Shown here in pieces: positions 1-64,000 of a stretch of 64,000 nucleotides of DNA; position 1 is the first letter of the stretch; every line of letters starts with the position of its first letter. The DNA is from Vanrija pseudolonga. Its lineage: Eukaryota; Basidiomycota; Tremellomycetes; Trichosporonales; Trichosporonaceae. The DNA lies in NCBI RefSeq assembly GCF_020906515.1, contig NC_085853.1, positions 248,001-312,000 on the forward strand, given 5' to 3'. Position numbers and translations under genes: made by a program. Under the pieces are notes generated by a model. That model saw only the letters and a program-made list of their open reading frames with translations. It searched no databases and had not been told where the DNA came from.

Positions 1-600
1 GCGACCTCGTGCTCATCGACGCGGGGGGCAAGTGGGGCGGCTACGTGGCGGACATTACGCGGGTGAGTTGTTGTGTCACTCACTGGCTTGATAGTTGTTG
101 CGCCGCTCACGCTCGCCCAGACCTTCGCATTGCCCGACTCGGACATCCCGCAGGCGCACAAGCGCGTCTGGGAGCTCGTGCGGCACGCGCAGCTTGCCCC
201 CGCGGCGCTGCTCGAGCGCGCGAGCGGCCAGCTGCACTTCCGCCAGCTGGACCACCAGGCGCGCGCGCTCATCTCGCACGGGATGCGCAAGCACGGTGTC
301 GGCCCCGCCCCCGCGCCGGATTATACCGTCTTCACGCACCGCCTCGGACACGGTATCGGGCTCGAGGGGCACGAGGCGCCGTATGTTGTCCAGGGCCCTC
401 TTGGGGAGGAGGTCGTCACCGCCGGCAACGTGTTCACGCTCGAGCCCGGCGTGTATGTCCCCGCTGATGCGGCGTTTGGGGACAGCTCCGTGCTGGGCCT
501 CGGCGTGCGCCTCGAGGACGTGTTTGTCGTGCAGGAGGTGGACGGCAAGTTGACGGGCGAGTGGTTGACGGGCCCCGTGAGCGGGTGGGGCGACGTGTAG
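1..600 (+). CDS. Xaa-Pro aminopeptidase/prolidase-type M24 metallopeptidase, C-terminal part
   Basis: This is the 3' part of a gene that begins before the window. It reads as two exons, 1-62 and 121-600, separated by a 58-nt intron with a GTGAGT donor and CAG acceptor. The joined protein reads ...GGYVADITR then TFALPDSD. M24 peptidases are two-metal 'pita-bread' enzymes that remove N-terminal residues before proline. The metal ligands of the fold are visible: Asp in VADITR, His in RLGHGIGLEGHE, Glu in TLEPGVYVP and Glu in VRLED. These are diagnostic of the Xaa-Pro aminopeptidase/prolidase branch rather than methionine aminopeptidase. The protein ends shortly after the last Glu, as is normal for the family. 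Exact substrate class cannot be decided without the N-terminal domain. Confidence 0.85.
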
Positions 601-828
601 GTGTGGCGGCGGGCGACACGAGTACACGAGTGCACGAGTCTTATCTATAGTCTAGTCTAGTAGCAATGCAACAGTCCCACGCAGCAGCCAACAAATGTAT
701 ACATGCTAAAATGAAGTACAACGGAATTGATGAATGTGACAGACAGAGAGACAGATAGGCAGGCCTAGTCGCGGCCGATGAGCCGCGACAGCACCCTGAT
801 GTGAGCGGTGTGCTGCAGCAAGTTATAC

Positions 829-1695
829 CTACGACCACGGGGTCGTCGCCGTGTGGTCCTTGTCCACAGTAGCGGCGGCGGCGGCGAGCGGGCCCTCGAC
901 GCCCTTCGCCCAGGCGGTGTACTCTTCGTAGCTGGCTTTGGCCTTGACGCCCTCGTAGACCTTCATCTTGATGGACTGCCACACTGCGTCGCCGACGGCC
1001 ACGGAGCCGCGGTAGCCTGCCTTTGCGATAAGGCTCTTGACTGCCTCTTCGCGCGTCCAGCCCTGCTCGGGGATAACATCAGGCAAGTACGTCGCGTTCA
1101 GCGAGCGCCCCGTCGAGGGGTGCGGGAACGTGATGTGGATGCCGTGCACGCCCGGCGTCCAGCTCAGCGGCGTAGCGACCGGCGTGAACGGCGTCAGGAG
1201 GGACACGCCGACGGAAAGCGAGGGCAGCTCGGCAGACCGGATAGGCGCGAACCGGTGGTCCTCGAGCGCGGCGACGAGCGCGTACTCCGCCAGGCCTTTA
1301 TCGAGGCGCATGGGCGTGAAGTTGCCTATGCAGCCGCGGAGCGACGGCTTGCGGCTCCCACGCAGCGTGTTCCACGTCACGAAGAGGGCGCTGGGGGTGG
1401 GCGTGAGCCAGGGAGCGAGGGGAAGCAGCGAGCGTAGTGCCAGCCACGCGCAGTGGCAGCCACGCGCAGTGGCAGCCACGCGCAGTGCCAACCCCACTTA
1501 CTATCTCTCCTTTGCGTTGGCGAACGGCGGGGCGACCGGCGCCCGGCCTTCAAAGTGCGCGGCGAGCACGTCGAACGCATACAGCGCGTGTTCGGGCCCG
1601 CACACCGCCTCGGCGGGGGTCGCGGGGACCGTGATCCCCGGGGTGGTGGTGCCGCTCGAGCTGAGCGCGGGGGGTATTGGGGGCGGCGGGGGCAT
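829..1695 (-). CDS. AMMECR1 domain protein
   Basis: Two exons are read on the minus strand, 1695-1502 and 1390-829, with a 111-nt intron (donor GTAAGT, acceptor CCCCAG). The junction restores ...FANAKERYALFVTW. Family hallmarks are present: LRGCIGNFTPMRL (the LRGCIG motif), GLAEYALVAALEDHRF, ELPSLSVGVSLLT, GVHGIHI and a C-terminal YLPDVIPEQGWT followed by LIAKAGYRG. AMMECR1 proteins are conserved in all domains of life but have no agreed biochemical activity. The first ATG in frame is at 1695, giving a proline-rich N-terminus. A further 5' exon cannot be excluded. The intron carries a 16-bp tandem repeat, listed separately. Confidence 0.9.
1441..1488. repeat. 16-bp tandem repeat, three copies, inside the AMMECR1 intron
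   Basis: The unit CAGCCACGCGCAGTGG occurs at 1441-1456, 1457-1472 and 1473-1488. The copies are perfect except for the last base. It lies wholly within the 111-nt intron between the donor at 1501 and the acceptor at 1391 on the minus strand, so it lengthens the intron without touching the coding sequence. Confidence 0.95.
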
Positions 1696-2104
1696 CAGGC
1701 AGGTAGGTGAGTTGGTGTGTTGCGCGACAAGGTGAGGTGGCGGCGAGTACGATGGTGTGATGCTCACTCAGCTCAAGGGGTGAGAGTCGCGGAGGCTAAC
1801 GGGGGTGGGTGGGTGGGTGGCGGGGTGGAGCTGGGAGGTGGTGGTGTGGGCGGGTGAATGATAAGAGGTGGGTGAGTGCGAGGTCGGGGTGCGCTAGGAC
1901 GAGGAAAGCAGCTCGCTTGACTAGGGAACGCTGCTCCCTCTACTGTCCTCGAGTGCGTGTGGTCACTGTTGTTGTGGTTGTTGCTGACGATGAGAGATGT
2001 GACAAGAGAGAGAGGTGTCGATGTGAACCCCCCCGCGCTGACGACGGCGGTCATGGAGGGCGCCTCCGATGATGTAGTGGGCGTCAGGGGCGATCGAGGT
2101 TTGC

Positions 2105-2128
2105 CACGTGGTTCACGTGGTGCACGTG
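2105..2128. promoter_or_regulatory. Three CACGTG E-boxes with a 9-bp period
   Basis: The palindrome CACGTG occurs at 2105-2110, 2114-2119 and 2123-2128, each start exactly 9 bp from the last. CACGTG is the core site of fungal bHLH factors (Cbf1, Pho4 and relatives). The site lies about 270-290 bp upstream of the ATG at 2396 and about 410 bp upstream of AMMECR1 on the other strand, so either gene could be the target. Confidence 0.6.
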
Positions 2129-2181
2129 GCGATACCCCCGCTCGACTTGCCCTGTTGTTGCCACTGTGCGTCGGTCGACGA

Positions 2182-2210
2182 GTCTCGACGCGTCTGATTT
2201 GCGTCGAGAC
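2182..2210. repeat. 10-bp perfect inverted repeat overlapping an ACGCGT box
   Basis: GTCTCGACGC (2182-2191) and its reverse complement GCGTCGAGAC (2201-2210) are separated by 9 bp. The left arm runs into an ACGCGT hexamer (2188-2193). It could be a dimer-factor site or could form a hairpin. No gene is encoded here. Confidence 0.6.
2188..2193. promoter_or_regulatory. MCB-type box (ACGCGT), distal
   Basis: ACGCGT is the MluI cell-cycle box bound by fungal MBF (Swi6/Mbp1-type) at G1/S genes. This copy is about 205 bp upstream of the ATG at 2396. A second copy at 2351-2356 is about 45 bp upstream. Two copies in one promoter support a cell-cycle-regulated gene; binding itself is inferred. Confidence 0.5.
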
Positions 2211-2350
2211 GTGACCATCCGGTTGTCACTCGTCTTCACGCGCCTCAACACTCAAACTTGCAGCACGACGACTACACCCAGCACAGTGACATCTCACAAC
2301 TCGCGCCGAGGACCCACGTCCAGTAGCCACCCACCCCGATCTCAGTCTCG

Positions 2351-2356
2351 ACGCGT
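2351..2356. promoter_or_regulatory. MCB-type box (ACGCGT) in a 15-mer shared with the DNAJC9-like promoter
   Basis: The 15-mer GACGCGTCGCGCCGC spans this box. It recurs upstream of the DNAJC9-like gene around 5026-5040. Here it lies about 45 bp upstream of the ATG at 2396, close enough that it may sit at or below the transcription start. Confidence 0.5.
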
Positions 2357-2395
2357 CGCGCCGCGTCCTCGACCCCTTCAACCCCCCTCGCAATA

Positions 2396-3322
2396 ATGCC
2401 CTCCCCTGACCCCAAGCGCCAGCTGCGCGCGACCGCGTCCGTCGAGTCGACGGCAGAGACGTACGGCCGGCGCCATGGGATCCCAGACGACGTGCAGGCT
2501 GCACTGCAGAACGTCGGCTGGCGGAGTCGCCAGGGTGAGTCGGTGTGTAGGCGTGGGCACGCAATGCCCGCCCCGCGCCGTGTCCTTCCTCCCTGCTCTT
2601 TCGCTAACGACCCAGCCGTGGCAATGGGCGCGCCAGGCGCCGGCCGCTCCCTCCAACCCACGCAGTCCCTCCCCGCCCTCCCCGGCAGCTTCATGACCGC
2701 GCACCAGACGTACGCGCACGCCCAGTCGATCATCGACAAGGAGGCGAGCCGGCAGCACGAGCTGCAGCCCATGGCGTTTGGCTCGCCCGCCCAATCGGCG
2801 GCAGTCAACAACCTCGGGCTGTCGCCCCGCCGCGAGCGGAGCCTGAGCTTCACGCCTGATGGAGAGGCGCAGGTGCGTGGCCTGAAGCGGCGCGACGACG
2901 ACGAGGAGGGGAGCGGGACGGATGTCGATGACGACGTTGTGCTCCCTGCGCCTAGCACGCCGATTACTGCTGCCACCGCTGGCGCGGACGACTTCCCCGC
3001 CGTCTTCACGTCGCCAGTCATCTCGCAGCCCGAGCTGTTCCGCCCCCCGCCAGGCACCATGGCGCCGCCGCCGCTGCCGGGGCGCGCGACCCGCAGCCTG
3101 CCTCGCCGCGGGTTCTCCAAGACGGTTTCGGCGCCCGTCGGCCGGCTCGGCACGTTCTCAGGCATGGACGTTGACATGCCGTTTGTTGTTGGCGCGCCCG
3201 CCGGCTTCGCGCCCGCCGGCTTCGCGCCCGCCGGCTTCGCGCCCGAGGGGGCTGCTGCGCAGGAGGAGCAGGAGGAGGACGGGTTCGACGTTGCCGAGTG
3301 GGCAAGCAGCGAGAACTTTTAG
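2396..3322 (+). CDS. Putative ribonucleotide-reductase inhibitor-like protein (Spd1/Sml1/Dif1 type), disordered
   Basis: ATG at 2396. A likely 81-nt intron at 2535-2615 (GTGAGT...CCCAG) is in frame and free of stops, so both spliced (281 aa) and retained (308 aa) forms would be open. After splicing the N-terminus reads ETYGRRHGIPDDVQAAL then QNVGWRSRQAVAMGAP. The 'NVGxRxRxAV' core resembles the short motif of fungal RNR inhibitors, which curb dNTP synthesis outside S phase. The rest is low-complexity, with a basic patch (residues GLKRRDDDEE), a repeated GFAPA segment and an acidic end EEDGFDVAEWASSENF. Such a C-terminal acidic/aromatic tail is common in proteins of this class. The two MCB boxes upstream fit a cell-cycle role. 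The assignment is a motif-level guess. A generic nuclear disordered protein is the alternative. Confidence 0.4.
   Translation: MPSPDPKRQLRATASVESTAETYGRRHGIPDDVQAALQNVGWRSRQGESVCRRGHAMPAPRRVLPPCSFANDPAVAMGAPGAGRSLQPTQSLPALPGSFMTAHQTYAHAQSIIDKEASRQHELQPMAFGSPAQSAAVNNLGLSPRRERSLSFTPDGEAQVRGLKRRDDDEEGSGTDVDDDVVLPAPSTPITAATAGADDFPAVFTSPVISQPELFRPPPGTMAPPPLPGRATRSLPRRGFSKTVSAPVGRLGTFSGMDVDMPFVVGAPAGFAPAGFAPAGFAPEGAAAQEEQEEDGFDVAEWASSENF
3196..3240 (+). repeat. 15-bp coding tandem repeat, three copies (GFAPA)
   Basis: The unit GCCCGCCGGCTTCGC occurs at 3196, 3211 and 3226, encoding three GFAPA-type pentapeptides near the end of the 2396-3322 protein. The copies are identical at the DNA level, so copy number may vary between strains. 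Confidence 0.9.
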
Positions 3323-3572
3323 GCGTGGAGGAAGAGCGCTGATTGCATGATTTGAAGGGACGCAAGGATGGCCGGCATGGCTCGTTTGTACATACATATT
3401 GCGCGCGATGCATCTGCATTAGACGTGAGGCGCGTGACGGCGCGACGGCTGGCCTGGGCCGCGCGAAGTGCAAGTGCGGATGTTGTTGACAGGAACGCGA
3501 CTGCTGCCTTGGTGCTCGCTGCTTCACCACCAAACCCCTGCCCCACGCCACACCACACAATGCATAAACCAC

Positions 3573-4860
3573 TCAAGCCTTCGACTCAAGCTTCTCATAG
3601 TCCTTACTGTTGAGCCAAGCCTTGACACGCTGGCGGCCGCCGCGGTAGAAGTAGAGGTAAGCACCAACGGGGGCCACGACAAAGATGGCAAGGAAGGCAA
3701 AGTACTTGAGGGGCGAAGAAAGGGTCGAGTACTCCTCAGAGTCGGTCTTGGAGTCGGTAGCAGGAGGGGTCGTCTCCTTCTCCTTCTCCTCCTCGTCCTC
3801 GTCGTCGGCCTGTATAGTGGAATGAATTGTTAGGTTTGGGAATGTGTCGAGTGTGCCATGGCGGCGTGTTTTGTTTTTGTTGTTGGAGAGTGTTGTTGTT
3901 GGGGAGTGTCGGTTCGAGGTTCGTGAGTCGGTTCGGAAAATCATATGGGAGATGGCTTCAGAACTGTTCTGCACTTAGAGCTCGATGCGGAGGGGTACCT
4001 TGTTGCCCTCGGCGTCCACCTCCTCCTCAATCTCAAGCTGGCGGGTCAGCGTGTGCATGGAAACATCACCCACCTCGCCCGAAGCAACAATTTTGACGTC
4101 CTCCTTGGGCTTGTCAGAGCCGCCCTTGGCAACGTTCTCGATCTGGTGGACAATGTCCATGCCCTCGATAACGTTGCCGAAGACGACGTGCCTGTTGTCG
4201 AGCCAAGCAGTCTTGACAGTGCAGATGAAGAACTGGTGGGTTAACAGAAGCGACGATCAGCAAGACCCACCTGCGAGCCGTTCGTGTCCTTGCCCGCGTT
4301 GGCCATGGCTATATCACCTGCGTTAGCGCCCACCCAGACACTCCACCTGTGTGAGTTGTGGACCCACAGAGAACGCCGGGGCCAGTGTGCTTGAGCTTGA
4401 AGTTCTCGTCGGGGAAGCGGGCGCCGTAGATCGACTTGCCGCCACGGCCGTCGCCCGAGGTGAAGTCACCGCCCTGGATCATAAAGTCCTTGATGACACG
4501 GTGGAAGTTGGAGCCCTGGTAGCCAAAGCCGAGCTCCTTGCCCTCGGCGTCCTTGCCGGTGCAGAGAGCGCGGAAGTTCTCGACAGTCTTGGGGACAGTC
4601 CTGGGATGTCAGCGGCTGAAACCATCGACTCCGCAGCCACTCACTTGCCGTACAGACCCATGACGACACGGCCGAGGGGCTTGCCTCCGTGCTCGATGTC
4701 AAAGTACACCTGTGGAGTCAGCGGGTGTCGCGCACCGGACGCGCCCACCCACCTTGTTGGTGATGATGGGGCCCTTGGCCGCCTCGGCGGGCGAGGCGAG
4801 GAAGGCGATGATGGCCACAAGGAGAGCCGCGAGGAGGGGGAGGAGGGCGATGCGGGACAT
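3573..4860 (-). CDS. ER cyclophilin (peptidyl-prolyl isomerase) with C-terminal membrane anchor
   Basis: Six exons on the minus strand: 4860-4753, 4709-4645, 4600-4368, 4308-4271, 4232-3999 and 3809-3573. They give 304 aa with all phases consistent. Residues 1-28 are a signal peptide ([16 protein letters not shown], cut near AEA). The cyclophilin fold follows, with the catalytic [16 protein letters not shown] (Arg), [16 protein letters not shown] and HVVFGNV motifs. The last exon adds an acidic linker and one transmembrane helix ([20 protein letters not shown]) with a short basic tail. The enzyme should therefore face the ER lumen and speed proline isomerisation in secretory proteins. If the last intron (3998-3810, donor GTACCC) is retained, translation stops at 3975 with the end VPLRIEL, giving a soluble lumenal form. 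Divergent from the J-protein gene 248 bp away. Confidence 0.9.
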
Positions 4861-5026
4861 TGTGCTTGTCGAGATGGAAAGAGAAGGAAAGAAGGAAAGG
4901 ACGAGCTCGATTGTGATGTCAACGTGTTCGGTGAGGTGTCGCGCCAATGGGCCTAGCCTGTCAGGGAAAGTCGCGTGGGAGGGCGGAACCAAAATTGGCC
5001 ACCACGCCCAGCGTACCCTGACCGAG

Positions 5027-5032
5027 ACGCGT
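5027..5032. promoter_or_regulatory. MCB-type box (ACGCGT) between the cyclophilin and DNAJC9-like genes
   Basis: ACGCGT lies within the same 15-mer (GACGCGTCGCGCCGC) found at 2350-2364. It is about 80 bp upstream of the DNAJC9-like ATG at 5109. DNAJC9 homologues are histone co-chaperones, so S-phase control would make sense. This is inference from motif and function. Confidence 0.45.
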
Positions 5033-5108
5033 CGCGCCGCCGATTTCAATGTTCGTCATGATTGTTTGACTTTTGTGTCTCGACGACAGCACAACATCAT
5101 CAACAATC

Positions 5109-6171
5109 ATGGAGGACACCGACCCCATCCTCACATTCTTCTCAGAGGCAGAGGCAGCAATCGACGACATCCTCTACACTACCCTCGGCGTCAAGCGCGA
5201 GTCTCCAGCAGACGAGATCCGCAAGGCGTACCGCAAAGCCGCACTCCTTTGCCACCCGGACAAACACTCGCACAAGAGTGAGGAGGAGCGCGCCGCCGCG
5301 TCAGTCAAGTTTCAGCGCGTCGGCTTCTCATGGGCTGTACTATCAGATGACAAGCGTCGCAAGCGGTGAGTTTAGCTGTATGAGCGCCCTTCGCCGGCTC
5401 GCTCACGCCCCAGCTACGATGCGACTGGCAAGACCGACGAGCTCCAGTTCGGCGACGCCGAGGAGGCCGGCTGGGACGCGTACTTTGACGACCTGTTCGA
5501 GCGTGTCGACCGCAAGATGCTCGATGACGACAAGGAGAAGTACCAGGGTAGGTCGTGCTGCACTTGGCAAACCTAACGCCGCAGGCTCCGAGGACGAGCT
5601 CGAGGACCTCCGCGACGCATACATCAAGGGCAAGGGCAACTTTGTGACGATCATGTCGCACATCCCGCACTCTGCATGGGCGGACGAGGCGCGTTTCGTC
5701 GTGGCCATCGAGGCGGAGATCAAGGCCGGCAACCTGGAACGCACGGCCAAGTGGACTGCGACGAGCACGGACGAGCGCGCGTCCGAGGCGCGGCGGAAGA
5801 GCGAGGAGAAGAGCGCCAAGGCGGCAGAAAAGCGCGCAAAGGAGCTGGGCGTGCACGACGAGTTTTACGGCTCGGGGAAGAAGGGCAAGCGTAATGGCGA
5901 GAAGAAGAAGGAGCAGCCCGCCGAGACCGGCCTCGCGGCGCTCATCCGTGCCCGCCAGGGCTCGCGCACGGTCGGCATCCAGTCCCTCGAGGCCAAGTAC
6001 CGCCAGATCGAGGAGGACGCCAAGGCCCGCAGCAAGAAGCGCAAGGGCAAGGCGGTCGAGGACCCGCCCGACCTCGACGACGAGGCGTTCGCCGCCCTCC
6101 AGGCCAAGATGTTTGGCGACAAGGCCAAGGGCGCCGCCGGCAAGGGGGACAAGAAGCGCAAGACGAAGTGA
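5109..6171 (+). CDS. DNAJC9-like J-domain protein (histone co-chaperone family)
   Basis: Three exons, 5109-5365, 5414-5547 and 5585-6171, encode 325 aa. Residues about 20-90 form a J domain with the HPD triad (LLCHPDKHSHKS) that stimulates Hsp70 ATPase. The middle (GSEDELEDLRDAYIKGKGNF then MSHIPHSAWADEARF) matches the DNAJC9 arrangement, in which a helical region after the J domain binds histones H3-H4 and feeds them to Hsp70. The C-terminal half is lysine-rich with several nuclear-localisation-like clusters (KKGKRNGEKKKEQ, KKRKGKA, KKRKTK), consistent with a nuclear protein. ATG 5109 is chosen because it begins MEDTDPILTFF just before the J domain; upstream in-frame codons are in the 5' leader. 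Confidence 0.85.
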
Positions 6172-6362
6172 GAGGGGATGGGGAGAGGCACGCGTGTGCT
6201 TTGTTGTAGCATTAGACCACGGCATGTGAAGCGAGTTCCCTGTTAGGAGAGCGGGTGCAGTATTTCTGAGAGGGCTACTGCCTTGGTTCACATTTTCAGT
6301 GCTCTCGGTCCTGTATACTCCGCAGTATGTGATGTACAAAGTCTTCCGCTGGCGACGGCACC

Positions 6363-7518
6363 TCAGCGCTGAAGGAAGCGCAGGCAGTCCTGGCGCCACA
6401 CCTCGAACTCCTCCTTCTCGGCCCTCCACGAAGCCTCTGCAGCGGCATGCTGGACCTTCTCGAGGGCCCACGCCTCCTCCCTCTGCGCACACACGGCCTC
6501 GCGGGCCGCAAACTCGGCGCGCAAGACGTCCATGTCGGACTGAGAGGCGGTCAGCTGCGAGTGAAGGCGAGCACGCTCGTCGCTCCACTGCGCCTGCTCA
6601 ATGGCCCACTGGGCCTTCTCCTCGTCGTGGCCCTTGAGGCGGTCCGCGATGGGCTTGAGGAGGCCCGCGATGTCCGCAGAGAGTGGCCCGGTGCTCGTGA
6701 TCGCCCCAGGAGGTTGCGGACTGGGTGTACGGGGAAGGGGCGCAGGGCTGGGGCTAACTTGTGTCTTGACGCGAGCACGCTTGCTTGGGCGGTGATGGTC
6801 ATCGTGGGCGTCATCGCCGGGGTGGGTGTCCATAACGTGGTCTGGACTGTGCTCGTCCCCCACGGCATCGGTGTGCGCCCTCTCGTTTTCCTCCGCAAGG
6901 CCAGTCTCGTGGTCGCCTTCCTCGAGGGTGACATTGCTCCCACTGGAGGCATTGTTGTCGCCAGTATCGTCCTGGTCGCCCTGTGAACGTGGTGAGCCCA
7001 ACCAACCCACCCGGCCGAGACACTCACCGACACCACCACCTCCTTCGTCTTCTGGTCGACGAAGACCACGGTGTCCCAGTCGACAAACGCGACGTAGGAC
7101 CCACTTATGCGCGTGCTCCCCATGCACCTCACCGAAGAGTACTGGCACGCACTACAGGCCTGGAGGTGGAAGAAGCCACCCGCTTCGGCGACCTTGAGAC
7201 GGTTGATGAGCGACGAGCGGTGGGGGTGCTTGCGGCACAGGGGGCACTTGAGCATGGCGGGGGTTCTTCTCGGTGTGAGCGAGCGCCGCCGGTTGAGACG
7301 GAAGACAGAACATACTGGTACCACAGCTCGTGTTTGCGATTGCCAATCTTGCGCATCGTGCCCGGGTCGCCGGTGATGTGCTCCATGTCGGCATAGGAGA
7401 GGGGCTCGCCCACTGGCAGGTCGGCGAAGAGGAATGGCGTCGTCGGCGGCGTCGACGCGGATGTCGACGTTGTGCCGGGCGCGGGTATGCGCAGCCGTGA
7501 CGAGGCTCTAGTCGCCAT
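6363..7518 (-). CDS. Array paralog 1: PVG motif, Cys domain (one Cys missing), Trp coiled coil
   Basis: Three exons, 7518-7316, 7268-7028 and 6980-6363 (353 aa). Exon 1 ends with FLFADLPVGEPLSYADMEHI. Exon 2 holds CPLC, then KVAEAGGFFHLQACSAC and RCMGSTR, closing with AFVDWDTVVFVDQKTKEVV, which looks like two beta strands. The third of the six family cysteines is replaced (RSSLINRL). Exon 3 begins acidic (GDQDDTGDNN), passes a basic NLS-like SKRARVK and ends in a coiled coil with Trp/Ala/Glu-rich repeats (EKAQWAIEQAQWSDERARL). Introns are 47 nt each; phases are 2 then 0, as in the other array members. No known family is recognised. A nuclear protein that binds metal through Cys and multimerises through the coiled coil is a reasonable inference. 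Confidence 0.75.
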
Positions 7519-8005
7519 GGTCTGTGTGTGAGTGGGGTATAGGATAGGCTGCTGAGGTACCGAGCGAAAAACGGAACGGTGGATGGAGTGGAAGGAGTGA
7601 AAAAAGTTGGGTTGGGGTGTGGTGATTGTGTTGGGGTGCGCCCGCGGTTGCGCCCTCGTCGACCTCACTGTGGCTCTGGTTGACACGAGGCATGGCTGAT
7701 GGCATGAACTAGCAACGGGGGTGCGGATGTGCATGACACCACCTCCTTGTACCACGGCCTGGTAATTGCTTCCTGTCGCTGTGCGACCTAATGTGGCAGC
7801 CCAAAGCATCTGTGGCATGTGGCAGTCATCGGGGCGACCCACTATTCCAGCACCCCATTCACAACGTAAAGCCTTATCCGTAGACACTCGCCTGCTGCAT
7901 GGTGCCGTCTACCGTCGCCTTCCCGGGTGGGTAATCACAACATATAACTACTTTCTGACCCAAGCTATGGACCTATATGATGGTCTCTCAATCGCTCCCG
8001 GGGCT
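7519..8005. other. Intergenic spacer, array paralogs 1-2
   Basis: 487 bp. The 3' part (7530-7550) has a minus-strand TATA-like run (CTATCCTATACC) about 20-35 bp upstream of the paralog 1 ATG. I see no gene and no repeat in the remainder. Confidence 0.5.
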
Positions 8006-9264
8006 CTAAAGGCCATCGAGGGCCCTACGCATCCGCTCCTTGACTTCCTTCTCGTTCTCGAGGGCCTGCTTCGTTTCGGCGTGGGCCGCCTTCTCCTCCT
8101 TGAGGTCCGTGGCAAGCTTCTCCTTCTCACGCTGGCAGTTCTCCAAGTCGGTCTTAAACTTTTTATTCTCCAAACCCCGAGCATTCTTTTCAAGGCTAAG
8201 CTTGCCCTCCAGCTCCGTCTTCTCGGACGCCCACGCAGTCTCCTTAGAGGTGTGGTCGGCGATGAGGCGGTCCTTCTCCTGACCCCATGCAGCGCGTGTA
8301 TCCGTGTGCTGCTTCCGTTCATGGTCAATTCCCTCCTTCTCAGCGGCAATCGTGTTACGTTCGGCGGTGATGCTTTCGCGTTCGGAGGCGATGCTGTCAC
8401 GTTCGGCCAAAACACTGGCACGCTCCTCCGCCCACTGTGTGTGCTCGTTGAGCCTCCGGATGATAGGGAGGACGTCGTTGGGTACTTGGGTGGCTCCAGG
8501 AGCGGCAAGGTCCGACAGGTAGACGGCTCCGGGGACTGGCGAGGTGGGCTGAGTGGTGTCTTCGGCATTGATGCGTGGGCGCTTGGCTGGGGGCTGGGCG
8601 GCATCTGGCCCCTGGTACCCACCCCACCCACTGCGGCGGACAGCGTTGCTACCGCTGCTACCGGGGGCAGGGCTGTTGACGCGCGTGGGAGCGCCGCTGG
8701 GGGTACCGGTGCTCTGGGTGGGCGTCCCGGAGCGGTCGTCTGAGGTAGGTCCAGTGGTGGTGTTGGAGATCGGAGTCTCAAGCTTGTGCTATGCGATGAG
8801 CGCTGTCACAAACGACATGTGTGGTGCTTACCCTCGACACCTCCTTCTTGGTATGTTCATCGACAATCAGGACCGTATCCTTGTCACAGAACACGAGAAA
8901 CGTGCTCGTGGCGGTACTGCAGCCAGGACATGCCTCCGACTTATAATAGCACCAGGAACAAGCAGCTAAGCGGAAGAAGCCGCCCCGCTCTGCCACCTGG
9001 AGGGCCCTGATGCGACAGGTGATGTTTTTGAGAGTGCAGGTTGCGCACTCGAGGTGTTTGGGGGTGCTGTGTTATCTCGTCAGTGCTGTACTGCTGGCTC
9101 TCGACTCTTTGTACTGACCGAAACCATACCGTTGCGTCATTTTCGACGAGCTTGCTCCCTTGGCTACCTGTAAAGCGCACCATAGCATCGTACGGAAGAG
9201 GGAACTTGACCGGGTTGAGAGAGAAGAGGTAGGTTCGGAGGCGTGGGTCGCGGCTAGCAGACAT
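8006..9264 (-). CDS. Array paralog 2: PVG-like motif, full six-Cys domain, long coiled coil
   Basis: Three exons, 9264-9119, 9066-8832 and 8782-8006 (385 aa). The first donor is GTCAGT and the phases are 2 then 0. Exon 1 ends YLFSLNPVKFPLPYDAMVRF, a diverged version of the family motif. Exon 2 has all six cysteines: CATC, NITC, an 18-residue spacer RIRALQVAERGGFFRLAA, then CSWC and EACPGC, followed by FLVFCDKDTVLIVDEHTKKE. Exon 3 starts with a Ser/Thr/Pro/Gly-rich linker and an NLS-like AKRPRI, then a long coiled coil from about residue 240 to the end (AERDSIASERESITAERNTI and further Lys/Glu heptads). The coiled coil depends on a frame that starts upstream of the first Met in that frame, so exon 3 is much longer than the open Met-initiated segment. 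Confidence 0.75.
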
Positions 9265-9788
9265 GGCCGTCGTGTCAGTCGCGTAGTTGGTGCTTGGTGA
9301 GAAATTGGAATGAAAATAATGAGGATGTGTGGAGAGAGAAGGAGAGACTGGGACGCGAGTGGGAGTATATAGGGCTGTTGGACGGGTTGGACGGGTTGGT
9401 GAGGGCTGCTCGACAGACTCGATCACCAAGTCACCATTCGCCTCCCTTTCTTTATCGCTAAAATGCTCAACGATCACTGATATTGACATTTTGCTCGTTA
9501 TCCACTGCATCAAATGGGTGTCTAGTTAGCATAAAGAATACGGCAGTAGTGGGCACAATTGCTGTCGCCGGGCACGAAGTAGGCGCTGCCACTTTTGTCC
9601 CGTTGACCAGAATTTTGTCCCAACCGGGTTTCGTCCGAGCCAATTGTGGGTGATGCCACAGCAATGCTCCGCCACGCCCGCCCACGATAAATCATCATTG
9701 GATGCTCTAGCTTCTCATTGTTCGAACTTGGCCTCGGGGCCACACGTGTGCTCTGACTCTTGTGCATGCAACAGTACCAATGTGCATC
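9265..9788. other. Intergenic spacer, array paralogs 2-3
   Basis: 524 bp. A minus-strand TATA box (CTATATACTCCC, 9362-9373) lies about 100 bp upstream of the paralog 2 ATG. The rest shows no gene-like signal. Confidence 0.55.
9364..9372 (-). promoter_or_regulatory. TATA box for array paralog 2
   Basis: TATATACTC on the minus strand, about 100 bp upstream of the ATG at 9264, followed by pyrimidine-rich leader sequence typical of this array's 5' ends. Confidence 0.5.
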
Positions 9789-10829
9789 TCATCCCTCGCG
9801 ACCAAACGCGCCCTGCAGTGTGATCCAAGCACCTCGCACCTGGTTGACCTGCTCTGCCTGTGCCTTGAGCTGCTGGTTCTCAACCTTTAGAGCAGCAAGC
9901 TCTTCCTTCTGGGCCGCCATACCGGCACGCTCGCCCTCCCAAACCACACGCTCCGCCTGGTGGTTGCGATCCATCTCGGCAATGAGCGACAGGAGGCGCT
10001 CATGCTCGGCGGTCCACTCCGCCTTGTCTGCCGTGTGCTGGTTGATGCCCTGCTGGATCATGCGCAGGCCAGAAGCGAAGGGGTCGTCTTTTGCCAGCTC
10101 AGTCTCGCCCTTGATGTCCGAGGTGGCGGGGTGATGTCGCGGCGGGTCGTCGGTGGGGTGGGGCTGCGGCGGGGGGGTGGAGGACTGAGGCTGCCGGTCA
10201 GGGCTGAAGGGCTGGAGGTGGGTTCGTACACGAGCCGCCTCCTCTTGGTGGGAAGGGTGTCGTTGGTGTCGGCGTCGGGGTCGGCGTCGTGGTGGTCGCC
10301 CACCGCTCGGAGAGGAAGGCCGTGGTGGTCGCCTGCGTCGTGGTCGTGGTCGTCGTCCTCGCCCTCGTCCTGCGGAGCATGGTGAGCCCAAGGAAGCCGG
10401 CAAGTCCACTCCACTGCACTTACCATCTTCACAATCTCCTTGGTCTTCTGGTCAACAAGGACCACGGTGTCAAAATCACGAAAGGCGATGAAGACGCCGG
10501 CATTGCGGGTGCTCCCCATGCACCGGATATGACCGCAGTAACAGTTGTGACACCGCTGGCGGTGGAAGTAGCCACCGGCCTGGGCGACCTTGAAGGCCTC
10601 GACGTCGCATGAAGCAAGCTTGTTCACGCGGCACGACGGACACTTGAGGTGGGCAGGTAGGCTACGTATCATCAGTAAATTCTCCAGCACTGGAGCCCAA
10701 CATACGTGTAGCAATCATATGGCTCTCGAGGCTTCCCCACACTCCCAGTGAGACGCTGCATCGTCACCTCATCGAGTTGGTGTCCGACAGGCAGGTCAGC
10801 GGAGAGGTACACCGCCGGCTCGGCTTTCG
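9789..10829 (-). pseudogene. Array paralog 3: six-Cys domain member, no start codon and one frameshift
   Basis: Exon 1 (about 10829-10706) encodes VYLSADLPVGHQLDEVTM, but the frame is closed upstream by a stop and no ATG precedes the motif. Exon 2 (10661 to about 10424) carries CPSC, LASC, the 18-residue spacer DVEAFKVAQAGGYFHRQR, CHNC and IRC, then the strand pair with DTVVLVDQKTKEIV. Exon 3 opens with DEGEDDDHDHDAGDHH and an NLS-like PTKRRRLVYEP. The coiled-coil part (KAEWTAEHERLLSLIAEMDR) is in another frame. The switch falls at a run of seven or eight C (about 10170-10177 on the plus strand). The sequence where the start should be looks like the GCAACATGCC context of paralog 15 with the ATG lost. 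Either a decayed copy or, for the homopolymer only, an assembly error. Confidence 0.6.
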
Positions 10830-11211
10830 CGTTGCCTCAGTAAGGCCGGCGTGGCCGGGGAAGAAGGTGTGTGAAGAAGGTGTGTCGGTGGCAAAGTGCG
10901 CTGACTCACTGCAAGTTGTGAGGAAGGAAGGAGTGAGAGAAGGAGAGAATGTGAGAGAGACGAGAGAAGCCGTTCGCGCCAATTTGCATGCCAAAGGAGG
11001 GCCACGGTCAGTGGGTGGCGACTCGTCTCGAGGCGAAATTGCGCCCGGGCCGCGACGGCGACACGACGCGACAACACGCGGCGCGCGACGCGTCTGGATC
11101 AGCAGATCGGTGCCCCGGAGAGGGCATACAGAGTGAGGGGAACATTGAGACACGGCAATGTCCTCACTTACTGTACATACGCTACAGACATCTGCCACTA
11201 TCTACCACCTA
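10830..11211. other. Spacer upstream of array paralog 3
   Basis: About 380 bp. It contains a pyrimidine-rich minus-strand leader (CTCTCTCACATTCTCTCC) and a possible 5'-UTR intron (GTGAGT near 10910, ACTGAG acceptor near 10832) resembling that of paralog 15. It also has one ACGCGT hexamer (11088-11093). No gene seen. Confidence 0.4.
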
Positions 11212-12476
11212 CTACGAGTCCATCAAACGCTTCACGGCCGCGAACTTGTCCAAATCGGCTTGCATCTTGGCCATCTCCGCCTTGGATTCTGCCGCAGCCG
11301 CCACGTGCCCCGTCTTCTCCCGCTCCCAAGCCTTCTGCTGCGCGAGCAGTGACGCCCGCTCGCGCCCCCACTCCGCTTCACGGGTGGCGAACGACGTGCT
11401 CTTACGCTTCCAGTCCGCCTCGCGCGTCGCGAACGCCTCCCGCTCGTCCTCCCACTCGGCTTCCTTCTCCTCGAACGCCTCACGATCGCGGTCCCACTCC
11501 TTCCGGTCGGCAGCGTACCTCCTCTGGTCGGCCTGCACTGCGGCTGAGTCGGGCCCGAGGCGCGCGCGTTCGGCTACCCAGCGCTTCTTCTCTTCTGCAT
11601 GGGCGTCGAGCTCGTCCTGGATCGCGCGGAGGTGCTCGTGCATCAGCGGGCGCCTGGGTGGCGGAGTCGCACTCGGCTCGGGGCTCGGCTCGCCCTTCAG
11701 CCGACGGAGAGCGCGCGAGTACCGAGGTGGACTGGGGCTGCGATCGCCCTGAGCCATGGTGCGGCGTCTTGACCGGCGCGGCGTGTCGTCCTCGCTGTCG
11801 GGCTCGTCCTTGACGAAGTTCCGGGCCGCCTCGGCGATCTGTGCTGCGGTCGGCTTGACGCGCTTGCGCTTGTCGCGCATGCTGCGCGGGGGGAGCTTGA
11901 TACTCAGCTCGCCGGCGGCATCGGTGCTTTGCTGGGTGGGTTGTGTCAGGGTGGTGGTCAGGGAAGGTGCACGGTCGGTGGCGCCGCGAGCGACTCACCG
12001 TTTGGATCACCGTCAGCGTCGCCTTGTTGACAAACACGACGGTATACGAGTCGATGAAAGCCAGGTAGTACGCTTTGTGAGAGCACTCGCACCCGCACGT
12101 GCCGCAGTAGTGGCAGTTGCCGGGTGGCTCGAAGTACCCACCGACGCGGGCGACGACAAGTGCCTCGACCCAGCACCCCGTGTCGCGAGGGCGGTCGAAG
12201 CAGATCTTGCAGGAGAAGTGGACTGGCGTGCTGGGTGTGGTGTCAGAGGGGTCGAGGGAGGGAAGGCACCTGGGCGGGCGTCCTCAACAGCAGATCGCCG
12301 ACTCACCGAAACTTGTCCACGGGCCTCTTGTTGCCCCGCCGTGTAGGCTTCTCGGCCGTCGCAGTACACCCGATCAACATCATCTCAGCGGACTGGAGGG
12401 CACTGTCGACGGGAAGATTGGCGAAGAGGTATACTGGCCTCGGGGCGATTCGCCTAGGGTTGGGTGGGGGCGGCAT
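11212..12476 (-). CDS. Array paralog 4: Cys domain member with classic 14-residue Trp coiled coil
   Basis: Three exons, 12476-12307, 12230-11999 and 11931-11212 (373 aa), phases 2 then 0. Exon 1 ends YLFANLPVDSALQSAEMMLI. Exon 2 has CKIC, DTGC, a 19-residue spacer beginning WVEALVVARVGGYF, then CHYC and a cluster CGTCGCEC, followed by YYLAFIDSYTVVFVNKATL. Extra cysteines at the end make this the most Cys-rich member. Exon 3 has a basic start (SMRDKRKRVK), an acidic/SR-like linker and a coiled coil built of 14-residue units with Trp near each start (AEWEDEREAFATRE, ADWKRKSTSFATRE, AEWGRERASLLAQQ). It looks intact. Confidence 0.75.
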
Positions 12477-13016
12477 CGTCGTGAGCGTCGTCGCAGCGTC
12501 GCGGTGCTGAACAGTATGGCGTGAGCCGAGGTACCTGTCTGCGGTCCTCGGTGCGGTGCTTACAGTGCGATGTCTGACTCGTGTTGACAATGTGTCGCGC
12601 TAGAATGAGAAGAAGAAGAAAAGGAAGTTGGGTGTTTGGAGGAAGGTGGCCTGGTGGAGAATACGCGAAATGCGGCTGACGCGACTGACTGGCTTTGGCG
12701 GTGGCCCCGCCGTACTGTTACCGCCGTCGCTGAGCCCTAGGCGCGTGGGCGGGGCACAGGCGGTGGGGTGCAAGATGCTCTGAAGTGATGCACATGATCC
12801 ATGAGTGTGTATGTATACAGTATGAAGAATGTCCGAATTAGAAGGCCCTCAGCTGTTCCATGTGTCCGCTATGTTTGCCTGCTGATATCAGCGCGCCTCG
12901 ACGACGCTGATTGTGTACTCGCCACTCGTCGCCGGCCATTACGGCCGCAATGACTTCTCGCCTGCTGCCCCTCGACCTCACCGAGGTGCGATCTCCCGTC
13001 GACTCGATCGGGCCGA
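12477..13016. other. Intergenic spacer, array paralogs 4-5
   Basis: 540 bp. No gene, array-type motif or obvious repeat seen. It contains the 3' flank of paralog 5 and the promoter of paralog 4. Confidence 0.5.
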
Positions 13017-13826
13017 TCATCGATTCGTGCGCTCGAGGTTGTGGCGGAGCAAGTCGCGTTCGAGCGCCAAGCGCTTGTTTGCCCTCTTGTACGCCGCCTC
13101 GTTGTCGGCAATGCGGCGGTTCTCGATCTCCATCTCGGCCTTGTCGGCCGCGTCGCGCTCCGCCTGGTTGTTGGCTGCCTGCAAGGCCTCCGCGAGCCGC
13201 CGCCTCTCTTCTTCAGACGCTGCCAGCTCGGCGCGGAGTTCGCGCACAGCGTCGTCATCGCCGCCTTTGACAAGGTTCCAGGCGTGCCAGCCCAGGCGGA
13301 CGATGAGGTGGACCGTGTATCTGAGATTCGTGGGGAAGACGAGCTCGGCGGGTGGTGCAGGTGGTGGTGGTGGTGCCTGTGCTGGTGGTGGAGGGACAGT
13401 GGCCGGGGTGGCTGGTGCTGAGGGTGGTGTGGTGGGAGTCTTGTCGGTGCTGTGAGCACTGCGGTTACTGCTGAGGCTTGTGAGGGAGGATGAGGTTGAG
13501 AGCTCGCGCCGTCGCCGATCGACGTTGACCAGGACGCGGGCGATCGGACGGTGCCCCGCATGGTCGTCTTCCTCGCTGTGCCAATGGACCGGAGCGTCTT
13601 CCTCGTCGCCGTCCATGGCGTCGAAATCCATCTCCTCGTCAGAGTAGTCGGCGTCTGTGGACTCGGCCTCGTCTTCGCGCTCAGGCAACGAGTCATCGTC
13701 GTCGTCGCTGTCGTCATCCGCGGTGCGGCGGGTGCCTCGCGAGGCCGTGGCCGACTTGGCGTGCTCGGAAGGCTGGTATGGATGCGCCGCGCCGCGGCGG
13801 CGCGTGCTGCTCCGCGTTGCGGGCAT
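13017..13826 (-). CDS. Array paralog 5: Cys-less, acidic/disordered with C-terminal coiled coil
   Basis: Single exon, 269 aa. The start MPATRSSTRRRG closely matches the start of paralog 15 (MPATRSLRSRVAK), which links this Cys-less protein to the array family. Residues 30-80 are strongly acidic (DDDSDDDDDSLPERED). Residues 125-165 are Pro/Ala-rich. Then comes a hydrophobic patch FPTNLRYTVHLIVRLGWHAW and a coiled coil of about 85 residues (ELRAELAASEEERRRLAEAL). There is no CxxC and no PVG motif, so the exon 1 and exon 2 modules of the other members are missing. It may be a retained or retro-derived derivative. Function unknown. Confidence 0.65.
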   Translation of the reverse strand: MPATRSSTRRRGAAHPYQPSEHAKSATASRGTRRTADDDSDDDDDSLPEREDEAESTDADYSDEEMDFDAMDGDEEDAPVHWHSEEDDHAGHRPIARVLVNVDRRRRELSTSSSLTSLSSNRSAHSTDKTPTTPPSAPATPATVPPPPAQAPPPPPAPPAELVFPTNLRYTVHLIVRLGWHAWNLVKGGDDDAVRELRAELAASEEERRRLAEALQAANNQAERDAADKAEMEIENRRIADNEAAYKRANKRLALERDLLRHNLERTNR

Positions 13827-14109
13827 GGTGAGTTGAGCTCAATGTCCTGGGTGATGGAGAGTGTGTGAGGTGTGAGGTGTGAGGTTTGAAGATGAGGAAG
13901 ACAGGCAAGACGAGGAAGACAGTCGCGTCTGATCGGCGCGATTCAGCATTGGACTCGTCCCGGACCAACGAACACCGTCCACGCAACTTCTTCGAGCAAC
14001 TGGGACACCACTTATGAAACGATTCACATGCATGCTAGACAGTCGTAATGCATAGACAATGGGCCTCACCCTCACCTGCACAGTCAGCCTCAGCAGCACA
14101 CGCTGCCAC

Positions 14110-15156
14110 TCACATCTGATTGTTGGCCTGCACACCACTCACAACCTCCTGCCCCACCCTCTGCTCTCTCTCCAACTCCTCAACAATCGTTTTCCAGTAC
14201 GCCTCGCGTGCGTTCAACTCGGCCTTGGCCTGTCGCGCCTCGGAGGCGCGGAGTGCCGTCTCGCGCGCAAGGTTGGCGTCGGCGGTCGTGCGGAGCGCGC
14301 GTTCTTTGTCTCGTTCGATGGTTCGCCGACGGAGTGTCTCCTCGTGGTGCCTCATCCAGGCATCCATGTTCTCATCCCTGGTATCCACCAACATCTCCTT
14401 TTCGTGGAGTTGCTGTCCCCTCGTCTCGAGCGCCGCTTTCTCAGCCTCCACCTCTGCAGCCTTCGTGGCAAGGAGCTTCTCCCTAGCCTCCACCGCCGCG
14501 GACCACTCGGCGAGGTGCAGCTTCTCCTTCTCCACCACCTCCATATCGGCAGCCAGGCGCCGCTCACGTGCGTCCATTACAGCTGAATTGTCGGCTGCTG
14601 CGCGCTCACGGTCGACCGACCAGCGCCCGATGTCGCTTGTGAACCGGCGGAGGATGGACGACAGGTCTTTAGGCGTGCCCGGGGGAAGGACTAGGATGGG
14701 CATCGATGGTGTTGGGCCGGCATCCTCCTCGGCGAGGTCGGGGTCCGACGGGTTTTGCGGTGGGGTGCTCGTTGCGCTTGAGAGGGAAGACAAGGGGGAA
14801 GGTGACGTCAGGCTTGCCGCTTCAGCGAGCACTGGGAAGCCGTTGCCTTCCCCGACGTCGGTCGGCGCATCAACCTCGCTGTCGTTCTCGTCGTCGGCCT
14901 CATGATCGTGAGGGAAGTCAATCGCGGCGTCGTCCTTCCCGTCATCGTTCATCCAGAACGGGCCGTTCTCCACCTCATCGTTGGGCCAAGTCTCGTCTTC
15001 ACTGTCGGTGAGGTGTTCGAGATCAGCGTAGGTGTTCACGGGGCGGCGTTTGCGTGAGGACGACCGCACGGCGGTCGGGGGCTCGGGTTTCGGCTGGGAG
15101 GCGGTGAGAGGTGACATGGGGTGGCGCGCAGGAGTGCTGGTGCGTATTGGGGGCAT
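14110..15156 (-). CDS. Array paralog 6: Cys-less, acidic region plus long coiled coil
   Basis: Single exon, 348 aa, starting MPPIRTSTPARHPM. After a basic SSSRKRRP stretch the text TYADLEHLTDSEDE recalls SYADMEHITGD of paralog 1, which I take as a relic of the PVG-motif region. Residues 55-110 are acidic, then a Ser/Thr/Pro linker, then about 170 residues of coiled coil (RERRLAADMEVVEKEKLHLA, KAALETRGQQLHEKEMLVDT, EREQRVGQEVV). No Cys pairs. Flanked on both sides by the two other Cys-less members in the same orientation, so the three look like one sub-duplication. Confidence 0.65.
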   Translation of the reverse strand: MPPIRTSTPARHPMSPLTASQPKPEPPTAVRSSSRKRRPVNTYADLEHLTDSEDETWPNDEVENGPFWMNDDGKDDAAIDFPHDHEADDENDSEVDAPTDVGEGNGFPVLAEAASLTSPSPLSSLSSATSTPPQNPSDPDLAEEDAGPTPSMPILVLPPGTPKDLSSILRRFTSDIGRWSVDRERAAADNSAVMDARERRLAADMEVVEKEKLHLAEWSAAVEAREKLLATKAAEVEAEKAALETRGQQLHEKEMLVDTRDENMDAWMRHHEETLRRRTIERDKERALRTTADANLARETALRASEARQAKAELNAREAYWKTIVEELEREQRVGQEVVSGVQANNQM

Positions 15157-15369
15157 GGTAGGTGGTGTGGTGGGTAAGTGAGAGAGAGAATGTCACGACG
15201 CGGAATATGTAGGAGGAAAATAACCGCTGTGGAGGTGGAAGTAAGTACACGGTGCTGGGAGGAAACGTGGTCGGACGGCTTAGGTGTACTCTACACGGTG
15301 TTGACGGAGCGCATTGTAAGCTTGCATCATCTGCATATGTACACCAGTGGGCACCCTCCCGCCTCGACC

Positions 15370-16296
15370 TCACTCGTCATTCAACGCCACGAGCTCCCTG
15401 GCAGCCTGCCTCGCGTTGGCCCGGTACGCCTCCAGCTCGGCAACCCTAGCCTCCAGCCGCGCCCGATCAGCGTCCCACGCAGCCTTCTCCTCCGCATGCT
15501 TCCTCCGCTCGGCCTCAACGGCGCCATGGCAGTCCTTGTGGGTGGCGATGAAGTCGAGGAGGGAGGGGAGGAACTCGGGCTCGGCGGAGGTGGAAGCGGT
15601 GGCGGCGGTGCGGTTCACCGTGGCCTTGGATCGGGATGTGCGGTTGGATGGCGAGGTCGGGACGTGCCTTTCACCGCGGGTACGATAGTTGGCGCCCAGG
15701 TTCGACGGCGCGTTCGGGTCGGGGTCGACATCGCGCGCGTCGTAGTCTTCCTCGGCGCTGTCTTCCTCCGCCCCGCTCGACACCGCCTCGTCCGACGACT
15801 CGCTTTGGCTCTGCAACTCGTCTTCCTCGTCTGACTCGTCGAGACTGTCCTCGTAGTCCTTGGCGTGGGCCATGAAGCGGCCTTGAAGACGAGGACCACG
15901 GTCGGCGTCGACTCCGAGGGCGTAATCCGGCGTCACCTCGGGGGAAGGCGAGCGGGAGGTGTGGCTGATACGACGGCGGGTTGTGGAAGCACCATTGGTC
16001 TTGGTGGTGGGCTCGTCCTCCTCGTCGCTGAGGAAGAGGTGCAGCAGCAGCTCGGTCGACGATGGACGAGTCTTCGAAGGACGTCGCGAGCCATAAGTGA
16101 TAGGCTTGTTGTTGAGGCGGCGGCCCTGGCTACGCCGCGGGGGAGGGGAGCTTGCCGAGCCCGATGAAGGCGGGGTAGGTAGTGTTGCTGCTGACGACGC
16201 CGCCGCCGGGGCGGCAGCCGCCTGGGCGGGCGGCTTGAGGGGGTTGAAGCGCGACACTGCTCGACGAGTACGTGAGCTGCGACGTGGTGCGGGCAT
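15370..16296 (-). CDS. Array paralog 7: Cys-less, acidic with short coiled coil
   Basis: Single exon, 308 aa, starting MPAPRRSSRTRRAVSRF, similar in pattern to paralogs 5 and 15. It is mostly disordered: Ala/Ser/Pro-rich to residue 55, basic patches (RRSQGRRL, SRRPSKTR), an acidic centre (DSLDESDEEDELQSQSESSD) and a final coiled coil of about 60 residues (EAERRKHAEEKAAWDADRAR). One HKDCHG is the only notable Cys. The final AAWDADRARLEARVAELEAY keeps the Trp-containing unit of the family. Function unknown. Confidence 0.65.
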   Translation of the reverse strand: MPAPRRSSRTRRAVSRFNPLKPPAQAAAAPAAASSAATLPTPPSSGSASSPPPRRSQGRRLNNKPITYGSRRPSKTRPSSTELLLHLFLSDEEDEPTTKTNGASTTRRRISHTSRSPSPEVTPDYALGVDADRGPRLQGRFMAHAKDYEDSLDESDEEDELQSQSESSDEAVSSGAEEDSAEEDYDARDVDPDPNAPSNLGANYRTRGERHVPTSPSNRTSRSKATVNRTAATASTSAEPEFLPSLLDFIATHKDCHGAVEAERRKHAEEKAAWDADRARLEARVAELEAYRANARQAARELVALNDE

Positions 16297-16478
16297 TGTG
16301 AGTTGTGGTCGCGGTGGGCAGTGGGCAGAGGGTCAGATGGTCAGTTGAGGCGGGACGGTGAGGAAGGCGGTAGTCGGGACCGTTTTCACCGCAACGCAAC
16401 GCGGACCCAGTCCACTCCACGGACGCGTCAAACCCAATAATGCAAATGACAAATATCGCACCGTCCACCAAACCCAGC

Positions 16479-17295
16479 TCAAGCAAGCTCGCCACCAGCA
16501 CCACTCCCCTCGCCACCACTCGCCCCGCCAGCCGCCTCACCACCTTCCCGCTCCTCCCGCTCCGCATCGACCCGTCGCTGCTCACGCACGGTCTCGACAT
16601 ACTCGCGCACGGCACGATCGACCCCCGCCATAACGGCATCATACCGCACTTTTGCGGCTGCAAGATCACGGTCCAGTGCGGCGCGCGCGGTGGCGCGGTG
16701 CGCGACTTCCTCGGGCGAGCTGCTCGCCCCTGTGCTCGGCGTGCGGGCGATGAGGTCGCTCGCCAGCTCGATGTCGGTGTCGTCCTCGCTCGTGACCTGG
16801 AGATCAGCACGGCCCGAAGCGCGACTCACGCGGTGAATCGGGTCGCCCTCCCTGTCGACGAGCACGGCGTGCTCCGCGCCCCAGTCCGTGAACGCGACGT
16901 ACACGCCAGTACGGCGCGAGCTGCTCGAGCACTTTGAGCCTAAACGGAAACACTCAAAGCATGCCACGACCTCTAGCACCCCACCGCCGACGGCCCTGAA
17001 GTGCTTGACTTCGCAACTGTGGCTCGACTCGCAGCACTTCTCACACACGAGCTTCGGCGGCGCGCTGCTGTCAGCGCTGAGGTGCGGTGCGGCACACGCA
17101 CGGGTAGTAGACTTCCGACTGGCCGCGGGCGTTCGTCATGGTCCCCTCGCCGCACAGGCGGGTCATTTCACCCTCAGTCAGGTGCTCGCTGCGTCTGTTG
17201 GCGAAGAGGTAGGTCGGAGTCGCAGCGCTGACCGTCGGGGCTGGGACTGGCCCAGATGCCGTTCGCGTTGCGCGCGGCGTGCGGTCCCACGACAT
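16479..17295 (-). CDS. Array paralog 8: short six-Cys member
   Basis: Exon 1 17295-17102 and exon 2 from about 17064 to 16479 (259 aa). A further 33-nt in-frame intron may be removed after HRV (giving 248 aa). Exon 1 ends YLFANRRSEHLTEGEM, keeping the Tyr-Leu-Phe start but losing PVG. The Cys domain is complete: CEKC, SHSC, a 17-residue spacer EVKHFRAVGGGVLEVVA, CFEC, GSKC, then YVAFTDWGAEHAVLVDREG. The coiled coil is short (ARAALDRDLAAAKVRYDAVM to VREQRRVDAEREEREG) and the tail is Gly/Ala-rich. Intron 1 is only about 37 nt, near the lower limit for fungi, so that boundary is tentative. Confidence 0.65.
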
Positions 17296-17629
17296 GGCTG
17301 CTGCGTTAGCTGGGGCTGGGTATGTAGGCCGTGGGCAGGCTGGGCTTTGCTTACTGTTTGATCACTGCCGTTATTTGGTGGTGAGGAGAGTGACGGTGAA
17401 GTCTCAACTTATATGAGGGCGTTGTTCGAGTTGATTGTCGTGTGTGCCCGCCGCTCATCCAGACGGCTCGCACTCCAACCCTACGCATGCACACTCGCAC
17501 TCATGACAATGGCTTCTCTTCGTTCTCCGTCAGACCACGCACCCCCGTCGCGCAGGCCTTTGAACATTCAAGCTACATACAAGGCCATGCATCACCAAGT
17601 ATCCAAGCTACCACCACCAACCAAGCATA
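17296..17629. other. Spacer, array paralogs 8-9
   Basis: 334 bp. A minus-strand TATA-like CTCATATAAG (17407-17416) lies about 115 bp upstream of the paralog 8 ATG. No gene seen. Confidence 0.5.
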
Positions 17630-19026
17630 CTAACCCCCGCGGGCCCTCGACATCCCCAGTGCGGCCCTCAAGCCGACAAGCGCCCTCTCCGCGTCCGCGA
17701 GGCGGTCGAACATAGCCGCGCGGTCCTTGACGGCGTTGGCCTCAAGCATGGTAATGTGCCGCTCGTACGACTCCTGCTGGACGCGCCATGCGGCCACGCT
17801 GCTCTGGCTGTCCTTGGCCACCTTCTGCCACTCGCCCACGAGGTGGTTGCGCTCGGCGGCCCACCGTGTCTCATTGGTCGCGAACTGCGCGCGCTCCGCC
17901 TGCCACCCGGCGACGGCCTGCGCGTGCACCTCGCGCTCGTGCGCCAGGCGCGCCTCGTTGACGGCGTACTGTACCCTCTCGCCCGTCCACGCTGCCTCCT
18001 TGCGCGCGTGCTGCTGCACCTCGTGCTTGAGGCCCGCAATGGTCGACTCGTACTGCCTCTGGTGCGTCGCCCACGCTGCCTGCGTGCGCACTTACTGCTC
18101 GAGGTCGTGCCTGAGCGCGGCAATGGTCGACTCGTACTCCTGCTCCTGGGCAGCCCACGCCGCCTCGTTGGCGAGGTGCTGGGTACGCTGAGCCTCCCAA
18201 GCGGCTCGCTCGAGCTCGTGTTCGTGCGTCTTGTTGCTGGTGCTGGTGCTCGCCGTTGGGCTGTTGTTGAAGACGATCTTGCCGTCGACTTGGGACCAGG
18301 CGGGCAGCTTGACGGTGATTGGGGAGAGCGTGGCCTGCACCACCGGGGCCGCCGGGGCCACCGGGGACGCGGGGGTCTCCTTCTCGCCGAAGCCTGAGGG
18401 AGTCACGGGGACGATAGTCTCCTCGGCGTCGTCGGGGTTGGAGTTGCCGTCGTGCTCAACCTCGGGGGGCGGTGGAGCAACCGGCTGAGGCCTCCCCTTC
18501 GCCTTGCGCGTCAGCACTGAACCCGCCGGTCGGGCAACGTACAATGCGCACGAGTGCCTTGCCCTTCCTGTCGAGCACCACCACAGTGTAGGGGTCGGTC
18601 AGGGCGATGAGGTGGTTGTAGGAGCGGGTGCTGGCGGAGCACTTGCGCGGCACGCAGTCGTGGCAGGCGCGGAGGTCGAACAGCCCGCCCTCCTCGGCAA
18701 CCTTGAGCGCCATGATCCAGCACCAGCCACCACCGTCCTTCGTCTCCGGCGCCTCGCGGCACCGCACGCAGGCGAGATGCTCTGGCGCTCTGAGATGAGG
18801 TCAGCTGGTGCACATGAGAGCAGACTCACAGGTACTTGTCCCCGGTGTAGGCTACCGGACCCGTCTTGTACGTCGGCGGCCCGCAGCCTATCGCCATCAT
18901 CTGCTCGGCGTCGAGCTCGGTGCCGACGGGGAGGTCGCTGAACATGTACGTGGTTCTTGAGCTGCCGGCAGCCTCTGCGGCTATGCCGACAGGCGCGTCG
19001 TGGGGGTTTGAATCCTCGATTGCCAT
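17630..19026 (-). pseudogene. Array paralog 9: Cys domain member with an in-frame stop inside the coiled coil
   Basis: Exons 19026-18830, 18789-18543 and 18484 onward; phases 2 then 0. Exon 1 ends YMFSDLPVGTELDAEQMMAI. Exon 2 has CVRC, a 12-residue gap, CWIMALKVAEEGGLFDLRA (18-residue spacer after Cys3), CHDC and RKC, then YTVVVLDRKGKALV. Exon 3 carries Trp repeats (AAWAAQEQEYESTIAALRHD). A TAA at 18092-18094 then interrupts the frame, which stays open for another 154 codons of the same repeat (AAWATHQRQYESTIAGLKHE) to 17630. No splice pair of consistent phase removes the stop. If translated to the stop, the product is about 278 aa. The downstream part ends RALVGLRAALG as in paralogs 10 and 11. 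A recent nonsense change or sequence error is likely. Confidence 0.65.
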
Positions 19027-19567
19027 GAACGGGCGGTGAGTGTTTGGGTTGAGGTTGAGAGAGAGAGGTGATCAAGGTGAAGAATATTCTTGATAACGTC
19101 GAGTCGTCTTAAGCAAAACATGTGCGCCCTCGCCAGTCGTTGGGTGGCGAAGGTTGACGCGACACACACATGCACACTGATGCGGGGGATGCATGGCGGC
19201 GCCAGCTCCCTCTTCTGTAACGGCGACGAGGGGAGGATCGATGGACGACGGACAGACAGATGGACAGATCGTCGGCGCCTCGTGTCGGGCGTGGCGGCGG
19301 CGTGACGACCGCGTGTGTGTGTGTCTTGATGGTGTCGTTCAACGTCGACGCCGAGGCGGCACACAGGCCAGAGGCAAGCCACGCAGAGCAACAGCACACA
19401 CGCCCCGAGGCATGGCGAAGACGGCTAGACACACAGTTCACACAGTGCATGGACAAACGCAAGCAAGTGCGTCCCACCCTAGTCTTCTTGTCTGGCTTCA
19501 CTTGAACGCTGACGCTGAGGTATGGGTAACACGCTTGAGCGAGTTGTATGTAAACACTGTTTTTTTT
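19027..19567. other. Intergenic spacer, array paralogs 9-10
   Basis: 541 bp with no gene or array motif. It includes a T9 tract at 19561-19569 at the 3' end of paralog 10. Confidence 0.5.
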
Positions 19568-21317
19568 TTACAGGGGACGTGGGGTCGCCGCCGCCGGGCC
19601 AACAGCAGCACGTACGCCGACCAGCGCGCGGTCCGCGACGTCGAGCAAGCCCAAGAGCGTCTCGTTGTCCTGTACCGCCCCGCAGGCCTCCAGCTCGGCG
19701 ATGCGGCGCTGGTATCCCGCCCGCTCGGCAAGCCACATCGCGACATTGGCGTGCTCCTTTTGGACGGCGTCGTTCCACTTCGCGGTCATATTGCCTCGTT
19801 CCGCGGTCCACGCAGCCTCCTTCTTGGCGTGTTGAGCCCGCTCGGTCACCCACGTGGCGCGCTCCTGGACGTGCTTCTCCCGCTCAGCCTCCCAGGAGGC
19901 CTCGACCACACTGTGCTGAACGCGCTCGGCGCTCCATGCCGCCTCTTCGCTTGCGTGCTGGGCGCGCTCGTCATCCAGCGTGGCGGATAGCTCGGCGAGC
20001 TGCTTCTTCTTGTCGTCGAGCTCGGCGGCGGTGGTGGCGTGCCGTTCGACCTCCGCGCTGAGCGTGGCGGATGTCTCTGCGTTCAGCTTGTGCTGGCTTT
20101 CCAGCGCAGCTTTGTCGGCGCCGCGTTGTTGGTTGTGCTGGAGTTGCTCGAAAGCCCACTGGATCCTCTGCTGGGCGTGCTCTGCCGTTCGGCAACCCAC
20201 GACGCCTTGTCATTCGCGTGCGTCCGCCGCTCGGCGTCCCAGGAAGCCTTGTCCTCCGCGAACCGTTGTCGTTCGGCGCTCCACGCAGCCTCGTTGGAGG
20301 CGTAGCGCTGGTGCTCGGCGTGCCCCTCGTCGTGGAGCTGCTGCCGCTCGGCGTTCCACGCAGCCTCGCTGGCCGCGTACCTCTTCCGCTCAGCGCGCCA
20401 GGCGACCTTGTCCTGGTTGTGCAGCTCCTGCTCCTTCCTCAAGTCGCCAATGGTGACCTTGAGCTGCGCGCGCTCAGTGGCCCACGTAACAGCGTTGGCG
20501 AAGTGCTGCGAGCGCTCGGCTTGCCACTTTTCGCGCTCAAGCTCGTGCATCCTGTCGCGGTGCGTCTGGGTGTTGAAGCGGATCTGGCCGTCTGTCTGGC
20601 GCCAGGCGGGTTCATTGGCGGCGTTCGACAGCTGGACCGGGGCGCTGGGATCGGGATGGCGGATGCCTTCACACTTGATCGGAGTCGGGGGCGAGGGGAT
20701 CGTCACATCGGCGGTGGTGTACCTGGACGAGTGACGCCGCGAGGGACCGACGCCGTCCAGAGATTCGTCCGTTGCCCTCGACTGTGCCGTCAGCGGCCGG
20801 GCTGGCCCACAAACCTACAGTCCGAACCACCCGCCGAGTGACCTTGTCGACAAACACGGCAGTACTGCCGTCCACGAAGGCAAGGTACTGCTCGTTCCGG
20901 CGCGTACTGTTCGGGCACTTCGACCAGCAGGGGTAGCATGCCGTGAGGTGGAACAGGCCACCCGGGGCAGCGACCTTGAACGGGGTCACCCAGCAGTCCC
21001 GCTGGCGCTGACGACACTTCTCGCAGCGTAAGTGTTCCGGCGCTCTGCTCGCGTCAGCCCAGTTAACACCGACGGACGTACCGCACCTTGCCTGCCACCG
21101 AGGAGCCGCTACCCGCGTCTACGTTCAACCCTATCGCCGCCAGCCCCTCCGCGTTGAGCTCCCTGCCCACCGGCAGCTCGGTGAAGAGGTACCTAAGCAC
21201 GCTGGACCGTGCCGGGGCCGGCTGGGGCGACAAAGGATTTGGCGGGAGGGCCTGCTCCGCCCGTGGCGGCGGTATCGCTATACGCGCGCCGCGGCGGGAG
21301 TCCTTGGTCGGCGGCAT
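19568..21317 (-). pseudogene. Array paralog 10: six-Cys member with the longest 14-residue repeat coiled coil, one frameshift
   Basis: Exon 1 21317-21082 ends YLFTELPVGRELNAEGLAAI. Exon 2 21044-20819 has CEKC, QRDC, 18-residue spacer WVTPFKVAAPGGLFHLTA, CYPC and SKC, then YLAFVDGSTAVFVDKVT. The start of exon 3 is uncertain (candidate acceptors near 20721 and 20674). Exon 3 is a regular coiled coil of 14-residue units such as AWSAERQRFAEDKA and SWDAERRTHANDKA, continuing to RALVGVRAAVG at the end. At about 20185 the repeat moves to a different frame. The text WVAERAEHAQQRIQW would need one more G in a CGG/GCAG context. Either a single-base deletion or an assembly error. Confidence 0.65.
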
Positions 21318-21946
21318 GTCTTGTGGTGCTGGGAAGGTCCCGGTGAGTCGCAGGGATAGTGTTAAGGCGATAGGGAGTTGGGGGAGTGTTGGAGGAGGAT
21401 GGTGGGATGAAGAGAGGAGGATGACGAGCCGTGTTGTCGTCGGGTTGAGAAGACTCGTGTTGTGTGTGCCTCCAGAGGGGGCACCACGCCCCCGCGCCCG
21501 TCCCCGCGCCTCTCATGGTGTTACCGCGAGGCGAGGGCGCCGTGGATCAGTGTGTGCCATCCATCGCAATCTATCCCTTTCGAGACCGTCTGATGCTTCT
21601 CAGTCGAGATCAGCAGGGGATGGAGCCGCCCTGCCGTCGTGCGCGGTGGGCAGGACAACCGTCGTGGCACCTGTTTGACCGCCACGCTGATCCGCCACTA
21701 TGCCATTGCCCCCTCGAGCCTCGAGGCGTCGTGCCGTCCTTGCGCACTCCGGCACAACGGTACACCCTTGTTAGCGTGAAACACGATCAGTCCCTCGCGT
21801 CGAGATGTCGCGATCTGCACGCATGTGCCGCTCGATGACGACGGGCATTGTCCCACCCAGTCACGGCCACCGCCTCCGTCCTGGCACTACAAACTCACTG
21901 CACCAACCTCATCTACAAACCTGGCCCAAGCCACTCCCACCACGTA
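21318..21946. other. Intergenic spacer, array paralogs 10-11
   Basis: 629 bp. No convincing gene. It contains the divergent 5' flank of paralog 10 and the 3' flank of paralog 11. Confidence 0.5.
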
Positions 21947-22929
21947 TCACGCCCGCCCCACCCCGACAGCAGCGCGCATCGCCCCCAGGTTCCGGCGCAT
22001 GGAGGCCATGAGCTCGAGGAGCGCGGCGCGGTCCTCTACCTTGTTGTCGAGCAGCGCGTCGGCCTCCCAAGCGTCCTTCTCCTCGGCGTACCGCTGGCGT
22101 TCGTCATCGAGCTCAGCCCGCGCCGTGGCGAGCTCGCGGTCCTTGGCCACTAGGGCAGATCCCACCGCTGCCATGCGGCGGGTGAGCTCGTGGCACTGCT
22201 GTACCAGCTCTGCCTCCCTCGCCTGCCAAGCGGCACGCTCGGCGGCGTGTTCGTCGCCCTCAGCGGCGCTGAGCATGGTGATGTCGCCCGCCGGGCTGTC
22301 GGCGCGGACGTCGAGACCGGCATCAGAGACGGCGGAGGCCTGGGTGGTCTCCTGAGGATCCGCTGCCGTCCTCTCGGCGCTCAGCTCGACCTGGGGCTGC
22401 TGAGGCTGGTTGCTTGCGCTCGCGGCGTCCGACTGGTTCGAGAACTTGGGCGCAGTCAGCGCCCCACCGCTTCACACCAACTCACCGTAACAACAATCTG
22501 ACTGTTCCCCCTGGTGACCGTCACCGCAGTGTTCTCATCAACAAAGGCGAGATAAACAAGCTTGTTTCGAATATCGCCCTCGCACCTCTCGCCCTTGGAT
22601 GTGTAGCCGTGGCAGCTCGTCGTGTTAAAGAAACCGCCGCGCTCGGCAACCTTGAGCCCGGTCATCCAGCACACGCGTTGCTTATCGAGGCATCCAGCGC
22701 AGTACACATGTGGCGGGGCGCTGACCGCAGTGTCAGCTACGTCTCTCCCGCTTCCCAAGGCCGCGAGGACGTACGGGTAGAAGTTCTTGGGTTCCTTTTG
22801 CTTTTTGTATGCCACTTTGAGCTCTGGCGACCCGTAACCGATTGCGGCCATCTGTTCTGCATTGAGAATGGTACCCTTGGGAAGGTCACGGAACATGTAC
22901 GTGGGGGCTTCGGTGGAGCCGATGTCCAT
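21947..22929 (-). CDS. Array paralog 11: compact, apparently intact Cys-domain member
   Basis: Exons 22929-22775, 22720-22486 and 22444-21947 (295 aa); phases 2 then 0. Exon 1 ends YMFRDLPKGTILNAEQMAAI, close to paralog 9. Exon 2 has CAGC, QRVC, spacer WMTGLKVAERGGFFNTTS, then C with Tyr in place of the fifth Cys (SCHGYTSKGERC), then YLAFVDENTAVTVTRG. Exon 3 starts with a Gln/Ala/Ser linker (NQPQQPQVEL) and has a coiled coil AAERAAWQAREAELVQQCHE to RAALLELMASMRRNLGAMRA, ending AVGVGRA. The end matches paralogs 9 and 10, so the three form a subgroup. TATAAAG lies about 75 bp upstream. Confidence 0.75.
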
Positions 22930-23004
22930 GGCTGGCTTGGGTGAGTGGTTAATATGCTGCTTGAGGGGACTGTAGAGTGACGAGTGGAGAGCCAGCAGGG
23001 CTGC

Positions 23005-23012
23005 CTTTATAG
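23005..23012 (-). promoter_or_regulatory. TATA box for array paralog 11
   Basis: CTATAAAG on the minus strand about 75-80 bp upstream of the ATG at 22929. Confidence 0.5.
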
Positions 23013-23217
23013 ACACGGGACAGCTCGAGGTGGGCACCCTGGTGCGAGGCAACACCAACGCGAGCACGCGCCAGAGGAAGGAGATGCTGTGTTGTGAGCC
23101 TCGACCCGGCGCGAGGTGACAAGGGTGAGGAGTGTGAGACGTTGTTGAAACCCACAAGGTCAGCGTTTGTGAGTCGTCACAGCTGCCGCCCAGCGCGCCA
23201 TGCCCAAGCTGCATAAC

Positions 23218-23856
23218 CTACACCCTCTTGAGCCCTAACACCTCAGTGACGGGCACCAGCCGCCTATCGCTCGTGGCCACGCTCCCCTCCTTGGTCCAGA
23301 GCGGGGGGTAGAAGCTGAAGCTCTTGTCCGCCGTGGCGTTCTTCATGTCGCCCTTCCACGTAGGCCAGCGGAGGCTGGCGTAAAACTGGTTTACCGCGCC
23401 GCTGAGCATCGACGCGACCCACGCGCCGTGCCCGAGCTCGAGGTTCTCCCACTCCAGCGCGTCAGGGGCGAGGTAGTGGATCTTGCCCGGGTTACCGAGC
23501 ACGCCGCCGTCGAGCGCGAAGAACCCGCCGACGACATCGTCGCCGACGAGGATCATGCCTGCCGCCGTGGCGTCCGAAGCGGGGATAGTGAACGACGTGC
23601 CCGGCGGCACCAACTTGCGCGGTAGCTCCGCACTGCCGCCGCCATAGATCCGCAGCCAGTAGTCCACGATCATCCCGCCAGTGGAGTACGCCAGCGTGCC
23701 GAGGAACGAGCCCGTCGTGAATCCCAGCTGTTGGAGGGTGGTGCCGGCGTAGTCGGGCGCAGGGAGGAGGGTGACGGCGCTTGGTGACGCCGCGATCCAC
23801 TCATGTAGCTCGGGGAGCGCGGGGTCGTCGCTTAGCAGCTCGGCGAGGGGGCGCAT
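23218..23856 (-). CDS. DUF2625 family protein, intronless, bacterial-type
   Basis: Single exon, 212 aa, ATG at 23856. The text matches the DUF2625 family along its full length: ALPELHEWIAASPSAVTLLP, TTGSFLGTLAYSTGGMIVDY, ILVGDDVVGGFFALDGGVLG, GKIHYLAPDALEWENLELGH and FYASLRWPTWKGDM, ending SFYPPLWTKEG. DUF2625 proteins are known mainly from bacteria (actinobacteria, proteobacteria); no activity is established. The gene has no intron, although its neighbours all have them, and it sits inside the fungal paralog array in the same orientation. Horizontal gain from bacteria is the natural inference, but a patchily kept fungal family is possible. Confidence 0.85.
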   Translation of the reverse strand: MRPLAELLSDDPALPELHEWIAASPSAVTLLPAPDYAGTTLQQLGFTTGSFLGTLAYSTGGMIVDYWLRIYGGGSAELPRKLVPPGTSFTIPASDATAAGMILVGDDVVGGFFALDGGVLGNPGKIHYLAPDALEWENLELGHGAWVASMLSGAVNQFYASLRWPTWKGDMKNATADKSFSFYPPLWTKEGSVATSDRRLVPVTEVLGLKRV

Positions 23857-24278
23857 GAGAGGTGGTGGGTGGGACGGAGCTGGGCTTTAGGTTGCCGCGG
23901 GGTAGTGGACGCGTCGAGGGGACCTCCGAGGGGCCAGCTTGCGATCCGTGTCGGACAGCATTGCAGTCAAAGGTGCAGCGCGTCGACAGGAGGTCGCGGA
24001 TCACGATCGAGCGTTTCATACTGCGGGGTGCCTGCCTTGACGTCAGAGGTGTCAGCCATCACGTGACGTCCTCACTGTTTGTGGCACCAGGCTGTGGCAG
24101 TGGCACATGACTGGCAGCGGCGTTTAAATTGTTACTTCATCATCGTGCTGTTGCCCAAAACAAAACGCAGCAACTGGGTATGCCTAGATACATATCTGTG
24201 ACTGTCAGTGTCGTCCACAAGTGACACCACTTACATGTCTTATGTGTACATCGAACCTGCACTCGCAGGATCCGTTCT
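23857..24278. other. Spacer upstream of the DUF2625 gene
   Basis: 422 bp. It contains CACGTGACGTC at 24061-24071, a composite of an E-box and a CRE-like half. No gene seen. Confidence 0.45.
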
Positions 24279-25857
24279 TTAGCGTTGCTGCGGGCCTGCG
24301 GGGGCTGCCTGGGACCAGGCGACGAAGGCCGCCAGATGCCCGTTTGTCTCCTGTAGCTCCCTGTCACGGCTCGCGATGGTGGCTGTGTACTCTTCCTCCC
24401 TCTGCTTCCACTCGGCCTCCCGTGCCACAAGCTGGTCCGTAGCCTGGACAAGCTCCGATTCCTTGGCGGCCAACTTCTCCGCTGTTGCAGCCAACTCGGC
24501 CTCCTTGGAGATCCGAGCAGCGCGCTCCCTCTCCAGCGCCTCCTCAGTCCTGCGTCGAGCCACCTTCTCTGTCTCCATTGCGTTCCTATGGAAAGCCAGG
24601 AGGACCTTCTTCTTTCTCTTCATTGCGGCGAACCTTAGCAACTCGTGCTTGAGGGCGAGGGTGGTGGTGGTTCTCTGCGAGGACTTCTTCTTCTTCTTCT
24701 TGGTGCGGGTACCGCTGAAGGACGGCATCGGGACCAGCTCAGTAGGCTGGATTGGGAGTGAATCATCGGCCTCGTTGTCCATATCCGAGACTGGCTGGAC
24801 ATGTCAGCTTGCTTCCTCATGTCTATCTCACCGTTCCGCAAGGCTGGAGGGTTGTCCGATCAACCCGCAAAGCATGGCGAAGGGAGGTAAAGGCCACATA
24901 ACAGTCCGTCTCGAGACCCCAATGGTGCTCTCCGTACTTTTGGCAGCGAGAGAGACACGGCTCATCATCCATATAGCCCCCTTTCTCCGCGACTTTGTAT
25001 ACCTCGACCCAGCACTCTTGATTCGAACTGCGGCATTCAGGGCATGCGAAGTGTCTAGGCAGGCTGTACGGGTCAGACACGATTTGACCCACGGATTTGC
25101 GGACTTACAGATACATCTCCACCTCCATACACGTCCCGTCGTCAAGGAGAACGCCCTTCATCTCCGGTCCGCGGCACCCGAGCTCCAGCATCTGGTCGTG
25201 AGATAGGCTTTCGCCGACCTCAGTTGTTGCAAACAGGTAACCGGGTTCCAGGGGTGAGGGGGGCGGCGAAGTTGAGTGCCTCTGCTGAGCTGGAGAGGGG
25301 ATAGGAGAGTTGCTGTGGTCGCTCCCGGAGTCCTCCATCTCAGCATCATCGTCGCCGTCGCTCCCGGAATCGTCAGAGACGATTGTTCCCTCCTCCTCGC
25401 CGACGTTCTCGCCGTTGTCCACCCAGTTAGGATCGGCGGCGTCGTTGTACCTGAATTTGGGCTCGAATTAAGTGTGGGGTTGCAGCCTTACTGCCCTGAG
25501 CCCTAAGTCGGTAATGTTGCTGGTGCTTCCTTGGGCACCGCTGCCGACTTGGTTGGGGGATGGGGATTGGTCCAGGGGCGTGTCTGCGTCGTCCTCGGTG
25601 GTAATGTTGCTGTCGCTCTCTTCCTCGCTGTCACTGTCGTCCTCGAAGGTGGCTGTGGCTGTGTCGTTGCTGGTGCCGTCGTGGGAGTCACCCCAAACGT
25701 CCATGCCCTCACCGTCATCGGAGGGAGGTACGGGGGGCAATGGAGATGTAGGGGGCGACGTGGGAGGACCCAGGGAGGGAGAGGTTCTGGAGGGAACCAG
25801 CGCTGGCGGTGGGGACGGGGAGGGGGTGTACGGAACCAGAGGGCGCGAGGGAGTCAT
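24279..25857 (-). CDS. Array paralog 12: diverged Cys-domain member with long acidic N-terminus
   Basis: Likely exons 25857-25492, 25461-25109, 25054-24832 and 24794-24279 (485 aa). The first intron would be only 30 nt, so translation may instead start at the ATG at 25422. The N-terminus is Pro/Ser-rich and acidic. The family motif is altered to YLFATTEVGESLSHDQMLEL. The Cys domain has CPEC, NQEC, the 18-residue spacer WVEVYKVAEKGGYMDDEP, then C-x3-C and a His pair (CLSRCQKYGEHHW), so the last ligands may be His. The strand segment CYVAFTSLRHALRVDRTT is poorly kept. Exon 4 is Lys-rich (GTRTKKKKKKSS) with a coiled coil (ARRRTEEALERERAARISKE, REAEWKQREEEYTATIASRD). The polylysine is a strong nuclear signal candidate. 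Confidence 0.6.
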
Positions 25858-26321
25858 ACTGTTCGAGCTGATGACTGGTGTGGAGCTGTTGTCAGTATGC
25901 TACGGTGAGCGGTGACTCACGCAGGTACAGTACTGTAGGTCAAGACAACAAACAGGTGATGGTGAGTGGAAGAGAGTTGAATGTCAGGATGTCAGGATGA
26001 GTGTTGTCGGCGCACAACATTGGAAAGGGCGCTCGATGTGTGAGTGTGTGCGTGTTGGCCATCCACTCTCGCACCAGGCGCCCTCCCCCTCTGTCAACCT
26101 CCCTCGCCTGGCACCAGCTACTAGACACCCCAATTAAGCTTGTGTGGATTGCCCTGTAGATGTGGCCTCTTTCCTGCTCTGCCGACGGCGCAACAATTCG
26201 CCTGCTGTCCGACATGTCGTGTCATTTCTGCTCGCCCACGTCAGGCCGCATTACTATGCCGTTCTGCCAGCACAGCGAGAGAAGTGGTGAGCGTATATTG
26301 TATGCATTCTACTTGGCATTT
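25858..26321. other. Spacer, array paralogs 12-13
   Basis: About 460 bp. No gene or family motif. The region around 26040-26060 is TG-rich simple sequence. Confidence 0.45.
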
Positions 26322-27216
26322 TCACGACCTAGACCCACCCGTGGCCACCGTGGGCTCGCCATTGATGACGCGCCGCTTGAACTCGGCGAGCTCGTGCAGC
26401 ACGTGCTGGAACCAGTTGCGCTCGCGGCCCCAAGCGTCGGCGTCCTTCTCCCACTGTGCCTCCTTCTCCTTCCAAGCAGCCTCGGCGGCCAATGAGCCTC
26501 CTTCTCAGCGGTAAGCTGCTCTATCTGGGCCTGCATGTCGGCCAGGCGCTGTTGGAGCGCGGCGGTCGTCTCGTCCGCCCCATCGTCGGCGTCTTCCTCC
26601 TCTGGAACGGGCTCGCGCTGGTGTCAGACACGTCGCCCATAAGACCTACCTGTACCGGCTCGAGTGTGGAGCTGTTCAAAAAAACCGCGGTGTTGGGCCC
26701 AGTGAACGCGACGTACAGCCCCTTGGTAACGGTGCTGACCTCGCACCCGCCGACCTTGGTGCAGCGCTGGCACGCGGTGAGGTTGAAGAGGCCGCCCGCG
26801 GCGGCCACGACCGGCGCTTCGATCCAGCACTGGTCACCACGGCACGCCCTGCAGGCGAGGGATGATGGCACACTGGGGCTCAGCTGGAGGCGAGGAAAGC
26901 CGACTCACTGGTACATCTGGACCAGGCGGTAGGAGCCGTGCTTGCGCGACACCTTCCTCCAGCTGGGGGCGCCGAAGCCTGCCTGCGCCATTTCGGGGGC
27001 GGTGAGGCGGTAACCTACGGGCAGATCGGGGAACATGTAGGCAGTAGAGGAGGAGGGGTTGGGGCCGTCGTCGTCGCGTTGGTCGTCCTCGCCGGGGAGG
27101 GAGGACAGCGGGGACGAGGGTGTCGGAGAGGGGGCGCGCGCTGCAGAGCTGGTGATGGGTGGCGATAGGCGCGGGGAGCGGCGCGCACCGGTGGGCGAGT
27201 GCCTCTGTGCCGGCAT
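26322..27216 (-). pseudogene. Array paralog 13: six-Cys member with one frameshift in the coiled coil
   Basis: Exons 27216-26909, 26872-26650 and 26617 onward; phases 2 then 0. Exon 1 begins MPAQRHSPTGARRSP and ends YMFPDLPVGYRLTAPEMAQA. Exon 2: CRAC, GDQC, 18-residue spacer WIEAPVVAAAGGLFNLTA, CQRC, GGC, then YVAFTGPNTAVFLNSST. Exon 3 begins REPVPEEEDADDGADE and LQQRLADMQAQIEQL. At about 26490 the frame changes by one base, after which the expected AAWKEKEAQWEKDADAWGRE and RNWFQHVLHELAEFKR follow to a stop at 26322. Comparison with paralog 14 shows a one-base loss. In the unshifted frame the protein ends at 26309 after unrelated residues. Confidence 0.65.
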
Positions 27217-27707
27217 ACCGTCTAGTGGTACTGTACTCGTCCTAGTGGAAGGGACTTATTGTACTGAATGTGTGGGTGAATGAGCAGTTGAGAGCTTGTG
27301 TGTGAATGGTGGTCGGGGCGTGGAGATTGGCGGGATTATCGTCGCAATCCCTCGTGCCCTCGTGCCCCTTTGGACAACGACGACTTGGAACGATGCATAC
27401 CATCCCTAATGCTCACGTCCAAGTCTCAATACATCAACAAGGCGATTATAATGTACAACACAGGAGTAACGTCTGTCTGTGTATATTATTCTGCTCACCC
27501 CGTCCCAACAATAGACAGCCGGCATGTCAGTCTTGCTGGCGAACAAGCCCCACTCACTGCCACCGACTGACAACCGATCAACAAGCCCCACTTCACTACG
27601 CCCCATCACGATCAAGTATAGCCTTGAATACACCTTCGCTGGCCGCCCGGTGGCGGCTCGCTTCGCCAACAAAGCGACACACCTCGGGGCCTAGGTAGGC
27701 ACGTCCT
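27217..27707. other. Spacer downstream of the 27.7-kb remnant
   Basis: 491 bp without a gene-like signal. AT content is slightly higher around 27410-27500. Confidence 0.45.
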
Positions 27708-28298
27708 CTAGCATGGCCGGTGCGCTGGGTGAGCCTCCTCCCGCTGCTGGCGGGAAGCGAGTAGATCGAGTTCGATGCGGTTCGCCTTGAGCTGGAACAT
27801 CACGGCCTCGATGGACTGCACTTGGGGGGTGGGGTTATCCGAAGCGCCGCGCAGCCCGTAAATGGCGCGTTGGATCGCGCCCGCCACGTCCTGGTCGCTC
27901 CCACCCGGCCCAGCGCGAACGGCGCGCTCCTCAGCGAGGACGCGTCCCGTGCCCACCCCCGCCAACTGGGCTTCGAGTGCTTTGATGCGCGCCTCCAACT
28001 TCTGCCTCTCGTTGGACGTCACCTGCCGCAAGTCAGAGAGCTTCCTCTCGTACTGAGTCTTGAGGTGGTCGAGTTCGGCTTCATGGGCGCTACGCTGCGT
28101 AGCACGTTTCGTGGCGTTCTCGATGCGTTCAATGCGAAGCTGGTCTCACCACCGTAGGATTTGGGAGGCCATTTCTTCGTCTGCAGTTGCTGCCTGGAGT
28201 GATGTGGGCCCCCTGAGCTCGAGGGGAGCCGCGAACGCCTTGTACACCTCCTCCTCTGTCCCCCTTAGGACGTCCTGCGGAAACTCTACCTCCTAAGA
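27708..28298 (-). pseudogene. Remnant coiled-coil gene (3' part), one in-frame stop
   Basis: Reading from an acceptor-like TTCTTAG at about 28299, the frame runs EVEFPQDVLRGTEEEVYKAF to ASQILRW, meets a TGA, then continues DQLRIERIENATKRATQRSA and ERQKLEARIKALEAQLAG to a stop at 27708. The second half is a good coiled coil followed by a helical tail (GAIQRAIYGLRGASDNPTPQ). It starts only about 25 bp after the stop of paralog 14 and has no visible 5' part. It shows no PVG or Cys motif and I cannot link it firmly to the array family. It may be the surviving 3' end of another gene or a failed 3' exon of paralog 14. Confidence 0.4.
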
Positions 28299-28322
28299 AA
28301 GATGCCTAAGCTTCATTACGGC

Positions 28323-29210
28323 CTATGCTGAACTACCCGAACCCCCTGCCTCCTCCTTCGCAAGGGCCTGTCGCTTAAACTCGCAAAGCTGATGCAGCAC
28401 GTGCTGGAACCAATTCCGCTCGCGGTCCCACCCCTCTTTCTTCTCCTTCCATTCAGCCTCCTTCTTCTTCCATTCAGCCTCCTTCTCCTTCCACGCAGCC
28501 TCAGCGGCCAACAGGGACTCCTTCCCAGTCAACAGCTGGTCGATCTTGGCCTGCATGTTGTTCAGGCGCTGTTGGACCTCCGATATCTCTTGAGCGTCGT
28601 CATCGGGGTCGGCGTCGGCGTCTTCCTCCTCCGGTACGGGTGAGGGCTGGTGTCAGGATTGATCACAACAGAAACTCACCTGCAGCGGCTCCAAAGACAG
28701 CGTGGGTGAAGCTGTGGTGGAGGGTGCCCGGGGTGCCGAGCTGATATCGAGCGGTGACAGCCGCAACTCCTGGCCAGCCCCGGTACGTGAGTGGATCTGT
28801 TCTGGTATGCTGTCCGCTTGTTCTCTTCTCGATGGAAGAGACTTGCTTGCTGGAGGGGTCTGCGGATAGTTGTAACATTGTGTCTGGAGCGGATGAGGAA
28901 GCTCACCGGGAGACAGAACTAGGCCCAGGGCGTTTGTCGTCTCCGGGGGCGGCGAGAGGTTTTGTTGCTTTTCCACTGGCTCTTCCGTCCGGGCCGTCGC
29001 ATTGGGACCGAGGTTGGGGGCCTTAATGGTGGTCCAGTTCTTGGTACTGAACCTGGCGCCGGTCTGAACCTTGGTGAGAGGGTTGGCGGCCACCGCCTGG
29101 CTCGGGCCACCGGTTGCTCGCTCGACACGCCGTTGAGTCTTGACGCGCTTGGGTGGTGGGGGGTTGGACGACGGGTTTCGTGCGCTGCCAGGGTTTGGTG
29201 AAGGAGCCAT
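28323..29210 (-). CDS. Array paralog 14: Cys-less member sharing its C-terminus with paralog 13
   Basis: Two exons, 29210-28680 and 28646-28323 (284 aa), phase 0. The donor and acceptor sit exactly as in paralog 13 (SLEPLQ|PSPVPEEEDADAD against LEPVQ|REPVPEEEDADDG). Exon 1 is disordered with an NLS-like PPPKRVKTQRRVER and has no PVG or Cys motif. Exon 2 contains LNNMQAKIDQLLTGKESLLA and then Trp at every seventh residue (AAWKEKEAEWKKKEAEWKEK), ending ERNWFQHVLHQLCEFKRQAL. The C-terminal module is therefore a duplicate of that in paralog 13, kept open here while it is shifted there. Function unknown. Confidence 0.7.
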
Positions 29211-31493
29211 GGTGCTGCAGTTAGCTTCGTCCAAATGCTCGACTAACAATGGGTCGACTAGTGACAATCAAAATGTTGAGGGTAGGTGGGTTGTGAAGAG
29301 GAGGCAGGATGGAGCGAGTTGAGTCAGTGGTTGGGGCGACGGGGGGCGTGACGATTCGAGCGTCCCCATACAAACACGCACGAGGGTCAATGAGAGAGAA
29401 TAATTGTCCTGCTTACCCCCTTGGGCTGCCTGAGGCAGAGGGGGAGGGGGGTGGTGCGGCGCGGCACCGGACGTGTGTGGACGGCGTGGCGCTCGGTGTC
29501 AGCACCCACCACCTCACCACCGCTGGGGGTGATTTTTCCTGATGCTACCAGGCCACCGCGCTTCGTATGCACCAATTGAACCTCTTTACCATGCATATCA
29601 TAGCTGAAGAAAATGGTTTCATGCATTGTGCTGACTCTGAGCGAGCAGAAAAATTGCTCAGGTTGCGTGGCGAGTGGAGGGATTTCGCTGTGGTTGTCCC
29701 AGTGGGCTTGGCCGACGTTGTTGACGTCATGCTGGATGTGTCGAGCCTTGCGCACGGCTCTCCCATCCTCTGGTAGTTAATGAGTGGGAAGACTACTCTC
29801 TTCCGGGTTGAGCGGGGTGATGGCGGCAATGCCGAATCGGAGCTGTTGACGCCGACGTGCGCGCCACTACATTTGGGCAACAGGGTGACGCCGAGGGCCC
29901 AGAGAGTGTCGGCTGTCCTCTCCTATTCTCTGCCCAACAGGCAAGGTACAACGGAGACGCTCGTTGCTGCTCATTCCTGGGGGCTGGAAAGATAATGCAG
30001 GCCAGGGGGTCGCCTCCCCAGTTCACGGCTGGAGGACACACCCTGCCTGAGACGGAAGTTGTGCGAGATGTTGCCTCTATCTTTGAGAGTCGGTGCATCG
30101 ACGCAAGAGCGCTACCTGGGGTCGCGACACTGGGTCCCACGGAGGGGCGATGAAGGGTTGTGTGCGGAGCAAGGGAGCCGTTGGGACAAGCGCATGGGAG
30201 CACTGCGACGGGCAGAGGTAGAACCACTTAAAGCACCTGTGTCACGAGCCATGTTGCCTGCAAGAACAGCAGGCAGAAGAGAACATGAGGTAAACTCACC
30301 CCCAGTGCGTTCGGTGACTGGTAGTGGTTGGTGAAGTAAAGTAAGAACAGGAGTGGGCCCCGCTCTTGTGTGGGTCGTCCGAGCGCTCGCTGAGTGTTGA
30401 CTTGTAAACGCGCCGCCCTCGCTCAGCTGATCCAACGTTTGGGTGGTCCCTTGGCGTCGCTTACTTTGTGTTTGGTTGTGGGGTGGAATGGATACTGGCG
30501 GGGGAGTGCAGTGACGGTGTCGCTGTATGGTCGCTGAGCGTTATTCAGCGGCGGGGTGCTGCACGACCACCTGCGCTGCCGACGGTCGTCGCCGACAACT
30601 TGTCCACCACATGTCGTCTTTCGCTTTTGCTTATACATATGTGCTGATTCGCCTATTTCGTGCGCTTGCAAGAGCACAGCCGACACCACCGCGACAAGGC
30701 TGTCCACCAGCCGCTCCAGCTTTTCTGCCAGACCCCTTCCCCCAGTGTCACCTGAGCTGCCTTGGCCGACAAACTCATCATGCCGCCTCAGCTTGCTCGA
30801 CTTTTGCTAATCACTCAAATTCGCGGGGAATACTAGCACCGGAGATTGCCCGGTCGCCATTGTAATGTCCATCATGTCGCGTTCATGCAACCTTGTCAAA
30901 ACCTTGTCAGACAACCCGCTGCCAAATGTTTGGCCTTTGTCTGCGTGGTTTCCCGCCCTCGCACCCACGTGCACCGCGCTGATGTCGATGTCGGTCCTCT
31001 GGCACTTATTCTGCATTCTAAAGCAGGCAAACGTCGATTACGACGCGAGCAGCCTCATTGTCTGCCGGCGAGGGTAGCCCGTTGTCGGAGCATTCCGCTC
31101 ACCTGCCTTGCAGCTGTCGCACACGCTCGCACCCACTGCACGCATGCTTCTTTCTCGCTCCACCGCCTCTCTTTCTATGCACGCTGTTGCCTGCTGCGGG
31201 GGCAAAATGGGCTGATGCGACTCGGCGAGGAGGGTTGGTCGGGGCGAGGATGGTCGTTGCTGCAATCAATCTGCCTCCGCTTCCCTCCCTCGACGATGGT
31301 CAGTTGGTGGAGGTGCGTCACCCACCCCGCCGCCGCCAGAAGCGCACCCCTCGGCAGACATTTCAACCTTCCTTTGCTCGTGTCCTTCTCGCCTCTCTTC
31401 TTCTCTCTCACAACTTCTCTTCATACAGCCCAGCGACGCAGGTGAGTGGCTTGAGTCTCTAACACCACCCCCTGCTCACACCCTTAGCGCAAC
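29211..31493. other. 2.3-kb gene-free region before the inverted paralog
   Basis: No open frame here shows family motifs, codon pattern or splice structure worth calling. The right end (31380-31493) is the pyrimidine-rich leader of paralog 15, with a 46-nt 5'-UTR intron (31441-31486, GTGAGT...CTCTAAC...CTTAG). The change of gene orientation in the array takes place in this interval. Confidence 0.55.
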
Positions 31494-33047
31494 ATGCCAG
31501 CCACCAGGTCATTGCGCTCACGTGTGGCCAAGTCACCCATGCCCCCCAAGCCGGCGCCGCCGTCCAAGGGCAAGGGCAAGGCGAGCGCTTCCTCATCGGC
31601 GGATCCCTCGACCGCCGGCCCTTCGACCACCCCACCTTCCCCCCCTCTCCCGGCAGCACCCGCCAAACCTGTGCACACGCCGTACATGTTTGCCAACTAC
31701 CCCGTTGGCTATCACCTCACCCCCGACGACATGGCACTTCTCGGATACGGCCCGCCCGAGGAACGCTACACCAAGAAGGGCAAGGTAGGCGACACCCGCC
31801 GTGTCGTCAAGTACACGTGAGTCAACTTCCCTCGCACTCACACACCAACACACACACCGCACCCTTTCCTTCCCTCTCGCACCAACCCTCGAGTCAGCCG
31901 CTGATCATGCATGCCCCACAGCGCACCACCGCATGCTCTATGCAAGCGGTGCCGAATGCGCCCCGGCCCCTGTTGGGTCGAGGCACTCGAGGTTGCAGTT
32001 GAAGGCGGTCGCATGCGCAATGGGACCTGCCACTACTGCTCGCAGAATGGTGCCTGCGAGACGGGCACAAACAACAAGCACTTTTTGTTGGTGTTCCCAG
32101 ACGCGACCACCATGCTGTTCGTCCACCGCAACAGCCTCGAAGTGTACCGCAGCGTGAGTACATAGAAGTGGCGGGGAGTCGAGTGACGCTAACTGGTGCA
32201 GCAACACGTCGACGAGCGCGGACGCATCCACATCACTCAGTTTGGCGAGCCGCCAGCTGCTCCCCTCTCGCGCGCCAAGTCCCCTGCGCCCTCCACGTCC
32301 GCCAAGAAGGGAAAGGGCAAGGAGAAGGCAGAAGTTGCCGACTGGGACCTGGAGTCGGAGGACTGGGCCATGGACCCAGCGGCTGCCAAGGACGGCTCAG
32401 AGGGCGAAGGCTCTGCCCTCAGCGAGTTGACTGAGGAAGACGATGACGGCGTGATGGAGGGAGGTCGCATCGTGTACTACTACGACGGCGACCCGAGCCT
32501 CGTTCATGCCGAGGAGGACCCGTACGGCTCGGACGGGTACGACGAGTACGGCTTCGACCGCGACGGGCTCGACAAGGACGGGTACAACGAAGACGGCTTC
32601 GACAAGGCCGGGTTCGACCGAGACGGCTATGACGCCGAGGGCCACGACCACGAAGGCCGCAGCTCTCCCTCGGTAGCCGGAACTGACGACCACTCCACGG
32701 TCATCAGTGTCGCCCAGCTGAACGGCATCATCGCCAGCCGTGAGCCATCCGTCGAGTACGACGACCCCCTCCTCGAGCTCGCTGCTCTCCGAGCACAGAA
32801 GGAGACGTGGAAGGCCGCGGAGCGCAAGTGGGGCATTTACGATGTCTCGCTGCGTGCCGAGAACCACGACCTCCGCATGCGGCTTACGCGTGCGGATGAG
32901 GCCAACCACACGCTTATCAAGCGTCTTCAGGTCGCCGAGGTGACCAGCCAGAAGCTCTCGCAGCGCGTCAACGAGCTGTCGAAGGAGCTGCACCCGGCGC
33001 CGAACGGGTCGGAGATCGAGGACGAGAGCGAGGAGGAGGGCGAGTAG
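31494..33047 (+). CDS. Array paralog 15: plus-strand six-Cys member with a GYDxxGFD repeat tract
   Basis: Exons 31494-31816, 31922-32153 and 32202-33047 (466 aa); phases 2 then 0, as in the minus-strand members. Start MPATRSLRSRVAKSP. Exon 1 ends YMFANYPVGYHLTPDDMALL. Exon 2: CKRC, PGPC, the 18-residue spacer WVEALEVAVEGGRMRNGT, CHYC, NGAC, then FLLVFPDATTMLFVHRNSLE. Exon 3 has a Ser/Lys linker, an acidic stretch and a tract of five-residue units (GFDRD, GLDKD, GYNED, GFDKA, GFDRD, GYDAE, GHDHE) at about 32527-32660. A coiled coil follows (ALRAQKETWKAAERKWGIYD, KLSQRVNELSKEL) and an acidic tail. The ATG follows a 5'-UTR intron. This is the best-preserved and only plus-strand member. Confidence 0.75.
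32527..32661 (+). repeat. Coding 15-bp/5-residue Asp-Gly repeat tract in paralog 15
   Basis: Degenerate pentapeptides of the form G-[FYLH]-[DN]-x-[DEAY] are repeated about nine times. Alternating Gly-aromatic-Asp and acidic spacers recall calcium-binding or flexible spacer repeats, but no EF-hand loop can be assigned. No other array member has this tract. Confidence 0.75.
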
Positions 33048-34298
33048 AGCGTGTCGGGTAGAGGGGTTGCAGGCGGTGAGTTTCAAGACCGGGGCGTCAC
33101 TGACGAAGCCCAGTCGAGACGTACAGCAGCGAGAAGGACATTGCGCCAGTAGACGGAGACGAGGCGGCATCACGAACCTGTAACAACATTGTCTCCATAC
33201 AACATCCCCATAGTGCGACCTCTTGCACTCTTGTTAGCATTGCCGTATCCATGTGAGCATCATCATTGGTTCCAACAACGAGGGCGGGCTAAGTCAGAGA
33301 GCGCGAGATACACCAGCAAGGAATGCTGGTCGAGAATGTATTGTGTACGTACTGACGGCCTGACAATACTAAACTCCGACTTGGGCAGCGACCGAGCACA
33401 GCAAGCTCTGGTGAGGGGGGAAATGACACCACTCTACTGTGGGCATTACAAGTCACAGGTCAGGAGGCGACAGGAGCGAGAGGGAAGCCGTGTACGCCTC
33501 GCCTTCCTCGGCGGGTGAAGTAACGACCAACCCCATTACCTATTGTCGTCCGCTATGTTTTTGACCGCCAAGAAGTCATAACAACGGCGAGGCTTAGAAG
33601 TCACGGCAATGGTGAGTCGGTACAACAGCAGTGCCTTTGATGGCTGACGACAAAGGGACGATAAAACTGGCGAAGAACAATAGAGACGACGGGACAGGGG
33701 GCGGCGGCCTTGGCGCTGACATTGGTGCTGGTGCGTCGTGCACGCTGCTCTGGCTCGATACGTGCGTCCTGCATTGCACGTGCAGGCTAGCGCTGTGCAC
33801 CTTCCAGCACCTGATGAAGTCGCAACACAACAGTTGAGATCCAGATAACGCCTTATCGTCCGGCCCCGCGGATTCCAGCAGTGCACCCATCCGAGTCGTC
33901 CGTGCAGTCGGACTGCAGCCGCGGGGTCGGCACGCTCGCCACCACCCAAGCTCTGGCGTGCATGCGCGCGTGAGCGTGAGCTGAGCGTATGCTGCTCGCT
34001 TGCAAAGTTGCTTGCTTGCTTGCATACCCTGGTGCGAGCAACTGTCCCTTAGCCCAACCCCGCAGCTCGCCCGCGACGCCGGACATGTGAAGGGAGATTA
34101 GGTGGACCCTGAGCGCGCATCGGTCATCAAGAAGCCAAGCCTGCAAAAGTTGTTGGGTTGTCGGACGACGGGGGCCGATGCGACTCAGCCGATGAGGCGA
34201 GACTTTTCGCCGCGCGCGTCAAGAAGGCAAGCAGGGGTAGAGGGTGCATGAGTGCTCGTCGCTGCACTGTTGGTGTTACTCATCATCACTCAGATACC
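33048..34298. other. 1.25-kb intergenic region
   Basis: No supported gene. It contains a short (GCTT)n run at about 34002-34022. It forms the right border of the paralog array and the promoter of the AAAP transporter. Confidence 0.55.
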
Positions 34299-35999
34299 AT
34301 GGCCACGACACCAAGAACACCATCACCCGCGCCGTCGTCGACGCACTCGACCCCCTCGGCGACCATGAAGAAAGAGGCCGACGAGGCGCAGGCGACAGTG
34401 GCCGTTGGGCTCGACGACGCAGTGTTTGGGCAGATCACGGCCGACGGGCCAAACTATCGGGGCGTGAGTCGTGCCGTCGTCGACGACTTGCGCGCTCGCG
34501 CTCGCTGACGCTCGCTCGCCCGCAGGTCTCGGGCCTCGGCGCCTTCGTGCTCATGTTCAAGTCTAATATCGGGCTGGGCATCCTCTCCCTCCCGTTCGTG
34601 TTCCAGACGCTCGGGCTCGTCCCGGGCGTGTTGGTCCTCCTCGTCGTCCAGACGATCGTGTGCTGTGAGTTGCGTCGCGTTCGTCGTGCTGGTCATGTCG
34701 ACACTTGAACGCACGCCGCGCCCCCCCCCCCGCCGCCGAGCTCGCCGCTGACGCGGCTCGCTAGACTGCGCGCGCTCAATCGGCACATTCAAGCGCAACC
34801 ACCCATCAACCTATGGCCTCCCCGACGCGGGGCGCGTGTTCGGCGCCCGCTGGGTCCACGAGTACCTGTACCTCTTCTTCCTAGTGGACATGGTGACGAC
34901 CGTGTCGAGCGCCGTGGTCAGCCTGAGCGCGGCGCTGAACGGCGTGAGCGCGCATGCGGCCTGCACGGCCGTCTTCATCGCCATCGCGAGCGTCGTCGGC
35001 TTTGGCCTCGGCTCGATCCGCACGCTCGAGAAGATCACCGCGCTGTCGTGGCTTGGCGTGGTCTCGTTGCTGGCCAGCGTGATCACGCTCACCGTCGCTG
35101 TGGGCGTGTCTGGGCCGGCGGCGGCGCCGGTCGACTGGCACAAGGAGGTGCGCGCGTTCGGGAACCCCTCGTTCGCCAAGGCTATGAGCGCGGTCAACTC
35201 GGTGTAAGTGGCCCAAGCCCCAGCAACCGGAATACATATGTAACGAGGCTGACCCCCCGCCCAGCCTCTTCTCCTACTCCGCCACGCCGTGCTACTTCAA
35301 CATCGTGTCCGAGATGGCCGACCCGAGGGAGTACGAGAAGTACCTGTACCTCAGCACGTCGCTGCTCACGGTCCTCTATCTCATCATCGGGATCCTCGTG
35401 TACTGTTTCTGCGGGCAGTACGTCGCCACGCCCGCGCTCGCGTCGGCCGGGCCGTTGATGAGCAAGGTATGCTTTGGCATCGCGATCCCCGCGCTCGTGG
35501 CCAGCCTGGTCATCTACGCGCACATGAGCGGCAAGCCCTTGTTCGTGCGCATCTTGGCCGGCTCGCGCCACCTCACGAGCAACACGCTCACGCACTGGGC
35601 CACGTGGCTCGGCTGTATGGCTGCAACGTCGGCCGTGGCGTATGTCATCGCGAGCGCGATTCCCAACTTTGGGAACATCATCTCGCTGCTCGGCTCGTTG
35701 ATCTCGCCTAGTGAGTTCGCGTTCGGGTGGGGGCCGGGGCAGCAGCAGCTGACACGACACCCCTAGACGACTGCATCATCCCGTACACTTTCATGTGGTG
35801 GCACGACAACTGGCGGTACAAGTCGGGCGAGGAGCGCGGCAGCACCCGCCTCCGCCTCACGCTTGCGCTCAACGTCGCGTTGTTTTTCGTCGCGCTGTTC
35901 ATGACTGTTGCGGGCACGTATGGCGCCGTCAAGGACCTCATCGACTCGAGCTCGAGTGCGGGGCCTTGGTCGTGCGCGGACAACACGGGCTCGGCGTAA
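34299..35999 (+). CDS. AAAP-family amino-acid transporter
   Basis: Five exons, 34299-34463, 34526-34664, 34765-35203, 35265-35710 and 35767-35999 (473 aa), all phases consistent. After a hydrophilic N-terminus of about 55 residues the first helix has the family signature GAFVLMFKSNIGLGILSLPF. The next block reads SIGTFKRNHPSTYGLPDAGR. About ten or eleven transmembrane segments follow, including SYSATPCYFNIVSEM (helix 6 region) and PNFGNIISLLGSLISP. These place it in the amino acid/auxin permease (Pfam Aa_trans) family, proton-coupled carriers of the plasma membrane or vacuole. The substrate cannot be told from sequence. The length and the short C-terminal end are normal for the fungal branch. 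Confidence 0.88.
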
Positions 36000-36187
36000 G
36001 CACAGTGCACGAGGACAGAACACGACCTGCATTTCAGCGTACAAGTCACAGCACAAGTCACCACACATAGACCGCCCCCGAGCATTAGAGAGGTTTGCAT
36101 TGTTACAGCATTGGTTTTATTATGTATCTGTACATGAGTCTAGGAGTGGTCTATGATGTGATGTGTTGGAGAACGGGTCGTCGCTGC

Positions 36188-37825
36188 TTAGACGACGGCA
36201 GCGGCGCCACCCTGAGCGTGCTGGGGCATCTTGCTCTGCCTGTACCAGAGACCAAAGATGATACCAGTGGCGAGGATCCAGCCCGACGAGAAGAAGTAGC
36301 CGTTCTGGGTTCCCTTCCAGTCGTCGATCTGGCCGTCACCAGTGGAGATGAGGGCGGTCTGGACGGCAATGCCGATGATACCACCGATCTGGAAGATGAC
36401 GTTGGCGAACGAGCCACCGACACCGGCGAACTCGAGCGGGAAGGCCTGGATGAGGGTCGTGTTCATGCCGATGAAGACGATCATGGCGCCCATTGTGCCG
36501 ATGATCTCAGAGGGGAAGATCCAGCGCCAGTAGTCGTGGCCGTGGCCGCCGTTCGAGTAGGCGAGGATCATGGTGCCGGCAAAGGCGAAGAGCGAGGCGA
36601 TGGGCTGGACGTAGTGGGGGCGGGTGATGAGGTGGGGGAAGACCTGGGTAAGGACGCCGACAATCAGCGCGGTAACGCCCATGGGCAGAAGCTTGACGGC
36701 CGACATGATGGCCGAGTTGTGGAGCGCGTCCTGGAAGTACGAGGCCATGCGGAGCTGGTAAGTGGCGAACCAGAGGAAGGGGGCCGAGGCCTGGATGATG
36801 AGGGGGAAGATGTTGGGCAGGCTCCAGATGTTGTGGGGCAGGAGGCTGTAGCCGTGGGGCATGCGGTGCTCCCAGATGAGGAAGACGGGGAGGAGGACGG
36901 CCGAGATGACGATTGGGGCAATGAAGATGGGCTTGTTCCAGCCCTCGAGCGGGGCCTGGGTGAAGGCGAGGATGAAGCAGACAAGCATGGCGATCATGAT
37001 AAACACACCGACGAGGTCCATGCGCTTCCACTTCTCCGAGCCCTTGATGTCCTCGGCGACAGCCTTGGTGCGGGGCATGAGGAACCAGGCGCCGACCGAG
37101 AAGGGGATGACGAGGATGGCGATGAAGCGGAAGTACCAGCGCCAGCTGGCGGTGACGAACGCGCCGGCGAGCACGAGCGCGATCGTGTTGGCGAGGGCGC
37201 CCGACATGCCGAACAGGCCGAGCTTCTTGGCCTGCTCCTCGGGCTCGGGGTACATCTGGATGATCATGTTGATGGACGAGGGGACCGTGAGGACGGCAAG
37301 CAGGCCCGACAGCGCGCGGAGGACGTAGAAGGCGTAGTCGTTGGTCATGAACGAGATGATGAGGTAGAAGACGCCGAGGCCGAAGAAGCCGATCGTGTAG
37401 ATGATGTTTGGGGGGAACAGGTCGGCGAGGCGGCCGGCGAAGAGGAGGGTAGACGCAAATGCGAGCGAGTACGAGCCGAGGATCCACGCCTGGTTCGCGA
37501 GCTTGATGTGCAGGTCCTCGCCGATGGGCGCCGTCATGAGGAAGGTGGCCGACACGCCGGCGGCGTCAATGAACATGGAGATACAGAACACGAGCATGAG
37601 GTAGTTTTTGCGCCCGGGACCGAGGGACGCGAGGGCGTTGGGCTCGGCGTTGGCGTTGTCGGCGGGGAGGTCGTCGGCCTCGCTCTCGGTCTTGGCCTTG
37701 ATCACGCCGTCGGCAGCAGACACGGTGCGCTCGTCGAGAGACTTGCGCTCGGCCGCGGCGGCCTGCAGGTCGGTGAGGGTCGCATTGGGGGTGATGGCGG
37801 GAGGGGAGAGGGTGTTGTTGGACAT
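36188..37825 (-). CDS. MFS transporter, DHA2-type (14 TM)
   Basis: Single exon, 545 aa. A cytosolic N-terminus of about 70 residues is followed by about 14 predicted helices. Motifs include GSYSLAFASTLLFAGRLADL (motif A-like, GRLADLFPP), LSGLLAVLTVPSSINMII and GALANTIALVLAGAFVTASW then RWYFRFIAI (motif C region). The second half has PLEGWNKPIFIAPIVISAVL and SYFQDALHNSAIMSAVKLLP. This is the DHA2 drug:H+ antiporter-like pattern of fungal plasma-membrane exporters. It is convergent with the AAAP gene; the stops are about 190 bp apart. The absence of introns is unusual in this window but not rare for MFS genes. Substrate unknown. Confidence 0.85.
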   Translation of the reverse strand: MSNNTLSPPAITPNATLTDLQAAAAERKSLDERTVSAADGVIKAKTESEADDLPADNANAEPNALASLGPGRKNYLMLVFCISMFIDAAGVSATFLMTAPIGEDLHIKLANQAWILGSYSLAFASTLLFAGRLADLFPPNIIYTIGFFGLGVFYLIISFMTNDYAFYVLRALSGLLAVLTVPSSINMIIQMYPEPEEQAKKLGLFGMSGALANTIALVLAGAFVTASWRWYFRFIAILVIPFSVGAWFLMPRTKAVAEDIKGSEKWKRMDLVGVFIMIAMLVCFILAFTQAPLEGWNKPIFIAPIVISAVLLPVFLIWEHRMPHGYSLLPHNIWSLPNIFPLIIQASAPFLWFATYQLRMASYFQDALHNSAIMSAVKLLPMGVTALIVGVLTQVFPHLITRPHYVQPIASLFAFAGTMILAYSNGGHGHDYWRWIFPSEIIGTMGAMIVFIGMNTTLIQAFPLEFAGVGGSFANVIFQIGGIIGIAVQTALISTGDGQIDDWKGTQNGYFFSSGWILATGIIFGLWYRQSKMPQHAQGGAAAVV

Positions 37826-39163
37826 TGTGGCGGGGGTGTCGGAGTGGTGGTGGTGTGGCTTTGGCTCAAGTGGTGCCTCAATGTAGGCTGGACTAGACTA
37901 GTTGTGCTGCTGCGCAGTGGCGAGGCGAGCCGTTATCAGCGGGATATTGGTGCTGATGTCAAGAAAACTTCGTCAGGCTTTATATCAGTGGGCGTGAGTG
38001 CTTGCTGTCCGTCGTCGAGGGCGACAACCGACTCGGCGGGCTCGGCCTCGGCAACAGGGGCAGGGGCAGTGACACACCATCGGTCCCGGTGGGCCGTGTG
38101 TGTGTGCGTGTCGCGTCGTGTTGCTTCCTCAGGCCAGCGGGCATGCAGATTGGAATGAGTAAGATCCAGTCAGCGATGTTATCGCCAGGCAGACGAGCAG
38201 AGGCTCGGCGAGCGGCGGCATTGCAAGGGTACTCCCCTGGTGCTGCCGTCCCCACCACGCAGTGCGTGCGTGCGAGTGGGGGAGCGAAGGAGGGCTCGGC
38301 AAGCGAGCTGGCCTGCCCGTTGCTGCCCATGACGCGCACGCAGGAGTGTTGCCCGGAGCCCAGAATCAACAATGGGCGCAGGCGCAATCGGGCACGGCGA
38401 GAGCACGATGCGATAATTTTTGCCAGCGTCGCCGAGTGCCCGAGGATAGAATCTCGCTCGCGGCACGGCGCCGAGGGCCCTGAACACGTGGGGGCATCAG
38501 TCAGCGACCTTCCTTCCTAATGGACCCATTTGATTTGTATGCCCGTCGGCCATTGAGCCCATTACAAGGCAGGGTGGGGCAATTAGCACGTCACTTTGGG
38601 TGGGTGGGACATTCGGAGCCGAGCCTCCTCCTCCACAGGGCAATTGCGTCAGGGGCGACCATGCTGGCTCGGTCTATCGCCCTGCCCTGCTTCACACGTT
38701 CTCGCATGCAGCAGGCGACTGCCTGACTGTCGCCGACGGCCAGTGCGCTCCATCGCCGGGGTGGACGGTGGCGGCGGCGGCGGTGTCGCGCATTGACGTC
38801 GATTGCAGAAGCAGGCATAGTCGGCACCGACGACGTAGAAGTAGAACAATGCGACTTTTGTGGTGCGCTATGTATCGGTCGCCGAGGCTCAGTGGTGGCA
38901 GTGGTGGCAGTCGCGCGGCGTCACGGCACCGAGCCTGTGACACACCCCCGGGCGGGGCGCGGGGTGGCGTGTGTGCGTCTGCGTCCTCGTCGCATGCATT
39001 GTTTGATCCGCGCCGTGTCATGCGATCCGGTCACTCGGAATCATGATGGCGCTCGGCGGGCCGACGGATCGCTTGCGCAGTAGCCAGCGAGCCGAGCAGT
39101 CCAGTCACCTCGCGGCTCATGTCGGCGTGCCTCCGGGCCATGTCGGCGCGGCGGCGCGCGTGC

Positions 39164-39184
39164 CGTCGTCGTCGTCGTCGTCGC
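39164..39184. repeat. (GTC)n trinucleotide repeat
   Basis: About seven uninterrupted GTC/CGT units in the noncoding interval between the MFS and hydrolase genes. Confidence 0.9.
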
Positions 39185-40694
39185 GTCAACCGCCGATGCA
39201 TGTGCCGATCGCGTCATCTGACGATTGATTAACCTTGAGCAGCAGCCGTGTCCGGGGCGCAGTAGTGCAAACTGTCGTCCCAGTCGACCTCGACTGTGTG
39301 CGTTCCCTCATTCCCCCGTATGCCTCGCCACATCCAACGCCGAACCCACGCATCGCCACACAGCCCAACTCAATGCCCGTGACTCGCACAGCATATCGCA
39401 GCAGCAGCACCAGCACCAGCCGCACCGTTACCGCGGACCCGAGCCTCCTCCACATGAAGCCGAGACAGTCGCCGACGGCCCTCCACGCCGGGGTGGACGG
39501 ACGTCTGGCGGTGGAGGGCAGTGGCCGTCGTGGGGCGCCGGCACCGGTGCCTGCGTCGCGACCCACGACCGTTGCCTATCGGTCGCCGAGGGGGCGCGCA
39601 CATTACGCCCATCCAGCGTGGGGCGAGAAGTATATTGCCGAGGAGGCAGGGTGTGTCGAGCGTGCGTGCGTCGGGGTATGCTACCGTCGGCAGGCCGACA
39701 ACGCACTGCACTGCTCCGTCCCTCCATTCGCCGGAGGAGGATGCTGGCCCGCGCCGCGCCGCGCGACGGCCAGGTTGCTCGCTCGGCACGACGCCGGCCT
39801 GGACCAACGTCGTGCGGGCGCTGTCCACGATCTTGCTGGGCTGGCGGTATCGAGCGGCTACGCGAGGCCAGGCGAGTATAGGCAGGCTTGGCGCGGCGCG
39901 GCTCGCTGGCTGGCTGCTTGTTCATCGCCGCCGGCGTGTGGTGTGCGCGGAGAGGCCGAGGAGCTCGTTGTTGTCGCCTGTCTGCGTGTCAAAGTTGGAC
40001 TCAACACAGCGAGCGACTGTCAGAATGTGTGGGTAGGCTCTTACCTTCCCCATCTCCTCCCCCTCTCCTCGTCCATTCGTGCTGGTCGCTATCTTGGTCC
40101 TTGGTACCACCCCGTGCTTGAGGTCGGTTGAGCGAGCGGCAGCGGCGGTGGTAGTGAGTCAAGGTCGAGCAGATGAGCATTGGGCGACTTTTCACTTTCA
40201 CCTCATCGCCCTTGAAGATACATATCCGCGACACCTCCTGCCTCGCGCATGTCCGACCCCACCAGCCAGCGGCGTCAGCGGCGACTAGATCCTCGGAGTG
40301 CCTCGGCGCTGACTGACGCCTGCTCGGTGGTGCAGTCGCATGGTGGCATGGCAAGCCGAGCCTCGAAGCGAGGCGACGAAACTCAAACGAACGCGGGGTG
40401 GCAGAGTCATCGGTCCTGACACATAGGTTGGGCCGGAGCTGCAATCTGCATCAGCGCGTCTTGAGCACTTGCCAACGCTCATGCCGGACACGCGCAAGCT
40501 GCAAGCACGCACACCCGGGGCGATATCCACCCGGATTCCGTCGCTTACACCCACCCACCCCACTGAATTACTTATCGCCGAGGCCTTGGCTCGTTGCTGA
40601 GTCGCAGCTCGGTGGCCCTCTCGGTGATGTCATGTCGTCGCGTTGTCGTGACTGAGCGACAGAGTTTGGCTCAGCGCCCCCAGCTCAGCTCCAC

Positions 40695-40701
40695 TATATA
40701 A
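40695..40701 (+). promoter_or_regulatory. TATA box of the MBL-fold hydrolase gene
   Basis: TATATAA, 68-74 bp upstream of the ATG at 40769, with a pyrimidine- and CAA-rich leader behind it. It is one of the clearest core promoters in the window and suggests a regulated gene. Confidence 0.65.
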
Positions 40702-40768
40702 CCCGCGAGGAGCGCCTGGCGATCTCCTCCCTCACAAGCAAGCACCAACCCCAAGCCCAACGCGCACA

Positions 40769-41599
40769 ATGCCCCTCAGCTACGAAATCTTCATCACGCC
40801 CCAGATCGACCAAGCGCCGACGGTGCCCATCCCGACGGGCGAGACGCCGCAGTGGCAGCCGCTGTCGACGACCCTCATCAGCGGCGACCGCGACGCCGTG
40901 CTCGTCGACCCGCCGTTCACCGTCAACGAAACCGCCGCCGTCGCGCAGTGGTTCGCGAGCAAGAACAAGCGCCTGACGCACATCTTCGTGACGCACGGGC
41001 ACGGCGACCACTGGTTCGGCGCGCCGGCGCTCATCGCGCAGTTCGGGGGCGAGGTCGTGGCCTCGCAGGGCACGATCGGCGAGATGGCCAAGAGCGTCGC
41101 CTTGAAGCCCGTGCTCTGGGAACGTCTCTTCCCCGGCCAGATTCCCCCGGAAACGCCACTCACCGCGAAAGCGGCGACCTCCATCGAGCTCGAGGGCGAG
41201 ACACTGCGCATCATCGAGGCGGGGCACAGCGACACGGACGCGAGCACCATGCTCCATGTGCCCAGCCTTGGGTTGCTGGTCGCCGGCGACATCGTGTATA
41301 ACGGCGCGCACCAGTACCTCGGCGAAGGGACCGGCAACGGGCTGCACGAGTGGCTCAAGGCGCTCGACATTGCGGAAAGCTATAACCCGCGTGTCATTAT
41401 CGCGGGGCACAAGGTCGCTGGCACCGACGACGACGCGGCGCGGGTTATCGGCGCCACGCGCGAGTACCTGCAGGCCGCGATCGCGCTGCGCGAGACGGAG
41501 AAGGACGCGGCGAGTTACTACGCCGCGCTGAGGGCCAAGTTCCCCGACCACATCAACCCGAATGCTGTGTGGCTCTCTGCGCTGGCTTTGTACAAGTAG
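40769..41599 (+). CDS. Metallo-beta-lactamase-fold hydrolase
   Basis: Single exon, 276 aa. The metal motif HxHxDH is intact as FVTHGHGDHWFG at about residues 72-83. Further ligands follow: His in IEAGHSDTDA, Asp in LLVAGDIVYN and His in VIIAGHKVAG. This full set defines an active binuclear zinc MBL fold. The protein is the single-domain cytosolic type without signal peptide. Fungal relatives include lactonases and thioester hydrolases, so the substrate remains open. A TATA box stands 70 bp upstream and a long free region lies before it. The next gene is on the other strand. Confidence 0.88.
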   Translation: MPLSYEIFITPQIDQAPTVPIPTGETPQWQPLSTTLISGDRDAVLVDPPFTVNETAAVAQWFASKNKRLTHIFVTHGHGDHWFGAPALIAQFGGEVVASQGTIGEMAKSVALKPVLWERLFPGQIPPETPLTAKAATSIELEGETLRIIEAGHSDTDASTMLHVPSLGLLVAGDIVYNGAHQYLGEGTGNGLHEWLKALDIAESYNPRVIIAGHKVAGTDDDAARVIGATREYLQAAIALRETEKDAASYYAALRAKFPDHINPNAVWLSALALYK

Positions 41600-41792
41600 A
41601 GTAGGAGTCGCATGAATGGTTAAGACGATGAGTGGGTGGGGCACAAGGTGCGACGTCTGCGCCTGAGTATCGGCAGCTCGCGTGTGAGTCCACGTCAGCG
41701 GCCACATCCCCGCATGGCTCAACGCATACATGCTACTACAGACCTGCCACAATGCCAACGCGGCCACACCGCCAACCACACACCGCCACCCC

Positions 41793-42924
41793 CTAGTCGG
41801 AATCAGAGTAACGCCGCTTGCGCGGCGGGGTCGAGTCGTCCCTGCCACGGCGCGGGGAAGGCGAGCGGGACGGCGAGCGGCTGGGTGAGCGCGAGTCGTC
41901 GCGAGCGCCGCCGCGGCGGGGCGGGGTCGAGTCGTCGCGTCCACGCCGCGGTGGCGAGCGGCTGTCGTCGCGCGAGTCGCGGCGCCGGGGAGCGGGTGAC
42001 CGCGAGCGGCTGTCGTCGCGCCGGCGTGCAGGAGCGGGCGAACGCGAGTCGTCCCGCGAGTCGTCACGGCGGCGGGGGGCAGGCGACCTCGAACGGCTGT
42101 CGTCCCGCCCGCGCCGGGGCGGGCTGTCGTCGCGCGAGTCGCGCCTCCTCGGCGGCGCGGGGCTGCGCGAGTCCTCCCTCCTGCCGCGCGCATCGCGGCC
42201 CTGCTTGCGATAGTACTCTTCCCGGCGGCGGAGCTTCTCCTTCTCCTCCCACGCGCGCTTGCGCTCCTCGTCCTCTTTCTCGCGCTTCAGCGCCGCCTCG
42301 ACGCGCTGGCGGTCGCGTTCCTCGCGCTCCGCCAGACGCGCGGCCTTCTCCTCGTCCGTCTCGCGCTGGAAGGCTTTCCCCTCCACGTGGTCCGGGCCGA
42401 TCTGCAGCGCCCGCCCGAGACGCGACATCTCGACCTGCTTTGCTGCTGCGACCGAGTGCGAGTCGGTCGCGCGTTTCGCCGGCACGATGGTCTCCTTCGA
42501 CAGGCGTTCGCGGAGCGCGGCCACGGCGTCCTCGATGTCGTCTTCGTCGGCGCTGCAAAGGTTAGCTTGGGACACGACGCAGTGCCGCGCGCGGCCTGCG
42601 GCCGGCCACGCGCACGCGCAACCCACCCCGCATCCTCCATCTCGTCCCGCAGCTCCAAGCACTTGATCTCGACCTGCCGCTTCCTTTCATGCTCGAGAAT
42701 CCCAGCGTCCGGCGCACGATGCACCATCGGCTTGGCAATCTCGTTCAAGTAGTCCTCGTACCGCTGGTGTCCGGCGAAGCCGGCCCCCGGGGGGCCGTCG
42801 CGCACCTTGACGCTGCCGGTGTTGCGCACAATGTAGCCATTTGTGCCGCTGGTCGTGAGCTCGGCTCTTGGGGGGGTACGTACCTTCCGCGCGCGGTCGA
42901 GAGACCGACGTTGTTGTACGACAT
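41793..42924 (-). CDS. cwc21: CWC21/SRRM2-type spliceosome protein (Cwf21 domain, RS tail)
   Basis: Exons 42924-42884, 42848-42627 and 42552-41793 (340 aa). The N-terminus MSYNNVGLSTARGSGTNGYI is the family signature. The Cwf21 domain follows (AKPMVHRAPDAGILEHERKR then KCLELRDEMEDAGADEDDIE), which in yeast Cwc21 and human SRRM2 touches Prp8 and Snu114 in the active spliceosome. Next comes a charged helix (EKAARLAEREERDRQRVEAA). The final 120 residues are Arg/Ser/Asp repeats (DDSRSRSPAPRRRDDSRDDS), like the RS tail of SRRM2 but missing from S. cerevisiae Cwc21. The first exon is very short (41 nt). Divergent from the unknown gene at 43114 across 189 bp. Confidence 0.9.
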
Positions 42925-43113
42925 TGTGGTAGGGTGGTGGTGGTGTTGGAGAAGGTGGTGGTGGACAAACAACAACCAAGTAGTGGTGGTTGCTGGTGAG
43001 TGGCGGACGACGACACGGCGTTTGCCGGTAATTTTCTCCCGTGGCAAGTCGAGTGGAGGTGGGACAAGAAGCATCACTCGACCTCGACATCACAACAACG
43101 ACCAGCAAGCATC

Positions 43114-44008
43114 ATGTCACCGAGCTCGGCGTCCCCGCCGGCAGAGGCCCCGCGCGATGTGTCCCCTTCCCCTGCCGACCCCGAGGACGAGGGCTTCGAG
43201 CCATCACCCGACGTGGTGACAGCGTACGAGCAGCTCATGGCCTCGCGCCTCGACGCGGCCGACCTTCCTCCTCCGCCGACGGCTGGGCAAGCACAAGCGA
43301 CACCAGAAGCAGACGGTGACGGCGACGACGACAACGCCGCTGCGGAGGCTGCGCTCGGCCGTCCGCTCACGAAAGCGGAGAAGCAGAACGCGAAGAAGAA
43401 GCGCAGGAAAGAGCGCGAGCGGCAGCTGCGCGAGCTCGCTGCCGCTGCCGCGGGCGAAGTCCGCCCGCCGCCCCCGACAGACGAGGACAAGCCAGTGTGT
43501 GAGTCGGTCGGCGTGCGCGATATCAGCTCAGACCAGCCCGCTGACGACCGCAGCCTTCCGCCTCTTCTCGACCGACGCCGCCCCGCGCCCAATCTCGCTG
43601 TCCACGAAAGAGGTCGTTCTGCCCACGCCGAACCCGCGGCTCGCCCCCCTCACCCGGGAAGTGAGGGAACGCATCGCGCGCTTGGCGGCAGAGGCGGCGC
43701 TGCACGCGCCCGCGCCGCCGCCGGCGTCGAGCGGGCCGCCAGAGGACGAGTACGTCGCCGCTGCCACTGCGTCGCTGCCGGCCGTGTTCGTCGCGCGCGG
43801 GAGCGAGAAGAGCGCTGCGCTCGCCGTGCCGGTGCTGCAGCTGTCTCTGGTCGGCGCAGAGGAGGAGGAGGAGGAGGCGGCGGCGGCACTGCGGCGTAAG
43901 CGGAGACGGGTGAAAGTCCCCCGTGAACGGCCGTTGCCTGCCCTTTGGCGGCCTCCGCCTGGGCTTGGGGGGAAGAGTGCTGGGTACGCCTATGGCTGGG
44001 GCGGGTAG
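43114..44008 (+). CDS. Unknown Lys/Arg-rich protein
   Basis: Two exons, 43114-43498 and 43554-44008 (279 aa), joined at phase 1 to read DKPVSFRLFSTDAAPRPISL. The first half is acidic and disordered and then strongly basic (TKAEKQNAKKKRRKERERQL), a probable nuclear or nucleolar signal with helical character. The second half has a defined-looking segment (KEVVLPTPNPRLAPLTREVR then ERIARLAAEAALHAP), a polyglutamate run and a basic RRKRRRVKVPRERPLPALWR before the glycine/tyrosine-rich end GYAYGWGG. I do not recognise the family. It shares a 189-bp divergent promoter with the CWC21-type gene, which hints at nuclear RNA biology but does not prove it. Confidence 0.65.
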
Positions 44009-44370
44009 GTGTCAGACTGTTGTTGTACACTATGGCATATGGCATTGCATTTCATTGCTGGGTACTGGCGAGGGCACGTCGTGGTGCTCTTCTTGTGCTT
44101 GAAGCTGGCGATTGGGACCGACGTACATCCGCTCGTCGTGATCATCAAGGCAGATCAGGCAGATGGACACCCGACGTTTACCATCACCGCCCCCGGCCCT
44201 ACACTCACACTCGCTCCGCTCGTGCACCCGTACACGCCCTCCCCCACTCGCTCCGCTCGTGGCCACTCGTGGGCTCGCGCATCGCATCATCCATGCATAA
44301 TGCTGCTCCTAGGGTATCGATTGACAATGTAGATGCCGTCTAAAGTAATACAATGCGCACACCTCGACCC
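44009..44370. other. Convergent intergenic region
   Basis: 362 bp between the convergent stops of the unknown gene and ERG13. It holds 3' flanks only; no gene or terminator-like repeat is evident. Confidence 0.5.
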
Positions 44371-46352
44371 TTAAGCCAAGGGCTTCTGGGCGTAGGTGCG
44401 GCGGTAGAGGTCGTCAACACCGACGAGGTAGTAGGCGCCGGGCCAGATGTTGTCGATCGAGCCCTGGGGGGTGTACTTGACGGCGTTGTGGTTGTCCTCG
44501 CGCGTCTTGAGGGCGTCGACGTAGACGGTGGGGTGGACAACGTCCATAGCAGCAAGACGCTTCTGGAGGTTGAGCTTCTCGCGGATCTCCTCGGTCGAGC
44601 CGACGGCGCGGATGGCGTAGAACGACGCGGCGCAGCCCGAGCCGAACGCGTAGAGGCCGACACGCTTGCCGGCAAGAACGTCCGAGGGGGTGTTGGCGAC
44701 AAGGGCGGCAAAAGCACCGTACAGCGAAGCAGTGTACATGTTACCGCAGCGCTTGACGCAGTCCGAGCCGGGGACGACGGCCGACTTGTAGTGGGCGTCG
44801 GCGTGGGCGATGAAGGTCTTCTCGACGGCCTTGTCGGTGTACGTCTTGGTCTTGTCGAGGTCCTTGATGTTCTCGGGGATGTTGGCAAACTTGGCGTCGG
44901 TGGGGTTGCGGAGGTAGTCGTTGTAGAAGAGACGGGCGTGGCCCTTCTGGACGAGCTTGCCGTAGGGCGAGTGGAGGCAGACGTAGTCGAACTGGGTGAG
45001 GTCCTCGGCGTCAACGCCGTTGGCGACACCGTTGGTCAGGCCCTTCTTGGCGGCGCGGGCGCGCGAGGCGGCAGCCTTGTCGAGGTACGTGTTGTAGGCG
45101 TTGTCGAGGGCGCCGAGGTAGGCGGCAATGGTCCAGGGGCCGTCGACGGTGGGCTGTGGCGGGGTCAGCTGAAGCCCATCACATCACAAAGGTGCCGCCC
45201 GCGCGGCGCAAAGGCCTCGTTATTGTTTTTTTCGAGAGATCTCGGCCGGCAGACAGCGGCTCGCGCCGCACGGGCGATCAAACGATGCGACGACATTTGC
45301 GCCACGGCAATCAACTCACGTATTCAGCCGAAAGGTCGGGCTTGTAAAAGTCGTACGTGTTGGCAATGTACGTGCCGTGGACGGCTGGGCGGGGGGGTTA
45401 GTGATTCTGCTACAACCGGCAAGCGCAACGCCAGCCATGGCACGATGCTGCAGCTGCTGCAGCTACTACTCACGCTCAACGACAAGAGGGGCGTTGGGGC
45501 CAATGAGGAGAGCGCAGGCACCCATGCCGCCGACGGGGCGGGCCGAGCCCTCCTTGTAGATGGCAATGTCGCCGCACATGACGATGGCGTCGCGGCCGTC
45601 CCACGACTCGGACTGGATCCAGTTGACGCAGTTGAACAGGGCGGCCGTCGAGCCGTAGCACGCGTTCTTCGAGTCGATGCCCTCAATGTCGTGGTTGCCG
45701 TGCTTGGCGAACAGGTCCATGAGGACAGTCTTGGTCGACTTGGACTTGTCAATCAAGGTCTCGGTGCCAACGTCGAGGCGGCCAATCGACTTGGGGTCAA
45801 TGTTGTACTTGTCGAGGAGGGACGAGACGACCGAGAGGGCGACCGAGTTGATGTCCTCGCTGGGGCGGGGGGTTAGTATACGTTGCGGTGTTGGGCATTG
45901 CGCCTTCCTTGTGCGTCGCCGGCACCTTGCTCGCCTCGTCACCTCGTCGCCTCGTCACCCTTCGTCGTCACCACCTTCCTCTCCTTCCTCGCCTTCCTCC
46001 GGCCAGTGCCATTCTCGCTCCGCTCGAAAGGGAAGGGAGGGTTGCCCGCCCACCCACCCCTATGATCGCTGCGCGATCAAGAAATGAATGCCACCACCCA
46101 CCCCTCCTCCGGGCTCCGCCTCCCCCCAGTCTGGCACCCACCCCTCCACCTGCTCCTTCCCCCCTCTTTGACTTACGTGTCGTCGGTGAAGGCCATAAAC
46201 TTCTGGCCGAGCCCGATGGTGTACTTGCCCTTGCTGACACCGTCAAACTCCTCGAGGTCGTCCTCGGAGATACACCTCTTGGGGAAGTACATCTCAATCG
46301 CCTTGATGCCGACGTTGGCGGGGCGCGCGGGGATGTCAAAGGGGGCGACCAT
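44371..46352 (-). CDS. ERG13: Hydroxymethylglutaryl-CoA synthase
   Basis: Four exons, 46352-46177, 45859-45474, 45384-45320 and 45153-44371 (469 aa), all phases consistent. HMG-CoA synthase condenses acetyl-CoA with acetoacetyl-CoA in the mevalonate/ergosterol pathway, cytosolic here because no targeting sequence is present. The catalytic cysteine motif is clear ([20 protein letters not shown]). The N-terminal part reads [20 protein letters not shown] and [12 protein letters not shown], and later blocks include [40 protein letters not shown] and [16 protein letters not shown]. Length is typical. Intron 1 is 317 nt, several times longer than others in the window, and has a good branch point (TATACTAAC). 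Confidence 0.97.
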
Positions 46353-47098
46353 TGTGATGATGTGCGTGTGGGGGTGGGGGTATGAGATGTGATGGGGATG
46401 TACAGCGAGCGAGATGGACAATGAAGTTGAACTGATAGAGAACAATGCAAGATGTTGCACAAGAGACAAGTCGCAGCAGTCACGACAATGCATTCAACAA
46501 TGATACGATGGACTTTTGGGGGTAGGAGGGTTGAGGCAGGCAGGCCTGGGTGCGCGGTCTGGCCTGGCCTTGGGCGGCACGCACGCACGCACGGGACGAA
46601 GCGAGCAGGCAGCAGGCAGCGCGAAGTGAGCCAGCCAGCACGCGCGACGCGCCTGAAAACCGCGATGGGCCGATTTCTTTTGCTCTAGCACCAGGCGCGT
46701 GCAGAGGCGGCGGCACGGCGCCGCGGAGGCGGAGGCGGAGGAGACGACGTGACAGGCTAAGTAAGGTCAGGCAGCTGGGCACATGGCTGGTGGCCAGGGC
46801 ATTGGAGCAGAGGCCCAGTGTCGGTTTGTCGGAAAGAGGGTTGCGTCTCTCGTACGACCCACCCCCCAAAGAGAGGCGAGGCGAGTTGTGACCTGAACGC
46901 GACGTGCCAGTGGCGACAAGGACGATCGGCCCATGTTGGATTTTTTCGCGCCTAGGCACTGCGGGCCTACGACAGGGGCTCGGGTGAGTCCGCTCGTTAG
47001 GCATGCGGGGTTTAGGCGTGCGAAACACGTGCCCTCGCCACGTGGGCGGACTAGCAGGGCTGTCCATATACTCCCGCTTCTTGGTCGTTGACATCATG

Positions 47099-47106
47099 TG
47101 ACGTCA
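47099..47106. promoter_or_regulatory. CRE-like palindrome TGACGTCA
   Basis: A perfect 8-bp ATF/CREB site about 230 bp upstream of the RTC3-like ATG. In fungi such sites bind bZIP factors of the Atf1/Sko1 type in stress responses. Yeast RTC3 is itself stress-induced, so the pairing is sensible but unproven. Confidence 0.55.
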
Positions 47107-47210
47107 GAATCGCCTTGCTTCTACAATGGTCCAATGGCCACGACTCGTCGCCGCCCCCGCCCCACCCGGCCAGGCAGCCGCCAGCCGCCCCGGGCACGCC
47201 TTTATAACCC

Positions 47211-47217
47211 ATCCTTG
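47211..47217 (+). promoter_or_regulatory. TATA box of the RTC3-like gene
   Basis: TTTATAA about 120 bp upstream of the ATG at 47335, followed by a CT-rich leader. Confidence 0.6.
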
Positions 47218-47334
47218 GGCTCATCAGTCTCTCTTCCTTCTTCATCATTCAACCTAGACGCATCCAGACTCTCATTCTTAGAGAGTTGCTCCCATCACAC
47301 ACACAAGCCCCCACCCCCACCACCCCCACACACA

Positions 47335-47830
47335 ATGACCGCCGACACCCTTGCCGTCATCTGGCGCCCACACGAGCACGCCGACGAGTACGTTGTCCTC
47401 ATTGACGACGAGGCAGAGTACAAGGCCTGGAAGTCGGGCAGCAAGGACATTGCGCTTGCCAGGTTTATTGGAAACTTCAACATTGTGAGTGGGGAGCGGC
47501 GATGGCGATGGCGAGGCGAGGCTGGATGCTGACGGCGCCCCAGTACTCCTCCGGTACCGGCCACACGGGCATCCTCAAGCCCATCAGCAAGCAGGAGCTC
47601 GAGACGGCCTTCTTCGGCGACGACAAGAAGATCAAGGACAAGTCGGTTGAGTGAGTAGCGTCGGAGCGGGTTGGGACACAACGGCGCGCTGACACTGCCC
47701 CAGAGCCGCCATCACCCTCATCCTCGACAACGGCAAGGCCCAGCAGACAAAGTTCCAGGTCGAGGGCGCCGTCAAGAACGCGACCCGCGGCCACGGCGAC
47801 GTCAACACTGGCGGCTACACCGGCCGATAG
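47335..47830 (+). CDS. RTC3-like small protein with SBDS N-terminal-type fold
   Basis: Three exons, 47335-47484, 47544-47650 and 47704-47830 (127 aa). It matches the small single-domain relatives of the SBDS N-terminal domain (yeast Rtc3/YHR087W): FIGNFNIYSSGTGHTGILKP, KQELETAFFGDDKKI and AAITLILDNGKAQQ. SBDS proper helps release eIF6 from 60S subunits, but it has three domains and this protein has one. Rtc3-type proteins are implicated in RNA metabolism and stress. The C-terminal GDVNTGGYTGR is a flexible end common in this subfamily. CRE and TATA elements upstream suggest inducible expression. Confidence 0.85.
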
Positions 47831-48342
47831 GCGAGAAGAGCAGGAGAAGAAGCAGTACAAATGACATGAATGGACGTCACGACGGCGGCAGCGGAACCGA
47901 GGACACTACGCGCGGAGACACTGACAACATACATGCCCCGGCCCCGGCTACCCAGTCGACTCGATGACGTCGAGATGGCGAGCGGTGCGTGCGCTGCCAT
48001 TACGATTGGCCGCTCCCCAGCGGCTGGCGCCGAGCCTCGCGGCCCTGACTTGCGGGGTGGGTCTCAGGGTTCTGCGCCGAGTCGGTCGGTGCTGAGCAGT
48101 GACGTCGGAGCCGGGCTTTGGAAGACACCAGATGGTCCGTGAGGCTGCGGTGGTGCGATGTGGCCGACGTGGCAACGCGACGTCGCGACGTGCTCCGAGG
48201 ACGGCGGCCCGTCGGCTGGTCACACGACCCGCGGCGTCGTTGCGGTGACTATGCGGCGGCGACGCAGCTACAGCACTGATGCAGCATTAACCAGCTCTAC
48301 ATTCTAATGGTACGCGGCACGCTCTAACCTCTTCTGTTCGTC
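47831..48342. other. Convergent intergenic region
   Basis: 512 bp between RTC3-like and the Vba-type MFS stop. No gene or repeat recognised. Confidence 0.5.
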
Positions 48343-50539
48343 TTATCTCTCCTCGTCCTCCCCCTCCACAGGCTTCGTCCTTTCGTGGATATCATTCTGG
48401 CGGATAAACAGCGCCGCGAGCAGGGTCAAGAAGCCGACGCCAGCACAAGCAACCCACACGACGCTAATGCTGACCGCGTACGCATCGAGCGCGAGCGCGC
48501 GCTGGCTGGCAGGCAGGTCCTTGATCGCCTCTTTCGAGTGCACGATGGCGTTGATGATGCCCTCGGCGTTGGGCGGGCCCCTGAAGCGCTTCTCGAGCCC
48601 CGAGACGAGCACGCCGACCTGCACGCTCCCGCCGAGGGACACGCCGAGCGTCGCGCCGAGCGAGCGCACGGTGTATAGCAATGCGGTCGCTTTGGGCATT
48701 GTGTGTCTGTCGACGCTGGAGATGAGCGCGACTGCGTGGGAGTTAGGATTGGTTGGCGGGGGCTTGGAGGCGACGTACTGAGCGAGACGCAGAGAAACGT
48801 CGCGTACCCCCACGACGCGGGTGCCGCCGTCGCGTAGAACGACCACCACGGCCAGCTGGGCAGCCACTTGGCAGCCACGAGCGGCGCGATGATGATGATC
48901 ACGACAGCGGCGCGCCCGAGCGTGATGTATCCTCCGCCGCGGCGAATATGGCTGGGGTCAGTCAGCAGTGCACAGCGCGTCGACGTACTATCCTGCGAGC
49001 AGCGTGCCCGTCGACAGGCCGATACCGCTGCAGATCGACACGACGAGGCCAGCCTCGGCAGCCGGCGCGTCGGCGAGCACAGAGAAGAACGTGGGGATCT
49101 GGAACTGGAACCCCAAGTTGACGGAGGATATGAGCGCCGACGAGATCCACAGCGCGACGAGCTGGCGCGAGTGGAACAGCGAGAGCGGGATGATGGGTCG
49201 CGCGGCACGGTCTTCGACGCGCACGAAGGCGAGTAGCCCGACTATGGAGGCAGCGAGCAGGCCGGCAACGCGCACGTCGGACCAAGCGTAGAAGTACGAC
49301 GTGTGGAGGGACAGCCCGAGGATGAGCGCCGAGATGGTGCCGACGAGCAACCCCGTGCCGGCCCAGTCGAGGCTCAGGAGCCCTTTGACCGCGCTCTTGT
49401 GCGTCGGCGGCGTCGGCGGTTCCGGCAGGAAGAGGATGACGATGAGCGCGCACCATAGGATAATGGGTACTTGGACCCAGAAGGACCACTGCCAGCCGTA
49501 GTGGTCTGCCAGGTAGCCCGACAGCGGGCCGCCGAGCGTCGACCCGATGCCGAAGATGGTCATCATGATGCCTGCGCGCGCGGGCGTCAGCGGCGTGCTA
49601 CCCAACATCTACCCCACTCACCCTGGTAGAAGCCCCTCTCGCGCAGCTCGACCAAGTCGGTACATATCACCGCGCTGACCGCCAACAGCCCCCCGCCGCC
49701 GAGCCCCGCAACGCCGCGCGCCGCGATGAGCGCATACATGCCCGGCGCGAGCGCACACGCGACCGTGCCCACGCCGAACAGGCCGCACGCGACGAGCATC
49801 GCGAAGCGCCGTCCCAACGTGTCGATGAGCACGCCGTACACTGGTATGCCGGCCGTGTTGGCCAGCCCGAACACGCTGCCCAGGTACGCGGCCAGCTCGG
49901 TATGGTTGAAGTGCGAGGAGATTGTTGGGGCTAGCGTTGGGATCGCGGTGCCTTGTACTGCGAAGGCAAAGTTTGAGGACCAGATGCCTAGGCTGGGGGG
50001 TGTCAGCATACAGCGAGCGGGTCAAGGTGGATGAGGACGGCAGCGAGCTGCCTGCCTGTCGGCCCAGTCCGGCAGCCGCGCCTGAGCCTCGCTTGTACAA
50101 TGCCGTCGTCGTGCAACGAACGCGACGAGGCGCCCCTCACCCCACCGCCGGCTCATCGTCGGACCGACCCCGCGCAGCAGTGAGCGGCGGGTGGGGGAGC
50201 GGGGCACGGCCGTATCGCGGATCGGAGGCGATCAACAGCACAAGCACAATAATCCCAAGGACGACGATTCCACGGAGAGAGAGCAAAGGTACGCACGCCG
50301 AGTACCTTGGCACGCACGACCACCCGTACACCACCCACTTACCACACAATGACGAGCCGCGCCGTCGACATGCCATGTTTGAGGGGCACGTGGGGCGTGT
50401 TGTCGAGGTCGCTGTCAGCGGACGCTGTCGACGAGGTGTCGTCGTCAGCGCCGCCGTAGCGTGCCCCGCCGCCACCGCCATCCCTCAGCAACCGCGCGTG
50501 CTCGTCCACGCCGGCCTGCGCGATGACCAGTGCCGACAT
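48343..50539 (-). CDS. MFS transporter of the Vba/Fnx1 type
   Basis: Five exons, 50539-50343, 49992-49622, 49571-48989, 48951-48779 and 48731-48343 (570 aa). A hydrophilic N-terminus with polyglycine precedes TM1 (MSTARLVIVCLGIWSSNFAF). Signature blocks are VYGVLIDTLGRRFAMLVACG (motif A), GLGGGGLLAVSAVICTDLVE and LRERGFYQGIMMTIFG, and GSTLGGPLSGYLADHYGWQW (motif C). The DLVxLRERGxYQG block with the GWRW-type motif marks the vacuolar basic amino-acid (Vba) and Fnx1 group. About 14 helices are expected, ending in a short acidic tail. The first intron is 350 nt and may hide another small exon. Vacuolar export or uptake of basic amino acids is the family-level guess. Confidence 0.82.
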
Positions 50540-51065
50540 TGTGGTGGTGGTGGTGGAGTGTGCGATGGTGAGTGGGTGGGCTGATTCATGGCGATATTAT
50601 CAATCTCGGATTTGGCCGACGGGCACGCCAAGACGTGCGATGGGGAGTGTGGCACTTGGCTCCAAGTTGTTGGCTTGGTTTGGCGGTGGTGACGTCGGCG
50701 CTGCTGCTGCTGGCAACTGTTGGAGACGGGTAAGCTGGTGGTGGCGCACACTCACTGTGAGTGCTTGCTTGCTTACCGGCGACAGACGATCTGTGAAGAA
50801 GCCTGCTTGCTTGCTCGCTCCCCCCACCCACCCACTCGGACCCCGCGGCACCGGCTCCGACCGAGACCGAGTACAAGAACCTTGAGCCGAGCCGACACCT
50901 TGGCAGCTTGGCATTGCGGTTGTCTTCCAGATCGCAGTCCCATGACTTGCCCTCCCCCTACTTCTCACCCCCCTCAAGCCCCAAGTAATCCGATGCAATG
51001 CATTCCAAGTGTTCATGCTTACTAGCCATGTTACTACAACTTTTGTGTGCGCCGTGGCACCTCGT
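50540..51065. other. Intergenic region between two MFS genes
   Basis: 526 bp. No gene. It contains the Vba-type promoter and the 3' flank of the next MFS gene. Confidence 0.5.
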
Positions 51066-52649
51066 CTACCACTGCAGGCGGAAGCCCTCGATGCCCTCGA
51101 TGAGGATGAGACCGCGGTCGGCCTTGGAGTTCTTGATGCGGAACCAGACGATGAGGATGACGGCAAAGACCAAGGCCATCGAGTTGAGGCCGATGATGGT
51201 GTACACGCCGGTGGGGTAGCCCTGCGCGGCCTCCCTGTTGAAGAAGAGGGACGAGCCGAGGATACCGCCGATTCCGCCAAAGGCGATGGTGAGGGCCGAG
51301 CAGAAGGCGCGCTTGGACTGGGAGCGGATCGAAACGGCCTGCCACGAGATGAGGAGCGGGACGTTGGCGTTGCCGCCGCCGCAGGCGAGGAAGATGCCTG
51401 CGAAGCGCGCAGCGCGCATGGTCGAAGGCAGGCGCGAGTACATGGCTGTGCCGGCGATGATGCAGACCGAGTTGAAGATGACGGCCGCGCCACGAGTACC
51501 GGGGATACGGTCGGCGATGCGGCCGCAGATGAGAGCGGGGACAATGGCCCAGAAGTAGGCCGGCGTGCCGAGAACCATCGACTCGACGTTGTTGAAGCCC
51601 ATGACGGTGAGGATGCGGGGGAGGAAGTACGACAGGGCGTAGGCCGACGTCGTGACTGACATGAAGCTGAGCGCGAAGAGCCACGGCAGAGGCTCCATGG
51701 CGTACTTGAGCATCTTGGCCCAGGTGAGCGCGTCGGGGACCGAGTCGGCGCGGTCGCGCTCGAGGCGGAGCTGGACGATCTCGCGCTCCTCCTCAGTGAG
51801 GAACGTGGCCTTTGTCGGCACGTCGACGAGGAACAAGTACGCCAGCAAGCCGATGACTATGGTCATGATGCCGTAGATGATGAACATCCATTGCCAGCCA
51901 TGCAGGCCTGCCTTGCCGTGCGCCTGGGAGAAGCCGAAGCCGAGGAGCTTGGCGAACGAGCCGGCGACGGCCGAGGTGATGTAAAACACGACGTTGCGGA
52001 CGGCGAGGTCGCGGCGCGGGTACCAGCACGAAATGAGGTACGCCGCGCCGGGGAACAGCGCCGACTCGAAGAAGCCGAGGACGGCGCGCAGCGCCGCGAG
52101 CGCCTGCCATGACTTGGCGAAGCCCATACCCAACATGATAAATCCCCAGGCGACGACGGCCGAGCCGAGCCACCAGCGGGCACCGAAGCGGCGCAGGCCG
52201 AACTGCGACTGCGTGGAGTGTGAGCGGTGCATGCTTGCGGAGCTCCGGGGTAGACTCACGGGAAGCTCAAAGACAATGTACGGCACGAAAAACACGACCG
52301 TGATGATGTTGTACTCCATGCCCTCTTTGCGGCCGGTGCCGAGGTCCTTGTCGAACTGGTTGTTGTTGGCCGAGCGCGCGACGGCGAGGTTGGTCCGGTC
52401 GATCAGCGAGATCGAGTACATGGCAATCAGCATCGGGATGAGGTGCCAGTCGATCTTGCGCGTGATGCGCTTGACCTCGGCCGGGTCGAGCCCGTTGTCG
52501 ATGTCGTGGCCGAGCAGCTGCGCCGGCTGGCCCTTGAGCGCCGGCTCGTCGCCGCTCTCGTGCGAGATGGCCCGCGTCGCCGCGTTCCACTGCTCCTTCT
52601 CGTCTACTGCAGCGGTGACGCCCGTGGTGTGGTTGTTGGTTGAGGCCAT
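51066..52649 (-). CDS. MFS transporter, anion:cation symporter (ACS) family
   Basis: Two exons, 52649-52260 and 52208-51066 (510 aa). The intron is 51 nt, in frame and stop-free. TM1 follows KIDWHLIPMLIAMYSISLID and RTNLAVARSAN, the classic 'DR.N...A' start of fungal Dal5/Tna1/Vht1-type carriers of organic anions and vitamins. Later blocks are AALRAVLGFFESALFPGAAY, LISCWYPRRDLAVRNVVFYI and QSKRAFCSALTIAFGGIGGI, all typical of the ACS family with about 12 helices. The ATG at 52649 is chosen because it precedes an ordinary hydrophilic N-terminus. Substrate could be allantoate, nicotinate, biotin, pantothenate or similar; this cannot be decided. Confidence 0.88.
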   Translation of the reverse strand: MASTNNHTTGVTAAVDEKEQWNAATRAISHESGDEPALKGQPAQLLGHDIDNGLDPAEVKRITRKIDWHLIPMLIAMYSISLIDRTNLAVARSANNNQFDKDLGTGRKEGMEYNIITVVFFVPYIVFELPVSLPRSSASMHRSHSTQSQFGLRRFGARWWLGSAVVAWGFIMLGMGFAKSWQALAALRAVLGFFESALFPGAAYLISCWYPRRDLAVRNVVFYITSAVAGSFAKLLGFGFSQAHGKAGLHGWQWMFIIYGIMTIVIGLLAYLFLVDVPTKATFLTEEEREIVQLRLERDRADSVPDALTWAKMLKYAMEPLPWLFALSFMSVTTSAYALSYFLPRILTVMGFNNVESMVLGTPAYFWAIVPALICGRIADRIPGTRGAAVIFNSVCIIAGTAMYSRLPSTMRAARFAGIFLACGGGNANVPLLISWQAVSIRSQSKRAFCSALTIAFGGIGGILGSSLFFNREAAQGYPTGVYTIIGLNSMALVFAVILIVWFRIKNSKADRGLILIEGIEGFRLQW

Positions 52650-55600
52650 GTTGAAGGTCGTTGGGGGAAACGTCCACCGTGGCACGGCGCGCGGTTTAAG
52701 TAGTAGTCGCCGATTGGCGCCACCCTTGCCGGTTTGACACCGACAATCCCGCTCAGCCGCCCTTGCCTGCTTTCAAGCAGCGGCTCCCGCACGTCTGATG
52801 CACACATCGCTCGCTCCCCTGGCCCAGCTCCCACACCTTGCTTGCTTGCTGTTTGTTCGCTGGCTTGTTGAGAGGAGCAACATTGTCTTGGCGCTCGAGT
52901 TCCTTCAGGGGACATTGACATCCAGGCACGTACCGACTGCCGCTCCCATGATGGAGTAAGCCGAGTCATACGGCGCCGACACGACGACGACGACGACGAC
53001 GACGACACGCACCCACCCCGTACATACGGGCGGGCGAGCGAGTCGCAAGTCCGCGGCCGTGAGCATGTCGTAAAACCTACAATGTACGGCGGCGGGCGTC
53101 GCCCCAACGATGAAATCTGCGAGCGTCTGCGCGATTGACATGCTCGAGCTGACTCTGTCCACCGTCCACAACAGCGCCGCCGTCCACACCAGCTGACCCA
53201 CCGCTGCCTTGGCACACCCATACTTCGTTCAGCGGCCCAGTGCCGTCCGTCCTCCTCCACATCCACCGGGAAAGCCGTCGCGCGGCCCAGGTCATGTGGA
53301 GCACGGCACGGCTTGGCAGCAGGCCCCCCATCGTGCGCGAATCCGTGGCCTGGACCGACCGACATCGGCTCGACACTCGGGCCGACAGTTACCATCCACA
53401 GCCGTCGCTGGGCCCCACTCTGTCGACCGGCCCACATGATCACGCCCCTCGCCCCTCGTGTGGGTGAACCGCGGGGTTCGGCGCGGCGGCGGTGTTGAGA
53501 CGCGGAGTGCGCGACGCGACCTATCATCTGCGTCGTAGCCTCGACACAGGCCTGCCAAGAGGTTTAGCGTGGCCTGCCTAAGGATCTGGTAAACTCTGTT
53601 TCTGTGGCAGGGAGGCTTTACCCCACGCGCCCGGTGACTACTCCACCACCGGTGACGGCCGTCCTGCTATCGATATCAGATTTTCCCGGGTTTGCAGGCG
53701 TATCTCAACATGTCGCCCCACAATCGCGGCGGTCGGGACTCGGAGCTCGGAGAGTTGCACGCACCCAGAACGATGTGGTGAGACACCTTCGTGGGGGTCG
53801 TCTCCGCCGGAGTGTTGGGGGCAGCAAAACACACTCTCGGCTCCCGTCCGGACGTAGTGTGTTTTACAGGTACCGCCACAGCGCTCGCTGCTGCAAGCGA
53901 CGGGGAGTGGGTTGGGCTCCACGCACGCACGCGACGCCGTCGAGGGCGCTGGCGATCGCCTGAATGGGGTTCGCGACGTGGGGTTGTGTTGTGGGGAAGG
54001 GCGCCACGGCGCCACGAAGTCGCTTGGCGCCGGATCGAGAGGGCCTTGATTTGGACAATGCTTTGCCCTGCCTGGGGCAGTCAGTGACGTCGCGTTGCTC
54101 CACGCCAAGCAGAGGGGGACGTGGCGTTGTGCGCAAAGCCGCGCAGTAGACGTCGCGGAGACAGGCGCCGTATCGTTGATAGCTCGCGCTACAGCCACAG
54201 CCACGCCGCCTCCTTCACCATCAGTTCAATGCACAGCGCCGCTGTTCCAACTTCGACGCATACCAAGAGCCTACGTATTGCAGTTCAGCCGACCGACCGA
54301 CTCCCATCACGTTCATTCCCCACCACGATCCATGCCGCGGAATCGCGCTCCACACCGCGCGCGTTCCTGACTCACTGTCTCTAACAGCGATAACCTTGAT
54401 GCTTCGGCAAGCAAGACTGGCACGAAACCACCGCGCGTGCTGACGAGAAGCCTCTTGTTGACGCCTCTTTCATCGGGTAACCTTTGTCCAATTCGTCGGT
54501 TTGACACGGGGTGGCTTCGTAGCACGGTCAGGCGCCACTGCCGCCAGTGGAAGTTCGTCATCTACGGTACCATGACCATCCAACACCTCCTGCATGCCTC
54601 TCATGTCCGCGGCTGCGAGCTGCCGTGTACGTCGTCCCGAGGTCACGAGTCGACAGTCACCGAGATAGTCGCGTCTTGGCAGTCGTTCATAGGCGTTTCT
54701 CATTGGCGCGGGTGAGTCAGTGCTGGTGACATGTTTGTGGCGGCGGACGGCGCGAGCCGCACCTCCACAGGTGATATTGGCGGATGCGTGCCCCGCAGGT
54801 GGGTCATCTTGCAAGTACCCATGAACGGCCAGAGAACCTGTACTTTCCCCAACACTACCCCAACCCTACATGCTCGACGTGTCCTTTCACCCGCACTACA
54901 GGTCGTAGACTGATTGGATCTTGACTATGGCTCATCGATCTCTGATTCCTTCGCCAGCCGACGCCAACGAGCGCACACACGTTCAGCTATCGGCACGCCG
55001 TACAGTAGCCCATGGGCGAAGGGATATCAATAGCAAGCGTGATCTACGCGAGGGCAATCCTGGCGGCGTTGGCGAGATGAGCGCACAGGTTGGCGGGCGT
55101 GGCTTCGGCGGAGCAACTAGACCCCTACGGATCTCTCCCATACAAACGTCGCATGTGTCCGTGTGGTATCGCTTGCATCCACAATTAACGGCGCGGCCAG
55201 AGCGCGAAGTAAGCGCTGCTTCGCTGATGGGTGGTCGGCGCCGAGGTAGCCGCGAGCCGTGGCGTGGCGGGCTGGCGTGGCGCCCCACGTCCGCCAACTT
55301 CGAGATATCTATGCGTCGGGTAACTGTGGCCACTTTGATTTCGAACAAACACCCACAAAAACACATGGACGCCACACGGCCAGGTCCATCAGTTAGTTCC
55401 TGGGACTGGCCCGCGGCATGCTACCTGCATGCTGCTTCGAACGGGGCTGGCCGACCTCCGCGCCGGTGATAGCTCGCGACGCCTAATCTGCGGCGCCGGG
55501 GCAGCGCTTTATCGGCAACCGCTTGTGTGTAGCCTGCCTGTCTTGGCGCGCCGTGTCAGATCTCGCTGGCACGGTGCGTCGGCGACCCCGCCCCGTCCGC

Positions 55601-55824
55601 CCCGGGGGTGATATGGCGAGCGAGGCCACCTTGCCGACGGTTGCGCGACTGCCCGCCAGGCCCCACGGGTCGGCGGGGTGGCCTGACGCGGGGCGGGCGA
55701 GTGGCCGACGCGGTGTGCGGCCCGCGGGGCAGGGAACAAACCTCCTGACGTTGCGGGGAGAGGCTATGTAGATAAGACATGCGAGTCGTCGAGACAACAG
55801 CCCCCACCCCACACCTCAACCACC
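52650..55824. other. 3.2-kb gene-free region between the divergent ACS transporter and amino-acid permease
   Basis: No open frame has recognisable domains or consistent splice structure. An (ACG)n microsatellite lies at 52979-53006. The right end is the pyrimidine/CAC-rich leader of the amino-acid permease (ATG 55825). Regulatory sequence for both nutrient transporters presumably lies here. Confidence 0.55.
52979..53006. repeat. (ACG)n microsatellite
   Basis: About nine uninterrupted ACG/CGT units in noncoding DNA some 330 bp upstream of the ACS transporter ATG. Confidence 0.9.
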
Positions 55825-57613
55825 ATGTCGGCCCCCCACGACACCCCCCAGGACACCCCCCACGATGACAAGCACGAACACGACGACGCCTACCTCTCCA
55901 AAGACGACACGAAGAACTATGCCGAGCAAGTCGGCCCGAACAACGACAGCATCGAGCTGAAGCGCAACCTCAAGGGGCGGCACCTGCAGATGATTGCGCT
56001 GGGCGGGATCATTGGGCCGGGGTATTTCGTGGGCCTGGGGAACGGGTTCACTAACGGCGGACCGGCTGGCCTGCTTATTGGGTTCGGGATTGTCGGTTTC
56101 CTGTTGTGGTGCGTCATGCAGAGCTTGGGCGAGATGGCCGCCTTCATCTCCATGACGGGTGAGTGTGGCGGCGTGGCGGTGCTAACCAAGCAAGGCTCCT
56201 TCACAAACTACACCGGCCGCTTCCTGGACCCCGCGCTGGCGTTTGCAGTCGGCTGGATCTACTACTTCCTGTGGATCTGCATCCTCGCCACAGAGTACAA
56301 CAACCTCGGCCTCGTGCTGACGTTCTGGAAGAGCGCCATGCCAGGCTGGGGCTTCATCATCGTCTTCTGGGTCTTCTTCATGTGTCTCGTCATGCTGGGC
56401 GTGGGCACGTTCGGCGAGGTCGAGTTTGCCATCACGGCCGTCAAGCTGCTGTTCATCGTCGCCTTCTTCCTGTGCTCGGTGCTCATCTCGTCTGGCGCGA
56501 TTGGCAACCAGGGCCCCGTCGGGTTCAGGTACTACAAGGACCCGGGCCCGTTCTCGAACGGCGTAGTCGGCGTGTTCAAGGTCTTCGTGTACGCCGCCAA
56601 CCTGTACGCTGGGTCCGAGATGATCGGCCTCACGGCCGGCGAGAGCGAGAACCCCGCGCGCGACGTGCCCAAGGCTATCAAGATGGTGTTCTGGCGTATT
56701 ATTATCGTGTTCATCGGGGGCATCTTCTTCAGTACGCCGAGTCGAGCCACGCCGCAGGCCACAGCTAACACTACGCCCAGTCTCCCTCTGCGTGCCGTGG
56801 AACGACCCAAACTACCTCTCCGCCAGCTCCAAGACCGCGCGCTCCCCCTTCGTGATCGCCTTCATGCGTGCCGGCCTTTCGCGCGGAGGCGACGTCGTGA
56901 ACGCCGTGATTGTCATCACGATCATCTCGGCGATCAACGGGAGCCTGTACGTGTCCAGCCGAAACCTCACAGCCATGGCGCACGAGGGCAAGGCGCCGAA
57001 ATGGATGGGCAAGACGACGAAGTGGGGCGTGCCGTGGGTCGCGTTGCTGATCGGTAACCTCCTCGGCCTGCTCGCCCTGCTCAACCTCTCGAGCTCGGCG
57101 GGCCACGTGTACACCTGGCTCGTGAACATCTCCGGCGTGGGCGTGTTCATCACCTGGTCGCTTATCTGCGCGTCGCATATCCGCTTCCGGCAGGCGCTCA
57201 AGCTGCAAGGCGTGTCGCTCGACGAGCTGCCGTTCCAGGCCCCGCTGTACCCCTTCGGCGCGTGGTTCGGGCTCGTCGGGTGCATCTTCTTCGTCTTCTT
57301 CCAGGGCTGGACCGTGTTTAGTAAGTGCCGCGGCCAGAGCCTGCCACTGACCCCAGTGCCCCCGTTCTCCGTCGAGACATTCTTTATGAACTACCTCAAC
57401 ATCCCCGTGTTCATCGTCCTGGCGGCGGGCTACAAGCTCGTCAACAAGACGAAATGGATCGACCTGCGCCATGCGGATCTGCGTGAGTGGAGCGTAGGGG
57501 GCGCGCGCACCTGTTGCTGACGGTCAGAATCGGGCCGCCGAGACTGGCAGAGGCCGACGGCGGGGGAGAAGGTGTCGTGGCCGAAGCGGATTCTGGGGTC
57601 TATCATTGGCTAG
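55825..57613 (+). CDS. Amino-acid permease (YAT/APC family)
   Basis: Five exons, 55825-56158, 56195-56731, 56781-57320, 57357-57482 and 57528-57613 (540 aa). The hydrophilic, His/Asp-rich N-terminus leads into LKRNLKGRHLQMIALGGIIG and PGYFVGLGNGFTNGGPAGLL, the permease signature of the fungal amino-acid transporter family (12 helices). Splicing the 36-nt first intron gives MTGSFTNYTGRFLDPALAFA, the expected loop; without it an in-frame insertion of 12 residues results. Further markers are AANLYAGSEMIGLTAGESEN and the C-terminal TKWIDLRHADLQSGRRDW. Proton-coupled uptake of amino acids across the plasma membrane is the family role; specificity is open. Confidence 0.9.
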
Positions 57614-57874
57614 CATTGAGGAGGAGGGCACAGTGGTCAAGAGGTAATCGCATTGTAGGGTTGGAATGGAACAGAACGTATGGACTGGGTCGAGAAGGTG
57701 TGCCACTGGCGGGGGAGAATCTGCTTCGACCGGGTGCCACGGCAGCTGTGACGAGCTGTGAGTCAAACTGGAGTCGCGTCGCCCAGATCCAATGCCCAAG
57801 ACTGCATCTGCCCACACAGCGGCTGCTACAAACCTCCCCCTCCCCTCCTCTCTCGACCACCCCCACTCCCCCCA

Positions 57875-58976
57875 CTAGTCCCAATCATCGAACCCAAGGT
57901 CCCAGCAAAACGGCGGCTTGTTCAACCGCTGCGCCTTGCCTTTTGCCGCCAACCCATCAAGCAGCGCCATATCCTCGGCGCTCAACCTCACCACGCGCAA
58001 GTTCTGCACCAGGCGCTCGTGGCTGACGCTCTTGGGCAGGGGCACGATCCCGCGGTTGACCTGGTACGAGATGAGCACGGTGGCGGGGGTCACGCCGTTG
58101 CGCTTCGCAACAGCGACGATGTCTTCGTCTTGGAGCACCGGCGCGCCGGGCCCTCCGAGCGGGGAATACGCTTCCAGCAAGATCCCGCGCGCGTCGCACC
58201 AGGCCTTCAAGGCATGCTGTGGCAGGAAAGGGTGGTTCTCGACCTGGTTGACTGCCGGCACGACCTTCCAGCTCTTCGCGAGCGCCTCGAGGTACGGGAT
58301 GGACCAGTTACACACGCCGATCGCGCGCGCCTTGCCGGCCGCGTACACCGCCTCCATGCCCGCCCAGGTGACGCCCTGGTCCCATGTCCGGTCGACCTTG
58401 TACGTCCCGTCTGGGTTGAGCGGGCGCAGAGGGTTCGGCGCGCCTGCGTCGGCGGGGAGGAACTTGATGGGCCAGTGGACGAGCTGTAGCACACCGAGCG
58501 TCAGCGAGGTGTTCTGGCGTGTGCGGCCTCAACGTTCCCTCCAGCGCCACTCACATACAAGTCGACATAGTCGAGCCCGAGGTTATCCAGCGTCTTCTCC
58601 AAGTTGCCCGCCACGTCGTCCTGGAACAGATTCCACACCTTGCTCGTCACGAACACCTCGGAGCGGGGAACACCAGACGCGCGGATCCCCTCGCCGACTT
58701 CCCGCTCGTTGAGGTAGATGTATGCGCAGTCCAAGTGGCGGTATCCTTGTTGGAGGGCAAAGGACACGGCGTCGCGGGTTGCGTTGAGCGGGGCTTGCCA
58801 TGTGCCTTTGAGCGAGCGCGAGCCGCGTTAGCGGCGAGCCCGAGCGGAGTAGAAGGAGGAGAGGGGGGGGGGGGAGGGGATGGACAGGACGGAAACTCAC
58901 CCAGGCCGACAGTCGGGATCTGTACCCCGTTATTCAGCACAAACGTCTTTGGCAGCTCGTCGTTGTCGAGGGTCAT
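57875..58976 (-). CDS. Aldo-keto reductase
   Basis: Three exons, 58976-58901, 58805-58555 and 58483-57875 (311 aa). The full AKR catalytic tetrad is visible: Asp and Tyr in HLDCAYIYLNEREVG, Lys in VTSKVWNLF and His in LVHWPIKF. The NADPH-binding end of the barrel is present as VLISYQVNRGIVPLPKSVSH. The N-terminal beta hairpin FVLNNGVQIPTVGLGTW and the C-terminus ending LGFDDWD are typical. It reduces aldehydes or ketones with NADPH in the cytosol. Relatives include glycerol dehydrogenase/Gcy1 and xylose reductase. It lies next to a dihydroxyacetone kinase, so a role in glycerol-dihydroxyacetone interconversion is an appealing but unproven idea. Intron 1 contains a G12 run. Confidence 0.92.
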
Positions 58977-59526
58977 GATGCGTCGTGCATGTGGGGCCAG
59001 TCAAACCGGCGGGCGTGGCAAATGATATATGAGTGACTTGGCCGGAAGTGTTCCTCGGATCGAGACGTGCCGATGTGCCAAGGGCGGGCCGATATCCCGG
59101 TTCCTATGGGCTCGAGGCCGTTATGCCGGCGGCCACTGCGACGACTCGGCTCCAGCCTACCCAGCGCGGCCAGTATCCAGTGCATCTACGAGTGCGCTTG
59201 CTTCGCTCAGCGCAGCGCGTGCAGCTCGCGGTGCATACATACGACGCGGATATCCCCGTCCTGCGGGTTGTCGAAACAGCCACCCCACTCACCGCTCGCC
59301 CGAGCAAGCCGCCCGCTGCGCTTGGCGCGGTGCTGGGCATCTCCGACAGCCGCTAAGCCGGAGCACGAGCTGACTTTAGCTAGCATAACGGCCAGCCACT
59401 GGAACAGGTAGACGTTTCATTGAGAGACACCAATTCATAGACTACCGACCAAGACTACAAGGCCAGGCCCAATACAGCCCAGCTCGCCCATATAGCCCGC
59501 TGCCCTCGCGCTACGCGCTCAGGCCG
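58977..59526. other. Intergenic region between AKR and DAK genes
   Basis: 550 bp holding the AKR promoter and the DAK 3' flank. No gene seen. Confidence 0.5.
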
Positions 59527-61737
59527 CTACTTCGCCGCACCCGCGAACCCCTCAAAGATGAGCGCCAGACCCCAAGCTCCCGGGTCGGGCACGTGCTCCT
59601 TCTGGAGCTGGTCCTGGTCGACGTAGGCGGCACGACCGGCCGACGCGACGAGGTTGGCCGTGTTCTCGGCGGCCTTCTTGGCCTCGGCGGCGGCGGCGGC
59701 GAGCCCCTGGCTAGGGAACGCGGCAATAAACGCGACCAGCGGGTCCATGAGCGTGCGGCTCGGGGGTCGCGCAGCAGTGTACCCGTACAGCACGTTGAGT
59801 GCGTGCTCGGCCGCCTTGGCCCATGTCGCGGGCGACACCTCGCCGTTGGGCGCCTGCGCGAGCGCCTTGGCGAGCGCGGCGATGAAAATCGCGTACAGCG
59901 CGCCCGAGGTGCCGCCCATGTCCTCCTCGATGATCTCGGAGATGGCGCGCACCGAATTGACCACGTCGTTGGGGTTGATGTCGCCGCGCTGGATGCCGGC
60001 GAGGATCGCCTCGCCGCCCGCCTTGAGCGTCAGGCCGCAGTCGCCGTCGCCCGCAATCACGTCGTACCGCGTAATGTCCTTCTCGGCGGCGATGACGGCG
60101 TTGCACGCCGCGGTAATGCCGGCGGTGAAGGCAGCAGGGGCGGTGATGCCAGAGGCCGGGAACGACGCCTTCTCGGCAGTCTGCTTCGTCGGCTCGGGTT
60201 TGAGCACTGGCACCGTGGCGGGGCGCCAGCCGGGGGCGGACGACGCCGCGTCCACACCCTTGAGGATGAGCTCCTCCTTGTCGGCTGGGAGGCGGAGCGC
60301 GGTGATGCTGAAGCCTGGCATGTCGAGCGACGACATGAACGTGCCGACAAAGATACGCACGACGGCGACGCCGCGGCGCGTCAGGCTGTCAAGGATGGCG
60401 GGCACGAGGCCGACGAGCTCGAGCTCGCTCAGCCCGCCGAGGTTGTTGACCATGACGACGGCGCGGTCCTTGCCCGTCCAGGGCACGAACGAGCGGTCCG
60501 GGTCGGAAGTCGAGGTGAGCAGCTCGACCATGTCGTCGATGAGCTGCGCCTTCTTGGGCTGCGCAATCTTGTGCAGGCCCGGCTCGTTGTGGATGCCGGT
60601 GCCGACCTCCATCTCGCCGTCCTTGAGGTAGGCGTCGGCCTTGGCCGTGCCGGGGACGTGGCAGTGGTCGAAGGACGAGCCGATCGTGCCGACATTGTCC
60701 GCGACCAGCTGCGCGAGGTCGCGCACCTCGGCGAGGCTGCCGCCCTCGGACGCGAGCCAGCCAGCGACCTTGTACACGAGGGTCGTGCCGGCAAGGCCAC
60801 GGCGACCGACCAGCGCGCCCTGCTTCCTGCCGACGGCGACGTCGTCGCCGACAATCAGGAACGCGACGTTGTCGTCGGCGCTCTCGCCGGCGAGGCCGAA
60901 GTGGAGGACGTCGCCGGTGTAGCGCTTGACAATGACGAGGGTGCTGGGAAGGTTAGCACATGCGAGCGGCACATGCGAGCGCAGCGAGTATGCGCCGGGG
61001 AGCAAGCAGTTGCAGAGCCAGGCTTGCTACGCTACACTGGTCTGACAGAGCCCGCGTGCAGCAGACACCGCAGCGATGCCGAAGCGATCACAACGAGTCA
61101 AGCTGTCTGACTTCCAAGCCCAGACCCGCAGGCCCCCACCCAGCCGCCGGAATGACGATACCGCATCCCCCCACCGCCGGCGTCGGCTATCCCCTCCCGA
61201 CGACGACAAGGCACATGACCACACTCCCACGTCGCCCCCCCCCCCCCCCCCTCCCAACCACTCCAGCGAACTCACCCCTTGTCGTTCTTCACCAGCTCGA
61301 GCGCACGGCGCACCTGCGACGTGTTGGGCGACGCGAAGATATTGCCGCCGACCGCGGCGGTGAGCGAGGCCGAGCCGACGAAGCCGGCGTCTGTGGTGGA
61401 GTGTTAGCTCTGTCGGCGTGGGGGAGCGGGCGGCATTGCGTCACTGCGTCACACTTCGTTTTCACGCAGCTCGCTGTACTCACGCGCAGGCTCATGCCCC
61501 GATCCACCGCCCGAGATGAGCGCGACCTTGCTCTTGTCATGGTCGCGGACGTGCAGCACTGCTCGGGTCAGCAACGTCGTCAACTCCCTCAACGGCGACA
61601 GCGGCCGGCGCCGCCGTCGCCGTCCCCCACCCACCCCTGCTCGTCTCGTCCACCGCGACCGCGGGGTTGATGTGCGTCAAGCCACGCAGATAGTCGAGGG
61701 GGAGGAGGGACGCGTTGTCGGAGAAGTGGGAGGACAT
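59527..61737 (-). CDS. DAK1: Dihydroxyacetone kinase
   Basis: Four exons, 61737-61635, 61558-61484, 61390-61276 and 60943-59527 (569 aa). It has DhaK and DhaL (ATP) domains in one chain, as in fungal Dak1/Dak2. DhaK shows GGGSGHEPAHAGFVG, the sugar-binding loop, and the histidine that carries the substrate hemiaminal in EVGTGIHNEPGLHKI. DhaL has the nucleotide and Mg motif DVIAGDGDCGLTLKAGG, then EEDMGGTSGALYAIF. The enzyme phosphorylates dihydroxyacetone to DHAP with ATP, clearing a toxic ketone and feeding glycerol carbon to glycolysis. Intron 3 is 332 nt and holds a run of about 17 C (61235-61251). The neighbouring aldo-keto reductase could supply dihydroxyacetone. Confidence 0.96.
61235..61251. 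repeat. C17 homopolymer in DAK intron 3
   Basis: An uninterrupted run of about 17 C on the plus strand inside the third DAK intron. Likely variable in length and error-prone in sequencing. Confidence 0.9.
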
Positions 61738-62267
61738 TGTGGGTGTGTGTGGTGTGATTGACAAAGTCGAGATGCAAGATGTGATGGGCACAGAGTTGAG
61801 TGATGCACCCCCGTGGTCTAGGCAATCTACCTTCGGCCCGCGGTTGCCGCTAATTGCCGGCCGGCGAGTGGGGGGACATGGCGGCAACGGCGGGAAACAC
61901 TCAGCCACTCACTCACTCGGCCACAGACAGCATCTCTATGCATGCTGCGTGCGTGGGGGGTGCAAGGGCACGCCGTGCTCGTCGTCGGCGCAATGTTGCC
62001 CATATCTTTCCGGTTTCCGTGAATGCGGCTCACTGCGGCTCGCCGTCTGCCGATGGTGAGATGCCACCCTGGCGGCGATGACTCCACCCCCAGCCACCAT
62101 CCACCTCCCCCACATCGTTGCATCCTTGGCAGGCGTTGGATGCAGCAGACAGGCTGACAGGCTCTGCCCTGCCTCACTCACTCGCTGCGCTCGCTCGCTC
62201 GGCCGCGCGACAATGATTGTAGTGCATACAGTCACAGAGAAAAATTACAACCATTGACTAAACCTCC
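61738..62267. other. Intergenic region upstream of DAK
   Basis: 530 bp with no gene. It holds the DAK promoter and the 3' flank of BSD2. Confidence 0.5.
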
Positions 62268-63963
62268 CTAGTGCGACCCCCACAGCCCTCGCCCGTGCGA
62301 CGGCGCATTGTTGGCCATGGGCTCCAACCCATACCCTTGCGCCTGCAACAACTCGGCCTCGGCATCATCCTCGTTGAACAATGTGTCGCCGCGTTCAGGC
62401 CCGTCTCGTCGTCCGCGCTCACCGAGGAAGCCACGCTGCAGTTCCCGCATGCCGTTCATCGCCTGCGTGAACGCCGCAGTGTAGTAGGCCATCTCGCGCG
62501 GTCCAGGCTCTCGGCGCGTGTCAATCTCCTCGACATCGGCACCGTCGAGTTCGACGTCGCCGCGCGCCTCGGCCTGCGCACGCTCAGACTCGCGCTGCGC
62601 AGCCTTGAGCTTGCTCTCGAAACGCTTGACACGCCACCAGCCGCCAATGCTTGCGAGGAGCAAGAAGAAGCCAATGGTCATGAGCATCAAGCTGAACCAT
62701 TCGTTGGCCTTGCCGACGTCGATGGGGTTCATTCCGGGGAGAATGTCCTGCAGGGTACCGTTGTGTGCGTGCGCATAGTCTTCCAAGTGCTGCACGCTGT
62801 TGAACATGAGCGTCTGGCTGCCGTTGCCACCCCATGCGGCGGGGATGGGGACCGGCTGGGGCCATCGCAGATTCGTATACGTCGCAAGAATGTTCTCGGC
62901 ATTCAAGTCTGCCTGCGTCTTGCCTGTCGCCTCGTCGACAATATCCAGGTCGCCCTTGAAGTGGCCATCCTTTTGCAGCTTGAGGGCTTCGGACCGCAGC
63001 TTGAATCCAAACTGAACGAGTGTGACGCCGAGACCAGCACGCGAGCCGTACTTGGCAGCGTGCGTCGTGTGGAGAACGTAGGTGAGGAGGAAACCGACAA
63101 ACTGGAACGCGCCAGACACGACGAGGTTCCAGATGAATCCGAAAAAGTTGCCAGCCGCCATCCCGTCGATGAGAATCTCGTCGCCATTAACCGAGCTGTG
63201 GAGGGGGCCGAATGGCGACGACGCCGCGGGCAGAACGACCGTCGTGTCCCAGTATGGCGGCACCGCATCGCGCAGCGCGGTCTGGTACGACGGCGGTGCG
63301 TCCTTCATCTCGTCCTCGTTGGCAAACTCGGGGCCGTCTTCACCGCCTTGGCGGACGGTCCTGTTCTCAGGTCGTGCACTCAGGTTTGCAAAAACGCCGC
63401 TCTGACCACCACCCACGGCGGGCCCTTGCCTTGGCGCTCGGGTCGGAAGGAACGACAGAGGCAGGATTCCGCCGAGGAAGTGTCGTCTCGCGGGCCGCTG
63501 CACGCTGCTGCTGGCGGGGATGACGCCGTTCGTGTTGCCCGGTGCGGGGTTGGTGGCAGAGTACGGCTCGAACGGTGGTGGTGAGCCCGGTGGTGGGCCG
63601 AGGAACTGTTGCTTCGTCAGTAAGGGGTTTGTGGGTGGCGGGCTCGGCGGCTCGGCGGAGGCTTGGGCGGCTTGCACCTGAGAACTGCCAAGAGCTTGCC
63701 TTTCAACGCCCAACACTCACGTAATCGCGGTCAAAGTCATAGTCGCCAGGCATGACGGCGCGGTGCTCTTGCGAGCGCGAGTTGTTGGCGAGGAGATGAT
63801 GGTCCTCCTGGGCATCGTCGTGGTCGTCGTCGTCGTGTGGGCCGTCAAACGCGGCGTCCATCTCTGCCGGATCAGGAATCTCGCTGCGCAGACGGGAGTG
63901 GCGAGCGGTCGATCCCGACGACGACCTGCGTCCAAACAGCGAATTTGTGCGCGACAATGACAT
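62268..63963 (-). CDS. BSD2: BSD2/NDFIP-type Rsp5 adaptor membrane protein
   Basis: Two exons, 63963-63721 and 63677-62268 (550 aa). The N-terminal 250 residues are hydrophilic. The PY motifs PPSYQTALRDAVPPYWDTTV bind the WW domains of the Rsp5/Nedd4 ubiquitin ligase and are the hallmark of Bsd2/Ndfip. Two close helices follow (GFIWNLVVSGAFQFVGFLLT, then GLGVTLVQFGF) and another at SLMLMTIGFFLLLASIGGWW. In yeast Bsd2 sends metal transporters such as Smf1 to the vacuole. The long hydrophilic C-terminus after the last helix (over 100 residues) is longer than in yeast. An in-frame ATG at 63963 gives a charged His/Asp-rich start. The upstream flank continues to the window edge. Confidence 0.9.
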
Positions 63964-64000
63964 TGTGTTGGTGGTAGTGTTTGATGTGTCGTTGCAAAAG

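Follow-up and report, generated by a model that had tools for sequence, protein, structure and literature searches.

A tandem array of genes with a six-cysteine module, possibly zinc-cluster-like, on chromosome 5 of Vanrija pseudolonga

A tandem array on chromosome 5 (contig C5) of the trichosporonalean yeast Vanrija pseudolonga contains eleven genes sharing a cysteine-rich module encoded by their second exon. The window analysed was the 64,000 nt between positions 248001 and 312000 of this contig, the whole genome comprising 24.9 Mb in nine contigs; a six-frame scan and manual gene models placed the modules between 7.0 kb and 32.2 kb of the window (Table 1). Ten of the genes (K1, K2, K3, K4, K8, K9, K10, K11, K13 and K14) are on the minus strand and the last, K16, is on the plus strand, as a preliminary description of the same DNA had noted. 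We tentatively favour the reading that this is an old tandem family of nuclear, coiled-coil, probably paired proteins, which would act as zinc-cluster-like DNA-binding or regulatory proteins with variable loops.

The preliminary description took nearly every gene of the row to belong to a family of about fifteen paralogues. The eleven module genes are borne out, as is one relative without the module (the gene end labelled O); K6 shows a weak likeness, and K5 and K7 match no other member, giving a count of eleven module genes, one sure relative and up to three unproven ones. The row is also broken by a bacterial-type DUF2625 gene (23218-23856), and one further member lies on another contig, C3. 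The presence of the DUF2625 gene fits with the high number of horizontally acquired genes given for V. pseudolonga in PMC11708051 (223, the most among the Basidiomycota and Ascomycota yeasts studied there). A search of the whole genome with exon 2 of K3 recovered all eleven copies of the array, with E values from 3.5e-24 to 5.0e-5 for the ten besides K3 itself. Comparison of the array DNA with itself (E 1e-4) returned four rows, namely K1 with K3, a repeat internal to K9, K9 with K11, and the end of K14 with O.

Table 1. Genes of the array, with positions in the window
Gene	Position	Strand	Description
K1	6363..7518	-	member; three exons, GT-AG introns, open model; exon 2 7025-7264; Cys 3 replaced by Ser
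K2	8006..9264	-	member; three exons, six Cys; public protein P0001 (LOC62_05G006789)
K3	9789..10818	-	member, probably decayed; exon 2 10421-10660
K4	11212..12476	-	member; three exons, six Cys
K5	13017..13826	-	coil-rich, without Cys module; MPATRS start, open frame of 269 aa; candidate relative only
K6	14110..15156	-	coil-rich, without Cys module; weak likeness to K13 coil
K7	15370..16296	-	acidic and coil-rich, without Cys module; MPAPRR start; candidate relative only
K8	16479..17295	-	diverged member; one-intron model; metagenomic orthologue P0003
K9	17630..19026	-	member; exon 2 18540-18788; in-frame TAA 18092-18094
K10	19568..21317	-	member; six Cys; exon 2 20816-21043; frame change or extra intron at about 20.1-20.2 kb
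K11	21947..22929	-	member; three exons; Cys 5 replaced by Tyr; intron 1 in frame and stop-free
K13	24279..25857	-	member; exon 2 24829-25062; Cys 6 replaced by His; in-frame TAA 25468-25470
K14	26309..27216	-	member; exon 2 26644-26871; C-terminal frame departs from that of DNA-similar partner
O	28323..28652	-	coil-rich end without Cys module, DNA-similar to the end of K14
K16	31494..33047	+	member; three exons, six Cys; sole plus-strand copy

Complete three-exon models were obtained for K1, K2, K4, K11 and K16, their first introns falling in phase 2 and their second in phase 0; K8 was modelled with a single intron. All twelve members (the eleven of the array and the dispersed member on C3) have a phase-2 first intron, six of the models being full and six partial; for the partial ones (K3, K8, K9, K10, K13 and K14) phase 2 is that of the best in-frame splice pair. 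With narrow intron windows, models open from start to stop were obtained for seven of the ten members tried (K1, K2, K4, K8, K11, K16 and K14, the last through a poor donor site) and for none of K9, K10 and K13; the trial covered the array members other than K3.

Signs of damage are present in five of the eleven copies, and the other six are open without such signs. In K3 no in-frame start was seen and the frame changes in exon 3; the in-frame stop codon of K9 falls within the coil region; K10 has a frame change in exon 3, which the public model spans by an intron; the stop codon of K13 lies upstream of the exon-1 motif, a later ATG being possible as a start; and the end of K14 leaves the frame of O. 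Extra introns could account for some of these signs. Eleven copies in a row, five of them damaged in this way, agree with the tandem expansion and decay that had been described. Annotation has fared badly here, since the two database entries found for array genes have parts left out or joined wrongly: P0001 is K2 minus most of the Cys exon, whilst P0002 fuses the N-terminal part of K11 to the C-terminal part of K10. Comparisons at the protein level therefore miss the family almost entirely.

The exon-3 frames of members contain stretches of 29-123 residues free of proline and glycine, and it is from this composition and from weak Pfam coil matches that a putative coiled coil was assigned. By a simple pattern, basic clusters resembling nuclear localisation signals (NLS-like) were found in the exon-3 frames of K1, K2, K4 and K13, and none in those of K8, K9, K10 and K11; the NLS-like linker thought to be common to the members is therefore a feature of some of them only.

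Four genes of the row lack the Cys module and, judged by sequence comparison, one of them (O) is clearly related to the family and one (K6) weakly. O matches the end of K14 with 70% DNA identity over 285 columns (E 6e-33), the strongest self-match in the array, a kinship that covers 28323-28652 only and not the adjoining upstream frame (28653-29210). K6 has a weak likeness to the coil of K13 (45% over 60 aa, E 4.8e-4), coil-rich sequence being apt to inflate exon-3 protein matches. Protein comparison of the exon-3 frames (E 1e-3) interlinks K1, K2, K9, K10 and K11, and also K14 with O. K5 and K7 match no other member at this threshold, but this does not bar their kinship, as exon 3 has diverged so far that the sure members K3, K4, K8 and K16 likewise find no match. 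The domain loss earlier proposed for the array is weakly supported as a widespread process.

Exon 2 aligns in all eleven module genes, over 90 columns of which seven are invariant, so that the members do form a family. All six cysteines are kept in eight of them, K1, K11 and K13 each being without one (Table 1); the domain is therefore less uniformly six-Cys than first described. The commonest spacing is C-x2-C-x6-C ... C-x2-C-x6-C. Across 13 family sequences, the loop between Cys 2 and 3 is six residues long in seven (range 4-12), as is that between Cys 5 and 6 in seven (range 2-6), and K2 and K8 alone combine all six cysteines with exactly x2/x6 in both halves. The Cys 3-4 spacer has 17-19 residues in all 13 (counted from the Ser in K1). 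Arginine directly follows Cys 2 in seven of the eleven array members, and the net charge of the Cys 2-3 loop runs from -1 to +3. Conservation differs along the module: the Cys 2-3 loop has a pairwise identity (gaps included) of 0.12, the stretch from Cys 4 to 6 one of 0.18, the insert between the halves 0.40 and the part after Cys 6 0.30, making the insert the most conserved segment apart from the first CxxC pair and the Cys loops the least.

In 54 of the 55 exon-2 pairs pN is smaller than pS. The closest pair, K1 and K3, has 55% amino acid identity, with dN of 0.43 and dS of 0.89, and dS in the 12 closest of the 55 pairs is 0.81-2.14; dN/dS values are rough, because exon-2 pairs are near saturation. 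The copies are therefore old, and exon 2 bears the mark of past purifying selection. The label 'fast-evolving' suits the two very variable loops, but not the family as a whole, given the age of the copies and the selection on exon 2. The pattern is one of a conserved scaffold with loops that are either free or diversifying; the data fit both.

The predicted structure of exon 2 (pLDDT 82.5, pTM 0.70) comprises, in order, a helix over the first CxxC half, the hairpin of the insert, a short helix after the second CxxC and three strands. When exons 1 and 2 of K11 were modelled together, both were predicted confidently in one model, the exon-1 blocks having means of 95 and 90 and exon 2 values of 87-93, with a wide spread between models (78.1 to 60.2); the two exons may pack together.

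The view that no described family has this architecture has held within the reach of the tools used. Five proteins had no Pfam match over the cut-off (best E 0.016, to a coiled-coil model), and none of the 11 exon-2 modules matched below E 0.1 (best 0.13); neither the Pfam nor the protein searches revealed a strong match to a single-copy family. A profile search of PDB sequences found no match and viral structure models gave nothing clear. Fold searches of two models with Foldseek and VIA-align, by which small domains are easily missed, gave no clear match and mostly generic beta blades; WD40-type blades appear in these lists with weak scores, but the family has no repeat or propeller and shares with them only a common strand arrangement. 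Literature searches found no account of this Cys-module family.

Searching the V. pseudolonga genome with ten protein queries (eight taken from the array, two from the C3 locus), which yields lower bounds, identified at least one family locus outside the array, at C3:2528.5-2529.9 kb. This dispersed twelfth member was found weakly (E 0.04 with K11, E 0.05 with K2), and has an exon-1 segment, an exon 2 with the spacing C-x2-C-x6-C-x19-C-x2-C-x5-C, a basic and acidic exon 3, and both intron phases as in the array members. As the reverse search within the same genome returned only the C3 member itself, and not the array, its kinship is drawn from the weak K11 and K2 matches together with the same exon design. 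At the sensitivity of the protein-database search it has no relative there, none of the 55 candidates having been scored. Two other weak genomic matches were rejected, one on C2 (L047, E 0.08) being an ABC-transporter-like region and one on C4 (L060, E 0.18) having no Cys pattern; a further weak match lies at C4:2421110 (E 0.3).

Among about 5.8 billion proteins, two profile searches found three: P0001 and P0002, both from V. pseudolonga, and the metagenomic P0003. These searches rely on shared exact words and score at most 8000 candidates, such that distant relatives can be missed and absence beyond V. pseudolonga and P0003 is weak evidence. P0003, a 200-residue protein on a metagenome contig, is the only relative found outside this genome and is identical to K8 at 107 of 205 aligned columns. 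One has a Cys 2-3 loop two residues longer than the other's, whilst there is hardly any difference between them in the second half of the insert or in the beta part. In the gene tree they group at 100/100, the sole starred group; K1, K2 and K3 group at 86/87. The bootstrap had yet to converge, and seven of the ten inner branches are open. We infer that the K8 lineage split from the other copies before the K8 and P0003 lineages parted.

The module was compared with the Gal4-type Zn2Cys6 cluster (PF00172), a DNA-binding domain whose six cysteines hold two zinc ions and the pattern of which consists of C-x2-C-x6-C and C-x2-C-x6-8-C halves, the former being also the commonest half here. Aligning a profile of the 13 family sequences with one of 16 Zn2Cys6 domains, taken from the best 21 of 83 genome matches, pairs all six cysteines, with around 13 extra residues between Cys 3 and 4; the local alignment scores 18.7 (P 0.0013, probability 18.5%) and the global one 14.9 (probability 2.4%). 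With all columns shuffled, none of 150 controls reached 18.7 (mean 8.9, maximum 17.3), and with the Cys-3 and Cys-6 columns moved, two of 150 did (mean 13.1). A shuffle within segments that spared the Cys columns reached the score in 13 of 100 controls (mean 15.6). Hence, from these controls and the residues of the loops and spacer, the module is Zn2Cys6-like in spacing, and the other residues add little. Further points of likeness are the helix in the CxxC halves of the exon-2 model, which Gal4-type clusters also have, and the presence, outside the module, of stretches that are coil-like, basic or acidic.

The differences are nevertheless considerable. The family has an added beta sheet and exon-1 segment, and its coil is at the far C-terminus; the Cys 3-4 spacer exceeds the 5-12 residues of the PROSITE pattern, and is thus outside the short spacer of the class. 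Of the 83 genomic places where PF00172 matches at E <= 0.001, none is at C5:254-281 kb, and the model matches none of the 11 modules. The basic residues that Zn2Cys6 domains keep in the Cys 2-3 loop are not conserved here: the fourth position of this loop is Lys or Arg in all 16 Zn2Cys6 domains from this genome but in one of the 13 family sequences (Lys). The array family is consequently not classed as Zn2Cys6, but may work like one, by descent or convergence. GATA fingers (PF00320) resemble the module in having two CxxC pairs and a long spacer, but have four cysteines rather than six; PF00320 has no match in the array at E <= 0.001, and the comparison, made with five of the six genome GATA matches, was rejected at an hhalign score of 10.8 over 2 columns.

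On the reading that we tentatively favour, exon 1 ([YF][LM]FxDLPVGxxLxxxxMxxIG) and exon 2 (six cysteines and a beta sheet) would form one composite metal-binding domain, with a beta hairpin (KVAxxGGxF) inserted between two Zn2Cys6-spaced halves. Zinc would hold both Cys halves and the beta sheet would stabilise the domain, leaving the Cys 2-3 and Cys 5-6 loops to face a target and to differ between paralogues, whilst the C-terminal coil would pair two molecules; the outcome might be sequence-dependent DNA binding or regulation. We infer the zinc binding, nuclear location, pairing and DNA contact of these proteins. Against this reading are the low probabilities of the Zn2Cys6 alignment in both modes, spacing being all that is shared, the three of eleven members without one of the six cysteines, the absence of NLS-like clusters from four, the failure of PF00172 to match the array, the rarity of exact x2/x6 halves and of the basic loop position, the lack of a clear fold match, and the wide spread of the exon 1-2 models.

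Nearly as likely is that the proteins are zinc-stabilised adaptors binding protein or RNA, in which the Cys part would be structural, the loops would bind partners and the coil would oligomerise, with no binding of DNA. This would suit the near-absence of the basic loop position (one of 13), the lack of a PF00172 match, the missing NLS-like clusters, and a conservation that is highest in the hairpin insert, beside the first CxxC pair, and lowest in the Cys loops; however, of 150 spacing-null versions 148 fit Zn2Cys6 less well than the actual cysteine spacing, for which GATA too is the poorer fit, and the basic clusters of K1, K2, K4, K13 and the C3 member suggest nuclear proteins. A selfish or defensive family engaged in recognition, conflict or drive, in line with the recognition or conflict role raised in the preliminary description, where an arms race would cause copies to be gained and lost and loops to vary, is unlikely. 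Tandem copies with decay, loops varying in length and sequence even between the K8 orthologues, and the restriction to one lineage within the searches made are what such a family might show, and the proposal rests only on this tandem, decaying and variable character; the copies are old, however, with pN below pS in all but one pair, and the five proteins searched have no toxin-like or drive-like domain known to Pfam over the cut-off.

It is also improbable that the array is mostly a dead relic, in which an expansion of long ago is decaying and has kept little function. Frame changes, in-frame stops or a missing start in five of the eleven copies point that way, but six are open and free of such signs, the phase of intron 1 is conserved in all twelve members, exon 2 has the same excess of pS over pN in 54 of 55 pairs, and an orthologue of K8 with the same domain exists in a metagenome.

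The zinc-cluster-like reading could be carried further. Animals have lineage-specific arrays of zinc-finger genes, and it is conceivable, if a long shot, that V. pseudolonga has a fungal counterpart: a DNA-reading family private to a single genus of yeasts, its fold a new zinc-cluster-like composite in which target-facing loops were diversified copy by copy on a scaffold under selection, and perhaps directed against transposons or foreign DNA in a genome with many horizontally acquired genes. If the zinc-cluster-like reading is true, these genes encode an undescribed domain, in which a zinc-cluster-like module carrying a hairpin insert is linked to a short segment from exon 1, and which has expanded and diversified in one yeast lineage. 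A very common fungal DNA-binding scaffold, or a look-alike of it, would then be capable of being rebuilt and multiplied.

Two public gene models in the array look wrong: LOC62_05G006789 (8006-9264, the K2 locus) leaves out most of the Cys exon, exon 2, and LOC62_05G006792 (19568-22929) joins K11 to the C-terminal part of its neighbour K10 as a single gene. The first intron of K11 is in frame and lacks a stop codon, hence its retention would make the protein 18 residues longer.

The tandem array is interrupted by a bacterial-type DUF2625 gene, apparently acquired horizontally; when genomes of bacteria and archaea were scanned, four relatives with 33-38% identity came up, two in Chitinophaga and one each in MAGs of Saprospiraceae and Chloroflexi. 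The family has a twelfth, dispersed member on another contig, C3, whose exon phases match those in the array. A protein database search with this gene found no relatives at that search's sensitivity (55 candidates, none of which scored).

Features within and outside the array
Feature	Position	Strand	Details
DUF2625 gene	23218-23856	-	E 6e-58
K11 intron 1	22721-22774	-	54 bases, stop-free, in frame
Twelfth member	L020:1426-2878 (C3, ~2528.5-2529.9 kb)		exon phases as in array
84-base tandem repeat	17987-18166		K9 coil region
42-base tandem repeat	20175-20260		K10 coil region
Asp-codon-rich repeat	32531-32628	+	K16 exon 3; period 15/30/45 bases

Repeats are found in exon 3 of K16, the sole plus-strand member, and in the exon 3 coil regions of K9 and K10. 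The in-frame stop of K9 (18092-18094) falls within its repeat. The tandem repeats of K9 and K10 suggest that the coils of both proteins have grown through internal duplication.
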